In this document: positions 1-64,000 of the stretch, one piece after another
Position numbering within the stretch: position 1 is the first letter of the stretch
How the letters are laid out: every line of letters begins with the position of its first letter
Assembly: GCA_964035575.1 (NCBI GenBank)
Contig: OZ037906.1
Coordinates: 124,001 to 188,000, forward strand
Length of the DNA stretch: 64,000 bases
From: Rhynchopus sp. YZ270_cl-10
Taxonomy: Eukaryota > Euglenozoa > Diplonemea > Diplonemida > Diplonemidae
Direction: 5' to 3'
Notes under the pieces: model-generated
Databases searched by the model: none
What the model was told of the DNA's origin: nothing
What the model saw: only the letters and a program-made list of their open reading frames with translations
Translations under genes and position numbers: made by a program

Positions 1-3000
1 AACACGCTGCTCCACTCCGGTAAACACCGCCATCTTCTCCAACGCCAGGAGAGACCACTGTTTCACAACCCGGTCCCGACGGACCTCTTTCGCTCGGGTA
101 TCATGGATTTGAGTGCTTAAGTCAATGATGTTGTCAGGGGTAGCCAAGGAGGTGGCCTCCCCGTCAGCGTCCATTCCATTGAGTGCAATGCCCAGCCTTG
201 CCAAATCCTGCACCTTCGAAGCAAGAAACTGCGCGCAAGAGTTGACCTGCTTGTGAATGAGGTAGCTTCCGTAGACCATCTGCGCCTTTTCGCTGCTTCG
301 TGGGACGGAAGAAGGGAGACACGGTGCGGCAACGTTTTCTGTGGGGATCACTGTCGGAGTAGGAGCGAGGGTGACAGCAGTCGTGGTGGGTCCACCTGAA
401 GGGGAACCACCACCACCGTTGGTACCACCTTTAAGGAGGTTTTTGAAGACCTCTGAGGGCTCTGCGTGGGTGCCGTCTGCCTGGCTTTTGAAGAGCGCAT
501 GGCATTCGTGGCGGAGGAGGGAGAAGTCGTCGAGCAGACCTGCGTACTTTGTGGACACACTCTCTAGTTCTCCTTGGCTTGTTGCACATCCGTTTTGTAG
601 GTCTGAGTATCGACCCTGGAGGTCAGCATAGCGCATACGCGACTGTTCCCGCAGACGTGACACAGCTCCGCGCATGCCAAGCATCTCTTTCTTGATGATG
701 TCACGTTCCGCACGGAGCGAAGCCGTCTGCTTCGCCACATCTCTATCGGCGCGGGCACTCTCTCTAGTAGAGATGCGTTGCTTGTACTCATCCAGCCCCT
801 CCCTCTGCTTCAAAGAACGGATCTTCCGTTTGTGATGTATGAACGCCGTCTCCAGGACTTCATTCTTTTTGAAAAGCGTTCGCACCTGAGTGAGCGATTC
901 TGCGAGCTTTTCAGAAAGCCGCCCAGCAGTGTCCACATTGTGCTGCACCAGGCCGTAGTTTTGCTCCTCCAATTCTTGAACCCGGGTTTCCAGTTCTGTG
1001 GCTTCAACAGCCATGTCCTTGATGACGGTGCGTGCCTGGTCGAGGTTCTGTGCGAGGATGTCGGCACGGCCCTTCCACCCCTTCAACTCCTCGACCTCTG
1101 CCTGCAGGTCTGCGACGCTGGACTCCGCCTCCTTGAGGTAGTCGATCATGTCGTTCAGGTCTGTGTTCGCTGCCACGACGTCATCCTGCGCGGCCTTGGC
1201 CTTATCCTTCCAGAGCTTCACCTCTGCTGTCAGCTGCGCCACCTTCAAGGTGGACACCACCCCCGTCAGAGGGCTCCTCTTCTTGGACCGACTGCTACCC
1301 CCTGGGGACATAGCAGAACCTGGCGACATAGGTGACCCTGGTGACATGGGCGTAGCAGGAGACATAAGAGGAGACATGGGGAAATGGGTGTCCGTCACAT
1401 CAGAGGACGGCAACGGAGAGAGCGGCGGTGGTGGCAACAGAGACGGTGGCACGACCACCGGGGCTGGCTCTGCGGGGGGCGCTTTTGTGGTTTCTTTAGG
1501 TTCTTCGCTTGCAGATGCGGCAACATCGACAGAGGGCGGCAACACAGCGGGAGGTACAGTAGGGGGGCCTGCCTCCGATGGTGTCTCGGCAATGCTCTCC
1601 GGTGCGTTCTGTGTGGGTGTCGGTGTGACGCTCATTGTGTCGCCATCGCCTGCAGGAGACAGCGCACCTTCACTCTCGGTGCACGCGCTTGACACAGAAG
1701 GAGCTGCCATGCGACACACCGGGAGGGATACACTCAGCTTCACAACCCCCTGCGAGTCTTTGCTCTGCTCCTCCACGAGGCCTTCGGACAGCACACACGC
1801 CACCTCAGCCCTCTGTCGCACATCCAACAACGGCACCACTGGAGTCTCCTTCGCAACAACAACAGGGGTTGCCATTGGCTTAGGCGTGACAGCCGCCACC
1901 TCCTCCGCCACCTCCTCCTGCACTGGGACTGGGCTCTGGGGTTCTACAGCGGCAATAGGGGTTGGTAGTGGCTCCTCCTTCACCTCCGACACCTCCTCCA
2001 CAACCTCCACAACCTCCGCCACCACGGGAACAACCGACACCTTTTTGTCCTCAGATTCTGCTGGCATTTCCTCCGGAACAGCCGGGGTTGGCACTACGTT
2101 TGGGACGGACGCTTCCTCCGGCACAGTTTGCGGGGGTGGTGCGGAAGTGGGTTTGGGTGCGGGAGTGGCGACGGGTGTAGGAGTGGGTATGGGTGTGGGT
2201 ATGGGTGGGGGTGGAACAGCCTCCACCACTGCCACTGCCGCCTGCAACGGCACCAACACCTGCGTTGCATCTGGTAGAGGCATCTCCACCACCCCAGCGG
2301 GGTCGTTCTTTTCTACGGGTGTTTCCTCCGCTACGACCGTATCAGCAGGACCTTCTTCTTTGCCTTTCTCCGATACCTCCGCTTCTGCCTCTTTACGCAC
2401 CTTTCTTGGACTTTTTGGGGTAATCGAGACGCGTTTGTCGCTCTTTTTGCGTTGCAAGCTTGCACCACCACCACCACCACCACCCGTCTTCTTCATAAAA
2501 GGGGAACGCCCTCGCGATTTGAGGAGAAGAGCCTTTGCGGCAGAGGCAGCAGCGTCTGCGGGGTTGACCTTCTTGCGCTTCATCTTCTCGATGATGTTCT
2601 TTTGGAGCATGTCTGCAGGGATGTCTATTGACATCTCTGTGACAGAGGTCTGCAGGCCTATGCTTACCGTCTCAACGATGGGCTTCATCGTACGGAAATG
2701 CTCAGCTTCTTGCTCTGCTGCAAGCGCTGCTGCAGCTGCCGCTTCTTCTGCATCAGCCTTCTGCTTAGCAACCTTCTCCAAATGTGTCAACGTCGCCGCA
2801 CGCTTAAGGCTAAGACGAAAGTCAAGCGAAATTTGTTCTTCAGTGAGCGGGGTGCTTGGTTGTGTTGGGGTGGAGGGTGGTGATGGCTCGGGTAAGGAGG
2901 AGGAGGAGGAAGAGGAGGATGATGGGGAATCTGCGTAGCCGCACCGAGCAAGGCGCTCCTGACGTTGTGCTTGGGAGTCGAGCTCGCGTTGGCCTTCGAT

Positions 3001-3945
3001 GATCTGTTTGTTTGCCTTTTGCATATCTGCGGTGTGTAGGTCCTGCTGTTCTTCCAGCTGCCGTGTGACTTCGAGAACCTTTTTCCCGCCTTCTCGTAGT
3101 CGTTCTTGGAGCCTCTGTGCTTCGCGTTGCAAGGTCATGATGGTTTCCATTTGTTGCCTCGAATGCGCTTCTAGGTTGGCCACTCTTTTGTTCCGTTTTT
3201 CTAGGATTTCGTACCCCTTTTGCATTTTCTCCTGCGCATCGGCGAGAAGTCGGTCGGTTTCCTTCTTTTTTTCTTGCCCTACGAGAACCTGTTTGCGGTA
3301 GTTCAGCAACTCACCAACTGAGGTGCACAATGGATTCCCTTCTGCGTCGTCCATCGTGACGGACACCAAATCTACGTCTCTAGCATAGTATGACGAATCT
3401 CGTTGTGAGCGATGGAGCTGCTCCTTTAACACACAGATCTCCTTCAAAAAGGAGTTCAGTTGTGTTCTATGCGTCGCCTTGAGTTGTTCGTATCGGCCTA
3501 ATGTCTGGGCATGCTGGGTCTCCAATTCCTTCAGCTTTGCCGTGGTTTGATTGAGTGTTTTGTTAATGGATGTGAGAATGGGCCGTTCAGATTCAAGCTT
3601 TGTAGCCAAACGCACAGACGTTTCTTGCAAAAAATGATCAAATAAGGTGTCCAACAGGACGTCCGCGTTCTGCTGGGTAGCCTGCAAGGTACACTGCATG
3701 CGGGCCGCTTTGTCTAGCTTGTAGGTAGGTGCATGTCCATCCCGTTCAAAGTCGACAGCAAGCACTTCCCCAAACGCACCACTCTGTGCATGCTCCATCA
3801 GCACGTCAGACTCACTATCAGGGATCTGCAGCTCCAATTTCGCGTAAAGCCGCAGCCGGAGCAATGCAAGGTTCTTAGACACACGGTTCCACAGCACCTC
3901 AGGGCCTTTGTGGTCCAACACACTGGGTCGCTGTTTGGATGCCAT
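1..3945 (-). CDS. Giant coiled-coil / low-complexity protein, 3' part outside window
   Basis: One reading frame stays open from the ATG at 3945 to the left edge, giving 1315 codons with no stop, so the C-terminus is missing. Residues about 40-340 are heptad-like and rich in Q, E, K and R, consistent with coiled coil. Near residue 348 is a serine run, followed by a long Pro/Val/Glu/Thr-rich disordered stretch to about 890. That stretch ends in MSP-type repeats (residues about 856-882). Residues about 890-1115 are coiled coil again, and a glycine-rich linker lies near 1178. The start MASKQRPSVLDHKGPEVLW is the first ATG after an AT-rich spacer. No catalytic domain was recognised. A cytoskeletal or scaffold role is inference from composition only. 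A long open frame on the opposite strand (1148-2938) is a shadow of this gene. Confidence 0.85.
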   Translation of the reverse strand, partial: MASKQRPSVLDHKGPEVLWNRVSKNLALLRLRLYAKLELQIPDSESDVLMEHAQSGAFGEVLAVDFERDGHAPTYKLDKAARMQCTLQATQQNADVLLDTLFDHFLQETSVRLATKLESERPILTSINKTLNQTTAKLKELETQHAQTLGRYEQLKATHRTQLNSFLKEICVLKEQLHRSQRDSSYYARDVDLVSVTMDDAEGNPLCTSVGELLNYRKQVLVGQEKKKETDRLLADAQEKMQKGYEILEKRNKRVANLEAHSRQQMETIMTLQREAQRLQERLREGGKKVLEVTRQLEEQQDLHTADMQKANKQIIEGQRELDSQAQRQERLARCGYADSPSSSSSSSSSLPEPSPPSTPTQPSTPLTEEQISLDFRLSLKRAATLTHLEKVAKQKADAEEAAAAAALAAEQEAEHFRTMKPIVETVSIGLQTSVTEMSIDIPADMLQKNIIEKMKRKKVNPADAAASAAKALLLKSRGRSPFMKKTGGGGGGGASLQRKKSDKRVSITPKSPRKVRKEAEAEVSEKGKEEGPADTVVAEETPVEKNDPAGVVEMPLPDATQVLVPLQAAVAVVEAVPPPPIPTPIPTPTPVATPAPKPTSAPPPQTVPEEASVPNVVPTPAVPEEMPAESEDKKVSVVPVVAEVVEVVEEVSEVKEEPLPTPIAAVEPQSPVPVQEEVAEEVAAVTPKPMATPVVVAKETPVVPLLDVRQRAEVACVLSEGLVEEQSKDSQGVVKLSVSLPVCRMAAPSVSSACTESEGALSPAGDGDTMSVTPTPTQNAPESIAETPSEAGPPTVPPAVLPPSVDVAASASEEPKETTKAPPAEPAPVVVPPSLLPPPPLSPLPSSDVTDTHFPMSPLMSPATPMSPGSPMSPGSAMSPGGSSRSKKRSPLTGVVSTLKVAQLTAEVKLWKDKAKAAQDDVVAANTDLNDMIDYLKEAESSVADLQAEVEELKGWKGRADILAQNLDQARTVIKDMAVEATELETRVQELEEQNYGLVQHNVDTAGRLSEKLAESLTQVRTLFKKNEVLETAFIHHKRKIRSLKQREGLDEYKQRISTRESARADRDVAKQTASLRAERDIIKKEMLGMRGAVSRLREQSRMRYADLQGRYSDLQNGCATSQGELESVSTKYAGLLDDFSLLRHECHALFKSQADGTHAEPSEVFKNLLKGGTNGGGGSPSGGPTTTAVTLAPTPTVIPTENVAAPCLPSSVPRSSEKAQMVYGSYLIHKQVNSCAQFLASKVQDLARLGIALNGMDADGEATSLATPDNIIDLSTQIHDTRAKEVRRDRVVKQWSLLALEKMAVFTGVEQRV

Positions 3946-4403
3946 TGAAACGATGGTTGCATTTCCTGATATATATTTTTTTCAAGAGAAGAGCGGAGAA
4001 GGGAGACGGGAGAGCGGGGGAGGAAGATTTGAAAAAGATGTGCTTTTTTAAAAAGTTGGGTCCAAAGCCTCTTAAAGGAAAACTATGTTGTGGGTGTGGA
4101 GAGGGGAGGGAGGGGGGGGTCACAAGGTGGCAATGCCATACGTGCGTTTTTTTTTTTTTAATTTTTTCATTTGAATGGGTTATTTCACCACCCAAAAAAA
4201 GAGTGCTCAGACATAACAACTATGTCCTGGTTCTACGAAATAGAATCTCACATAAAGATGGTAATGAACGCGTCTTTCTTCATCACCTGAAGGGGGAGGG
4301 GTTTTAAAGCACACGGAATGGAAAGAAGAAAAACTTGAAGTGTGCGACAGGAACTCGAAAAAAGAGGGGGAGAGAGAGAGAGAGAGAGAAAGAGAAAGTT
4401 TGG

Positions 4404-4436
4404 AAAGATGACCCCAAGCATGCTAAGTCACCTTTT
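4404..4436 (+). repeat. Family A stem-loop copy (diverged)
   Basis: The outer arms AAGATGA and TCACCTT flank an inner AAGC/GCTAAG core. Other family A copies are near 9933-9968, 10047-10088, 14701-14741, 21321-21357, 21768-21817, 28239-28279, 32045-32084, 44289-44329 and 62371-62411, with partial copies near 21436-21455, 33391, 33507 and 49821. All are written in this orientation on the + strand. Confidence 0.6.
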
Positions 4437-4511
4437 GAACAATATCTGCTTGTTGAATTTCTACAAAAAAAAAAATGATCCTAAGCAAATAGAAGATCGT
4501 AAACGAAAAGA

Positions 4512-4624
4512 AAGTTGACTTGAAATACAAAAGAAGCCCTCTCGTGAACAGTGTACCTTTGGTACAATGACCGGCTGTACCGGGGGAGGGTGGACAACTC
4601 ATCCATTTCGTGGTTTGCATCTAA
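4512..4624 (+). repeat. Family B repeat, long copy 1
   Basis: Shares about 110 bp with 5458-5570. It contains TTGACTTGAAATACAA, then a CCCTCTCGTGAACA loop, GTGTACCTTTGGTACAATGA, and a shared tail ending CATTTCGTGGTTT. The arms TACA and TGTA can pair around the loop. A related tail is at 12219-12293. Shorter copies are near 9785, 9868, 20127, 27820, 31972, 37799, 38098 and 60601. Confidence 0.7.
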
Positions 4625-5457
4625 GAAAGGACGACCCTGCGGCACAGTGTGTACAACATCTGGCGTCTCATCATCGAAGCAGCAGAATGCTACCGATGCA
4701 GGCGCAACCCCTTTGCTTCGCGGGTGACCTGGCACTGCACACAGGCAAGACAAAACCAGGAGAGGATGAAAGCCCTCAACAAATGTTGTCTTCTTCAGCC
4801 CCAGCTTCTTGACCGCTCCAACACTGTTTTGCAAGCTTTGCAAAACAGAATAGGTGGCATACTATAGGATATAAGGGTAGGAAAGTGGTAAAAGGGAATT
4901 CTTTTGGCATAAGAATTTGCAACGTGCTGCATAGTGCCAAAAAAAAAAGAAAAAAACGCGATTCTAGACAGAAAAGAAAAAAACAAAACAAAAAAGACAG
5001 ATTGTCAGATGATAAGCTTCGCAATACTTACTCAGCCAATAAAAGAATCTCACGAAAAAAAAATGGAAACCCCATATAGGACGAACAGAAAAGTCACACA
5101 CAAGAATCTAAAAAAAAAATGTTTGAAGGAAAAAACAGGCTCGGGAGTATCTGGGTGGGATTCAGCTCATTTTTTTCCCCCCGGAATTTTCGCACTTTCC
5201 CCCTAATTTTGTACACAGGGGTTTTTGGCCCACTTTTGGTGATGCAGGTGCGGGAGGGGTGTTCCCTGGTATATGGGGGGAACCTTTATTTCTATTTTTC
5301 ATGTAGCACAATCCCCCTCTACCAGAGGAACGCTTCGTGCACATGATGTATTTTTTTCCCCCCTTCCGAAAACTGTAGACACCCGAGGAGCTCCACTATA
5401 CTGAAATACATAATCACACAAAAAAAAGTGAAGTTGATAGTGCCAACGCAAAATAAA

Positions 5458-5570
5458 AAGTTGACTTGAAATACAAAGCCCCTCTCATGAACAGTGTACC
5501 TTTGGTACAATGACCAGCTGTACCCCAACCATGCAGTCCTACAATCCATTTCGTGGTTTACCTCTGATAT
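5458..5570 (+). repeat. Family B repeat, long copy 2
   Basis: Second long copy of the unit at 4512-4624, with loop variant CCTCTCATGAACA and the same TTTGGTACAATGACC segment. It differs from copy 1 mainly by an insertion after the GTACC palindrome. Confidence 0.7.
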
Positions 5571-5637
5571 GTGCTACTCCCGCTTCCACGAAAAGTTTGT
5601 ACCCTTTGAATCTCACACAGCCATCTTTATTACAATC

Positions 5638-5702
5638 GTTTTTTTTTTTTTGAAAACTTGGTTGCATTAGTGCAGCCACCCGAGGATGAACTCCACTACA
5701 AA
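5638..5702 (+). repeat. Family D repeat copy
   Basis: A T-run followed by TGAAAACTTGGTT, then TTAGTGCAGCCACCCGAGGA and an AACTCCACTA end. Other copies: 10341-10402, 32990-33053, 33061-33122, 40848-40897, with a partial copy at 5368-5399. GAG...CTCC near the 3' end can form a small hairpin, and in the 33061 copy the change to GGAGT...ACTCC keeps the pairing. All copies are in the same orientation. Confidence 0.65.
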
Positions 5703-5790
5703 AGCCCACCCCAATATCCTCCACACCACAGAAAGAACCTACAATTCTTCTGCCCTTTCCCACAAATCTATCCACCCCCCCCCCCCCCCC

Positions 5791-6972
5791 TAGGGGATAC
5801 GACTCCAGCCATTTTGGCTGGGACCAAACGCACGGAAAATTCATTTGGCATTATCTGGCCATCTCCAAGGCAACTGCGGGTGAAAAACACCCTCAGAGTG
5901 GGTCACAGGGGGCCTGTGGGTCGAAAAACGACCCAGAAGCCACCCCAGAATACAAAAAAATGGAAAAAAATAGTGAAAAAACGGCTTTTTTCACGTTTTG
6001 GCCACTTTGGGCAAAATAGCGATTTTTCGAGAAAAAAATCAAAAACCGGGATATTTTTTGACATCACAAAGCCTCCTTTGGCACAAATATACCCCAAAAG
6101 TGGCCTGTGAGTCCATTCCAACCTGTTTTGGACATATTTGACACTTTTGGAAGTGTTTTTTTGGTGTTTTTAGGTCAAAAAAATGCCCAAGACGTCCCCA
6201 AGACATCCCCAAGACACTTTGCACACCCCCTGTTACGGTCATATTTTTTTCGTTTTTTTGCCTGAAACCCCCAAAATACCCCTCCCGGACCCCACATAGT
6301 CCCGAATATCCATCACACACCCACTCAGAGTGAGTAGAAGCACCCCAAAAAAAATATTTTTTAAAGCCCTAAAATTGTGCTTCAGTTTCGGCAGCATCCA
6401 TGTTGAAGTTGAAGGGCTTTAAAAAATATTTTTTTTGGGGTGCTTCTACTCACTCTGAGTGGGTGTGTGATGGATATTCGGGACTATGTGGGGTCCGGGA
6501 GGGGTATTTTGGGGGTTTCAGGCAAAAAAACGAAAAAAATATGACCGTAACAGGGGGTGTGCAAAGTGTCTTGGGGATGTCTTGGGGCATTTTTTTGACC
6601 TAAAAACACCAAAAAAACACTTCCAAAAGTGTCAAATATGTCCAAAACAGGTTGGAATGGACTCACAGGCCACTTTTGGGGTATATTTGTGCCAAAGGAG
6701 GCTTTGTGATGTCAAAAAATATCCCGGTTTTTGATTTTTTTCTCGAAAAATCGCTATTTTGCCCAAAGTGGCCAAAACGTGAAAAAAGCCGTTTTTTCAC
6801 TATTTTTTTCCATTTTTTTGTATTCTGGGGTGGCTTCTGGGTCGTTTTTCGACCCACAGGCCCCCTGTGACCCACTCTGAGGGTGTTTTTCACCCGCAGT
6901 TGCCTTGGAGATGACCAGATAATGCCAAATGAATTTTCCGTGCGCAAAAAATGGCTGGAGTCGTACCCCCTA
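5791..6972. mobile_element. Foldback element: two ~580-bp inverted arms
   Basis: The left arm (5791-6370) and right arm (6413-6972) are near-identical inverted copies around a 42-bp loop (6371-6412). They differ by a few substitutions and short indels, for example an extra ~12-bp unit near 6190-6210 in the left arm and extra bases near 5813. Both outer ends abut C-runs in the same direction (about 5775-5790 and 6973-6988), as a target duplication would look. Open frames inside mirror each other and look non-coding. Transcribed, it would make a very stable hairpin RNA. Confidence 0.9.
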
Positions 6973-7056
6973 CCCCCCCCCCCCCCCCCATTCTACCCCT
7001 CTAAAACCATCCCCTTCCCCCCTTCCCCCCTTCCCCCCCTTTCCCCCCCTCCCCCT

Positions 7057-9202
7057 CTACGGCACATCTAAGGCGTCATCTATCGGAGATATACCTAGGT
7101 CGTGTTGCATGGGGGAGGGGTTGGTGTCGCTGCCAAAGCGCCTACCTGCACCTGGACCTGCCATGTGTTGTCTTGTAGAGTCGGGGGAGTGTGTGAGGGA
7201 TGCGTGCTGCAGTCCTGTGGTGCCTCTGAACTGCGCGACGACAGCAGACGACTCGGCCCGCACCGCTGCAATCTGCGTGGCCGCCTCGTCCGCTTCCGCC
7301 AGCATCCGTTTGCGTTCCGCCTCCCACAACCCTGCTTCATGCCTCGCCTGCTTCTTCACATCCTCCTTCTCTTCCAAGGCACGTTTAACAAGAACCAAAA
7401 GACGGTTTTTATAATCCCCCTCATCTGCAGTACCGTCCACACCCAAGAAGGCGTCTAACGAAGCAAGAACGGTGGTAATGGTTTGCTCCTGGTGGGGATG
7501 TTTTGATGGAATGGGGGAGGGGGGGGAGGAGTGAGGAAATTATGTAACATACCTGCACCTGCGGTGCCTCCTTCATCCTCTGCAGTTCACTGTCCTTCTG
7601 CTCAAAGTGTGTCCGAAACAGCGTGAGGTCCGACGACAGCTCTGCCACCTCTTCGTGAAGGGCGTTGATTGTATTTTGCTTCTCCTCCAGCGCACAGCGC
7701 ATATCGACTTGCACCTTGAGCAGTGTCTCTTGGTGTTCCCCTGCGGCCCCCGCACCTTGCTCCTCTACGTATTCAGAGAGACGTGCGAAGTCCTCCTTCA
7801 GCAGACCCACCTGAGACTCAAGGAGCTGCTTCTCCTCTGCGAAGATGTTGCACCGTGCGTTCGCCTCATCCGCCTCACGCTTCAGATGCAGCAACAACGC
7901 ATGCGCCTCCGCCGCAGAGCTGTGTGCAGCACGCAGCTGCGCATCGCTGTCTGCAAGCTGCGCCTTCAGGTGCGCCTCCACAGCCGTGGTGGTGGTGGTG
8001 GTGCTCTCTGCACAGGCGAGGCGGTCCTGAAGGGCCTCAATCTTCTCATCCAAGAGGGAGCGCTCCTCCCTCACGCTGGTGGTGTGCATCGCAAGCTCAC
8101 GACTGACAGATTCGAGCATCCGCGTCTTTGTCTCCAAAGCCTCCTGCAGGACGGTCACTTCCTCTGCACTGCGCTCTGCGCTGCGCTCTGCAAAGGACAG
8201 ACTAGCACGAAGACGCACTGTACGCGCCTCTTCATGCTGCAGGTTGTCTCTGAGCACCTGCACTTCATACTGCGGCACGACCTCTCCCACCTCTGCCTTG
8301 CATGCCCCTGCGTTCGCCTCCACCTCCGCCCCCATCTCTCTCGGTGCAGGCACGCCCAGGGGCGCTGTTCCAGAGGGACGGTCCATCGGTTGGTTGGCAC
8401 CCCTTTCATACGCCCGCTCGCTGTCTGCGGTCTCCTTCCGTCTTTCTAAGACTCTTGAAGTGTCCTGAGTGTGTTCTGTGAAGGTAGAGATGGCAGCGCC
8501 AGCCTGCGCTTCAGAGAGTCTACGGCGAAGTGTTGACTCTGGGGTCGATGCGGCGCGTGTGTAGGGGGGACGGCGTGGGGGTGTGTTGTCCCTTGCTGCA
8601 TTGTGTGTGTCGCTAGCAGGCTGTGTGGTTTGAGCTTGACCAGGCATCTTGTCTAACTGTCTTTCCAACGCCGCCATCTTCCCCTTTAAAGAGGAAATTC
8701 TCGACAACGTTTTGGTATGCGTTGGTGTCGGTGTGCCTGCATGAGGCCGCACCCCTCCCTGCCTCTCCTCCTTCGCTTCCCTCTCGAACACGGTGCTGCC
8801 TACTGAGGCGTCGCGGAGAACGGCGTACACTTTGTTTTTGTATGTGGTGGTTTCGGATTCGTTTGCTGGGGTGGTGAGCACTCTGGAGACGCGAGAGGCG
8901 GGTGGGGTGATGGGGGCGGGGGCAGGGTCGGGGCGGACTTTGTTGGGGGTTTGGATGCGGCGGGTGGGTGCGGCGGTGTTGCGTGGGGGCTCGGAGGCAG
9001 AGGCCATGCTGCTGTAGTGTGTGGAGTCGTAGGAGGAGCGTCTGCTCGCGAGCGACGGCAGCGGGGCGGTGTAGAATTGGCTGCCGGAGGAGTGGCCCGC
9101 AGTGCTGTCGCTTGCAGAGCTCTGGAGCGAGCCCAGCCCTGTCACCTCCGTGACGCCCCCCTCGGTCACGACAGCGACAAGAGGCTTTCGTCTGTCGCTC
9201 AT
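7057..9202 (-). CDS. Coiled-coil protein, 693 aa, one intron
   Basis: Exon 1 is 9202-7553 and exon 2 is 7488-7057. The 64-bp intron (7552-7489) starts GTATGT, ends CCACCAG and is phase 0, so the frame passes cleanly from ...EAPQVQ to EQTITTVLASLDAFLG. The first ~200 residues are Ser/Thr/Pro-rich and disordered, with runs of charged residues. From about residue 320 onward the protein is nearly continuous heptad sequence rich in A, E, L and R, typical of long coiled coils. No enzyme domain is visible. It may be a structural partner of a basal body, flagellum or cytoskeleton, which is inference only. The start is the first ATG after the AT-rich 5' flank. Confidence 0.85.
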
Positions 9203-10943
9203 TGCAAAAAAAATCTGAGGTGCTCCCTCAGCTTAAAAAAAGGGGGTGTTTTTTGGGTTGAATTTTCAGAAGTGCATGTGTGTCGGGTGGTTTTGTGTTC
9301 TGAGGGTTTGCTTGGGTTTTTATTGGGTTTTGGGAGGGGAAAGGGTTGTTAACAAAGAGGTGGGAAATAGCGTGCTCCTCCACAAACAAAACTGAACACT
9401 CCGTGAGTTCTAACTAACAGCTAAGGACACTTGGCGTTGGGGAGAGTCTATTCAGCACTTGACTCTGACATCATTACCGCATACCACTCGAACACCGCTG
9501 ACCACTTGCATCGCGGTCAAGGTTGGTGCCCCTTTGATACTGCTGAAGAGGACTAACCTGAACACCTTCTGCAGGACTCTATCTCTGCAATGGAACACGC
9601 CCTATTGCGACTGTCACCGTTACCTCGAAGAAAACATATGGGAATGTGGCAATGTGGGATTGTTGTACAGAACTGAACATGGGGAGGGGGGAGCCTCCAC
9701 GGGGGGGCGTGAGAACGAAGTTGCTTTTTGGTGACGAGCCCAAGAAAGAGGAGGGCTCGCTTCAATAAAATAAATAAAAACACTTGAAAGAGGAACGCCT
9801 CATGGTACACTTTGTTGAACATAAAAGCGAGGTGCCTGTAAACGCTTGAGAAAAAAAAAGAATATAAATTGAAAACGTACAAAGCCCTCTCGTGACTGTG
9901 TACCATACCGTGACAAAAAGAAATGTTTATTTTAAGATGAATCTAAAGCCTTTGTGCTTAGTCACCTTGATAAAAAAAATAAAAGGGTAAGTTTTGTAAG
10001 ACAAACCACAGCAGCACTGTGCGTGGTCATCTGGGAAAAAAAAAACGTTTAAAGCCTCAGATAAAGCAACATGCTTAGTCATTTTGATCACAATCGTTAG
10101 CGGACAGTATCTACTGAAGAACACTTTGAAAAGGTGAACGTGACTCTCGTGCACACACACCCCTCTTAACTCAAACGAAAGAGACGTTCAAGGTGCAAAC
10201 TTAGGCCGTCTATGATCGCCTCCGTAAGACACGCAGAGCTTGTGAGAAGTCTGTGAGATCGTACTGAGAGCTAATGAAAAAAAATCTCTCCCCCCCCGTT
10301 CATAGATGGGCCCAAAACTGAAATATGATATTTAAAAAAAAAACGTTTTTTTTGAAAACTTGGTTGTTTTAGTGTAGACACCCGAAGATGAACTCCACTA
10401 TATTTTTTTCTTCGAGAGACCTTCGCTACATCCTTCCCTCTGATCGGGAGGGGGGGAAAGTAGGGGGCGGGGGGGTGTTTTAAATCTCGTGACCCTCCCC
10501 TGCTCCCCACAACGAACCGACATATGTACAAAAAAACCTTCTGATTCCTCAGTGAAGAAGAAACGCGGTATTTTTCTCTCTCTTTGGGAAATCTCGTTTT
10601 TTTTCCATTTCATTGTTACAAAAGTAACAATAAAACCACCTTTTTTGGTTGTTTACTTTTGTAACAATAATTTGAAAAACGAGTCTTCCCTTTTCTCTAT
10701 TCTCTTCTATTTCATCTCAAAAAAAGGGGGTTTTTTTCTCAAAAAAAAATAGACAAAACGGATTGCATAAAACAAAGCTAGATTTGTAACAGTACATCCC
10801 TCCCCCCCCCTTTCCCAATGGTTGCAGTGTGGATTGCGAGTCTTGAAGAATCTATCAAGAGAAAGGACCGTTGATTGAGTATTCTTGAACAAAGGAAAAA
10901 AAACACACACATTCCAACACCCCGCGTTCCCTTCGTTGTTCGA
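9203..10943. other. Spacer with dispersed hairpins, no supported gene
   Basis: Contains family B fragments near 9785 and 9868, family A copies at 9933-9968 and about 10047-10088, a family C hairpin at 10129-10164 and family D at 10341-10402. The rest is homopolymer-rich. Short open frames look random. Confidence 0.6.
10129..10164 (+). repeat. Family C stem-loop copy
   Basis: AAGGTGAACGTG, loop ACTCTC, then GTGCACACACACC: the arms GTG/CAC and GGTG/CACC can pair. Other copies: 21229-21266, 21871-21903, 22451-22486, 34906-34938, 60430-60467. In the best copies the outer arms are AAGATG/CATCT and the inner arms GTGC/GCAC around CTCTCGT. All share one orientation. Confidence 0.65.
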
Positions 10944-11976
10944 TCAACTCATAACAACGACAACTATAACAATGACAATGACAATGACCAGAAGGAGTAC
11001 GCCTATACAACACATCTTTTTCCTGCTGCTTTTTTGGTACTCAGATGCTTGCTGTACCTGTGAAGTGCCTTCTCCGATGTTTTCACGTGCCTTTTCGACA
11101 TTTGTCTGTGCAACCGTAATCTCAGTGCCTTGCACACCCACCTCATCAATGAACTCCTTGTACATGTGGTTGAGTTCGTGCATGTCTTCTGCGATCTGCA
11201 CAATTTCCTCTGCCTTCTCGCGTTGTATATCCTCCTCTGTGTGCAGGTGGCTCATCTGGTAGGCAGGCTGCAGCTGTTGCATGATGTCCTCACCACCGAA
11301 GCCGCGATGTGGGTCTTCGCTTTCTGCTGCAGGCTCGTCTTCCGGGATGTGGCGGGTCTGTGTGGGTGGTGGGCGGTGGTGACGAGAGAGAACTCAAGAA
11401 ACGAAAGACAAATAATATGCCCAAGTGCTGAATCGGAATTCACATGAAATGAAAAAAAAAATAAACCATACCTTCCCAGCAGGCACCGGTTCCTGAAGCT
11501 TCCGTTCCGCGTCTTTGCGGGTTCCTGTGTGTGATTTGATTAAAATTGGGTGTTCTCTTGGGGGGGAAACGGATTTTTGACTCATCAACTGCTATTTGTG
11601 CACCAAAACGATTAAGATATAATTTTCAATCCACCAAAACCAAAAAAAACCGCCGTTTGTTCTAGTGTCAATAAGCGTTGAACAAAACCATACGTTCGTA
11701 GCTCTTGAGAAGAATGCCCCACTCCTTTGCCATCGCTTTGAACGCTGTTTTGGAGTCGTCCCCTTGGAACACTACTTTTCTGCGCACATCATCGACGTCG
11801 CCTTTGATCGAATCTCTGAGGTCGAGGAGCCCTGTCTTCTCACTCTCGATGCGTTTGCGCAGACCTGGATTGTCCTTGGCAGTACCCAGACTCGCACACA
11901 TCCCAGTAAACTTCTCGAGACGCGAGTCAAACGTGTCGAGGCTCTGCTTGATGCTCTCTGTCGTTGCCTCCGCCAT
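10944..11976 (-). CDS. Qa-SNARE (Pep12/syntaxin-7 type), 249 aa, three exons
   Basis: Exons are 11976-11694, 11524-11472 and 11357-10944, with introns starting GTATGG and ending ACACAG. Frames join exactly to give ...LKSYERTRKDAERKLQEP and on to ...TRHIPEDEPAAESED. The N-terminal half (MAEATTESIKQSLD...) is helical, like a syntaxin Habc region. A SNARE motif follows (about residues 150-215); it contains the expected central-layer glutamine in EVGVQGTEI, and ends in the conserved EYQKSSRKK juxtamembrane patch. Next is a Val/Ile-rich tail anchor preceded by CC. It should mediate fusion of endosomal or Golgi vesicles; the exact compartment cannot be told from sequence. The coding part ends only 3 residues after the anchor, as expected for a tail-anchored protein. 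Confidence 0.88.
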
Positions 11977-12831
11977 GGTTCAATCTGGCAGCGATGCTAG
12001 GCTGGAACGCTGTGTGAGCTGTCTCGGTTTCCAATGGAATACAAAGGGGCTTTGGGGGGTTTTTTTTTGTGTCGTTACTTTTACCGTGCCTGTGTTCTCC
12101 GCATCAGTGGTTCTTTGTGTAATTACCCCTCCCCTTTCTGAGCTTCCTTTAGTGTGCAAAGTGTAAATTCGAGGGGTATTGGTGTGGTAAGGTAGACGCT
12201 TTCGTGGCAATGTGCGTACCTTGGTACATGACAGGTATACCATTCGGGGTGTACCCCAACCATGCAGTTCTACGTCCTGTTTACATCTGACTGATTAAGC
12301 TTCCAACCAGATGTACAAGAGGGGGAGGTAATATGAGGGTCCAATGGGCGTAAGTCAAGACGAAAGGATTCACCCCCTTTTTTTACATTTTTTACGTGGG
12401 TTTTCTCTAGAGAGACGCGACGTTCTCTCACACAGAGAAATCACTGAAGCGGGTCTCCCCCCCTTTTCCCCGAAACAAAACAAAAAGAATTTTATTTTAT
12501 TTTTTTTGTAAAGATGCACTCAAACCTCACTGTGAGCCACCTAAAACATAAAAAAAACAAAATAAAGGCGAACGGCCGGTTTACCCCCCACCCCACCCCC
12601 CAAAACCCTGATTTTTTACCCCTTTTTGCCCGCTGTTTCGCCCGGAAGTCGGGGGGGAGAAGCAGGAGGACCTTATTATTGACCTCCACCCCGTTCTTTT
12701 GGCACAAAAAAAGGTACGATGCTCTTTAAGCCTGCTTAACCTCGCAACCTTTTTTTACATATTTTTTTTCGTTCGTTTTTTTCTTTTGGACTGCTTGAAC
12801 CCTACCCTCTAATTCACCCGATTATTTCGAT
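11977..12831. other. Spacer
   Basis: AT-rich spacer. It holds a family B tail at 12219-12293 (GTACCTTGGTAC and TGTACCCCAACCATGCAG). Nothing else is supported. Confidence 0.55.
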
Positions 12832-14596
12832 TTATTTATCAGTTTTCCGGCGTTTTTCACGGCGTTCGGGTTCATCATTGACACCAAGTTGTGCTGCAAG
12901 GGCACGTTCACCGGCGCTCTGTGTGGCACGTTGTTCTATCACCACGTCACCAGCAGACTCTTGTGAATGCATAGGCTGGCTCGAGAACATGTTGGCATCC
13001 TCGCCCGCATCGGTGCCTTGGACAGAGTGCTGGTCTTCAAGGTCCCCTGCAATGCTTCCGTCCCCTTGGGTCGACTCCGGTCTCTCCTGTGGTACAAAAG
13101 GGTGTGTGTGGGGGTGGGGTGTGATATGTGGGTGTGCAGTGCATACCTCCCTCGGTCTTTTCCGTGATGTTGTCTCTCGTGCAACCTTCTTCTCAAGGGC
13201 CTGGAAGCGTTCCTCGTATTCGTTCTCCATCTGCTGCTCGTTCATGTCTTTGTTGGGAACGTATTCGCGGACACTGTGAATGTTATGAGTAAAATGATGA
13301 TAGTTCTGCAGAACTCGATGAATTTTTGACAAAATTTAGAAGAAAAAAAATGAAAACATACGTGTTGTGTTTTGCCTGCGGCATGGTCTGCTCCTGTTGC
13401 TTGCGCGCCTTCTCCTCGATGGTTGAGTTTGGGTGTCCCTTTGCGGATCTGAGTGCACGCATACGCCACCTCTTACGCACCTTCTGGTACTCAACGAGGA
13501 GCCCTTTGCCGTGCACACCCATGAGGTGCTGGTTCTCTTGGGCGGCGTCTTGCTCTTCAACGACGAAGTAGTCTGTACCCACCTTGAGGAACGCGTCCCC
13601 GTTGTCGTAGCGCAGCAGACGTGAGTTCGACTGCAACCTGCCGGCACCGGTCTTGCGCCAACGGATAATATTCTGCGGCGTGTACATCGCCCCCGCATAG
13701 GTCTGCCCCGCACCCATCAACCCAGCAGTAATCGGCTTCCTATCGTGAAACATGGTTTGCTCACCTCCTACGATCTGAATCTTTCTGTGCACATCCGCCT
13801 CTGCCCCAAGCAGAGGCACATGCAGACATTGATAATTCTCTATGGTCGGCATCGTTGTCAAAAATGTGTTGCACACCGGGAAGAACCGGTTCTGTTTAAC
13901 ATGAGAGTTGAACCTCTCCCCATCAGGCGCGCTGATCAGATGCACATTGTGAACATCAGGCAGATCCCTAACAGTCCCCTCTACAGGGCGCGCCTCGACA
14001 CCCGGAGGGAGGTGGGGGGTAGATGCCTCAACCAGTTGACGCGCAATGGCAGGGTCACCAAACACCTCGGCAAGATCTTCTTCGTATGTGAGATTGTCCT
14101 CCATACGCTCCACTGCGTTCTGCGTCCGTCTGCACAGCCCTTTCAACTCCGCATCCGTCACCGCCTTCCGCGTCGCAAAGTCTGCTGCTGCAAACTCCTC
14201 GCCAAAGATGTCAGCAAACGTTGTAGGATCGATTTCTTCTTCCTGCTCGCTTTCATCATCGAAGGTGTCTGGTACGATTGCCTCAACCGTTTCGGGCTCA
14301 TCAATTGTGTCCATCCAATCGCTTCCGTTTGCGGGAGGTGTCGGTGGAGGAGGCGATGTCGAGGGAGGTGCCACCATAGTCTCCTGCGTCTCCAACACAG
14401 CATCAGGGGCGGGGGTGGCGGGGGTGCCGTTCGCGTCTGGCGTAGCAGCCTCGGTGTTGTCGTCCTGGCTGAACATCGGTTGGGTCATTGCCGCAGTCGC
14501 TGAGCCAGGTGTAGGGGCGATGAGGGTTTCCTGGTGCTCGAGCTGGCCGTTCCCCCCTGGGCTGGGGGCAGGCTCAGACGGAGGGGGTTCTGACAT
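12832..14596 (-). CDS. Leo1-like Paf1-complex subunit, 538 aa, three exons
   Basis: Exons are 14596-13362, 13273-13147 and 13086-12832. The introns begin GTATGT and GTATGC and end CACAG, and frames join exactly. Residues 1-110 are Pro/Ala/Thr-rich, and 110-140 acidic with a DIFGEEF-like stretch. The Leo1 core spans about 306-390: IIRWRK (310-315), QSNSRLLRYDNGDAFLKVG (322-340) and the NQHLMGV/KGLLVEY segment match the family pattern of SNAR.V.WSDGS..L.VG followed by NHL..R...LQGQ. The C-terminal part is a charged helix and a basic end (EKRRKTDK). Leo1 works with RNA polymerase II during elongation and chromatin marking. The N-terminal region before 300 is longer and more divergent than usual. 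The match rests on motif pattern, not on a search. Confidence 0.72.
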
Positions 14597-15975
14597 GGCT
14601 GGGAGAGGGGAGGGGAGGAGGGGGGCGCTTTGTGTTTCCTGTGCAAGGTGGATGCGTGGTGGAGGGTAGGAGTGGGCAGAAGTGAGAAGAAAATGAACAG
14701 TTTATAAGATGACCCTAAGCCGGCAAGTGCTTAGTCACCTTATCATATTCGTTATCGCACAGCAGAAGAAAAGTTGAAGTTATGAAGTGGATATCTTAAT
14801 CCTAAAGAAAGTGAAAGGTCATCGACCCGTAAACCCGTAAAACGAGAGGCGAAGAAGGGGACGCTGCGGGGTGATCTGTGCAGTGTGCCTTCTACCAAGG
14901 TAGTCGGCATGCACAAGCAGCGCAAAGGGTTTCGTGATGGGACCGACACTACTTTCCTGGAATCCCTTGCAGCGCTAGGCGCAAGAAAGAAACGGGATGT
15001 TAAGAACCCCCCAGCCCTGTGCAAAAACACTGTTCGGCACCACGACAAATACGCGGGAAGACTGTCATACGTTCGCTTCATGGAGCAAGAGGGGTGACCA
15101 AGGTGGGACTTAGTCAGGACGCAGGCTCGGGGGTGAGGCAGCAGCGTGGGGTAAAATTCGAGACAGTGTGTGTCTCAGTCCCAAACCCGAAAATCGTGAC
15201 CGAGTGCTTCAGGTAGCTGATACAGGGATGACACGTGGAGGGGCCGCTGAGCGCAAAGCAGTCCAGATTGAGAGCCTACGGAAGGACTTGGAGGAGAACT
15301 TCGGCATGGTGCCAGTTGCGATGACAGTGGACCACAAGGCGTCGTGCCGGCCACGGCGAAACTGTGCCAGCTCCCTGCATGCGGGTGTAACATAGGAACG
15401 ATGGACGCTATGTAGTAAGATAAGAAGAGAGGGGTGACTGAGGGTCAAGAAAAGGTAAGTTGTTTTGTTTTTTCATTTTTCGTTGTGGTTATGTGTGCTC
15501 CCCTCGCACCCCCTCTCCCAGCTTTGTCCTAGATAATCACCATTACCTCCTTTGACTTGAAACACAGAGAGACCCGGAAATAGGGCTCCCTTTTTGTTTT
15601 GGACTTCTTCGACACTGTAAACATGCAGAAAAAGGCGATTTCGTTTTTTGCTTTGGGTGCAGCTTCGACAAAAAATACTCTGTAATACAACACAATAAAA
15701 AGTGGAGATTGCACAACTGTGGCAACACAGCCGAGGCAACTACACTACTTCAACAATTTGTCAAAAAAAGATGAAAAAAGAGATGTGAAAGAAAACAACA
15801 CATTTATCGGAGAAACTCAAGCCTTTCGTGTTTCATCCTCCTCCTCCTCTTCCTCAAAAAATGCCTCAAAACACGGAGTTTGCATTGGGCAGATGTTTAG
15901 TCACCTAGCAATACAACACTATTTTTCCTCTCAAAACCCCCTCCCCTTCTTCATCCTCCTCTCCTCTTCATCTCC
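14597..15975. other. Spacer with hairpin, possible gene relic and family G repeat
   Basis: A family A hairpin lies at 14701-14741 with a changed loop (CTAAGC CGGCAAGT GCTTAG), so the stem is kept while the loop differs. From about 14870 to 15400 the DNA is GC-richer, with short + strand open frames (14885-15097, 15168-15395). These do not join into one gene and may be a relic. At 15704-15769 is a family G repeat (GAGATTGCACAACTGTGGCA, then CCGAGGCAACTACAC), also at 61077-61137 and, in part, at 61420-61452. Confidence 0.5.
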
Positions 15976-17149
15976 CTATATCAAATTGTGTTGCGCAAGC
16001 TGGAGTTTTTGCCTTTCCTGTTTTTCTCTAAGAAGAGAGTCACGGCTGTCGGGGCATTGTTGGCTGCGATGGCCAAAGCGGCCACAGTTGTAACACTTGA
16101 CGGCAGCCTCGCGACGCTTCTCCATGAAACGCATGGTGGCGTCGATCCAGGTGTGCTCGACACAGGGGGCAGGGTATTCCTCTTGGAGCTCTCGAAGGAC
16201 GTGCGCAGTTTTGTTGTTGTGCACTGTCATGGCACCAGTTTCGCAGAGCTTCAGCAACACAACGAGGTCTGCTTGGACACGCTTATCGAAGCGTCGCAGC
16301 AGAACGTCGGTCTTGTGGTTAAACCCCGTCATCAGGTCCTGCAGCTTCGCCTGGTTGTTGTGCACCTGGTAATCCCGCAGTGCCTGGTACACTGCTTTGT
16401 GGTTGTCGAGGATCTGGTCGCGTACGTCGCTCCCGCTGCTGTACTGTGAGGTTTGGGGCGGTGTTGTCATGGTCTCGTCGTCGGTAGGTTCGCGAGGGAC
16501 GCACATCACACGGCGTGCGCGGCCTTTTGTTCCTTTGCCGCCTTTGCCGCTTTTGCCGCCTTTGCGGGCTGTGTGAGGAGTGGGTGGACGGTCGTCGTCT
16601 CGCCGTCTGCGTTCGAGTTGTTGTGTGTTGTAGTCGTGCTTCGAGGCAGTTCTGCGGAGCTGTGTGCTGAGGTCGTGTGTTTGCCGTTCGAGGTCGTCAA
16701 GGTTGCTGCGGACGTCGGTGAAGTTGAGCATTTGGGTGAGCTTTTCGAGCATGCGCGACTCATCGCGGAGGGCGTCCTGTTCGTTCTGGCACTCTCCGAT
16801 GGTGGTGCGCAGCTGCGCAAGGTTGTCTTCATTCGTTTCATACCGCTTCGTCTCCAGCAGTGTCTGCAGACGGTCCGTCTTCAGCCCCCTCTGCTTCAGC
16901 ACCTCCGACGACCTTCCCGACAGATACGCACTCAGCTCTGTGTACTCCCGCTCCCGTGCCTCGTCCGTACCACGTCGCCGTTCAAACCGATTGCCATCCC
17001 TATCCCTGCTATCGCGATGGTCTCGATCACGACTGTCTCTACTGTGCCACTCATCACGTCGTCCCCGCCCAGGACTGCGGTCCCGCCGTTCACTCATTGT
17101 GTTTTGTTTGTACTGTGGGGGTGAGGTAGGAGGGGGTTGTACTTACCAT
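15976..17149 (-). CDS. RS-rich CCHC zinc-knuckle protein, ~373-379 aa
   Basis: The main frame runs from the ATG at 17097 to 15976. Residues 1-45 are an Arg/Asp/Ser-rich repeat (SRDSRDRDHRDSRDRD), as in splicing factors. Residues about 50-160 are helical; a Lys/Gly-rich linker (KGGKSGKGGKGTKGRARR) follows. Near the C-terminus is a CCHC zinc knuckle, CYNCGRFGHRSQQC. This suggests single-stranded RNA binding in pre-mRNA processing, but no family was recognised. A possible extra 5' exon exists: ATG at 17149-17147, then a 34-bp GTAAGT...CCCACAG intron (17146-17113). It would add MYKQNT in frame. The 34-bp length is unusually short, so the start at 17097 remains the safer choice. Confidence 0.78.
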
Positions 17150-17751
17150 AGCAGTGTCGCAGCGGTGGGAGTGTGTGGGGGGGAGAGGGAAATTCTCAAA
17201 AATGTGATTGTGTGGGGGTTCTATAAGGCTTCTATGTACAGTGAAAAGAAAAGAGAGGTTTTTTTTGGTTGAGACGAAAGATTCAATCTCCTTTGTTCAA
17301 AAACGCTTTGGTTGGGTATTTCGCTTTTCTCGGGGATGGCAATGTGGCTTGGCTCCCTGCTGCCCTGCTGCCCCTTCTCCAGAACACCCACTCAAAGGGT
17401 ATGTTGAAAAACGTTACCCCCTAGACAAGAACGGTATATCCCTGGCCCTTGGGGCATTCCAGTGGAGACGCGAACTTCACTCAGGGTCCACTATTGAGTT
17501 TTGTTTGCTTTTTTGCATCCCTTCATTATCGAGAATTTGTATGATACTAACCCAAACTCCTTTCATACGATTTTGGCAAACCCAAAGGCATCACCTTAAC
17601 GTGCTGCAGCTTAAGCATGCTGTGGACACTTCTATATTTTGTGCCGAAAGGGGGTCATCATAACACTACAGCAGATCCGCTTCCTCCACAAGCCTCTGGG
17701 CCAGCACCTCGGTGGGTGCGCATGAACCGTCTGTTTGGAAGAGGTGTGTGC
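17150..17751. other. Spacer
   Basis: A + strand open frame (17208-17663, 151 codons) crosses it, but it has no domain and lies against the direction of every other gene. I do not support it as a gene. Confidence 0.5.
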
Positions 17752-18078
17752 TCACGCAATCGAGGCCCTTGCGGAGGGGTACGCAAACGCAGCCGACGAC
17801 CGCTGTCCAGACTCGCGGAAGAGACGTACCGGGTTCGCATCTATGAAGCCTGCGGAGGGTCCGCTCATGAGACCTTCCCTCAGGTCCGATGTGGTGGCTG
17901 CGTGCTGTCGTCGTATAACGAAGAGCAGTGCCAGCAGCATCACGTTCAGACACATCGACAGCACAAACCCCGTGATCAGCCCCACCACTGTCGACGAAGA
18001 TTCACACCCAGTATCGCTCGGGGCGATGGGTGACGTGCTGGGGTCAGTAACATTCGACATCTTCCGTTGCCCCCCCAC
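17752..18078 (-). CDS. Small single-pass membrane protein, 108 aa
   Basis: Starts at the ATG at 18078; a second ATG seven codons in (MSNVTDPSTSP) could also be used. Residues about 1-30 are polar and Ser/Thr-rich. Residues about 31-55 form one hydrophobic helix (VVGLITGFVLSMCLNVMLLA), followed by the basic stop-transfer RRQH. The ~50-residue tail is Ser/Arg/Ala-rich. The layout suggests an outward N-terminus and a cytoplasmic tail. No family was recognised. Base composition resembles neighbouring coding regions, which is the main support for it being real. The carrier gene lies just upstream on the same strand. Confidence 0.55.
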   Translation of the reverse strand: MGGQRKMSNVTDPSTSPIAPSDTGCESSSTVVGLITGFVLSMCLNVMLLALLFVIRRQHAATTSDLREGLMSGPSAGFIDANPVRLFRESGQRSSAAFAYPSARASIA

Positions 18079-18372
18079 GGCAGAAGCCCCCCCCGATGTG
18101 TGCTGTGTTGTAGGAAAAGGTCATGGAGGAGAACTTCAGGGGAGGTCAGGGGAGACAAAACAAAAGATGGCAGCCTTTTTTTTGGAAAGAAAATCGATGC
18201 GAAATTATGAACAAAAAAAGACACAGAAAATTGTGTATTTTTATACGTTTTGTGTATCCCAACAAAAAAAATTTGTTGTTGTTTCTACCCCCCGAATCAT
18301 TGCCCCCATTACACCCACTGCATCCTTTTGCAAAGCAGGACAGATGAAATTCAATTGAATCCTACCTCTCCT

Positions 18373-19224
18373 TTATCTTCCTATTGAGACCCCCATCATC
18401 TTGGCGAAGTACTCTGCAGTGGCGAACTGTATCGCACCACCAGGGGCAACGCGGAGGACACGCATGGAAGCCCCTCTGAAGAAGACGCGCCAGCCTTCGT
18501 CCTGAAGGATGCCTCTCACACAGGCACGCACGGAGAGGGGTGTGTTCGCCAGCTGGATCCGCGTCTTCACTACGTCCAGCGGCGAGACCAGCACCCCCAC
18601 AAAGGTGTTGCTCGTCCCCCCAGCCAACATATAATGAACCGGCGTCAGCTCCTTCCCATCCTTCCTGAAGAGGTCGCATATCCCTACGTAACACCCAAAT
18701 TTAATCCACAACCCCCAACACTGCCGAAGCACTGTAGCAGCAAGGCCTTGGTAGAGACCTCTAATGCCTGCACGCTGAATGACGTCGTTGGCGACCTGGA
18801 AGAGCCCGCTTCGAGCGTTGTGTGACCGGGTGACTTGAGAGCGGTTTTTGAGAAGCTCCAACGGAGCGACAATCAGAGAGGCCTGGACAATGCCGGTCAA
18901 CACCCCTGCGATGCTTGCGTGGAGCGAGCGAGGGATTTGAGAGGGTGCATGCTCGCGGACCAACGGCAGGAAGCACGCCAGACCTTGGTACTGTGCGCAG
19001 ACCCGCGGTACAACGGAGACCAACACCGCAGGAAATCCTTTGTAAAACGCGCGTGGTGACTCCTCCCGGAGGGTGCGTGTAAACACATCGCGTACCCCCT
19101 TAAACTGCACACCCTCCACACTCTGCGCCTGAACACGTGTCTTGATGGTGTCAACAGGGTGCATAATGCAAGCTTCAATAAACCCTGCGCACGCTCCAAC
19201 CCCAGCCTGACGAAGGTCTACCAT
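18373..19224 (-). CDS. Mitochondrial carrier (SLC25 family), 283 aa
   Basis: Three tandem ~95-residue modules each carry the carrier signature: HPVDTIKTR in the first, APLELLKNR in the second, SPLDVVKTR in the third. The second copy has E in place of D. Each is followed by a glycine-containing second helix such as RAFYKGF, RGLYQGL or RVFFRGA. Length is normal for the family. These proteins exchange small metabolites across the mitochondrial inner membrane through six transmembrane helices. The pattern is closest in feel to carboxylate or amino-acid exchangers, but the substrate cannot be set from sequence alone. No intron. The ATG at 19224 follows directly on a short AT-rich leader. Confidence 0.92.
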   Translation of the reverse strand: MVDLRQAGVGACAGFIEACIMHPVDTIKTRVQAQSVEGVQFKGVRDVFTRTLREESPRAFYKGFPAVLVSVVPRVCAQYQGLACFLPLVREHAPSQIPRSLHASIAGVLTGIVQASLIVAPLELLKNRSQVTRSHNARSGLFQVANDVIQRAGIRGLYQGLAATVLRQCWGLWIKFGCYVGICDLFRKDGKELTPVHYMLAGGTSNTFVGVLVSPLDVVKTRIQLANTPLSVRACVRGILQDEGWRVFFRGASMRVLRVAPGGAIQFATAEYFAKMMGVSIGR

Positions 19225-22200
19225 TTTAAAGGAGAGAGGTCAACGTTGTAAGATAGTTTTTTTTTCAAGAAAAGGTTTATATTAGTTCCCTAGGCAGGGG
19301 GATGTCGCAGGCAGAGAGTGATGCAGGATGCGGCAGCAACAACAGCTTGCTGAGATGCAGTCCAAAGCCTCAAGAAGAAAGAGATGAGGGAAAATAAAAA
19401 AAAATATGGCAATGTAGGGGAAATGTGTGCGAGATATCAAGACGCTTTTGTTTTTTGGGTAATTCCCTCAGTATTAAAATGGGAAAGGGGTGTAGTGTGT
19501 GTTGTCTGTGATAGGAGGAGTGGGTGTGGGGAGGGTTAGATTGAAGGGGAAAATATGGTTCATTTTTTTATTGTTTTTCGAGAAAAAATGGGCACACTTC
19601 TTAGAAAAAAAGTGGAGAAAGGGGAGAAAAGAAAAAAAAAACGTGAAAGGTTGGAGAAAAAAAGGGGGAAGGGTGCGGTGAAACGAACACAGCTGTGCAC
19701 GATGGGGGCACCAAGTAGAGAAGAGAGTACCTACCATTATTGACAATACCATGAGGCGGGGTTCTGTGTATGCAATGACACCTTTCAAAGGCTGGGGCTT
19801 GCAGACAGCTTTTTTTTTGTTTTGTTGATGCTCCTGACGACCCCATATTGCGCACTTCTTGCGCACTTAGTGGGTGGTTGTCGCGTACTTGGTATTTTGG
19901 ATTTCTGGGTACCATTTATTTTATCTTTTTTTTCTTTGTCGTTTTTTGATATCATTTGTTGGTTGTAGTGCAGACCGCCATGCAGACCGTCTTTTCACTA
20001 TCCATGCACACCCCAGAGAAGGCATGCCACGCAAATTGAAACAGTTCTCCGTGGTTCCCCCGTGGTTCTCCCGTGGGTTGTCCGTACCCCCTGAATCACA
20101 CCACAAATATCTTTAAAAAAAAAAGGTTGACTTGAAAATACAAAGCCCTCTTGTTGACAGTGTACCTAAAGGTTCATGACATTCTTCCTCTTCTTCTTAG
20201 CCACCTTGAATAGAATGAACAGGGACTGAACAACATACAGAACGTTGTACTCTGCGACTGACAGTACTCTGAACCGTAAGAAAAACAAAAAAAAGGAAAA
20301 TGGAGTGCCAACGCTTGTACGCAGGCACCGGGGGGGAAATAAGGAGGGGAGACAGGGGAATAGGGAGTGTTGTATTCGTACGGTCGTGCCAAATACAATC
20401 GTGAATACCCTTTTTTTGATAACCTTGAAAAGACGGTCGGCCACAAACTAAATGCTTCATTGCTACCCTTCGTATCCTCCCCACCGATTCACAAGATATA
20501 ACGTGATGTGGTGTACCAGTGTACCTGTGTACTGTGTGATGTGCGGAAATGACGAAAACTTGTCCATTTCGGCAAATTGACCCCACCACTGGCCGGACGG
20601 ATTCCGGAAATGCAAATGCCGGCGTTTAAAAGCTTCACCAACGAGAGAAAAAAGGGTAGGAAAAGTTGTGAATAGTTGTGAAAAGTTGTGAATTGAATTG
20701 AAAATTTGTGAAATGCATACCCCCCGGGAAGCACCATAGATGGGTTTTAAATAATGTTATAACTTACCCGTTGGGATTTAGATAATATTTTAACGAAGAG
20801 ATGAATGAGAGCTTCAATCGTGTACCGACAGATGGAACAAAAAGATGTTGGTAAGATGTGCCCCACAAAAAAAAGGGGGGGAAATGGGGAAGTTGGGGGA
20901 GGCGGAAAAAAATCGGTAAATAATGATGAACAATCCTCGGGGGTTGTACATTATTAAAAAAAAACGTTTTTCTCCCTCCTTCAAAATTGAAAAAAATGAA
21001 CCCAGACAAAAATAGTGTTGTCGAGAATTGTGTAGTTCCTCTTTTCTTTTGTTTGGTTTCTTGTCATTTTTTTTTTTTTTGTCATTTCAGGAAAAATATA
21101 CGTCTGTGAGAACAGAGAAGACCTGAATGAAGCATAAATACAACAAACAACAAAAAAATTTTTTTTGAAAAGAGATCGTTCCACTGTTCGGAGATATCTT
21201 TGCAAAAAAGGGGGAAAGGGAAAGCTTGGAAGATGAATGTGCCTCTTGTGCACACACATCTACATAAAAACAAAATTTCTTTGAAATATCGTTTTGCTCT
21301 TTCAGATGAAAGAAAGAAACGTTTATAAGATGATCCTAAGCCTCTCGTGCTTAGTCTGATTAGATTACTTAATGTTTTGAACATTGGTTATTCATCAATC
21401 TTTTTTGTTGTATTTTTGGATCCTTTTTGTTTTGTTCCTCTCGTGCTTAGTCACCAAAAAATAATCGATATAAACATGTTCCGACATCTCCTTGGAGTTG
21501 CAGCAGAATTGCAGCAGACAACAACCCAGAAAACACAAACAAGAATGGGTCAGGGTAAATGAAGTATTTCCAGTGATTTGGGGTTTGCTTTCTCTTCTTT
21601 TTGCGGATTCGTTTTGCACAACAATGTGCCTCCACAATCTCTAGAGAAAAAAATGTGTAAATCAAATTGGGTGGGGGCGGGAGGGGGGCGTCTTTTGTGT
21701 ATTGCATTTTCCTTTTTGAGATACTCTATATGACATAAAAATCGTTTCATTTTTCTTTTTCAAAGAAAAATTTATGAAATGAATCTAAGACTCTCCTGTT
21801 TTCGTCACCTTCATCACAGTCGAATTACATCAGTTGACTGTGTCTGAAATTGTTGTCGGGGACGATGTCAAGCCTGCGAGATGAATGTTCCTCATACACA
21901 TCTTAGAAAAGTTGCGCGAAAAAAACGCCAAAATAGACGCAAGAAAAGAATAATTTCATCACATGCAATCAATAAATTGATAGTTTGTGGTGAGGGATCA
22001 ACAAAAATGTTTCCGTCTTTCTAAGAAAAGAAAAAAAAGACAAGTTGTGTGTGAGTTTGGTGGGGTGTGCAGTAACTGGGTACACCCCATTTCCAGCACA
22101 AGTGGTTCGGGGGAGGGTACTTTGTGAGGGCTTTGTGTCTATATTGCCTTGCTTTTTTTTCATGCCCTCATTTTTTTTGTGGATTTTGTGAGCTTTTTAT

Positions 22201-22603
22201 AAAAGCGACTGAAATAGTCTGCTGATCGGTGAAGGGCTGCAAAAGCCCAACCCCAAAAATAAAATATGATGGGTGTAAATGGAAAGTGAAATAGGTTTGG
22301 TGGGGGAGAGGGTGGTACGGAGTTCCCATCCGGAAGGGATGGAGAATAAAAGAAAAACGGATCTTCGTGAAAATAAATGTGGGGGAAAACACAAAAAAGG
22401 TTTTGTAAACCAAAAAAACAAATACAAAAAAATACAAGACGGGGGACAACAAAGGATGAACGCACCTCTCGCGCACATACATCTTCAATAAAAGATAAAA
22501 ATTGAAAGGGTGAATAAACAAACATACAAGTAAAACGGACGTCACGGAAATGAAAAAAAAATGCTCGACCCACTGCCGTCGTTGCCGGGAAAAATAAAAA
22601 AAA
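19225..22603. other. Long AT-rich spacer with dispersed repeats
   Basis: Contains a family E repeat (19826-19917), family B (20127-20166), family A at 21321-21357, 21436-21455 and 21768-21817, and family C at 21229-21266, 21871-21903 and 22451-22486. Between these are homopolymers and short random frames. No gene supported. Confidence 0.6.
19826..19917 (+). repeat. Family E repeat, copy 1
   Basis: About 85 bp shared with 32427-32525: GCTCCTGACGA, CCCATA, then ACTTCTTGCG-ACTTAGTG, GTTGTCGCGTACTT and TTGGATTTCTGGG-TACCA. Both copies are in the same orientation and both hold a GCGCA/TGCGC-like repeat that could pair. Confidence 0.7.
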
Positions 22604-22622
22604 ACGGCCGTGAAAAAAAAGC

Positions 22623-22676
22623 GTACAAAAATTTCACGGCCGTTAAAAAAAAACAACGGCCGTGAAATTTTTGTAC
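22623..22676. repeat. Perfect 22-bp-arm inverted repeat
   Basis: Arms 22623-22644 and 22655-22676 are exact reverse complements around a 10-base spacer (A9C). They begin GTACAAAAATTTCACGGCCG. The hairpin marks the left end of the 22604-24969 element. Confidence 0.9.
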
Positions 22677-24542
22677 AAGTCTTTGAAGGAAGACACAGTG
22701 AAATATGAGAAAAAGTGCCACTCAAGAACCATCCCACCTGATTTTTACCCCTGAAGAAAAGGAGGGTAGGGCAGGAGAGGACCGGTTAAGTGGTATCGCA
22801 CAGAAAACTGCGCTGGGTACTGGGTACTCTTGTAGGGTCTTGTTGCCTTTTGGCACATGTATTGAGCCCACGGTGTGTTGTGCTCACTGCTCTGAAGGTG
22901 CTGGCTCTCATCTACCTGATGGGGTAAGTGACACAGCATCTGACCCACCATCTGTAATCTTCTGGTTTCAACACTGCCTTTCAGTTCAGCGTCCCGAGCG
23001 TCTCACAACCTCTAATTACTCTTTGCCCGAGAAGGATGTGTTTGGACTCACTCAAACCCCGTTCATCACTCTTGCGCCAACGAAAGTGAAGTTATTAATG
23101 CAGGCACCTCCGACTGACCCACTTATGATGCCAGCCATCCGGATGAAAGCACAAGTACCCTGCGGCCAACAACAGAAGATGTAAAAGGAAACCTAATGAC
23201 TTGCCCGTACCGTAAGAGAACGAGGGCGGTTCACAACCGCTCGACAGCCGGCGGCCCACCTTCCGTTGAAGAGTTGTGAGCTTACAGGTACTGCAGTTCG
23301 CTGCACCCAACGCTTGATGCACGATAGTCTACACAAGAGAGCAGAAACCCAAAAACACAAAAAGGGGAGGGCAGGGGGGTCTCTCTTGGCGCCCCATGCT
23401 GTACCGACAGTTGGGACTCACCCTTTCTCTTAGGGATATACATGGACGTCCTTACAGGCAGCACACCGTAACCCAAAGGCGTGGCAGAGAGACTCCGCAG
23501 AGCGACTCTGGCCTGACCGCTGGCCATTTATGCTCCGGGTGCGAGCACCCATCATAGCATAGTGGAGCCAGCCTGACCCAGCATTTATATACCCTGCCAG
23601 GATGAACTTGCTTAAAAGAGGGCAGGGGCGTTTAGACCCTGAGGACTAGGGGAAGTCCCGCATACCCCAACAGAAAGACAAAGACTCACTGGTGATAAAG
23701 GAGAGGCAGGGTTGCTGAAAAACAAAAAGACCCTGAAGGCACAAAAACGCCCCACATACCCCTCCTCGCCTCCTGTTTTGTAATCTCTCAGGTAGGAGAC
23801 ATCGGTTCGAGCGGTCAACACCTTCAGAGAGTTTCCGGAGCAACAGACCCCCGGATGCAATTTAAGGTACAGCCCAGGACCTAACCCTACCTGAAAGAAA
23901 ACATCGGACAAACAGTACAAGTTCACGGGAGCAAAAGGGTGGACCCCTCCCTCTGCGCCTTTCTCGCCAACGTAGCGAAGAAGATCCAGAGGTGTCCAGA
24001 ACGTGATGCGGTCTATTTTCCGACAAAAAAGACGGAGGATAGTGCGCGTGACCAGTTGTTCAATGGTGTGCTGATTCTGTCGGAAGACTTTGCACTGGAA
24101 GCTGAAGAACACTGCAAATGGTTCAACACAGATGAGGTTCGTCTCACAGTATTGATGTGCTCAACAACGGAAAGCCCATCAAATATGAGAAGAGTACTTT
24201 GCTCAAGAACCGGGTTACAAGTGCTGAAACACGAGAAATATGCCACTCCGAAGAACCCGGAGCACATACAAGTGCTCAGAAATGCCACGCTCCAACCACA
24301 ATGAACAGTGGGGTGAAAACGTGGGCGGGCAGCGGGAGACCAGTGCAGTGAGGAGAGCCAGGAGCGGAGGGCACGCAGGTGATGGTTTGGATAAGTCCAT
24401 TTCCTGTGAGAGTGGAATCCGGTCGAAGTCATAGTGGGGACGGAACAAAGGTTGCAGCTGAGCTGTTCTCCAGGCGTGAGTGGCAGATTGTTGATACGGA
24501 GGCTGTTGTTCAGAGACAGCCGGTGTATGAGGATGCTCCCCA

Positions 24543-24752
24543 TCAGACGCTGGAGGTAGCATCAATACTGTCCTTCAGGGCAGTAGGGATAACTCCACAG
24601 TTCGACACAGGCCACGGCGACCTGTCAGCAGTTGTGACGGAGTGGAAACTAGGATCTGAGCGTAAAGCATTGCAGGCAGGGCAGGACCACCATAAGTGCT
24701 CATTCGTGTCGTCAGCTTCCCAATCGCAGTGGGGCCAATTTTTTTTTTGCAC
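24543..24752 (-). pseudogene. LINE-like reverse transcriptase C-terminal fragment
   Basis: The minus frame reads PHCDWEADDTNEHLWWSCP and then WPVSNCGVIPTAL. This resembles the C-terminal zinc-knuckle of non-LTR retrotransposon polymerases (C-x2-C, then E..H....C) followed by their P.CL..CG.VP segment. The first cysteine position holds W, and the fragment starts just after an A-run, so it is a 5'-truncated relic about 70 residues long. No reverse transcriptase core was found nearby. The call rests on a short motif, hence the low confidence. Confidence 0.4.
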
Positions 24753-24989
24753 TTTTTATGTTGCTTTTACCCCCCCAAGAATGACTTGGGAGGGATGGGA
24801 AAGGGGGTCTGGCCCTGTCTACGAACGAAAAAGAAGAAACAAGCAAAAAGCGTGGAAATATTTCACGGCCGTGATCAATGCAAAATTTCACGGCCGTTAA
24901 ATTTTTCAGATTTTCTTCACGGCCGTGACCTCCCCGACAAAAAAAATTTATTCCCGTCGTGACGGCCGTTATACTTGTATGAACAAATC

Positions 24990-25681
24990 AAAAAAAAAAA
25001 AAAAAAAAAAAAAACACTACATTTCCCCCGTCAAGACCAGTGTGTGGTATAAAAAAAACCCCCCAGAGACAAAGGCTTCTCCTACAGACGGTAATGAGTA
25101 GGGAGAGAAGATGTACATTCTTCCTTTTCCCCCCAATATTTTGTCTGCATCGGGCATATGGCCTAAGGAGGCGGTTCTGTACACAGTGTCCTCACACGAA
25201 CACATCTCCCCACCTAACTGAATAGAGGGGAAATGGAGTGCGCATTCTTTATTCGACAGACCTTTGCTGTCTCCCGGCTTGTCGTGGTTGATCGACGTCA
25301 CAATCCCGCTCCGTTCCCACACTGCGTTCGGGTCCGTCGGTGCCCCGCACAGAGATACAGACTCTTCTATGGGAACTACATAGATACACGAAAGAAGCGC
25401 CCTACAAAAAGTCACAAAAAGTCACGCCTTGCAAAAGAATCGCGCATCGATGTTCCGATTCCCATTTTGTTACAGAGAGACTTTCCTTTATTTACTGCAT
25501 TCCATAATAAGAATTGCCCCTATCTGGTGTCAAACACACACAAAAAGGTCTGTTCTCCCCCTCCTATCCTATCCTCTCCTTTTTCCACTTTTTTTTTGAA
25601 AAAATTCTATTGTTTTTTTTTCTTTTTGCGACTTGGAAAAGCCACACTCTTTTTCTATGTTTGATTTCCTATTTCCCCTCT
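24990..25681. other. A-run and spacer
   Basis: 25-base A-run at 24990-25014, then GC-richer DNA to about 25400 with a minus open frame lacking a proper ATG (25017-25415), possibly a gene relic. The rest is AT-rich 3' flank of the Sel1 gene. Confidence 0.5.
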
Positions 25682-27025
25682 TCATGATACCCCCGACGAC
25701 GCAGGCTTGGAAGGGATAGCGTGCGATGGCGTAGCTGAGGCAGCGGAGGAATGCCCTGCTGCTGCCACAGGCGGTGTGCTCTGCGACGCTAGCTGGACAG
25801 CCCCTTGCAGCGGCTGCGCTGTCGCTGTCGATGTTGGTACACATGGCAAAGATGGTGGTGTGGACAACAATGGTGTGGTCGGGCCTGTCCCCCCCATCTG
25901 CCATGGTACTCCTGCAGCAAATGCTTGGTAATGAGGATGTGTACCTGGACCGCCACCCCCTCCATTTGGTACGTGGTGGAGATGTGCGTTTGCCGCCCGG
26001 TTTGAACTGTGCTGTTGTGCGAGCATGACGGTCTTGAGGAGTTGTTCTGCGTGGACGGAACCGTTGTCGCGGGAGTTTTTCAACCATTTGCACGCACTCC
26101 TGGTCCTCGAGGGGGAGTAGAGAAAGCCCAGAAGCCGTTGCGCAGCGCAGTGCCCCCTGGACGCTGCAGACCGCAGCCAATACACTGCCTTGTCATCCGC
26201 TCGGGTGGCCCAAGCGTCAGGACCGGACCCCTCGGTGTAGTAGTGGCCCAGCCAATAGGAGGCTTCCACCATTTGTTGAACGGCGGCACGGCGGCACCAT
26301 TCGCTGGCTTGCTTTAAATCTTTTGGGACGCCGTCTCCGTCGTTGTAGCATTGCGATAGGTCAAACTGTGCCAACGCGTAACCGCACTCTGCAGCACGCC
26401 GGCACCACACCAAGGCATCGTCGTCACAATGGTCATCGCTAAGTCCATGCGCAATGAGGCGCGACAGCTGCCACATGGCCAACACATCACCCGCCTCGGC
26501 CCGCTCCACAAACCACCCTGTCCTCTCGCGCACCCGGCCAAACCACGTCTCCGCCTCCTGAGTGTCGCGCTTCATGAGCCCGCCGCATTTATAGAAGACA
26601 CCCATCTGCAGCTGTGCGGCGGCGTACCCCATGTTGGCAGCCTGCTCGAAGAGGGACACCGCTTCCCTGTCGTCGACGGTGTGGCCGTCGAGACCCCAAT
26701 ACCACGACAATGCTTCCTCGTAGATGGCTGCGGCGTCGGTGGGGGTGGGGGCGGGGTCTGTGTGTTGCGTGCCGCTTTCATTTATGTCGTTTGGGTCAGA
26801 TGCTGCAGCAGCGTGGCTCGGTGACCGTGGTGTTCTCGGTTGTGTCAGTGTGGTTGACGTATCGATGGCAGCAGTGTTCTGCTCGGGGGAGGCGGAGGAG
26901 GAGGAGGAGGTGGAGGAGGTGGTGTTGTTCTCCACAGAGCTGCAAGTGCTCCCTACATCCTCAGTGAACACAGTGTTCCCCCAAGATTGCAAGCAATGCG
27001 GGTGTCGCGTCTGCCTCTGTACCAT
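25682..27025 (-). CDS. Sel1-like repeat protein, 447 aa
   Basis: Residues about 1-95 are Ser/Thr-rich and disordered. Residues about 97-325 hold Sel1-like (SLR) helix-turn-helix repeats with the pattern A..(W/L)...AA..G...AQ..LG..Y..G.G: examples are EAVSLFEQAANMGYAAAQL, YALAQFDLSQCYNDGDG and AVYWLRSAASRGHCAAQRL. The last ~110 residues are Gly/Pro/Ser/Ala-rich and low complexity. Such proteins are adaptors that bring partners together, for example in ER-associated degradation or signalling; no specific partner can be named. No signal peptide or membrane segment is visible, which argues against the ER-resident Sel1/Hrd3 type. Single exon, start at the ATG at 27025. Confidence 0.85.
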   Translation of the reverse strand: MVQRQTRHPHCLQSWGNTVFTEDVGSTCSSVENNTTSSTSSSSSASPEQNTAAIDTSTTLTQPRTPRSPSHAAAASDPNDINESGTQHTDPAPTPTDAAAIYEEALSWYWGLDGHTVDDREAVSLFEQAANMGYAAAQLQMGVFYKCGGLMKRDTQEAETWFGRVRERTGWFVERAEAGDVLAMWQLSRLIAHGLSDDHCDDDALVWCRRAAECGYALAQFDLSQCYNDGDGVPKDLKQASEWCRRAAVQQMVEASYWLGHYYTEGSGPDAWATRADDKAVYWLRSAASRGHCAAQRLLGFLYSPSRTRSACKWLKNSRDNGSVHAEQLLKTVMLAQQHSSNRAANAHLHHVPNGGGGGPGTHPHYQAFAAGVPWQMGGTGPTTPLLSTPPSLPCVPTSTATAQPLQGAVQLASQSTPPVAAAGHSSAASATPSHAIPSKPASSGVS

Positions 27026-29050
27026 CCTGTTTCAAATATGTTGTTTTGGTTCCCAAAAAAAAAGGGGGAAAACAAATGAAAGGAATAAATCGGGAAAAAA
27101 AAAAGGGGGAAAGGGAAAAAGGTGGTCAGATCCCGTTTCTGAAAAAACACATGCAAATGGGAGTGGAGGGTACTTTTGTGGAGTAAAAGTACGAAAAAAG
27201 AGTTGGAAAAGAAAACGGAACCGGGGAAAGAAAAAAAAAGGGGGAAAAGCCCCTTTTTAATGGTAGATCCCCCCCGCCTGGAGAAAAGTGGTGTTGATGA
27301 AAAATATAATTTCCCCCCCAAAGTGTGACTAGAGCCCAACAAAGAATCGAGCCGAAAACCTTGTTATTGGCGTTTTCTGCAGTTCCTCCGTTCGTACGGT
27401 GGTTCTGACTGGGGGTCCTCTTCCCTGTGGGTGAGACTCAGCCTTGCTATGGATATGTTGTCTTATCCGATGCAACAGTTCCAGCATATCACAGATGCGT
27501 GGAAGATTGATCTAAAGAGAAAAGAGCAAACACCTCTGGTGCCTCGGGTGTAGACAACACAGTGAAAGTGACAACGTGACACCTTCTTCAGACAACAGCA
27601 CCACTGCCAAACATGTGGATGTCAGCAGTGCTGCCACTAACGACGAGATTGAAGTGTTTGAAGGGGCGGTCATGGAACAGCAGGTCCCCGTTCCCGTCCC
27701 CTTCGTCAGGGATTGCGAGGAAGCCCTGCCCGCACCAGAGCGTGTCTCTGTCACCACACAGAGGGAAGGGGAGTCGTTGCGTACCCCAAACCCAAAGCCC
27801 GAATAACAAAAAAAAAAAGTTGAAAGAGCAAGCACCTCATCGTTCATAGGCGGACGCAGGGGACTGGGCTGGGATCTAAATAAAGAAGAGGATATTGTGT
27901 GGCAGTAAAGGGAGGGGTGACGCTTTGGTTTTCATGACATTAGCGATAAGACGTTGACTTAAAGAAGAAGAAGAAAATAAGAACACTTTTGTAAATGCAA
28001 AGTAGCATGTGTGAAAAAAAGCAAGGGCAAAAAAAAAAAAAATAAAACAAAAAGCTGTTTCCGAGCTCGCCAGTTTTAGAAAAGAAAAATGAAATGATAG
28101 CCTTTTCGTGCAACACATTTCTATAACACTCTTGACGCAACATGCCATTTTTGGCGGTTATTCGTCACTCTATCCGGTCTATGTGGGTGGGGGATATAGT
28201 GGAAGGTGTGGGGAAAGGGGGGGAAAAGAAAGAAAAATGTTTACAAGATGATCCTTAGCCCCTCGTGCTTAGTCACCTTGGATAATAAAAACGGAAAGGC
28301 GGCTGGGAAACTTTAACAAAAAAAAAAAGTGAAAGGAAATGATGCATTTGTTGTTTGGATGATATTTTGTTATACCATATGCCCTGACCCCTAATAGAGT
28401 GAAAACAAAATGTCTCCCGAACAACAAATGAAAAAGACAGAGTCTTTAACACAAAACGTTTTTCCCTCTTTGTGACACAATATTAAAAAATAAAGTTTTG
28501 AAACGTGGTGATTGGAGCCCACAATGGGCGGACATTGTTTCGGCACAAAGAAAAACAAAACAAAACAAAAAATAAGAAGAGCAACAACAGAAAATAGAGA
28601 ATTATCAAAAGCTATTGCAGAAAAGAAAAAGGGAAACCCCTCCTTACTATCCATGTTGAAGCAAGAAGGGAAGAAAAAGCAAAGCAAAGCAAAGAAAAAA
28701 AAAACTTAAGGTTACGTAACATATAAGAAAGTAAGTATTTTGCATCAAAATGTTTGAAAACATGCATTGAAAAGGGAATCACAAACACAGGCCCTCGAAG
28801 GAACCTTGTGTGCCGTCTGCGAGAAAAGAATCTCCATCAATTTTTTTTTTCTTGACAGAGGTTGATTTTCCTCACAGGGTACGCATAAAAATCACTCCCG
28901 CGAAAATAATAACCGAGAATGTATATTTTACAAGGCAAGAAAGCACCTAGAATTTTTTCTCTGTTTTCTATCTTTTTCCTATGAAATAAAACTCAGAAAA
29001 AGGGCAAAAAAATCGCCTCTTTTTTGTGGAAAAGCCAATTCAAACCATTT
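27026..29050. other. Spacer
   Basis: AT-rich except for a coding-like stretch at about 27448-27806 (listed separately). Family B fragment near 27820 and a good family A hairpin at 28239-28279. Confidence 0.55.
27576..27806 (+). CDS. Possible small ORF on the + strand
   Basis: The frame reads like a real acidic protein tail (TNDEIEVFEGAVMEQQ, then RDCEEALPAPERVSV) and ends in TAA, but its only start in this stretch is GTG. An upstream ATG frame (about 27449-27552, MDMLSYPMQQFQHITDAW) could be an earlier exon; a GTGTAG...TTCAG intron is possible but does not join the frames well. If real, it would be the only + strand gene here. Confidence 0.2.
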   Translation: MTPSSDNSTTAKHVDVSSAATNDEIEVFEGAVMEQQVPVPVPFVRDCEEALPAPERVSVTTQREGESLRTPNPKPE

Positions 29051-30421
29051 TTAGTTCAATTTAGGGAAGTCCCAGACCTTGACTGTACTGTCGAGCGAGG
29101 TGGAGAGGATGGTGTCCTCATGCACAGCAGTGTGGTAGACGATCTGGTTATGCGCGGGTGTGCAGGAGGCCAGCTCAAATGTGTTTGAATCCCATATGCT
29201 GAACGCATTGTCACGCCCGCAGGAGGTGAAGTATTTGTCGTTCTTGATGAACTGCACGTTGTGGGTGGCTGTCTTCGTTGTAAACTCCTTCAGCACAGAC
29301 CGTTTTTCGAGGTCCCACACCTTCATACTCTTTCCTGAGGACGCTGAGACCAGCCGCTTGCCGTCTGCACTGAACCCAATCGACCAGATCGGGTCGTTGT
29401 GTGCGGGGAGGTTTGCAATCTCGACGCGGTTCTTCCAGTCCCACACCTTGATGAGGTGGTCGTCACCTGCAGTGGCCATGAGAGCCCCGGTGGGGTCAAA
29501 TGCACAGCAAAAGACAGGCAGTGTGTGTGTCTCGAGAGAGGACAAACACTTTCCGGTTTCAACGGACCACACCTTCGCGGTCTTATCGATGGAGGTGGTC
29601 CCCAGCTGCTTGGACCCCTTCGCGAACCGAGCGCAGTACACCTTTTCAGTGTGCTTCACGGAGTGCAGCTTCTTCCCGCTGGAGACACTCCATATCTTTG
29701 CTTTGCGGTCCACGCTGGCTGTTGCAACAAGGTGGTCGTTGTCAGAGAAGTCGCAGGAGAGCACATAGCCATGATGCGCTTTGATGGAGTGAAGCACGTT
29801 CCCGGTTCTGCCGTCCCAGATGTTCAGGTGTTTGTCCTTCGATGCAGTGGCAAATTTTGTTCCATTTGAATTGAATGATGCGCAGAAGACAGAGTGGGCG
29901 TGTCCTCGGAGGGTTTCGCGGAGTGCGGCGGGGGCGAGGGGGGTGGCCTTAGCTTTGGGTTCGGGAGAGTTTTGTTCGGGCTCTGGGTCGGTTGGGGAGT
30001 CGTGCAGCGCGTCGCTGCGTCCATCGGAAGAGTATCCTGGTGTAGAGGCGAAGGAGCTGTGGCGTTCTAGGGTCGCTATCTGTTCTTGGAGTCTTGTTCT
30101 TTCTGCGGTAGCCTCCTTCTCTTTTGCGTCAAGTGCAACGCATTTCACCTGGCTTAGTTCGAGAGACTCCATAAGAGCCTTGATCTGCTCGTCCTTTGCG
30201 GCCAGCTCAAGGTCGGTTGTGGTGGAGTTGCTAGTGGGGTGCTGTGTGGTGTGCTCCGGTAAGGGCTTGTTGTCCACAGCCTTGGCAGCTTCCCTCGCCA
30301 TTTCCCGGAGGCTCAGCTTGCGTGGAAGTGGCGCGTCGTTGTTCTGTGTGAGAAGCTCTTCTTGTTCTTTGCAGGACTTCACCTTCTTAAAAGAACGGCT
30401 CTTCGCAAGCTTTTGAAACAT
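29051..30421 (-). CDS. WD40 repeat protein A, 456 aa
   Basis: I chose the ATG at 30421 (MFQKLAKSRSFKKVKSCKEQ). The frame is open 43 codons further, but that part is AT-rich leader-like sequence. Residues about 1-60 are basic; about 70-140 are helical with a likely coiled coil (AAKDEQIKALMESLELSQVK). A Ser/Pro/Glu linker follows. From about 190 to the end are seven WD40 repeats with GH...C.F...G and K.W or IWD blades (DKHLNIWDGRTG, DKTAKVWSVETGK, DSTVKVWDF), closing in a single propeller. It is a likely protein-interaction platform. Its propeller is highly similar to the gene at 35052-37507, down to long shared DNA stretches near both 3' ends, so the two are paralogues. Confidence 0.88.
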   Translation of the reverse strand: MFQKLAKSRSFKKVKSCKEQEELLTQNNDAPLPRKLSLREMAREAAKAVDNKPLPEHTTQHPTSNSTTTDLELAAKDEQIKALMESLELSQVKCVALDAKEKEATAERTRLQEQIATLERHSSFASTPGYSSDGRSDALHDSPTDPEPEQNSPEPKAKATPLAPAALRETLRGHAHSVFCASFNSNGTKFATASKDKHLNIWDGRTGNVLHSIKAHHGYVLSCDFSDNDHLVATASVDRKAKIWSVSSGKKLHSVKHTEKVYCARFAKGSKQLGTTSIDKTAKVWSVETGKCLSSLETHTLPVFCCAFDPTGALMATAGDDHLIKVWDWKNRVEIANLPAHNDPIWSIGFSADGKRLVSASSGKSMKVWDLEKRSVLKEFTTKTATHNVQFIKNDKYFTSCGRDNAFSIWDSNTFELASCTPAHNQIVYHTAVHEDTILSTSLDSTVKVWDFPKLN

Positions 30422-31273
30422 TTTTTTGTGAAGGGGGAAAAAATCGGGGAAAAGTATTCTGTTGTGAAGGATTTCTTTTGGGAAAATGTGGCAAAAGAAA
30501 AAAAAAACGTAGCGATGCGTGGGAAAGGATCCCAACCCAAGCCTGTACAACTCAGGAAGTCATGATCCGGAGTTCTAGTGATCCCCGTTCGTTGACTGAT
30601 GGAAACGGGAGGAAGACGTACCAGCGGTTTCCACGAAACGTGAACATGGGAGGGGGTTACGTGGATTGCCCGTTCGCTAGGGTACACGTTGTCAAAATTT
30701 TCGAAAAAAAAGTCTTTTTTTTTTATTGTTCTTTATTTGTGAGGGCTTTTTTTTTTGTGGTCTTAAATGGGGAGGGGGATTGTCATCACCTTTCCTGTGT
30801 GCGGGGGGCGTAGGGGGGGCTAATAGGGGGTTTTTTTTGTTGTTGTGTCGACAATCATTATCCACTTTGGTGGGTAATTAGTGTCTGTTTGTTTGTTCTT
30901 TTTTTAGTGGGGTTGCCAGTAATGGGGGGCTTTATTGATATTGGTATCTTTTTTTTTTTTTTTTTTTTTTGTAATCTTCGACGAATCACCTGTCCGAGGA
31001 CGGGTTCAGAACTTCTGTGCAACAAAAAACATTTTCTTAAATAGCTCTTCGTGTGGAATCCCCGCAGTTTATTCACCCTCTCTTTTTATGTATTTTTCTT
31101 TGCAATTTCTTTTTTGTGCTTATTTTTTTTACTTTTTACTTTTACCTCTCTCGTTTCCTATTATTTTCTTCTAAGATGCCTCTGCTAATATCTTTGTACC
31201 CTGTAAGGATGTCCTGTTTTGTTATTATTGTTAAGCTTTTTGTGCTTTCCCCCCCTCCTCCTCGACCATCGCC

Positions 31274-31419
31274 TACACGACGGGACCCATTGACATGAAA
31301 CACATGTCATTTCACTTGTCACAAATATGACAAATAAGTCACTTGTCATGACAAATGGCTTTCCACTGGGCTGTAGGTAAATCACTTGTCATTCACTTGT
31401 CACTGGGCCCCGTCGTGTA
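31274..31419. mobile_element. 146-bp MITE with 16-bp TIRs and TA target site
   Basis: Ends are TACACGACGGGACCCA and TGGGCCCCGTCGTGTA, inverted with one mismatch. TA at both ends fits the target duplication of Tc1/mariner-type elements. The interior repeats TCACTTGTCA and TGTCAT in both orientations. It is too small to code. Confidence 0.75.
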
Positions 31420-33569
31420 TATTACCCACCTTGGTGGGACTCAAAAACGCTTCAAAAAGCAATGCAAAAGGCTAGAATACCTACTACTTAAAAAAAAAAT
31501 ACCCACAAAAAAACCCCTTCCCCCACAAATAAAAATAAAATAAAAAATCTACTTCAGGAGGGTAAACGAGCCCATAAAAAAGAAAAGGCAGAGGGGATGG
31601 GGAGAGTGTTTCAAAAAAAATGGGCTAAAAAAAGGGCATGGCAAACTGAACAAAAAAAGTAATACCGCCTCAAAGTCCGCAGTGGTGGGTGCGTCTGTTG
31701 TTAGGTGGACAATCATTTCATCTTTAAATAAATTCCAGGAAAAGAAAAACACGAACAGATCAGTGAGAACTATTGGTGCTGTGTTTTTTTCCAAAGAAAA
31801 CAATCCTCCATCCTGTATCATGTGCCAACCTCCTGATTTCTAAATAAAAAAGGGCTTGCTTTTAAAGAAAACACAAAAAAGAACAAAGACAAAAGTTTTT
31901 TTTTTCATTTGCAACGGTAACGCCAATCCTTTGCTGTGCATAATAAAGACCTCAACTCAAAAATAAAAAAAGGTGACGTTGATACAGTACAAACGCCTCT
32001 GGAACGCAGGCACTGACACTCCGCGGGGGGGAAAAAAAGAAAAGTTTATAAGATGATCCTAAGCCTCTCATGCTTAGTCACCTTAAAGGGGGTGCTGGGA
32101 ATGCGAGAAACAGATAACAAAAAAAAACGCCCCCTCCGTCTAAACCCTTCGTCCCTTTTTTCGTGAGAAGCAAAAATTTTTTTTGACGATTTGAAGAGTA
32201 TGGAAAAAGAGACGATGTACGGAGGGAATTTTTTTTTTTTATTGCTTCTCTTTTTTCTCTCACCCCCCTAGCTTCGCGACAAAGTCCTTCTCTCTCAGGG
32301 AGGCAAGGGAAAAAAATGTTAAATATAAAAGAGAGAACGACAGAGTCGTCTACAAGCATTTATTTTTCTTTGAAAATAAAAAAACCTTTTGTTGTAAATT
32401 ATTTAGTGCAGACGCCAAGGATGCGCTGTGCTCCTGACGAACCCATACGGCGTACTTCTTGCGTACTTAGTGCGTTGTTGTCGCGTACTTTGCTTTTTTT
32501 TTTTTGGATTTCTGGGGTACCAGCTTCACCTTTTTTTGTCTTTTGATAATCCATTAGAGGCGAATAGCTGCCGCAAAAACAGCTCGTTTTGATAATTTGA
32601 AAAACATCATTGCACAATTAGATTCATGTACAAAAAAAAAAAAAAAACAACAAAACAAAAACGGTCAGTGCGCAGGGCTGTCTGCTTGTTAGCGAGGGGT
32701 CAGACATTTCCTGTATATTCTATGGTTGGAAGACAGTAATTTTATTTTGTTTTGTTTTTTTTTTACCCTTTCTTTTACCCCAACTTTTATTGCATTTCGT
32801 GTATCGACAACTATGAGAAGGTGGGTAAGAGGTTTGCTCTGGTCGTATTTGGTGTTGCCATTTGTTTTGTGTTGCTACTTTTTTTCACGACATACGCACA
32901 AAAAATCCGCACCTTGAGTGCTACCAGATAAGTCCTTCATGATCCGAAAATGAGTGACTCGCATCTTCCCTTTGTTACGCAAGTTGTTGCTTTTTTTTTG
33001 AAAACTTGTTTACATCAACATCAGTGCACACACCCGAGGATGAGCTCCACTTTTTCAACAATTTTTTTTGAAAACTTGGTTATATTAGTGTAGCCACCCT
33101 GGAGTATCATACACTCCACTTTTTTTTTTTTGTAACTTCCAGGCCTTCAATCTCTTCCACAACGTTTCAACGACATGCAGACATCTCAAAAAACCAGATC
33201 TATTTAAAGGGGGAAGGGTACAGTAACACACACGTTTGGCTGAACTGTGCCTCCAATGGGGTAAGTATCGATTATCACAAAAATGCGGAACAAAAAAAAA
33301 AGGTTAAAAAAATGAGTAAATACCAAAGGCTCAGTGGTCCACTTTGGAAAAACCTTTGACAGTATGACTAATGACTACTACAAAATAAATGTGTTTATAA
33401 GATGATTAAGAAATGCTGCATACCCACAATAAAGACCTGAGACTGGGAATGGGTGCAGACATGTAATAAATGGCGAAACAACAGAAAAAAATGGGGGGTA
33501 AGTTTTATAAGACGAACCTTAGCCGTGATTTAGCCAAAAAAAAAAAATCAAAATAAAATATGAGTGAAA

Positions 33570-34283
33570 TACTGTAAAATCGTTTAATTTGTCACTTACG
33601 ATAATGTGACAGAATGACAAAAATGGTGACAAAATGACATATTATATAAGTGACACATTTTTATGATGATTTAATTATGTTTTGGGACCACATATGGGGA
33701 GGCTGTGGTGGGAAGGGTGGTCAGGTGTGAGAAGACGCTGTAGACGGTTGAAAGGGGGCTGTGCGGAGCACAGGAGACAACGCTTTCTCTACTGGCTGAC
33801 ATCGAGACGAACACAGAACAGAAAAGTACTTTTTGTTGTGTCGACAATCGCCGAGTAATCCCACCAGGTGGGAGAATTCGGGTTTGTATTCAAAGTTGGC
33901 CGAAGCCTTTACTACGGAAGGTATAGACGTAGTTCGTCCTGAACCCTTAAGAGCAACTTTAAGGAAGAAAAGAACCTTCAAAGGGGTAGTCCGCGTCACG
34001 GTGCACGGCTACATGCTAAGAAGGGGTTTTGGAGGTTACAGTTGAGAGACTGCCCTCATTTCAAAAGTGGGAAGGTGAGGTGGAAACATTTTTTTAAACT
34101 TCTTTTATACTCAGGGAGCGAAAAGCATCGCGTACTTTAAAAAGTAGACACAAAAATAACCATAAACATAAATTAAATCATCATTTAATGTGACACATAT
34201 TATTAGGGTGTGACAAAGTTTTTTTATGACTGATATTTCAAATAAGTTAATTAAATTGTGACAAATTAAACGATTTTACAGTA
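33570..34283. mobile_element. ~710-bp TIR element with TA target site
   Basis: The left end TACTGTAAAATCGTTTAATT reads inverted at the right end (AATTAAACGATTTTACAGTA), and the match extends through TTGTCAC/GTGACAA. Further in, GTGACACAT and ATCATCATTTAAT-like blocks are also inverted, giving terminal regions of ~100 bp. TA at both ends suits a Tc1/mariner-type target. The centre has short open frames (33833-34045 +, 33721-33999 -) that show no transposase motif, so it is probably non-autonomous. It shares the TTGTCAC sub-motif with the 31274-31419 MITE. Confidence 0.75.
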
Positions 34284-35051
34284 CCCCGTTCTTTTTCGTT
34301 TTTTTTGGCAGTCAGATTATTGAAATTCTTCGAGATAAAGAAAGGGGTGATTTTTTTTTTTTGCGCGCCTTTTTTTTTTTTTTTTTTGTGCTTTTTTTTG
34401 TTCTTTTTTTTTTGCGGAAAAGGGTGAAAGTTTTCTCTCTACTGTGCTAAATGTGTTGTATTATTTTTGTAATTTTTTTTTTGCGGTTTTTTTATTATCT
34501 TTTATTTTTGACGAGGGAAATTTGTTCATGTTTGCGTTTGTGTTGCACCAAAAAAAAAAAAAAAAAGTGGGGCGGCCAGAGAGATGTGTGAAGAGGAAGA
34601 GGTAATTCACACTCCTTCCAGTTGAAGCAGACGTATCATTTTGTCGACCAACCTCACCGACATTCGGAGTTACACGCTTTGCAGCAACACTGCCACTGGG
34701 GGGAGGTGGAGATGAGGGAGGGTAAAGAGGTCTTTGTTTGCCCAAATAGAATCTACAGAAAAAAATAAAAAATAATTTTAAAGAGGGGGAGCTTTTTCTC
34801 CAAACCACCCGGCTTTTTTTTCCCGTTCCCGGAATTTTTTAACAGTCCTATACCTCATTCATCGTGCGGAACGGAATGCAGGTACAAAAAAGAAAAGAAA
34901 AGTTGAAAGGTGAATGCCACGCACCTACACATCTTCACAAGAAAACAAAAGTTGGTCAGAATGACCTAAGCCCCGGGCCTGCATAGAAGAACGGCAATGT
35001 CCCTTCCTCCAGTCTCTGACATCATCACTGACAACCCAGGTAGTGTTTAGT

Positions 35052-37507
35052 CTAGTCCAATTTAGGGAAGTCCCAGACCTTGACTGTGCTGTCGAGCGAG
35101 GTGGAGAGGATGGTGTCCTCATGCACAGCAGTGTGGTAGACGATGTTCTTGTGTGCAGGTGTGCACGACGCAAGGGCACAGGTGTCTGCGTCCCATATGC
35201 TGAACGCATTGTCACGCCCGCAGGAGATGAAGTATTTGTCGTTCTTGATGAACTGCACGTTGTGCACAGGTTCGCGTGCGGTGATACTCTTGAGGAGGCA
35301 GCGCTTCTCGAAGTCCCACACCTTGATCTCGGACCCCATGGAGCCTGATACAAGCTGCTTGCCGTCCGCGCTGAATGCCACAGACCAGATGGTGCTTTCG
35401 TGGCCTGTCAGCGTTGTGATCTCAAGCTGGTTCTTCCAGTCCCAAAGCTTGATCATGTGGTCGTCGCTGGCTGTGGCGAGAATCGTTCCGGTTGGGTCGA
35501 AAGCGCAGGAGAAGACGGGGAGGGTATGCTTCTCTAGCGAAGACACACACTTTCCGGTGTCAACGGACCACACCTTCGCGGTCTTGTCGATGGAGGCTGT
35601 GCCGACGTGCTTGGACCCCTTGGTGAAGCGTGCGCAGTACACCTTGTCGGTGTGCTGCTTCAGGGAACACATCTTCTTTCCGTTCGCGACGTGCCAGATC
35701 TTCGCAGATTTGTCGTCAGATCCTGACACCACAATGCTGTCGTTATCGGCGAAGTCGCAGGACAACACCAGACCTTGATGTCCTTTGATGGGGTGCGTCA
35801 CTTTCCATTGCCTGCCGTCCCAGATCTTGAGATGCTTATCCTTCGACGACGTCACAAACTTATCCCCTGTTGTGTTAAATGCTGCGCAGAAGACTGCCTG
35901 CTCATGCCCATTCAGGGTTGTTCTGCAGGTCGCCTTCGGGAGCGCCTCCCAGTTCTCATACTCTGCGTGCTTTGGGTTGGGGCAGGTCTCTGGGGGTGTG
36001 GCGCCTTCCTTCGTGGAGTCCTCCTTTTTGTCCTCTGATGGTTCTGGGACGGTTTCGGGGCCGGCAGGGGTGGCGACAACTTCAATCTTCTTTGAGACCA
36101 CAACCTTACCCTTTTTGCCGTCAGGGATGGAGGCGAAGAAGAGCTGCAGGGTGTCGCAGTCGTCAATCTCGATTCTGTCCCCTTCGTCATCGTCGAAGGC
36201 GACAATGAAGTCGGGGCCGAACTGCGAGATGCAGTGGAGCTTTTTGTCGATCTCGCTGAAGAGGTCGTCACGGGAGGCGTCGCGCTTGAGAAGGATCATC
36301 TTTTGTGCTTCACCTCCGTCAGTGCCCTCCATTCGCGCCTTAATCTGGATGGTGGAGGAAGGTGCGGGGGTAGGGTCAGCGGGAACAGGCTTCGGAGGTT
36401 CAGATGCCTCGGTAGGCGGGGTGGAGCGGTGCTTCTCCGGTGCGGGCCCCTTCAAAATGTCGTTGATGAAGTCGTCCAGAACCTTGTTCGCCTCCTTCGT
36501 GGCCTCCTGCTTCTTCCTCTTGTCCTCGGCCTCCTCCTTGCTCTCCCCCCGCTCCTTCTTGTCCTTCTTCTCCTTCTTTTCCTTCTTCTCCTTCTTCTCC
36601 TCCTTCTTCTCCTCCTCCTTCTCCGCCTTATCGCCCTTATCCTTCTTCTTCTTTTTGTTCTGTTTGTCTACTTCTTTTTCGTAGTCTGCGAAGACGGCCT
36701 GTAGAAGATGATATGAGGGGGGTAGGAGGAAGGGAAGAAGGGAAGAAGGGAAGAAGGGAAGAAGGGAAGAAGGGAAGAAGGGAAGAAGGGAAGAAGGGAA
36801 GAAGGGAAGAAGGGAAGAAGGGAGGAAAGAGTTGTACATACAGATTCGCTTTTGGAGGAGTCGGGGAAATTTTGCTTCCAGCATTTGTGGACGTTGGATG
36901 CCTGTGTAGGGGTGTTGGGTGTGATAGATCAGTTTTGTGGAAGTGTGCAATGCAACAACAATCGAGATGCTATGAAGCGGGACGGATATATTTTGAATAA
37001 TCCCTTAGTGCAGAATTGTGTCTGAAAAAGCAGGTACGGGAAGTGCCATAGAAAGGAATATTGCGTAAAAAGCGCGTTTTATGTGTGGTGCATACAGCAC
37101 TCCAAAAAAAAAAAAATTGGTGCAAATGGATTTGAGGTATTTTTTGGGTTTTTTGACGACATATTTGAAGTGCGGTAATAGGATATGTTTTTGGCACACT
37201 TTTTTTCAATGAAAACTGATAACCATGAAACGGTGATTTTGTGGAGTTGGAAAACTGATTACCATCCGCAATAAAAAAGTGCGGGGAGTGGGGTGGTTGT
37301 TGGAGGGTGCATTACCTCAGGTGGGTTCTCCTTGCCTTCTATCTTGTAATACATCTGAAAGAAATCATGTTCGCGCTTCTCGCCGTACCCTGTTGTTGTG
37401 TTGTGTAATTTCTTGTAGCTGGAGCATGTGTCCTGCGTTCTGAACATACCCTGATAATTGAACTTCTTCTCCCCCAGGAGGAACGTCAATTTAATTTTGT
37501 CGGACAT
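35052..37507 (-). CDS. PB1-WD40 protein, 632 aa, three exons
   Basis: Exons are 37507-37316, 36901-36842 and 36698-35052. The introns start GTAATG and GTATGT and end ACACAG and CTACAG, all phase 0. Residues 1-64 (MSDKIKLTFLLGEKKFNYQG...) are unrecognised. About 94-160 is an extreme Lys/Glu run. About 201-290 is a PB1 domain: KMILLKRDASRDDL, then the acidic OPCA motif DDDEGDRIEIDDCDTLQLFF. About 341-632 is a seven-blade WD40 propeller. PB1 domains pair with other PB1 domains, so the protein may assemble signalling complexes. Intron 2 is largely a pyrimidine microsatellite of period 8 (36720-36820 on the + strand). The exon 1 link is inferred from splice sites and frame and should be confirmed by cDNA. 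Confidence 0.82.
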
Positions 37508-38206
37508 TTTTTTGTCTGTTTGTGTTCTTTTCTTACCCCTGGTGGTGTTTTGTGTGTGTTTCCATTGCATGCGACTATCAATGGTGCAATGCGGACTCGA
37601 GAAGTCATCAACAGGCAGCACATCTCACCCCTGGATGTGGCAGCTCTCCCGCACTGACTCCAAAAAATAAGAGAACCCCCGATTCAGGGTTGCATGGCTT
37701 GTAAAGAGGGAAAGTTGGGACGCCTCCAGATTTCGTGCAAAAAATTCTTTTCTAACTTTCGTCATGCTTTTTTCCTTGATGATTTATTTTACAAAAAGAG
37801 TTGAAAGTGCAAACGCCCCACCGTGTTCACCGGCGGACGACAGTGTACATGAAAAACAAGAGGGGATAGGGGATGCACATCATTTTTACCACGCGTGAAG
37901 GGGGAAGCAGAGGTGTGCTGTCAACTCCACCCATAGCATGGGCTGCACCGAAATCTCTCCACGTTCCTCTTCCTGCTTCCGATCCCCTGATTTTTCGCCC
38001 CCCCAAATTGTATCGCTATTTTAAAAAATGGACCTTTTTCTCTTTGCTGTGGAAACAACAACCAAAAAAAAGCTCATTAAGTTATACCCAAAAAAAAGTT
38101 TACTCGAACTACCCTCTTGTGAACAGGTGTACAATGAGAGGTGCCTCCTGGGGGGGGTGGACCCTCCCCCAAACATCATTTCATTTCTAATAAACGCTCT
38201 CCTCTC
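37508..38206. other. Spacer
   Basis: Holds family B fragments near 37799 and 38098. No supported gene. Confidence 0.5.
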
Positions 38207-39748
38207 TTAGGTCCACTTCGCTATTGCCTGTTTTGCTTTTACTTCACGATAGTACTCGTATTCGGGTGCATCGGTGAGTTCTTTGAATAGTTCGGATACG
38301 GTGCCAAATATCTTTTCGAAGTGCGCCTTGTCTATACATGCGGTGATGGTTGTGTCTGTCTTTGCGACCACGTCTGCAATATTGGTTGGTGCACTTCCGT
38401 CAGAGCTTGCCTCAAAAAACTCGATGTAGCCCACAGGGGTTCCCGCAGGGAACGAACAGACGTGCTTCGGCTCCGTGCCCTCAACACCAACCCCATCCTC
38501 TGAGACCCGCCCAAACACATCGACCTCGCCTTCCACCACAAGGTGCATGTACGCTGCTGGCTTTCCATACTCAAGAATCCGTTGTCCCTGTGCATAGCTC
38601 CGTTCTTCCAGCGCCTCGCTCAATACCTGAAACTGTGCCGGACGAAATGACTTCAAAAAGGGGATCTGCTGTAGCCACTCCTTATATGCGTCAACCTTGA
38701 GCTTGGCTTGCTTTGTCATGAGAGTCGTGAAGTCGTGGTTTGATAGGACGTAGACCTCGGTTTCGAGAAGGGTGCTGACGTTCTTCTTTGCGCGGGTGTT
38801 GACGGCAGTTACCAAATTCTCGCCGAAGAACGAACCCCGCCCGAGGGGAAGCCCTTCGACACTGATTCTCCCAGAGGCGATTATGCTGAAGCCAGAGGTC
38901 TCCAAGGGAAGGTAACCACGGCAGTGGATCTTTTGACCTCGTTTGTAGACGACACGCCTCATGGATAGTGCAATGTTTTGGAGGTCCGTCTGGCGGACCA
39001 AATGCGAGAATAATGCACAGCCTGACAGAACTGATGTCAAAAAGTGCATTTGCTCTTCAGTTTTCGGTTCGTATACAGCGAATTGCGTGGTACGTCGTTT
39101 AAATGCACGCATTTTGTCTTCTTGTGGGGAGGTCGGGCTGAGGGGCATCTCTTCCTCCTCTTGCTCATCGCATTCCCAATTTCTGCGTTGGTTCAGGACC
39201 TCCGCATGGCGTGGCGCGCTTCGGTAAGCGGCAAGATTGTTCAGCGCGTAGTAGCTTGCAGCCGGGGAGTGTTGCAGTCCTTCTAACGTATCGTGCTGTG
39301 GGGGAGGGGAGTCGCTTTTGGGGCATCGTGAGAGGGTTGACCGAGCGGCGGAGGGATCACCACTGCACCACTGTTGGTAGGCCTGCACCTCGCGCGCATT
39401 GAGGATTTTAAAACGTTCCAGGTAGCCAGAATACTCTGCAGTAGTTGTCGTCTCCAACGCAGAAGTTAAGGGGTTCTCCAGCCACGACCACGGCCACTCC
39501 CCATCACTCTCAGATTCTGAGACGTTGTCTACTACATCTGCCTTTACCTTATCCCGGTTGAAGCCATACTCCTTCTGTTTCTGCTGTTTTCCTGCAGCTT
39601 CGTAAGGTCCATTAGGGCATAGATTGACCGCACGTCTTGTATTGGTATGCCCAGAAGTGTTTTTCAATGAACGTTGTGGAGTAGGATGAGAAGATTGGGG
39701 TGCGTGGTGTGTATGTGGATGGTCTCCAGGGGAGTTGCAATTTCCCAT
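38207..39748 (-). CDS. PKA regulatory-subunit-like protein, predicted myristoylated, 513 aa
   Basis: Starts MGNC, a classical N-myristoylation site (Gly2) with a palmitoylatable Cys. Residues 5-215 are mostly disordered. At 217-228 is KRRTTQFAVYEP, like the RRxT/S inhibitor site and following AEVY.P stretch of PKA regulatory subunits. Two cyclic-nucleotide-binding domains follow (about 245-350 and 360-485). The first keeps FGEN...TRA (308-320), so the key Glu and Arg of the phosphate-binding cassette are present. The second has VGYIEFF in that place and lacks the Arg. In kinetoplastids the equivalent subunit is known to answer to nucleosides instead of cAMP; whether that holds here is open. 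It would hold PKA catalytic subunit inactive at a membrane. The N-terminal region is not a recognisable RIIa dimerisation domain. Confidence 0.78.
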   Translation of the reverse strand: MGNCNSPGDHPHTHHAPQSSHPTPQRSLKNTSGHTNTRRAVNLCPNGPYEAAGKQQKQKEYGFNRDKVKADVVDNVSESESDGEWPWSWLENPLTSALETTTTAEYSGYLERFKILNAREVQAYQQWCSGDPSAARSTLSRCPKSDSPPPQHDTLEGLQHSPAASYYALNNLAAYRSAPRHAEVLNQRRNWECDEQEEEEMPLSPTSPQEDKMRAFKRRTTQFAVYEPKTEEQMHFLTSVLSGCALFSHLVRQTDLQNIALSMRRVVYKRGQKIHCRGYLPLETSGFSIIASGRISVEGLPLGRGSFFGENLVTAVNTRAKKNVSTLLETEVYVLSNHDFTTLMTKQAKLKVDAYKEWLQQIPFLKSFRPAQFQVLSEALEERSYAQGQRILEYGKPAAYMHLVVEGEVDVFGRVSEDGVGVEGTEPKHVCSFPAGTPVGYIEFFEASSDGSAPTNIADVVAKTDTTITACIDKAHFEKIFGTVSELFKELTDAPEYEYYREVKAKQAIAKWT

Positions 39749-41186
39749 GGTGGGGGGTGGGGGGGTGGGGTCTGGGGGGAGTTAAGGATGGGTGGAGCGG
39801 TTTGGGTTTGAGATAGGTGAGATAGGTGAGAGAGAAGAGAGAGAGAGAGAAATTCTACCCTCTTCTGCTAACCTGCATCTCCCAAAAAAAAAAGATCCCG
39901 ATAGATCTGAGAGTGACCCGTACACCTGCGCTGCTGCCACGAGGATTCATCATGCACTCACGAGTCAAAAGACCGTGTTCTTCCTGTTCAGCGACAGGAA
40001 CATACCGGCAAGCAAATCGCTACTCAGGGGGTACAACAGACTTCCGGGCAGACTGTTACACAGAATGTTCCTACGCATGTACCCCAAAAAAATACTACTA
40101 ATCAGAGGAAGAAGCGTGCATCGCAGCAAACTGACGCAAAAAAAAAAAAAAAAAAATAAGGAGGACAAGTGAAGTACCTCTTGCGCAACAGTCTCGTTCT
40201 ATCACGACTTTATTGTGCATATAGAAGACTGCTTCGACGAAAGGAGGAGCACCGCGCTTCTCTGCACCATGAGGGGGAGGAATGGTGGAACATAGGCCGA
40301 CGTCTTATGGCGTCGGTACGGGTGGGGCCTGAGTACAACGAGTGGCGGGGTAATGAGTGGCTTGACGTGATGTCATTGCGCAAGCCACGTCATGATAACG
40401 TGGGTAAATTCGAGGATGTGCGTTCTCAGCGGCTCGTACTTGATACAATGATTACAGAATGAGGTGGTACTGGGGGTTACATAAACAGTAGGATTACTGA
40501 TACTATAATATGAATCGATAGATTTCCCGATTTCCCGAAAAAAGGGGGGGAGGTTCTGGAGTAGTGTTTGCATTTCTTTTGTTTTTTTCTGCATTTTGGA
40601 GAGAAAAAAAAAAGGGGGAAAAAGCTCCGCATTTTTCCTTGCGACAAATTTCAAGATAAAGAAATTTACGACTAACACAGAAGACTCATGATGAAGTACA
40701 TCTACAAAATAGTATAGGAGACTCGTAATAAAAAACACCCCCACACACACTCCACCCTATCCGTTGCAAGGTTGAGTGGGATCCATTGTAAGGTATCAAC
40801 AAGCCTCTTTTCAACGGGCGATGTTTTTTATTGTTCTTTTTTTTTTTTGAAAACTTGGTTTCATTAGCATAGCCACCCTAGAGAGTGCTCCACTATACTA
40901 AACACTTTTACGTCACCGCAGTTTTTTTTTTGGTTTTACAATCCGCACGCCCGGCCCAGACTCAGTCTATACCGGACCCACCCCTGAGCCGCCAGGCGGA
41001 CTCTGAGAAAAGCAAACATGATTGCGGGTCCGCCGATCAGTCCGCTCCAAAAACCCTAAGCTGACCCCCCAATCTTTGAAATCTGAATTCCAAGATAAGA
41101 CACCGTGAGAAGAAAAAAAAAAAATAAATCACACAAAAACACGGAAACCCCCTAATACCCCGCCCCCTTTGATTCGGTTGAATCCC
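39749..41186. other. Spacer
   Basis: Contains a GC-richer stretch (about 39890-40470) with + strand open frames of up to ~125 codons. The best, 40169-40462, begins with GTG and shows no domain; it may be a relic. Family D copy at 40848-40897. GC-rich inverted segment near 41000 (GAGCCGCC/GGCGGACTC). Confidence 0.5.
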
Positions 41187-42416
41187 CTAATATTGTCGCT
41201 GCCGTTTTCTGTCGGATTCATCGTCGTTTCTGGATTTTCTTTTCCCGCGAAGCTTCTTCTTTTTGTAAGGTTCGCGCTCACCGTCACCTCTGTCTCTGTC
41301 AATACCGTCTCTCTCTTGCCCATCACCTTCCCTCTCTTGGCTTGCACCATGCGGGATGACTTCGCCTGTCACATTGCATAGAAAGGGTTTTCCACTTAGC
41401 AGTTTCAATTCAAAGCTTATACGTGCACCCTTTACTAGACTGCCCGGTACTGACTCACCGGGGATGTAGACCCGGGTGGGATCGGGTAGTGCAATAAACT
41501 CTGGTGCACGGAGGATGGCTTGGTCTAGGCACGGATACTCATAGGTGGGGGGAAGGTTTGGGTCTTGTTGGGGCACTGCACGCCATTTGCCGCATGAGAT
41601 GTCGACAAAGCCAAACTGCTTCATCCTATGCCAGAAGTCCACCACACCCTCGCACTTCAGCGAAGGGGTGGCCTCCGTCGTTACTTCGACGTACTGTGCC
41701 TCCTCCGAGCCGTTGGGGAACACATTCCCCAAGGCATAGTCAAAAGCAGGTGTCTGGCGTGCAAGGCATCCTTCATCCAATTTGCCAGAGCTAAAGACAC
41801 CCATCCCCCTGGTCTCGTCGTCGTGTATCTTCGTCTCAGGTGGGTACGTGATGTGCAGCGCAGCATCGTCAAAGCACCCCGTCTGGTAGCACAGCGCATC
41901 AATGTAGAAGGCCTTGTAGATGCCTGGTGGGCGTGCCTCCGCAAACAGACGGATTGCCTCCTGTGCACCCATGCGCATCTCGCGGATGAGGTAGGAGCAG
42001 ATCATGTACCCAGTTCTGTTGTGCCCGTGTGTGCAGTGTGTGATGATGGTGCTGTCGGGTGACTTTGCCAGCACACGCTTTGTATGTTTGATGAAGGAGC
42101 GCACGTGGCCCTCAGAGGGAAGCGCACCGTGTCCAGCCACACCCATGAACTTGACGTGCTCGACTCCAAGCATTGTGACAAGGTCACGGTCGTAGTACTT
42201 GTTGGTGTTCGTGAGGTCGAAGACGGCAGACGCATTTGCAGACGTGGTGCTGGCTTCAAGGTCGCGTATTATCTGTTGGATGTCGTGACGGCGGTTCTTG
42301 TGATGGTAGAAGCTTGAGTCGTACTTTGCGTCCAACGGAACTTTGATGGGAAGAAAGGGGCCGACTGGTGTGCCCATACTCTCACTGTCTAGCCACCCAT
42401 CGGGTAGCCTTGGCAT
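41187..42416 (-). CDS. mRNA-capping-type RNA 5'-triphosphatase fused to a cold-shock-like domain, 409 aa
   Basis: Residues 3-180 match the metazoan/plant capping-enzyme triphosphatase: LPDGWL, GPFLPIKVPLDAKYDSSF, FDLTNTNKYYDR, the catalytic P-loop HCTHGHNRTG (127-136, Cys128), and ARPPGIYKAFY (161-171). It removes the gamma-phosphate of nascent mRNA. There is no guanylyltransferase KxDG domain. Instead, residues about 254-355 look like a cold-shock fold (GVVDFWHRMKQFGFVDI, then RVYIPGE, GARISFELKLLSGKPFLCNV) with an insert. The C-terminus is highly basic (KKKKLRGKRK, RKRQRQ), a likely nuclear signal. I chose the ATG at 42416 because the triphosphatase family begins there; the open frame runs 96 codons further upstream. 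The catalytic half is almost identical to the next gene. Confidence 0.85.
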   Translation of the reverse strand: MPRLPDGWLDSESMGTPVGPFLPIKVPLDAKYDSSFYHHKNRRHDIQQIIRDLEASTTSANASAVFDLTNTNKYYDRDLVTMLGVEHVKFMGVAGHGALPSEGHVRSFIKHTKRVLAKSPDSTIITHCTHGHNRTGYMICSYLIREMRMGAQEAIRLFAEARPPGIYKAFYIDALCYQTGCFDDAALHITYPPETKIHDDETRGMGVFSSGKLDEGCLARQTPAFDYALGNVFPNGSEEAQYVEVTTEATPSLKCEGVVDFWHRMKQFGFVDISCGKWRAVPQQDPNLPPTYEYPCLDQAILRAPEFIALPDPTRVYIPGESVPGSLVKGARISFELKLLSGKPFLCNVTGEVIPHGASQEREGDGQERDGIDRDRGDGEREPYKKKKLRGKRKSRNDDESDRKRQRQY

Positions 42417-43211
42417 ACTTGAAGTTTGAACCTTTTTCTGTGTGGAAAGTGAATAAGAGTGCACCAACCTGTCCAAAGGCTGGTGAAAAATAATGACGCC
42501 TTTTTTTATTCCATTTTCACTTCGCTTTTGAGAATACCGAGAAAATTGATCAATAAGACATGGTGCATTTCGAAGAAAGGTTAGACTATATACACCTTGC
42601 TCTCGAACAGTGGCACACTGCAACACAACGAAGACACAGTCTTCACTGAAAAAAGCAGGCTCTAAAAGAAAGATTTGCTGTGTCACTCCAATGTCACACA
42701 CCAATCAAGTGTAGCTTCCTCCCCTTCATCTGTCTTTTCAAAACACTATCAACCATAATGCTTCTTAGAGGACACTGTACGTCATCAGTTTTTCACATCG
42801 TCAAGACTCTTGATGCAACATAGAAGACAAAGTGTACACAAACAAGCAAAGGTGGAACGGAACGCAGGGTAAGTTTTGCATCCACACCTTCTGCTAAAGA
42901 GAACAAAAAGTTCCCCAAGTGCGCCTTCTCCTACTACTCCGCCCACCTGACCAGGTGCAAAAAAAAAGAAGCATAACGCCTCTCTGCGGAAGCATGTACC
43001 CAACAGGCTGCAGTTGACTACGCTCTCTGCAGCCCTTGGTACATCATCTTCCACTGAAAAAACCCCGCAACAGTAATGGTATGAATCAGCCATGCAGGCC
43101 TTCCCTGATGCAGCGGTACATCAGTGCGGAAGCCCCTATCAATAAGGTGTGTACGTCTTCATGGTGCGAAGTGTCAAGAATATGTGTGTGTGTGTGTGTT
43201 CTTGGGGTACT
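42417..43211. other. Spacer between triphosphatase paralogues
   Basis: An ATG-initiated minus open frame of 102 codons (42785-43093) is Cys-rich and unrecognised; weak candidate only. A GT microsatellite lies near 43182-43199. Confidence 0.4.
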
Positions 43212-44216
43212 TCAGCCTCGTGGCTTCTTGTCCCTCCGTCTTCGGTTGCGTTGTTGCGTCTTATCTGCGCTCTTTGAGTGACGGTGAGGCACAGTGCGCA
43301 CCTTCGCCTGATGTGCAAAAAAGAAGAAAGAAGCAAGCGAGAGAAGCGCTGCCAGCTTGACACGTGCCCGTGGGTACCTCACGGCAAGCAAAAGAAGAAG
43401 TGCCGCGCCTAGTAATTTTGCGGCGAATGTGCTCTTCAGTGCAATGCGGCCACCTGTCATCCACAAAGGTATCGCCGGCGTAAGTGTCACACATTTTGCC
43501 TCGTCCTCCGCATCGTTGAACACATTACCCAAGGCATAGTCAAAAGCAGGTGTCTGGCGTGCAAGACATCCTTCATCCAATTTGCCAGAACTAAAGACAC
43601 CCATTCCCCTGGTCTCGTCGTCGTGCATCTTCGTCTCAGGTGGGTACGTGATGTGCAGCGCAGCATCGTCAAAGCACCCCGTCTGGTAGCACAGCGCATC
43701 AATGTAGAAGGCCTTGTAGATGCCTGGTGGGCGTGCCTCCGCAAACAGACGGATTGCCTCCTGTGCACCCATGCGCATCTCGCGGATGAGGTAGGAGCAG
43801 ATCATGTACCCAGTTCTGTTGTGCCCGTGTGTGCAGTGTGTGATGATGGTGCTGTCGGGTGACTTTGCCAGCACACGCTTTGTATGTTTGATGAAGGAGC
43901 GCACGTGGCCCTCAGAGGGAAGCGCACCGTGTCCAGCCACACCCATGAACTTGACGTGCTCGACTCCAAGCATTGTGACAAGGTCACGGTCGTAGTACTT
44001 GTTGGTGTTCGTGAGGTCGAAGACGGCAGACGCATTTGCAGACGTGGTGCTGGCTTCAAGGTCGCGTATTATCCGTTGGATGTCGTGGCGGCGGCTGGGG
44101 TGCTGTTGGAAGCTTGAGTCGTACTTTGCGTCCAACGGAACTTTGATGGGAAGAAAGGGGCCGACTGGTGTGCCCACATTCTCCATGTCTAGCCACCCAT
44201 CGGGCAGTTTTGGCAT
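43212..44216 (-). CDS. RNA 5'-triphosphatase paralogue with membrane tail, 334 aa
   Basis: Residues 1-233 are nearly identical to the neighbouring gene at 41187-42416, including HCTHGHNRTG and ARPPGIYKAFY. The DNA is also almost identical over about 43530-44216. After residue 233 the sequence changes completely: no cold-shock-like part, but two hydrophobic segments (about residues 255-275, AAKLLGAALLLLLAVRY, and 280-300, LAALLSLASFFFFAHQ), then a basic tail ending RRRRDKKPRG. So one catalytic core is coupled either to a nuclear RNA-binding tail or to a membrane anchor. Substrate at the membrane is unknown; it may act on RNA or, as some relatives do, on other phosphates. The copies are in tandem and look recently duplicated or kept alike by gene conversion. 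Confidence 0.85.
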   Translation of the reverse strand: MPKLPDGWLDMENVGTPVGPFLPIKVPLDAKYDSSFQQHPSRRHDIQRIIRDLEASTTSANASAVFDLTNTNKYYDRDLVTMLGVEHVKFMGVAGHGALPSEGHVRSFIKHTKRVLAKSPDSTIITHCTHGHNRTGYMICSYLIREMRMGAQEAIRLFAEARPPGIYKAFYIDALCYQTGCFDDAALHITYPPETKMHDDETRGMGVFSSGKLDEGCLARQTPAFDYALGNVFNDAEDEAKCVTLTPAIPLWMTGGRIALKSTFAAKLLGAALLLLLAVRYPRARVKLAALLSLASFFFFAHQAKVRTVPHRHSKSADKTQQRNRRRRDKKPRG

Positions 44217-44631
44217 ATTTTACGCGGGGTGTGTTCTTCCTGTGGTGTGGAAAGTGAATCCTTTGGATGCCTGCTAACAAAAGAAAGGTTTATAGATGTC
44301 ACTAAGCCTCTCGCGCTTCACGTCACCTTGATCACATCCGCACAAACACTCCTCTGAGTGAGACCTCGCTTTGCATGATAACAAAAACTGAGCTTTTTTT
44401 GTTGTGGTTGTCGTTTCGTTCTATCTTCAAAACAAAGCAAACTTAGAAAGGTTAGGTCCCATTCTCTCCCCCCCCACCCCCTACCCTTCTTATCCTCCCT
44501 CACATCTATTTTACCCCCCACATTCCCCCAATTCATTTTTTTTTCAAAATTTCCTTCAAAACTCCACTCATTCTCAACCACCCTCCCTCCTCCTCCTCCC
44601 CCTCCCCTCTTTGAGGGGGAACACCTCTTTT
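44217..44631. other. Spacer with family A hairpin
   Basis: Family A hairpin at 44289-44329 (CTAAGC CTCTCGC GCTT, then CACGTCACCTTGATCAC). The rest is pyrimidine-rich 3' flank of the ABC transporter gene. Confidence 0.6.
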
Positions 44632-46602
44632 TCACTCCCGAACACTTTTCATGTAGGCCTCCGTTGTGCGCATCTGCCAGTGTGTCGGGTCGGAGGGGTG
44701 TGGTGAGAGGACGTGCGTATGGTACGCAAGCAACGAGCTTCTGTGCGCAACGGTGACAAACGTTGGCACGGTGCTGGCAAGCAGCTGGAAGAGCTGGGCC
44801 TCTGTTGGTTCATCCATGGCTGACGTGGCCTCGTCCAGAAGCGCTACGCGAGGGTGTGCACGCAGAAGACGTACGAAGCCTATGCGCTGCTGCTCCCCTG
44901 GACTGAGTATGTGGAGGAAGTCCTTCCCACCCTCGGCAGACACATCGCTGGAGTCGCCAGAAGACCAACCGCCTACCCGCGCAGGCAGCCCCTCCAAACC
45001 TACCTTGTGCAGCAGGTTGACCAGATCGGCGTCGTCCTGGTCGTCGTCGCTGTCTCCAGAGAATGCGTCGTTCCCAGGATACCGCAGCTGCGTCCGCAAA
45101 CCCCCCTGAGGCGAATACAGCCTCTGAGGCAAAACAAACAGCCGTCTCGAAGGCACCGAAACCACCCCTTTGCCTTGTTTAAAAAGCCCTCCTATGGCGC
45201 GAAAAATCGACGTCTTCCCACACCCATTTGGTCCAGTAATCAGCACCCTCATGCCACGTGTTAACACAAACGAAAGGTCCCTACACAGCACCCTCCCTTC
45301 CGTCTCTCCGACAGATGCTGGGACACGAAGGGTCACCGATTCAAAAGAAATCCCCTCCGTATCTGTCTCTGACAGCGTGATTTGCCCTTCCGAACGTTCC
45401 TGAAGCGCGTCAACCAAGGTACCTAGACGGTCAACGTGAGTCGCAGCTGCAGTGAAAAGGTGCAGGTTGGAGACCAACACGCCAAGACCAGATCGGATAT
45501 GGTAAAATGCCACCCCAGTCTGACTCACCTGCCCAAAGGTCAGACCGCCCTCCCCACGGAAGAAGGCCCCCGCCAAAACCACATACGGAAGAAGCACCGT
45601 TACATACGCAAAAAGACGCTTAAACACTTCTACCTTCGCCTCCACCTCATTCAGCTGTTGCGTGGTCTGCTGGACATACGCAAACTTCGCTTCGCAGGCA
45701 CCCCTTTCTCTGCGGCCTCCACGGTAAAAGGCGATTTCCTCTCTGTACTGATGAATGTAAATTAAGAAGTGGCGCAACGATGCTTCTGCTTTGATACGTT
45801 GTGCTTGAAGCCGTGCTACCAAAGACGCAAAGAGTTTAGTCGAGGCTAATGAACCTAACCCCGCATAGGCGAAGACGAAGAGCACGAGATAGGGCGAAAT
45901 GTTGTAGAGTATAAAGACAAAAGAAGAGATTCCTACTGTCTTTTCGAAGAGCGTTGCTGCGAGGGCCAGGGTGTCGTCAGCGCAGCAACGTGCGTCGTCG
46001 ACGATGCGTTGTCCTGGGTTGTCAATCGAGGTCTTCTTCTCCGAGACAGTGTAGAACGCAAGCGGGTTGGCCTCATTAACGAGGTACAGATCCAGCACCT
46101 TTGTCGTGAGGAACCCACGCAGCTCCCTCCGCAGCTCCGCCTCGCTGAACTTCGACAACGAAAACACAACCAGCGCGGCCACCAACGTCATCGCAAACCC
46201 ATGAATCGCAACCCAAAACCCAGGCTCATCCTTCTCACTCATCGCATTCGTAAAATCACGCTGGTAGTTGCTGAAGACAACGAGAACATAAGACTCTGCA
46301 CAGAGCAGTACAAAGGTTAACCCTGTCCACAGAGATGCAGCACGGCTCCGTCCATTTGCAGTATAGAAGGGCACAAAAAGCTGTTTTACCCGAGAGCAGA
46401 ACTGTGTCCAAGAAGTGTTGCTTTTGCCAACATACGCCCCAAACGCAGTGTTCTGTGTGTCGGGAGAGTCCTCCACAGTCTCACCCGAGGACACCAGCGA
46501 CGTCGCAGGCTCGCTCGTGCGTGCCCCCGCCTCCCCCTTCACCACCTCAACCCACCCCTCCTCGCTCTCCCCTTTGTTGTGTCGCCGCCTCGCTCCTTCC
46601 AT
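44632..46602 (-). CDS. ABC subfamily D half-transporter (peroxisomal acyl type), 656 aa
   Basis: The membrane half occupies about residues 70-400. It includes the EEIAFYRGG motif typical of ABCD proteins. The nucleotide-binding half has Walker A GPNGCGKTS, the following FRAIGGLF unique to ABCD/ALDP-like members, a Q-loop in FVLPQRLYSPQGGLRTQL, the signature LSPGEQQR, Walker B RVALLDEATSAMD and an H-loop in VAHRSS. As a half-transporter it must dimerise. Family members import long-chain acyl-CoA or related compounds into peroxisomes or glycosomes. The N-terminal ~45 residues are polar, and the ATG at 46602 gives a normal family length. Single exon. Confidence 0.92.
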   Translation of the reverse strand: MEGARRRHNKGESEEGWVEVVKGEAGARTSEPATSLVSSGETVEDSPDTQNTAFGAYVGKSNTSWTQFCSRVKQLFVPFYTANGRSRAASLWTGLTFVLLCAESYVLVVFSNYQRDFTNAMSEKDEPGFWVAIHGFAMTLVAALVVFSLSKFSEAELRRELRGFLTTKVLDLYLVNEANPLAFYTVSEKKTSIDNPGQRIVDDARCCADDTLALAATLFEKTVGISSFVFILYNISPYLVLFVFAYAGLGSLASTKLFASLVARLQAQRIKAEASLRHFLIYIHQYREEIAFYRGGRRERGACEAKFAYVQQTTQQLNEVEAKVEVFKRLFAYVTVLLPYVVLAGAFFRGEGGLTFGQVSQTGVAFYHIRSGLGVLVSNLHLFTAAATHVDRLGTLVDALQERSEGQITLSETDTEGISFESVTLRVPASVGETEGRVLCRDLSFVLTRGMRVLITGPNGCGKTSIFRAIGGLFKQGKGVVSVPSRRLFVLPQRLYSPQGGLRTQLRYPGNDAFSGDSDDDQDDADLVNLLHKVGLEGLPARVGGWSSGDSSDVSAEGGKDFLHILSPGEQQRIGFVRLLRAHPRVALLDEATSAMDEPTEAQLFQLLASTVPTFVTVAHRSSLLAYHTHVLSPHPSDPTHWQMRTTEAYMKSVRE

Positions 46603-47306
46603 TGGAGGGGAAAGGGGGGGGTGCTTTGATTGGGGGTGTATGTTTGTGGAAAAAGAGAGTAAAAGTGTATGTGGATCTTAAAGGTAAAAACTAAAGTTAG
46701 ATGCGTGTGTTAGTGTGGAGGTTCTGTATGTTTGGTGGATGGTGGGGGGGTTGGGGGTGAGGATTCTGGGACTCACTTTCGCATTTGCGTTTGCGTTTTC
46801 CTGATGGGGTGCTTGAAAGAGATGTCTGAGGGGAAAGAGGCGAATGAGCAGTGGACAGAAAAGTGGTACATCTCTGCAAACTGAGCTCGGTCGTAGGTGT
46901 CCTCCGCTGGATGTCCAAGGTCGCTTCCTCCCTCCCCTCGACAAACAAGCTGCATGGAAAGCGAAGATTTCCCTCCATACCAACAGTTCACTTTTATGCG
47001 GTTTTTCTCGGATGCTAATCGATCACCTCCCCCGCAAGCAGGTGTGGTCTTGGCAGAGCTCGGCCCTCCCTCCCCAACGCGGAAATTGCTGCTGCACACA
47101 TTCACTTCGCTCCTTCGGCAACAGATACACAAAAATATAAGCAAAATGAGGACAAATTTTGAAGAAGAGCATCCACTTCTATAGGAATTTGGTGTTGCTA
47201 ACATAAGGAGGAAAAAAATGGTTACTTTTATAGATTTTTGTTCACCTTTTTCCATCAAGAATGCGGTGTTCCAATTGTTTTAGCAAAAGGCCCCCAAACC
47301 AACCTT
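46603..47306. other. Spacer
   Basis: GC-moderate spacer with the weak ORF below. Nothing else supported. Confidence 0.45.
46697..46978 (-). CDS. Possible small protein, 93 aa
   Basis: ATG-initiated frame, Ser/Thr/Pro-rich with GKRKRK near the middle of its C-terminal half, then a His/Pro/Asn-rich end. A different minus frame of similar length overlaps it, so neither is secure. The only support is base composition between two good genes. Confidence 0.22.
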   Translation of the reverse strand: MEGNLRFPCSLFVEGREEATLDIQRRTPTTELSLQRCTTFLSTAHSPLSPQTSLSSTPSGKRKRKCESESQNPHPQPPHHPPNIQNLHTNTRI

Positions 47307-48744
47307 TCACGCAAACCACCCACTCCTTTTCACCGGAGTTACTGGGACCTCTTTGTCTTCGACGATCCTTTTGATTTCGGTGTGTGCGTATTTGAGGTCG
47401 GCTAACGTCGCTGCGGGGAGAGTGGTGGGAGGCTCGGCAGGGACCGTGAGGTACGTGTGTATATCCCGGATGGTCTTGAGCGCGAGCTCCGCGCCGAAGG
47501 TATAGAAAGAACGTTGTGCTGTTTCGGAGAAGTCGTCAACCCTTCGGAGGGATGTGAGGAAGTTGAGATCCTGGAAGTGCAGCCATGCGGTGGCAAAGTC
47601 TTTGTGCCAGAGCGCCTCGTCCGCTGCGTAGTCCTTAACCAAAGCGCGTGTCTTCGCGTCGTACAACAACGCTACATCGGCAGGCATCATCGTCACCTCC
47701 ACCGGTTTCCCCCCCTTCACCACGGTACCCCGATACTGCGCGTGTATCCCCTGCTCTGGATCCGGCTTCGTCGCAGTCCACTTCACCTCCAACAAATTTT
47801 TAAAGTATTCGTTATCAAACTTCAGCGGGTTTGAAGTGCATTGACCAGAAAACCCCGACCCCTCTACATGCTTCGTACCAACAGTGTGCGCCCCCATGAG
47901 AGCCACCATCTCGGTCGTGGACAGACCCATTCTACCAAACTCTAGCATATTCCTGAGACACCCGATCCGCCCTGTCCGTGTAGGTTGCGGGATCAGGCCT
48001 GGTTCGTTGTGGGCCTGATGAACGGTCTGGTCGACACGGCCGAATTTATAGTCCTTTGCAACCTCGGGCCCACCCATGTCTTCAATGGCGACGGAGGCGG
48101 CCAGGTTCCACAGATCGCTGTGCGACACCTGGGCGTGCACGGAGGCAAGCTTCTCCATTGCTATGACAACCTCCCGCAGTGGTGCGTACTCTGGTGTCTC
48201 CAGAGCGTGGCGTATGGAGGCAGTGTTTGCGGAGGTGCTGTTCTCGCCGACATCTGTGGTGTGGTGTGGTGATGGTGTTGTTGATGCCAAATGAGGGTAA
48301 TTCTTGCGCAGAATATGGCCCTTAGTTGTGTAGATGCCTCGTGAGGGTAAAAAAATGCATACTTGCAGTAGAATGACACGAATTTTGCATGAATATAAGA
48401 TGCAAAATAGCGGTTTTCGCGAAGGGACGTTTTTCAAAGAGGTATCGAATGTCCATCGTCACGACTTCCATGTCAGCGTGGAAGACCATTGTGCTGAAGG
48501 TCATGACGGTACTGGAGATGATTCCTGATATGAGCATGCCCGTTCCCCACCATATGTACTTCGCGTTTTTCGGCGTCACCTTCATAGGGTACACACCCAA
48601 CACACGCACATTCACACCCGGGCCCTCCACAACGCCAAAGGCCTTTGCGGACACCTCCTTCCCCACGCCCTTCTGGTTCTGCTTAAAGCATCGCCTCTGC
48701 ACTACAGCCCGCCCTTCCAGTATTCGAGACACTGTTCTGTACAT
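47307..48744 (-). CDS. Membrane-anchored class I peroxidase-like protein with degenerate distal site, 442 aa
   Basis: Exons are 48744-48363 and 48253-47307. The 109-bp intron begins GTATGC and ends ACCACAG; the joined codon is AAT. Residues 1-60 look like a mitochondrial leader, and about 64-88 is one membrane helix (IWWGTGMLISGIISSTVM). The rest follows the ascorbate/cytochrome c peroxidase fold: HSDLWNLAASVAIEDMGGP, the proximal heme His250 in MVALMGAHTVG, and the late D..LLYD...LVKDYA segment. At the distal heme site, where active enzymes have VRLAWHD, this protein has LHLIFMQ (about 114-120): Arg, Trp and His are all replaced. This resembles the pseudoperoxidase of Leishmania. It may bind heme and act on peroxynitrite or in signalling; classical peroxidase activity is unlikely. 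Confidence 0.82.
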
Positions 48745-49250
48745 AGTATTTTTTTGAACCCTTGATTATAGAGTCCGTGTACAGCACCCTTAGCATGCAC
48801 TCTTAGGAATGGAACGTTAGGGGTGAAGAGGGGAAGGGAGGGAGGAGGGAGGGAGGTAGGGAGGCACAGCAGAGAATAAGCCGGGTCCCCGGTCCCTGCT
48901 CCCAGTCCTGGTCAAGGTTCCCGGTCCAGGTCCCGGTACCGGGTCCCAGTCCGGCTGAGAATAACCGGGTCCCCGAGTCTTATTCTCGCTGCTGTGGAGG
49001 GAGGGAGGGGTATATTGCAAAAAGGGAGGGATGAGGGGCGGGGGTGGGGGGGTGAGTGGGGTGTAGAATAATTCGTTCTAAAGACATCGTAGCGTCTTTC
49101 TTTGAGGGAAGGTGTTTTGGCAACATGGTTGCTTAGCTCTTCCCTGCCCCCCCCCCCATACCCCAAAAGCGGACATATTTTCGGCATAAAAAAGCTATGC
49201 TTTTTTTGAGAGTCTGTGTACGCCTTGCCCCCCCCTCCCACGTAGGCACT
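48745..49250. other. Spacer with GC-rich MITE-like hairpin
   Basis: Purine-rich microsatellites flank the 48865-48996 element. No gene seen. Confidence 0.5.
48865..48996. mobile_element. ~130-bp GC-rich inverted-repeat element
   Basis: The left end CACAGCAGAGAATAAG is mirrored at the right end by CTTATTCTCGCTGCTGTG (2-base insert). The interior has GGTCCCGGTACCGGGTCCC-type palindromes and a direct repeat GAGAATAA-CCGGGTCCCCG. It looks like a small non-autonomous element. Confidence 0.55.
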
Positions 49251-50328
49251 CTAAAGCTGTGCATTTTCCAATATGAACGTGATTTTCTTGAGGTCATTGT
49301 TCGTCACCTTTTGGCTGTCGATTTTGCAGCCGTATCTGTGTGGGTTGTAGGTTGGTAGGTTTCCAAATTAGATAACAGTAAATTTTTAGTGTTCTTTTGG
49401 AAAAGAAAACAAAAAAAAAACCCCGCACATACTTGCCGACCAGGAGGTTCAGCAACACCGCCAGAGGAGAGGACCCTTTGTACAGCGCCTTCTCTGTGGC
49501 CTGCAGCTTCTGGGCCTCGCTGATGTAGTTGAGGAGCACACCGCGGGGTGTGCTTGCTATTGCCTCCCAACTGTCCTCGCTGGAGGCGACGATGGCGAAG
49601 AGCTCCGGCAGGCTGCAGCGTGCGAAGGCCGCAGGCTCCACAGCAGGATCGTACTCAGCGTGCGCCTCCTTCTCTTGCTTCGAGAACTCCACGCCTGCAC
49701 GGTGTGTCGCAGAGTGGCCTTGCGCGTCGGAGAAATACCTGAAAATGGGGTGATTTTCGTTTGAGCAGGATTGGGTACCAAATGTACGAAACGCAAATCC
49801 CAGAGTGTACCAAAAAATAGATAAGATAACCCTAAGCCTTGGTCAGCCAAAAAATACGTTTATTTAAAAGGATATTTCATTTTTTTCAAAAGAGAGAGAG
49901 AAAGCATACAGTGGGGGTCCGTTCTTCTTCCAGCTCTCGCTGACACGGTCGAGCTGGTAGTGGGGGAGGACAGTGGTGGGTGTGGACCGCGTCTCTGCAT
50001 CATTGAGCAGCGAGTACACCACTTTCGAGGTGTCTGTGGGGTGCCGCGACCAGCCAAGCACCTTGAGGTTGTGCGTGCACGTCAGGTGGTGCACCGTTGC
50101 TGAGAGCGGCTTCCATGCCGCCAGGTTGTCCTGTTTCCCCGGCCCGTTCTCCATATAGAAGCTCTCTACATCCCCTTGCATCGACTCTAACACCCATTTA
50201 GGGTCAGAACGTATTTTCGCAAAGTTGTCCTCCGCAAACGCATCACCTTCCAGCAATATCACACTAGGCAGACTGCAGAACCGACGGAACGCAAGCAAAC
50301 ATGCCACCCCTTTTCCGGCTCGCCTCAT
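49251..50328 (-). CDS. Unknown protein, 269 aa, three exons
   Basis: Exons are 50328-49910, 49738-49433 and 49335-49251. Introns begin GTATGC and GTATGT and end TTCAG and ACACAG; frames join exactly, giving ...KKNGPPLYFSDAQGHSAT and ...LLVGKYGCKIDSQK. I recognise no family. The protein is soluble, has no signal or membrane segment, and is mixed alpha/beta in feel, with a hydrophobic start (KGVACLLAFRRFCSLPSVIL) and a helical end (NNDLKKITFILENAQL). Intron 1 contains a partial family A hairpin (about 49821-49846). The regular splice sites and uninterrupted frame make the gene itself likely even though its job is not known. Confidence 0.72.
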
Positions 50329-50682
50329 ATTATCTGTGTGTTTTTTTCTGAGTGAAGTAGGGTTGAATGACGGAAAAAGGGAGGGGGTATTTCAAAGGGA
50401 AAGAAAATAAAAGAGTGATAATCCAGTTTTTTTTTTTTTTCGCATTGTGATCGTGACGTCTGCTATTTTGACCCTAGGTTTGTTTTCCAAAAAAAGAAAA
50501 ATCCCCCCCTCCCCGGTTTTTTTGATCCCTTTGATCTGCCATTTTGTTTTTGTTTTGCTTTTACCTTTTTCAAAGGCCCTCTCAAAATTCGTACTTTTTT
50601 GAAAAAAAAAAAAACTCTTTTTTATCCCCATTCTTTTCCTTTTCCTTTTCGTTCTCGAAAAAAAATCTCTGATATTTTAAAA
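50329..50682. other. Spacer
   Basis: AT-rich with several homopolymer runs. Nothing recognised. Confidence 0.5.
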
Positions 50683-53277
50683 TCAGAGCGCAACACGTCT
50701 GCTGTACATCGGCTGTAATGGGAGAGACTTACGCAGAGGAAGCAAGGCGTACTGCTTGGAGTCGATGTCGATTTCACCGTTTGTTGCTTTGTTGCTTCCG
50801 ACCAACGCTGTGAGCTGCCCTGAGAGGGTGTCCATTTTGATGAGTCTGTGCCCTGTGTCGCAGAGAGCAGAGATTTTGTCGAGGAGTTGTGCGTATTGCA
50901 CATTGTCGATGAGGTCATCGAAACAGCCGTCCAAAAAGCTGCTGAGGACTGTACAGAGACGTTCACTACGAGGCACCTTCGCGGCATCAAGCGTAGCAGG
51001 TGAAGGATGGCTGAATCTTGCAAGCAAACGGCTGTACAAATACTCCAATAACCTCTGCTTCACCGGAACAGTCAATCCATCATCTATCTCCATCGCGAGC
51101 TCCAAACCCTCTGGGAGGAGGCCTGAATTCACCAAAGCGTCTGCCAGCGCGCAGGCCTCCTTCGTCACCCCCTTCTTCATCAGTAGTGCTGTGCATTGAG
51201 TGAACACTGTGGCAGGAACTTCTCCAGAGAGAACGTTGCAGGCAGACTTAAACACCGCATCCTGTCCAGAAGCGAGCAATGCTGGGAGCAGCGCTGTGTG
51301 CAAATTGTGGGTCAAATTCAGCGAGGAAGCGGCGTCGGAGGCAAACACTTCTGCAGCTACGGACCACCATTTCTTTGCGACAACAACATCCCAAAGCGCG
51401 GCGACATCCGCACGTGACCCGCCACGAATCACCTCCACAGCGGCACCATTTAACAGCTGCGCCTCCTTTGTGTACTTTACCACCTTCTGCTTCTTCTCTG
51501 CCTGCTTCTTCCACGCAGAAAGATCAGACAAATCCGACGTCCCATCAAAAGCAATCGACACAAACGACCCAGTCACCGTTGCTCCTTTATGCGACAAAAT
51601 CGCGCCACACAGAGACGACGACGCAGCACTGCAGGGAGCGGAGAACACCGTATCGTGCAACGCAACAAACACCTGACCATCTGCGACAGCAAACCCTGAG
51701 ACCTTCTTTGCGTGGGGCGCGAGGCTTTCCCAGGGGAAGACAATAGGCGCACCGAGGTGTGCACGGTGGTTCACATCGTAGCTGTGCACCTCCGCAGTCT
51801 TGGACCCTCCACTAGAGACGCAGATGTGCAGTGCTGACCCCCCCTCTGAGAGCCCTGCAAAGACGTCATCCCCTGCAGCCACCTCCACCTCTGTCAGCGG
51901 CGCCAATGGAACCACCGCCCGCCTCTTCCCCGCAAGGTTCTCCTTCATCGTCTTCAACACTGCCTCAGACAGTCCCATATCGGTTTCCGCATTGCCCGCG
52001 GAGAAGACCTTTCCCCCAGCAACAACCACCCAAAGACTCTCCGTCAGATGCACCACGGAAGGCGCTTCTGCCGTCAAAACGAAATCCCCAACAAGCGTTG
52101 CCACAAGGTTCCTGGGAACAACCTTCACAACCTTCACCAACGAGTGCGCAGAGGAGGAGATCAGATACAAATAGAAGCTTCCATCTGCAAGCTCCACCCC
52201 AGCAAAGGCGTGGAGGACAGTCCCGCAGTTGGTGATGCCCTCGACATCAAGCGGCCCGGCAGACTCAAGGGTATAAGGGTTCAACACAAAAAGCGCGCCG
52301 TCGACACCCACAGCAACGATACCCTGCGAGCGCAGACACCCAGCCCCTTTCTTGCAGATCGGCGCAGCGAGGTGGGCAATAGGTGCACCAAGGTGCACAC
52401 CTGAAGAAGGGGGTGGGGGGTGAGGGTGGGGGGGATAGAGAGGTGACACACCTTCCGCGAGATGCAGTGCTTTGTTAAAGGTGTCAGTCCAGCAGACAAT
52501 ATGGCCTTCCGAGAGAGCTGCGATGTATCTGAGTGGGGTAGGATAGTGTTGGTGTGTTGGGCACAAAGACCCTCAAAAAAACAGAAAAACACTCAAAGAC
52601 GGATGTGGCCTCTCGAAACTTCGCCGTTATAGTGTGGGGAACACACTGGGTTTGAAAATTGGCTGTAAACCCCGTAAAAACCGTACACAGAGTTGTTCGG
52701 ATGATGGCGTCACACCGTTTTTGGTTTAGATGCGGGAAACTCTTAGATTTGGGGACAAAGAGGCGAGGCGAAGCCATCCTGTGGTCTGGCTTACCGATAT
52801 CTGCAAGAAATATATGTCATGTGTCATACCTCGACGGTGCCACGACACTGCCAAACTTATGCGACACCAGCGCGTCGACGCCTGTGGTGGTGCGCGTCAA
52901 CCACTCTCTGTCTCGCTGCCCGGGGTGGTGAACCTATTGAAATAAAGCGATGTTGCAAAATACCAAAAAAAAATCTGTCTTTGTTTTTGTAAGTTCTATT
53001 GTGCAATTTACGTAAAGAAAATGGGTAAATGGTGTGGCTGACGACCCCAAAATAGCAGAAAATAGCACAAAAATAGCATCCCCTTTCAGCCACACCAGTA
53101 AAAATGACTCTGAATGGCTGTGTTAGTCGGTAAAAAATGGTAGTAAAACATCTCAGTGTGTAAGAGACATACCCTGACACCCTTGCCCTCGACTGCGATG
53201 AGCAGTGACCCCGACACCAGCTTCGTGTGTCCTATGGGTGCATGTGCCTTGCATGCTACCTCAATAGCGACCGACAT
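50683..53277 (-). CDS. NOL11/Utp-like propeller protein, 667 aa, four exons
   Basis: Exons are 53277-53173, 52933-52830, 52528-52452 and 52400-50683. Introns begin GTATGT, GTATGA and GTGTGT and end AATAG, CTCAG and TTCAG; frames join exactly. The last intron is 51 bp, a multiple of three and stop-free, so its retention would insert 17 residues. Residues 1-360 read as degenerate beta-propeller blades (KFGSVVAPSRYIAALSEGHI, GIVAVGVDGALFVLNPYTL). The rest is helical. The end, FLDGCFDDLI....LLDKI then DTLSGQLTAL, recalls the C-terminus of NOL11, a t-UTP component of the small-subunit processome needed for rRNA synthesis. Similarity is by pattern only; other propeller-plus-helical proteins remain possible. 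The shared 74-bp element lies 164 bp upstream of the ATG. Confidence 0.62.
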
Positions 53278-53440
53278 TGTGTTGTATACGGAAAGAAAAC
53301 AGACAGCCTAAAAGGGGTGTCGCGTGGGCACCAACAATATGTGTCTATGTGTGTATGCTGCGTGTATGTGAGAGGGGGAGAGGGAGGGCAGATAGGTGTT
53401 GCTAGTAGAGGTCAAATGTGACATGGGCAAGTGATGCTGT

Positions 53441-53514
53441 CGAATATCACCGGGGTCTGGTGGTTAAAAAGTCTCCACAGAGTTGGGAGGTAAACCGTGG
53501 AGTTAATCCGGTTG
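53441..53514 (-). promoter_or_regulatory. 74-bp conserved upstream element, copy a
   Basis: Read on the + strand it begins with GAATATCACCGGGGTCTGGT, contains CTCCACAGAGTTGGGAGG, and ends with GTGGAGTTAATCCGGTTG. CTCCAC/GTGGAG (or AACCG/CGGTT) can form a hairpin. The five copies (53441, 55709, 56853, 58672, 59781) look identical over about 74 bp. Each ends 29-187 bp upstream of a minus-strand ATG. This copy precedes the NOL11-like gene. A core promoter or start-region element is the simplest reading, but it is inference. Confidence 0.65.
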
Positions 53515-54114
53515 CAAGTGAACAAACAAGAGGCAAATCAGTGGAGGTGAAAGATAGCAAAGAGGAGTGGCGTGTATTTGAACTTTTTGAATACAACATA
53601 TTTGGGGAATGTGGAGGGGTGAAACAAGGGTGAAGGGTGAAGGGGAGGCAGCTCACAAGCAGCAAGAGGCCTGCACACAGCTCATACGTGTGGTCTTGTG
53701 TTCAAGTGCAGGTGGGGTGCAGCACGCAGCATGTGGTTGTGGGAGTTATGTCCGAAAAGGGTTAGCTTCTCCTCCCACACCACACACATCGCACACACAC
53801 CCCACCAAAGCTGGCACCACACGGCTGTGTGCAGGCTTCTCCTCTCTCCTCTCTGGCCACTTCCAAACACAGCAGGTTGCACAAAAAAAGAAAAAGGCAG
53901 ATTCATAATCAAACTCAAACCCAAACGTCAGCAACAGGAGCATAACATAACATCGGATTGAGCAAACACAAACGCAGGGGGGAATGCGGTACAAACAAAA
54001 TGCGGCGACAATCAGGCCACACAGCACTCGTGTGCGCTATCAAAAGGAACACGTTGTTGTGCAGGCCCAACAGCAGCAGCATCACAAGCAGCAGCAGCAG
54101 CAGCACTGCCCACC

Positions 54115-54393
54115 TCAGTAGTACGGCGAGTACGCAGCAAGACGTGCACGGCGCACAGACGCAGACAGCGCAATGTCGCTTGCCACAGCACTCGCGTGTG
54201 CGTTTGCAATCGCTGCGTCTGCTGCGTACGGGTACGACGAGTAACGCGGCGACAGCGGCACGTACGAACGTGCAGCCGCAATGTCGGCAGCCGCACGTGC
54301 ACTTGCGGCAGCTGCAGCAGCGTCAGCCGCAAGGATCGACGACGTGTACGACGGGTATACCGGTGCCGGTGCGTAGTACGGGTAGTAGGACAT
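54115..54393 (-). CDS. Tyr/Ala-rich small protein, copy 1, 92 aa
   Basis: The N-terminus is MSYYPYYAPAPVYPSY and the C-terminus ends AAYSPYY. Between them are Ala-rich helices with regular A..A spacing (LAADAAAAAASARAAADIAA) and a second Tyr/Ser/Pro patch. No Cys, no signal peptide, no membrane helix. It looks like a structural or self-assembling protein, by composition only. Its long 3' region (about 53515-54114) is also conserved among copies. Unlike copies 2 and 3 it has no 74-bp element upstream; it follows the ubiquitin-like/WD40 gene by 165 bp, perhaps sharing its transcript. Confidence 0.75.
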   Translation of the reverse strand: MSYYPYYAPAPVYPSYTSSILAADAAAAAASARAAADIAAARSYVPLSPRYSSYPYAADAAIANAHASAVASDIALSASVRRARLAAYSPYY

Positions 54394-54558
54394 TTTCTTG
54401 TTGTGTGTGGGTGAGGTGTTGAGAAGTAAAATATTTTTCTCTATGGTTGATACGTGTGTAAAACAAAACAAATAAAACTGAAACGGGATTATCGGGGAAA
54501 CAACATTTGTCTCAAAGAGCCGCTACCCTGCCTCCCTACCCAATCATTGCATCATTGC

Positions 54559-55680
54559 TCACCACTTTAGGGACACCGGACACACAGACACATTCGTAGT
54601 ATGCAGCACCACCACCCAGTGACCGTCACGTGACAGGTGCACATCGCGTATGACTCCACCGTCGGGTGCTGCCTTGCTGCAACAAAGGTCTCCACTGTCT
54701 AGGGAGAGATACTGCACTTCGTCAGAGCTCCTGCGGGCGATCAATCTGCGTGATTCACACCAGGCCAGCTTATTCGGAGCACAGGGCAGGGCAAAGGTCT
54801 TCAGACAGGACCCTGTGTGCACATCCCACACACATATGGACTTATATGCAGAGGAAACAGCTACATTCGTGTCGGACAGACACACACACGTATCTGATAC
54901 ACTTGTAGTTTCCAACGTTTTGTGGACACCCTTCGTGGCGAGCGACAGCACCTGCAGGGAGCCGCATAAAGCAACCACTAGGTAGTCTTTGTTGGCTGCG
55001 ACGCCCATGGGGCACGAGCCTCCCACGGCGAGAAGTTCTTCTCTGTCAGAAGTACGCACACTGTGCATCCATACGCTGCCATCCACACATCCGACAACGA
55101 CGAAGTTGCTGTCGGCTGTGAAGCACAAACAGGTCAGCACGTCTCTGAATGACATGAAATGTAGGATTTCTCCGTTCGACGTATCACCGACATTCACCTC
55201 ATCCATGCACAGCACAGCAAGCAGGGCGCCTGAGGGTGAGATCTTCATATAGTCGCGACGGTCAACAGACCCAACAGACCACACCTGGGTGCACGTCTCG
55301 GTGCTCCACTTCGTGATAGCATCTTCGCCGCCAAGGTACAACCACCGCTCGCAGGGCGACAGGGCTGCAGAGTAATAGTCGCCCTCATAGCAATGTGCCT
55401 GTATGTCAGCTACATAGGGCACCACCACCACGGCATCCCCACAGCTGATGGGCGTGCTGCTCAGGAGTGTCTCGTCAGTGTACGCCACGCCAGCATGCTC
55501 CAGTGTCGTCGCCACAGCACTGCCAGCCCCAAGCTCCTGCAGAACACGCTCCTTCAAAGACCCCACAGTCTCGGCAGCAGAGGTCTGTACGACGCATGTC
55601 TCGCTGCTGTCGCGGTGCGACGCAGACACATCCATCAAAGAAGAGTGCCTGGAGTGTGGAGGGTGCATCTCGTGTCTCAT
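54559..55680 (-). CDS. Ubiquitin-like plus WD40-like protein, 373 aa
   Basis: Residues about 25-90 have a ubiquitin-like pattern (TVGSLKERVLQELGAGSAVA, then AGVAYTDETLLSSTPISCGD, then VVVVPY). The remainder reads as WD40-type blades (ITKWSTETCTQVWSVG, SICVWDVHTGSCLKTFALP, ISPSGALLAVLC). Weak blade motifs make the exact number uncertain, probably six or seven. A role in ubiquitin-linked or scaffold function is inference. The ATG at 55680 lies only 29 bp from the 74-bp element; a second ATG 15 codons in (MDVSASHRD) leaves 74 bp and may be the real start. Single exon. Confidence 0.7.
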   Translation of the reverse strand: MRHEMHPPHSRHSSLMDVSASHRDSSETCVVQTSAAETVGSLKERVLQELGAGSAVATTLEHAGVAYTDETLLSSTPISCGDAVVVVPYVADIQAHCYEGDYYSAALSPCERWLYLGGEDAITKWSTETCTQVWSVGSVDRRDYMKISPSGALLAVLCMDEVNVGDTSNGEILHFMSFRDVLTCLCFTADSNFVVVGCVDGSVWMHSVRTSDREELLAVGGSCPMGVAANKDYLVVALCGSLQVLSLATKGVHKTLETTSVSDTCVCLSDTNVAVSSAYKSICVWDVHTGSCLKTFALPCAPNKLAWCESRRLIARRSSDEVQYLSLDSGDLCCSKAAPDGGVIRDVHLSRDGHWVVVLHTTNVSVCPVSLKW

Positions 55681-55708
55681 GTCTTCGTATGGTGCGCAAA
55701 GACACCTT

Positions 55709-55782
55709 CGAATATCACCGGGGTCTGGTGGTTAAAAAGTCTCCACAGAGTTGGGAGGTAAACCGTGGAGTTAATCCGGTTG
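55709..55782 (-). promoter_or_regulatory. 74-bp conserved upstream element, copy b
   Basis: Same sequence as copy a. It lies just before the ubiquitin-like/WD40 gene. Its right flank (55783-55860) differs from the other units before similarity resumes. Confidence 0.65.
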
Positions 55783-56387
55783 GAAGAAGGTATTTGCTTC
55801 AAGATGTGATGCAAACAGAGTCATCAAGATGGAAAGATAGAGACAAAGCAAAGAGGAGTGGGGTGGATCTGGACTTTTTGAATACAACATATTTGGGGAA
55901 TGTGGAGGGTGAAACAAGGGTGAAGGGTGAAGGGTGAAGGGGAGGCAGCTCACAAGCAGCAAGAGGCCTGCACACAGCTCATACGTGTGGTCTTGTGTCC
56001 AAGTGCAGGCGGGGTGCAGCACGCAGCATGTGGTTGTGGGAGTTATGTGCGAAAAGGGTTAGCTTCTCCTCCCACACCACACACATCGCACACACACCCC
56101 ACCAAAGCTGGCACCACACGGCTGTGTGCAGGCTTCTCCTCTCTCCTCTCTGGCCACTTCCAAACACAGCAGGTTGCGCAAAAAAAGAAAAAGGCAGATT
56201 CATAATCAAACTCAAACCCAAACGTCAGCAACAGGAGCATAACATAACATCGGATTGAGCAAACACAAACGCAGGGGGGAATGCGGTACAAACAAAATGC
56301 GGCGACAATCAGGCCACACAGCACTCGTGTGCGCTATCAAAAGGAACACGTTGTTGTGCAGGCCCAACAGCAGCAGCACTGCCCACC

Positions 56388-56666
56388 TCAGTAGTACGGC
56401 GAGTACGCAGCAAGACGTGCACGGCGCACAGACGCAGACAGCGCAATGTCGCTTGCCACAGCACTCGCGTGTGCGTTTGCAATCGCTGCGTCTGCTGCGT
56501 ACGGGTACGACGAGTAACGCGGCGACAGCGGCACGTACGAACGTGCAGCCGCAATGTCGGCAGCCGCACGTGCACTTGCGGCAGCTGCAGCAGCGTCAGC
56601 CGCAAGGATCGACGACGTGTACGACGGGTATACCGGTGCCGGTGCGTAGTACGGGTAGTAGGACAT
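56388..56666 (-). CDS. Tyr/Ala-rich small protein, copy 2, 92 aa
   Basis: Protein identical to copy 1 as far as read, with the same Tyr-rich ends and Ala-rich centre. The upstream region to the 74-bp element at 56853-56926 is shared with copy 3, so this copy has its own likely promoter. The near-perfect DNA match includes the 3' region (55900-56387), implying recent duplication or conversion. Confidence 0.75.
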   Translation of the reverse strand: MSYYPYYAPAPVYPSYTSSILAADAAAAAASARAAADIAAARSYVPLSPRYSSYPYAADAAIANAHASAVASDIALSASVRRARLAAYSPYY

Positions 56667-56852
56667 TTTCTTGTTGTGTGTGGGTGAGGTGTTAAGAAGG
56701 GTGTGTGTTTTGTCTGCAGGTGTGTGGTGTCGTGTCGTGGTGTTTGTTGGAGAACAGAAGTGTGCACGAAAAGCACAACTAATCAAGCAGCTTGCACAGG
56801 TGCAGGCATCTGATCCACAAAGGACCACTGCAAAAAGTGGATTCGATGTGTT

Positions 56853-56926
56853 CGAATATCACCGGGGTCTGGTGGTTAAAAAGTCTCCACAGAGTTGGGA
56901 GGTAAACCGTGGAGTTAATCCGGTTG
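56853..56926 (-). promoter_or_regulatory. 74-bp conserved upstream element, copy c
   Basis: Identical to copy a, 187 bp upstream of Tyr/Ala gene copy 2. Confidence 0.65.
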
Positions 56927-57563
56927 TGATGCATGGAGGTGTGAGGGGAGAGAGGGGCAGGGATCAGAAAAAGACAAAACAACAAGGATGCTTTTACTTT
57001 CGCTTCTCTTCTTCTGGCAAAGTGGACACAAACCAACAATCCCACAGACACTCCCTCAGAAGGGAGGCCTGAAGGATGGGTCATAATGAACCATTGCCAC
57101 AAATGCAAGTTGAATAAAGAGAACAACAAAACAGGACAAACATATCACACTGGTAGCGCAGCAAACAAACAACAAAACATCGGAAAAAGAACACCTCGTG
57201 TGTGCAAAATGTGTGCACGTGTGGTGTACTTTTTGTGCATGTTGACATTCCCAAAAGGGGAACACAAGTGAAAAAGAACAAGTTATAAAAAGGAAGAAGG
57301 TGTCCTACACAAAGCCCAGACACCTCCAAAAAAAGAAAAAGAGAAAATCGTTGTGGTGGTCCCACTGGTGCCAAACAACAGCAACAGCAACAACTCCAAC
57401 CGTGGACAATCCTGGCCGTGCCTGTGAAACAAAGCCAAAAAAGGTGTAAAAGCAAACAAGACAACAAACAATCATAAACAATCAAAACAACTCTTGTGTA
57501 CGTGTAACTCGTGTAGCAACTCGAAGGACTGGGACAGGCGTACTATTCCAGCACACCAAACAC
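56927..57563. other. 3' flank of protease gene and spacer
   Basis: Moderately AT-rich with CAA-type runs. No gene supported; minus open frames here are Cys/Phe-rich by chance. Confidence 0.5.
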
Positions 57564-58532
57564 TCAGACAATCGGGTGGGACGGGGAGTTCTTCAGGAGG
57601 CACTGGTTGGTGCCACGGGCAAGGCGGATGTATCCAGACTCTCCCCAGCCAGATGCCCAGGAGTTCTTCACAATCCAGTAGTCGGGGGTCACACCGACGG
57701 CAAGGACTCCGTGGTCAAGCTGGCGGGACTCGCAGTTGTCCATCACTCCACCCTGGTACGTCTGCCACGAGGTCGCGTCAACGGCAATCGAGATCGGTCC
57801 GTTCGTGATCATCCAGGTCGCCATCTCGTCCTCGTTGTGGGCAAGGTCCTTGTAGCTCGAGATCGTGGAGCCGACCTTCATCGACGACTCGTACTTGCAG
57901 CTTCCGGTGATGCCACCTCCGCTCGTGTACGGGTAGGCCTCCTCAGTCACAATGTCTCCGTTGTGGTGGTCCAGAAGCCACTGGAACGCGTTGTCCATCA
58001 GACCGCCGTTGCAGCCAGCGTCGACCTTGTCGCACGACACAAGCTCCTGCTCAGACACCGAGGTCAGGGTGTTGTCCTTCGACCACTGGCCCTCAATGCC
58101 TCCCGTCGACGAGAACGCCCAGCACGACCCGCACTGCGCCTGGTTCTTCACGTGTGTCACACGGTTCTGTGTCCTCCAGTCCACAGACGTCGCCTTCACC
58201 TTCAGCACCTCCGACTCGGAGAACTGCTTCTTCGGCGACTCCTTCGCGGGCACGCTCAGGGTGTGGTACGCCTTGAACTCCTCCGCAGTCAGGTCCGTGA
58301 AGGCGTTCATGCCGTGGCGCACACCGGTCTTCGACCCAGCCTCACGCTCAGCAGCCTTCAGCATGTTCTTCTTGAAGATCGCACGGCGGGCAGACTCGTC
58401 CGCACCGCTGTACTGCTTCCCGTAGGTCTGCTTGAAGTTCGCCCACAGCAGGCCCTCGTTCATCTCCACGTACGACGCGGGCAGGGCTGTCGAGGCTGCC
58501 GCCATCGCCAGGACAGACAGAGCTGTCTTCAT
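57564..58532 (-). CDS. Cathepsin L-like (cruzipain-like) cysteine protease, 322 aa
   Basis: The ATG at 58532 starts a signal peptide (MKTALSVLAMAAASTALPAS). A propeptide follows with ERFNIN-like and NAFTDLT motifs. The mature enzyme begins near residue 114 (ATSVDWR). Catalytic residues are visible: Gln131 region, Cys137 in QCGSCWAF, His274 in LDHGVLAVG, Asn290 in KNSWASGWG. The VSCDK.D.GC.GGLM.NAF and SGGGITGSC pattern and the NQCLLKN end are close to kinetoplastid cruzipain, but the C-terminal extension of those enzymes is absent. It should be a lysosomal or secreted endopeptidase. An open frame continues 39 codons upstream but is leader. The 74-bp element lies 140 bp upstream. Complete and apparently functional. 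Confidence 0.95.
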   Translation of the reverse strand: MKTALSVLAMAAASTALPASYVEMNEGLLWANFKQTYGKQYSGADESARRAIFKKNMLKAAEREAGSKTGVRHGMNAFTDLTAEEFKAYHTLSVPAKESPKKQFSESEVLKVKATSVDWRTQNRVTHVKNQAQCGSCWAFSSTGGIEGQWSKDNTLTSVSEQELVSCDKVDAGCNGGLMDNAFQWLLDHHNGDIVTEEAYPYTSGGGITGSCKYESSMKVGSTISSYKDLAHNEDEMATWMITNGPISIAVDATSWQTYQGGVMDNCESRQLDHGVLAVGVTPDYWIVKNSWASGWGESGYIRLARGTNQCLLKNSPSHPIV

Positions 58533-58671
58533 CGTTGTCTTTTTGTGTGTTTGAGGTCTTGTCTGTGGCAGAGGGGTGTTGTGTATGTGTGAGAGGTACA
58601 CAGGACAAAGGGGCGGCAGCTTCCACAGCAGGAACGTGGTTGACAACAAAACCCAGATTGCTGGTTGCTGT

Positions 58672-58745
58672 TGAATATCACCGGGGTCTGGTGGTTAAAA
58701 AGTCTCCACAGAGTTGGGAGGTAAACCGTGGAGTTAATCCGGTTG
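58672..58745 (-). promoter_or_regulatory. 74-bp conserved upstream element, copy d
   Basis: Identical to copy a except for its first base or two. Lies 140 bp upstream of the protease ATG. Confidence 0.65.
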
Positions 58746-59320
58746 GAGGTGAACAAACAAGAGGCAAATCAGTGGAGGTGAAAGATAGCAAAGAGGAGTG
58801 GTGTGGATTTGGACTTTTTGAATACAACATATTTGGGGAATGTGGAGGGTGAAACAAGGGTGAAGGGTGAAGGGGAGGCAGCTCACAAGCAGCAAGAGGC
58901 CTGCACACAGCTCATACGTGTGGTCTTGTGTCCAAGTGCAGGCGGGGTGCAGCACGCAGCATGTGGTTGTGGGAGTTATGTGCGAAAAGGGTTAGCTTCT
59001 CCTCCCACACCACACACATCGCACACACACCCCACCAAAGCTGGCACCACACGGCTGTGTGCAGGCTTCTCCTCTCTCCTCTCTGGCCACTTCCAAACAC
59101 AGCAGGTTGCACAAAAAAAGAAAAAGGCAGATTCATAATCAAACTCAAACCCAAACGTCAGCAACAGGAGCATAACATAACATCGGATTGAGCAAACACA
59201 AACGCAGGGGGGAATGCGGTACAAACAAAATGCGGCGACAATCAGGCCACACAGCACTCGTGTGCGCTATCAAAAGGAACACGTTGTTGTGCAGGCCCAA
59301 CAGCAGCAGCACTGCCCACC

Positions 59321-59599
59321 TCAGTAGTACGGCGAGTACGCAGCAAGACGTGCACGGCGCACAGACGCAGACAGCGCAATGTCGCTTGCCACAGCACTCG
59401 CGTGTGCGTTTGCAATCGCTGCGTCTGCTGCGTACGGGTACGACGAGTAACGCGGCGACAGCGGCACGTACGAACGTGCAGCCGCAATGTCGGCAGCCGC
59501 ACGTGCACTTGCGGCAGCTGCAGCAGCTTCAGCCGCAAGGATCGACGACGTGTACGACGGGTATACCGGTGCCGGTGCGTAGTACGGGTAGTAGGACAT
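59321..59599 (-). CDS. Tyr/Ala-rich small protein, copy 3, 92 aa
   Basis: Differs from copies 1 and 2 by one visible change (ILAAEAAA in place of ILAADAAA). The DNA of gene, 5' leader and 3' region is otherwise nearly the same as unit 2. The 74-bp element (59781-59854) is 182 bp upstream. Confidence 0.75.
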   Translation of the reverse strand: MSYYPYYAPAPVYPSYTSSILAAEAAAAAASARAAADIAAARSYVPLSPRYSSYPYAADAAIANAHASAVASDIALSASVRRARLAAYSPYY

Positions 59600-59780
59600 C
59601 TTCTTGTTGTGTGTGGGTGAGGTGTTAAGAAGGGTGTGTGTTTTGTCTGCAGGTGTGTGGTGTCGTGGTGTTTGTTGGAGAACAGAAGTGTGCACGAAAG
59701 GCAGAACTAATCAAGCAGCTTGCACAGGTGCGGGCATCTGATTTACACAAAGGACCACTGCAAGAAGCGGAATCGATATG

Positions 59781-59854
59781 CGAATATCACCGGGGTCTGG
59801 TGGTTAAAAAGTCTCCACAGAGTTGGGAGGTAAACCGTGGAGTTAATCCGGTTG
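59781..59854 (-). promoter_or_regulatory. 74-bp conserved upstream element, copy e
   Basis: Identical to copy a. It serves Tyr/Ala gene copy 3. Similarity to the other units stops at its right edge. Confidence 0.65.
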
Positions 59855-62800
59855 GAAAGATGTGATAGCGGCAACATACTTGACGAACGCTCCCAGAACA
59901 ACAACACAAGGGGGCGAATCATTACTTTATTTTTGAAATTGACAAACTAGCGCATCACATCTCTTGACGATAGCCGTCTCTGCCCATAACTACCGCGATA
60001 GGATGCGGAGCCTTGAACAGATCTAATAAAAAGTAACAAAATTTTGTGACATCGGACTCGGGTCCTTTGCCTGGTCACCTTTAACTAATGCAGCAATGTA
60101 CCACCCCCACGCCCGTTGTTGCTTTGGAACGCACAGAGCACATTCTTCTTTTGTGGAAATCTAAATAGCGACGTAACTCTGCCCTTGAAGAAGTCCAGAA
60201 TCAAAACAGTGATAATATTGAAGAAAGAACACGCACACACTTTGGGGGCCATATTCTGCGCAAGAATTACCCCCCTATTCGTTATCAAATACACACACAC
60301 GATTGAAAAGGTGTCCTCTCGTGCTGTCACCTCGAACAAAAAAATGAAGGAATAATAACAAACTGCCGAGTAAGCGAAACAGGGATTATCAGAGGAGACA
60401 GTTTGTTGTACAAAGAAAAAGAATACTTGTAAGATGGATGTGCCTCTCGTGCACACACACACACCTCAAAAAAAGAAACAGTAACGTACAAGAAGCACAA
60501 TGAACGTACTTACGCGACCCACCTCCCCGTGTATTATCTGGAAATGGAGGACGCGTGGTTCATACAGAAGCACAATCTTGAAAAAATAAAATAAAATAGT
60601 AGTTGAAAGTACAAATGCCTCTAGAGACACAGGCACCGGGGGGTAAAAACACGCCAAGCAAAGAACAGATTTCTTTTAGAAAAATGCGAGGCTTTTTTAC
60701 TTCCTTTTTTTGTTCTTTTTGTCACATTTTGTTTAAGCAAATAATGCGACACTCTTATATTCGCTGTCCCTTCATTGCCTGACAACCCGGTTAACTCCGA
60801 GACGTATTTTTCACTTAACCCGGAGCTTCACCAAGAAGCCAACGGGATAACCACTTCGCCTTCTCCAGGTAGCATACGATGGCACCTACTCACAGGGTGC
60901 CAATTACCATCGTTGATAGAGCACAGGTCTTGATGTAAGATGTTTGACCCACAGCCAACGCTATGACATTACGCCATCACGAAAAACCGTGGCACCTTAC
61001 GTTTTAGGGTGGGGTAGTATGGTAAGGACATATTCACATAAGTGGAGACAACACACTAACAGGGGAAAAAAAACAGTGGAGATTGCACAAACTGTGGCAA
61101 CACAACCGAGGCAACTACACAACAATTTATCAAAACAAAGAAACACTTGAAATGAATCGGGTGTGCTTCGTGCTTCTTGTGCACATTACACAGAAAAAAA
61201 AGGGGTACGGAAAACGCACAAAAACAAGACGTAGGCTGAAACGTTGTCGCTTGCCGACCTCCCCTCCCGGTAATCATCAGAACTCCTCATCTGAGGGCAA
61301 GAAGCGCTGCACTGAAACGCCCACGAAGCAACGCAGCAACGCGCTTAGCACGACCGAGAAAGACGGCCCGCGATCCGAGGCTATTGCATGTGACCTCAAG
61401 GGACTCGGGCTTGCATAGGGTGGCAACTACACTATTCCAACAATTTTTCAAAAAAAAAAAAAAAATGCCACCTTTTCGTCGCAAAACACTAAAAGAAGTG
61501 CCATTTTGGATGGGGAAAAATAGCACTTCAGTTTTCGTTGTGGGTGAAGAGAATGGTGGCAAAAAAAAACACACGGTCTTGCCGTGAAAGAGAAAGGGTG
61601 GAGTAATTGATGGACGATGTTTTTTTTTTTTTTTTGTTTCTTTTCATTTCTTATTTAAAAGTGGGAGTTGAAGGGGAATAAATGGGCGATCTGCCCATAA
61701 AAAGGCGGGAAATGCTAAGAAAAACCAATTTTTTTTGTTATCACAAGGATAGCAACCACGATTTTTTTTTCGTTCTTCGCGGGATCCAAAAAAAATAACA
61801 AAAAAGCCCAATTTTTTCGTTGTCTTGGGCAGGATATTCCACCTGATTTTTACCCAGTGTATAGGCACGAAAAGGCGCGTACAGGCGCATACAAGACTGC
61901 ATAGGGTCGTACGTGGCCTGTACCGCCTATCGCGGCCAGGAAAACAAAAACAAAAAAAAAGGTTATAGTCACAGTGCCACAAAGACAAAAGCTGGGGAGG
62001 CTCTCCTATACATTGTAGACGGAGAGCTTCATCTCATCCCTAAAGGAATACGACAGATACGAAGTGAACAGGACAACTCTGGTCTGACAACATCTCTTAT
62101 GATGGGGGACTCGGGGAGCGGCAGACTACTCAGGGGACTTGGATCATATTGTAGTAGAGCCACCAGTCCACATGACTAGTGTTTTACAACGATAGTGTTA
62201 GCAGTAACACTATAGTCGTTACGACTAGTAGTTCCCCTGAAATAGTCGTGAACGTGGCAACCTTGTTTTGCGTTTTTAAGAATTTTTTAACAGAAAATGG
62301 TTCGTTTGATTGCAGACTGATAACAGCATAACAGCCACGATTTATAGAGAGAAAAAAAAAGATAAGAAAAGTTTATGAGATGACCCTAAGCCTCTCGTGC
62401 TTAGTCACCTTAAGCTTGGTCACAGAGACAAGCTTTCGCGTTGGCACTTCACAGGAAAGTTACCACAATCACAAAAAAATCCCCCCTTTTTTTGCGATTG
62501 TGTCCCTTGGTGTGTGACCCTCGGGTAGACGCGGTCACAAAATGCCCCCCCCTATCTCTCACAGTCAGATGAACGGCGGGGGTCATTGGGGGGACACAAT
62601 TCTGAGGACTGAAAAAAAAGGAGGTGCAAAGGAAAGTCGCTAGAAACAACAAAAACACCCTTTTTCCTTGCAAAACAAACAAAAAAAAAAAAAAAAAAAA
62701 AAAAAACAAATAATGATCAAACACAGCAGAACACCCCTCCCCTCTAAAGTAAACTGTGCCAAATGTCTATTTTTTTTCTGTATTTTCATGGACATAATAC

Positions 62801-62932
62801 CCGAAACCATCCATGTATTTATATTGAGACATTTTCATATTTTTTGAAAGATTGATAATGTAGATCGTTCTGTTGTTTTTTTCCCCTTGCTGTTGATAGT
62901 AAATTGTTCCCCTTTCCCCCTCCTTCCCCCTC
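59855..62932. other. 3-kb repeat-rich spacer
   Basis: Contains a 26-bp repeat GCCATATTCTGCGCAAGAAT (60243-60270), whose inverse lies in the peroxidase intron. A hairpin AGGTG/CACCT around CCTCTCGTG is at 60308-60332, family C at 60430-60467, family B at 60601-60645, family G at 61077-61137 and 61420-61452, and family A at 62371-62411. A hairpin AGTGTTA-GCAG-TAACACT lies at about 62189-62206, and a long A-run at 62681-62706. A coding-like + stretch at 61980-62179 (KAGEALLYIVDGELHLIPKG) may be a gene relic. Confidence 0.55.
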
Positions 62933-64000
62933 TCAGTTACAGCAACAACACAGCGGCCTCTTTGCAGCCTGCTTTGGCATCTCTTCCTTCGCCCAACTGG
63001 GAACAACCTTTTCGGATTCTTTTGTTTTGTGCACGAAGAAGGCAGATGACAGCGCGAGGCGGTATTTGGCTACTGTATGGAACAATGCTGTGTCCGCAAT
63101 GCCACATGGACTGAAGGTGCTTGCCTTTGGTGAAAACCACTGCTCAAAGTACGACGGCTCGACACTCGCCATCCCCGTCTCCGCCGCCACAAACACCAAC
63201 TTCCCCACATGCATATTCTTCTGAAACGGCACTGTCGCCCAGGTTATCAAATCGTTTTTGTTCACCACCCTCATATGCCGAGGCACAACATCGTTGTACA
63301 ACACCGTGAACACCTGGTTTCCTACCAGCGGACATCCAAAGGTGCATACTTCAACTGAAGACCCGGGGTCGTTTACCTGCAGATCTCTTGCGCAAACATA
63401 TGAAGCAAGGGTTGCCATGGCACCACCAAGGGAATGTCCAGTAAACAGAAGAGGCTCTCCGGGACGGCGAAGGTTTTGAATCATAGGGACCACGAAGGGT
63501 TTGATCTTCCGCCACATCTTCGCGAAGCCTCTGTGCACCAAAGGGCGAGCATGGTTGCGACACCCAAAGCAGCTTTTCAGAGGCGGACGCAGTTCGAGTC
63601 CTCGCATCTCCTCCCATAGTTCACGGTTCATTTGTAAATCCGACTTCCAATTGTCTACTGAATCCGATCCTCTAAATGAAATCACAAACCTCCCATTCCA
63701 TCGTATGAACAATATCTGCATATGCGCTCTTAATGAGACATGAAGCAATTCATATTTCAAAGCGCAATCCGGTGATGTTCCGTCCATACAGAGTCGGGCC
63801 GGTTTTTGCCTCTCAGGGAGACGCGACTTTAACGACACCAACACCACCTTGGCGCGTTTCGTCATATTAGAGAACCGCTCCGACAGCGTTAACGCTGCAT
63901 CATCCTGAAGACGTACCGAAGTACCCCATGCTGTATCTGCATCGTCGTTGTCATCATCCTCCTCGTAGTCAACTCTTGCGCTGAGTGCAGGAGAATCATG
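62933..64000 (-). CDS. Class 3 lipase, N-terminus outside window
   Basis: The frame is open from the right edge to the stop at 62933, so the start lies beyond 64000; an internal ATG at 63865 is not necessarily the start. Visible are an acidic patch (DYEEDDDNDDAD), the FVISFRGSDSVDNWKSDL strand, the nucleophile motif GHSLGG, the FGCPLVGN segment, the acid in NKNDLITW, and a late His in ALFHTVAKY. These make up a fungal-type (class 3) triacylglycerol lipase fold with its Ser-Asp-His triad. The protein ends KRPLCCCCN: four adjacent cysteines one residue from the C-terminus, which could be lipidated and tie it to a membrane. The substrate may be tri- or diacylglycerol. Confidence 0.9.
   Translation of the reverse strand, partial: HDSPALSARVDYEEDDDNDDADTAWGTSVRLQDDAALTLSERFSNMTKRAKVVLVSLKSRLPERQKPARLCMDGTSPDCALKYELLHVSLRAHMQILFIRWNGRFVISFRGSDSVDNWKSDLQMNRELWEEMRGLELRPPLKSCFGCRNHARPLVHRGFAKMWRKIKPFVVPMIQNLRRPGEPLLFTGHSLGGAMATLASYVCARDLQVNDPGSSVEVCTFGCPLVGNQVFTVLYNDVVPRHMRVVNKNDLITWATVPFQKNMHVGKLVFVAAETGMASVEPSYFEQWFSPKASTFSPCGIADTALFHTVAKYRLALSSAFFVHKTKESEKVVPSWAKEEMPKQAAKRPLCCCCN

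Follow-up and report, generated by a model that had tools for sequence, protein, structure and literature searches.

Stringent LINE/SINE pairs such as UnaL2, ZfL2-1 and ZfL2-2 combine an EN-RT protein, a hairpin in the 3' tail of the RNA and shorter elements that share features of that tail. According to passages of PMC4176376, ZfL2-1 follows a "one loop, different stems" pattern, in which replacing the stem leaves about half of the activity and replacing the loop causes a dramatic drop. The elements described here have a similar organization and likewise place one loop on different stems, but differ from the known pairs in their loop, CACGAGAGG, in copies that often comprise little more than the hairpin, and in a near-strict orientation with host genes; recognition by a protein is proposed here by analogy.

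Leishmania SIDER1 and SIDER2, also from the phylum Euglenozoa, are extinct truncated retroposons and offer a second comparison. Excerpts of PMC2689281 describe them, too, as dispersed, truncated and located in polycistronic clusters, mostly in sense orientation (typically 4-fold). SIDERs, however, are biased rather than near-strict in orientation, and antisense copies predominate between poly(A) and splice sites; the present genome contains LINEs of one family whose open frames are long, and the repeated unit, a hairpin, is short. The D. papillatum genome paper, as excerpted, reports abundant unexplained dispersed repeats and LINE-1-type genes and contains no word beginning with "hairpin" (PMC10161547). 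Titles and abstract openings listed in searches of the open-licence PMC literature yielded no prior description of these elements.

The hairpins are very probably the 3'-terminal RNA stem-loops of non-LTR retrotransposons, with family A as a LINE tail and families B and C sharing its loop on other stems. What had seemed an enigmatic "RNA family" would on this reading become a defined tail of LINE/SINE type, from marine flagellates that are abundant but little studied.

Shared-loop hairpins in the window

The window is the whole stretch of DNA analyzed, 64,000 nt from a diplonemid flagellate with a 152 Mb genome. CTCTCGT occurs in it 13 times against 5.9 expected (at least 13 in 2 of 100 shuffles), and CCTCTCGTG with at most one mismatch has 29 sites against 12.1 expected, a number reached in none of 100 shuffles. 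Genome-wide, the exact 9-mer occurs 5744 + 5725 times, compared with 992 + 924 for its reversed control. Window family copies carry CCTCTCGTG on the plus strand, bar one weak C-like match, and the host genes lie on the minus strand, so that as RNA on the host-gene strand the loop reads CACGAGAGG. The following hairpin copies all lie on the minus strand.

4405–4434, minus: family A-like arms with a diverged loop, reading AAGGTGACTTAGC...GGGGTCATCTT on the minus strand (from sequence)
4506–4558, minus: family B copy, 3' part, loop CACGAGAGG
5460–5502, minus: family B copy, loop CATGAGAGG
9886–9894, minus: loop of a diverged B-like copy, GTACACAGT-CACGAGAGG-GCTTTGTA
9928–9968, minus: family A copy located via its arms, loop CACAAAGGC
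10112–10164, minus: family C copy (aligned stretch)
14700–14741, minus: family A copy, extended at its 5' side by LINE-derived GCTGTGCGATAACGAATATGAT, loop CACTTGCCGG; a Leo1-like frame has its ATG ~100 nt downstream
20126–20168, minus: family B copy, loop region AACAAGAGGG
21225–21261, minus: family C copy, loop CACAAGAGG
21321–21361, minus: family A copy, 5' arm changed to AATCAGACTAAG
21437–21455, minus: half family A copy, GGTGACTAAG-CACGAGAGG, without 3' arm
21770–21811, minus: diverged family A copy
22434–22486, minus: family C copy, loop CGCGAGAGG (aligned stretch)
28239–28279, minus: family A copy, loop CACGAGGGG
32044–32084, minus: family A copy near consensus, loop CATGAGAGG
44287–44329, minus: family A copy whose 3' flank holds TATAAAC, then a pyrimidine run and AG; a DSPc phosphatase frame has its ATG ~70 nt downstream of the copy
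60309–60332, minus: diverged hairpin AGGTGACAG-CACGAGAGG-ACACCT, the 60308 hairpin of the preliminary description
60426–60462, minus: family C copy
62371–62411, minus: family A copy near consensus

On the CACGAGAGG strand, families A and C fold stably (−12.6 kcal/mol, z −4.1, and −15.8 kcal/mol, z −5.1, respectively; 0 of 200 shuffles as good in either case), and both have a GNRA-type loop. Family B reaches only −7.9 kcal/mol (z −1.9; equalled by 8 of 200 shuffles), and the hairpin at 60309–60332 is weak (−6.4 kcal/mol, z −1.5; 18 of 200). The enrichment of CTCTCGT and CCTCTCGTG and the stable folds of A and C bear out the preliminary description in that dispersed hairpins sharing one loop exist. 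It had placed them on the wrong strand, on which family A folds less well (−7.6 kcal/mol, z −2.1; 10 of 200 shuffles). The loop is also less constant than it had claimed: copies located through their arms alone bear other loops (e.g. 9928–9968 and 14700–14741). By eye, several of the 13 CTCTCGT sites, namely 13174 and 31148 and, on the minus strand, 11382, 14842 and 20641, are no hairpin copy.

The window has no Rfam match at gathering cut-offs; two weak matches below cut-off (E 0.3 and 3.2) both fall within one of 15 loci. ACGAGAGG is also the core of the sarcin-ricin rRNA loop, a likeness that is likely a coincidence.

Family A and the tail of an APE-type LINE

By sequence, family A is predicted to be the hairpin that closes the 3' end of an APE-type LINE, which looks autonomous and has an open frame of 1462 codons. 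In the C10 copy of this LINE, the frame ends in ...VEASAAEAVR*, followed by CGAATATGAT and then AAGGTGAC, the hairpin starting 13 nt past the last sense codon. Of the 22 C-termini with at least 99% identity, 21 are followed in the same orientation by an identical 49-mer, always at a distance of 5 nt. The same holds for 32 of the 65 C-termini entered from C1–C76; the other 33 have no exact 49-mer there, as expected of diverged copies. Downstream of the 3' end of family A the sequence is T-rich and lacks the short tandem repeats in which known stringent LINE tails end.

With the LINE C-terminus (P0121, 226 aa) as query, we obtained 152 matches, and among the matches listed 18 lie in open frames of exactly 1462 aa. 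The starts of the matches step along the query and the end stays constant at residue 226, giving a ladder of 5' truncations that share one 3' end. RVT_1 matches lie 997 or 1030 nt upstream of a P0121-type C-terminus in all 27 cases of one score block. P0123, a database protein of 1347 aa with 96% identity to P0121, contains RVT_1 (E 2.9e-24), and Exo_endo_phos was found in P0123 (E 8.5e-10) and P0124 (E 4e-8), a domain read on these database proteins and not on the genome frame. The best solved relatives are LINE-1 ORF2p chains (E 3.5e-18). The attributes of an APE-type LINE found here are an RT domain, an APE-like endonuclease domain and 5'-truncated copies sharing one 3' end; of the attributes of a stringent-type pair, a stem-loop at the 3' end of the LINE was found.

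The ladder largely refutes a reading of the hairpins as tiny MITE-like palindromic DNA elements, whose arms would be terminal inverted repeats moved by a transposase. By eye, the extended A arms do form imperfect inverted repeats, and one insertion (L038, below) has an 8-nt flank repeat. Against this, one end is fixed while the position of the other differs by hundreds of bases and reaches into a frame with RT, the hairpin sits at fixed spacing in 21/22 near-identical LINE ends, and family B appears by eye to have no such repeats, making this origin extremely improbable.

Families B and C share with the LINE tail the 9-nt loop, a lower stem at a like place (7 bp in B, 6 bp in C) and a pyrimidine-rich end, but not the whole tail sequence. 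Family B, ~120 nt at its longest, looks like a SINE, and C looks like a sister hairpin; by eye, the longest B copies, 12 of 24, start near CAGATGTAAACC. ARAGORN detected no tRNA-derived head, either in the consensus of B or in those copies for which results were listed. By analogy with the stringent pairs, we infer that B and C may draw on the same machinery, either as non-autonomous partners or as the tails of sister LINEs. No LINE with B or C as its own tail was found, so that their dependence on the family A LINE is argued from analogy. None of the listed positions of B and C was seen by eye to adjoin a sister LINE frame (39–41%).

Sequence variation and insertion sites of the copies

Family A copies are a dispersed retroposon without covariation. 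In the family alignment, 90.0% of cells are paired compared with 89.7% in shuffles, with one both-sided change. A same-type set of 83 copies, selected independently of loop and inner stem, has 29 one-sided inner-stem changes, of which 10 keep and 19 break the pair, and a single both-sided change that does not restore it. RNAalifold found no consensus structure for the family A alignment and a different helix of 4 pairs for family B; the family C alignment gives a 6-pair hairpin with zero both-sided changes. Nor is the family A loop, at 5.1%, conserved better than the arms (6.3% and 1.2%). With no covariation within family A and a loop conserved no more than its arms, the outcome is one of those named beforehand in the preliminary description as contrary to its proposal. 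Compensated stem changes, which it had reported as frequent, are found only between the A, B and C consensuses, as a handful of events. Its RNA-recognised hairpin survives in altered form, as a conserved loop on interchangeable stems fits the role of a LINE tail; an independent host RNA family was rejected, given no Rfam match at cut-off and no within-family covariation.

Most A copies are extreme 5' truncations with little beyond the hairpin, often within T-runs. We counted 452 identical 41-mers, 137 of which extend 8 nt further 5'. Such hairpin-only copies (about 41–55 nt) would, to our knowledge, rank among the shortest retroposons known. A T-run of at least 5 nt lies within 15 nt upstream of 21 of 47 A copies, compared with 9.9% of 6074 background positions. 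L038 carries a 5'-truncated copy inside a repeat, two instances of which lack the copy and represent empty sites; the insertion is in a T-run and has an 8-nt T-rich flank repeat.

As a statistical signal, target-site duplications are weak. In wider family A flanks the longest shared string averages 5.87 against 5.36 ± 0.18 (0 of 100 shuffles), in 20-nt flanks 5.21 against 4.92 (9 of 100 shuffles), and the 10-mer measure is barely over the null. The flank-sharing test showed no target-site duplications for family B copies and some signal for family C, on 9 copies only.

As a mechanism for the proposed LINE tail, the LINE protein would bind the stem-loop, chiefly at its loop, as zebrafish L2-clade LINEs suggest, and a T-run would be the place where its endonuclease nicks the antisense strand. 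Reverse transcription would then begin at the RNA 3' end and usually halt just beyond the hairpin; we also infer a step that would fix orientation.

Introner-like mobile mini-introns, starting with AAG/GTGACT and ending in a pyrimidine run and AG, would account for sense orientation. The 5' arm has GT at its base in many C copies and in the consensus of both A and B, L038 and the copy at 44287 can be read as introns of 50–60 nt, and one copy lies within a likely cis-intron of a C10 gene, but off its 5' splice site. We nevertheless regard such introns as very unlikely: none of the copies examined in the window, C1 and C10 is inside a predicted coding stretch, and most are in spacers away from predicted coding sequence.

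Orientation relative to host genes

The listed copies of families A, B and C and their LINEs run in host-gene direction with very few exceptions. This near-strict co-orientation, seen in several hundred listed copies on contigs that mostly have a single divergent switch, is unusual; four of the five other RT groups tested are mixed in orientation. It can serve as a natural experiment on strand choice during nicking by a LINE protein.

Near-strict sense orientation is also what favors a host cis-acting RNA element, perhaps retroposon-derived as in Leishmania SIDERs, that would act in polycistronic pre-mRNA (stability, polyadenylation or splice-acceptor choice) and be kept in sense by selection. 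Some copies, moreover, directly precede an A-containing motif, a pyrimidine run, AG and a gene (44287–44329; ~2290 in sampled C1). Yet only two window genes have a copy at most ~110 nt upstream of their start (14700–14741 and 44287–44329), and copies concentrate in long spacers, with only two in the gene-dense 38–59 kb. Spacing to adjacent coding ends is variable, as judged on crude gene models, and the distance to the first AG is not shorter than in a small background (medians of 34 nt for A, 22 nt for B and 32 nt for C, against 25 nt at 64 background sites). Loop and stems also decay in a repeat-like manner, and overall we consider a host element unlikely. As a general explanation, a trans-splice-acceptor element was rejected, because just two genes of the window have a nearby upstream copy. 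Hairpins lying in gene direction in a polycistronic genome may be something other than host regulatory elements, which calls for caution.

For the LINE-tail reading, we tentatively suggest, at somewhat less than even likelihood, a eukaryotic LINE clade in which target-primed reverse transcription is tied to the direction taken by transcription or by the replication fork, such that new copies, hairpin-only truncations and SINE partners would all land host-gene-wise. Passages of PMC5371812 report that the orientation of the bacterial elements IS200/IS605 and Tn7 tracks replication direction, the fork-following orientation that a fork-coupled reading would need, and that LINE-1 ORF2p binds PCNA; they mention no orientation effect for LINEs. 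IS200/IS605 and Tn7 differ from the present elements as DNA transposons without RT. Selection may also be a source of the bias. Sense T-runs of at least 9 nt outnumber sense A-runs by 45:29 in the window, 149:84 in C1 and 47:22 in C10; as this ~1.6- to 2.1-fold excess is too small for the 35/35 orientation, T-run bias was rejected as its whole cause.

Hairpin families with a common loop

Seventeen frames of at least 250 aa remain in the window after removal of overlaps, 16 of them on the minus strand, and copies searched by their arms lie on that strand as well: 9/9 for family A, 2/2 for family B, and all of family C except one weak plus match. Because the copies thus lie on the strand of the host genes, the loop in the direction of host transcription is CACGAGAGG. 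The consensus sequences on the transcribed strand are:

Family A: AAGGTGA-CTAAG-CACGAGAGG-CTTAG-GN-TCATCTT-ATAAAC, then T-rich
Family B: AGGTACA-CTGTT-CACGAGAGG-GCTT-TGTATTT-CAAGTCAAC, then T-rich
Family C: AGATG..TGTG-CACGAGAGG-CACA..CATCTT-ACAAG, then T/C-rich

Folded as single sequences, all three form an upper stem above a lower one of 7 bp (A, B) or 6 bp (C), capped by a GAGA tetraloop in A and C and an ACGAGA hexaloop in B; the B fold is only marginally better than its own shuffles. On alignments, RNAalifold recovered the hairpin for C, gave B a helix different from the single-sequence hairpin, and found no consensus structure for A.

The preliminary description held that stem changes are often compensated on the other arm. 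This stands between families, where both arms change together, but not within A, where paired cells amounted to 90.0% against 89.7% in shuffles and only one change was two-sided. Among 83 A copies found without use of the inner stem or loop, per-site change was 6.3% in the 5' arm (26/415), 1.2% in the 3' arm (5/415) and 5.1% in the loop (38/747, 17 of the 38 at CpG); the 29 one-sided stem changes kept the pair in 10 cases and broke it in 19, and the only two-sided change in this set left the pair unrestored. At one locus (L053) the 5' arm resembles a copy of the 3' arm, so apparent compensation is possible without selection.

A common loop on different stems looks like the tails of stringent LINE/SINE systems. 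For zebrafish ZfL2-1, about half of the activity is reported to remain after stem exchange, with a dramatic loss after loop exchange (PMC4176376). By inference, CACGAGAGG would be what the LINE protein of the diplonemid recognises.

The LINE upstream of family A

Some A copies extend upstream, and these extensions agree among themselves. The extension of a copy on contig C10 consists of a reading frame that stops short of the hairpin by 13 nt, the stop codon being counted in these; this 256-aa frame had no Pfam match. Its last 226 residues (P0121) match 152 places whose starts form a ladder and whose end is common, and for 18 of the matches listed the surrounding open frame measures exactly 1462 aa. 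We entered 65 C-termini reaching residue 226 on C1-C76, the contigs of the 49-mer listing, leaving out two (74% and 66% identity). The A hairpin 49-mer lies exactly 5 nt downstream of 32 of the 65, including 21 of the 22 with at least 99% identity; an earlier, cruder comparison placed a hairpin downstream in 14/24 cases on C1-C22 and in 6/6 on C1-C5, where the hairpin listing was more complete.

Each of the 27 RVT_1 matches in one score block is followed by a P0121-type C-terminus at a distance of 997 or 1030 nt. Both RVT_1 and Exo_endo_phos domains are present in the database protein P0123, whose nearest solved chain is LINE-1 ORF2p. A second LINE group is 39-41% identical to P0121, with longest open frames of 1458-1508 aa.

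Orientation relative to host genes

The host assembly comprises 152.4 Mb in 126 contigs, and protein matches of the window indicate a diplonemid: for its cathepsin, the best matches with an organism name are from Diplonema papillatum (64% and 56%), below others that have none. About 300 kb was read beyond the window; whole-genome counts are complete, and places come from the first 100 matches listed. In samples with genes on the minus strand (gene models in sampled contigs being crude), A copies found by arms alone were 35/35 minus (window 9, C1 16, C10 10) and B copies 9/9 minus; C copies were minus except for one weak plus match each in the window and C1, some C places being listed repeatedly. 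In the mixed C2 sample, A had five plus matches and a weak minus one, B a single plus match and likewise a weak minus one.

Kinase and ABC genes served as anchors, with an unrelated repeat, D, as comparison.

Same-strand:opposite-strand counts among the first 100 matches listed of each pattern (two lists for A)
Element; nearest gene within 100 kb; within 400 kb; between two same-strand anchors
A; 13:1 and 13:1; 38:10 and 39:6; 5:0 and 10:1
B; 18:1; 42:6; 9:0
C; 12:0; 45:8; 13:0
D; 3:17; 15:43; 5:13

Exceptions rise with distance because strand switches intervene. As far as can be judged from the other lists, elements opposite to an anchor less than 200 kb away are neighbours of such switches; an A copy at C1:1310442 stands alone among opposite neighbours. 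Relative to the nearest listed A, B gave 21:0 up to a distance of 50 kb and 32:3 up to 150 kb, all three exceptions at one switch on C20.

With the anchors extended to A, B and C copies at distances above 5 kb, P0121-type LINE ends gave 47:0 within 250 kb (of 65 entered) and the second, sister LINE group 36:1 (of 52). Other RT groups, by our own grouping of part of them and with the same anchors, gave 2:10 (1364 aa), 4:5 (1862), 3:5 (~1320) and 5:2 (986/1057), unlike a 1747-aa group at 5:0. De novo clustering of spacer repeats gave 18:0 for A, 14:0 for B, 9:0 for D, 13:2 for another short repeat, and 6:4, 6:3, 5:1, 5:0 and 3:2 for further clusters.

This orientation could arise at insertion or by selection. 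Identical A copies, therefore probably young, are already co-oriented, and it is difficult to see how selection would act against antisense remnants of ~45 nt in long spacers; both points favour insertion. For Leishmania SIDERs, a typical 4-fold sense excess is reported (PMC2689281).

On contigs C1-C31, 25 of the 28 with at least five listed elements show one divergent switch, from minus on the left to plus on the right, which suggests two arm-long transcription units. A piece of the putative diplonemid spliced leader likewise indicates a diplonemid host, having 740 matches genome-wide at up to one mismatch, many at tandem-array spacing, with two exact among the matches listed. Two loci matching the spliced-leader-like 18-mer exactly (L034, L035) look unlike array members and are possibly retroposed mRNA 5' ends.

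Insertion sites and other repeats

One truncated A copy (L038) interrupts a repeat of which the sample has two further occurrences lacking the copy; the flanks of the copy are T-rich stretches with an 8-nt string common to both. This was the sole clear empty site among 85 candidate copies, the other output rows being tandem or partial repeats. A T-run lies within 15 nt upstream of 21/47 A copies, against a background of 9.9%. Among 452 identical 41-mers, 137 carry the upstream 8 nt, and the remaining 315 either start at the base of the hairpin or close to it, or have a different sequence in that place. The longest B copies (12/24 by eye) start near CAGATGTAAACC, ~88 nt before the loop. In long copies such as L007, L073 and L075, this start directly follows a pyrimidine-rich stretch, which would be a splice-acceptor-like site at the B insertion. 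Locus L046 has three hairpins in a row (C-like, A, A-like). T-rich sequence comes after both the first and the second, as though every new insertion had used the tail of the previous one.

The short repeat GAAAACTTGGTTGTATTAGTG...CTCCACTA, with 2257 exact 24-mers genome-wide, lies mostly but not strictly opposite to host genes. In the window it occupies:

5644-5698
10346-10400
33062-33116
40841-40895

At ~5850-6950 of the window, a near-perfect inverted repeat (~0.5 kb per arm) forms a long palindrome, judged by eye. Domain searches of sampled loci also returned:

L030:5251-6312, minus strand, Tc1-like DDE_3 frame
L010:1767-3329, plus strand, DUF659 frame with a weak BED finger
L020:4863-5933, minus strand, frame with a phage-integrase-type recombinase domain
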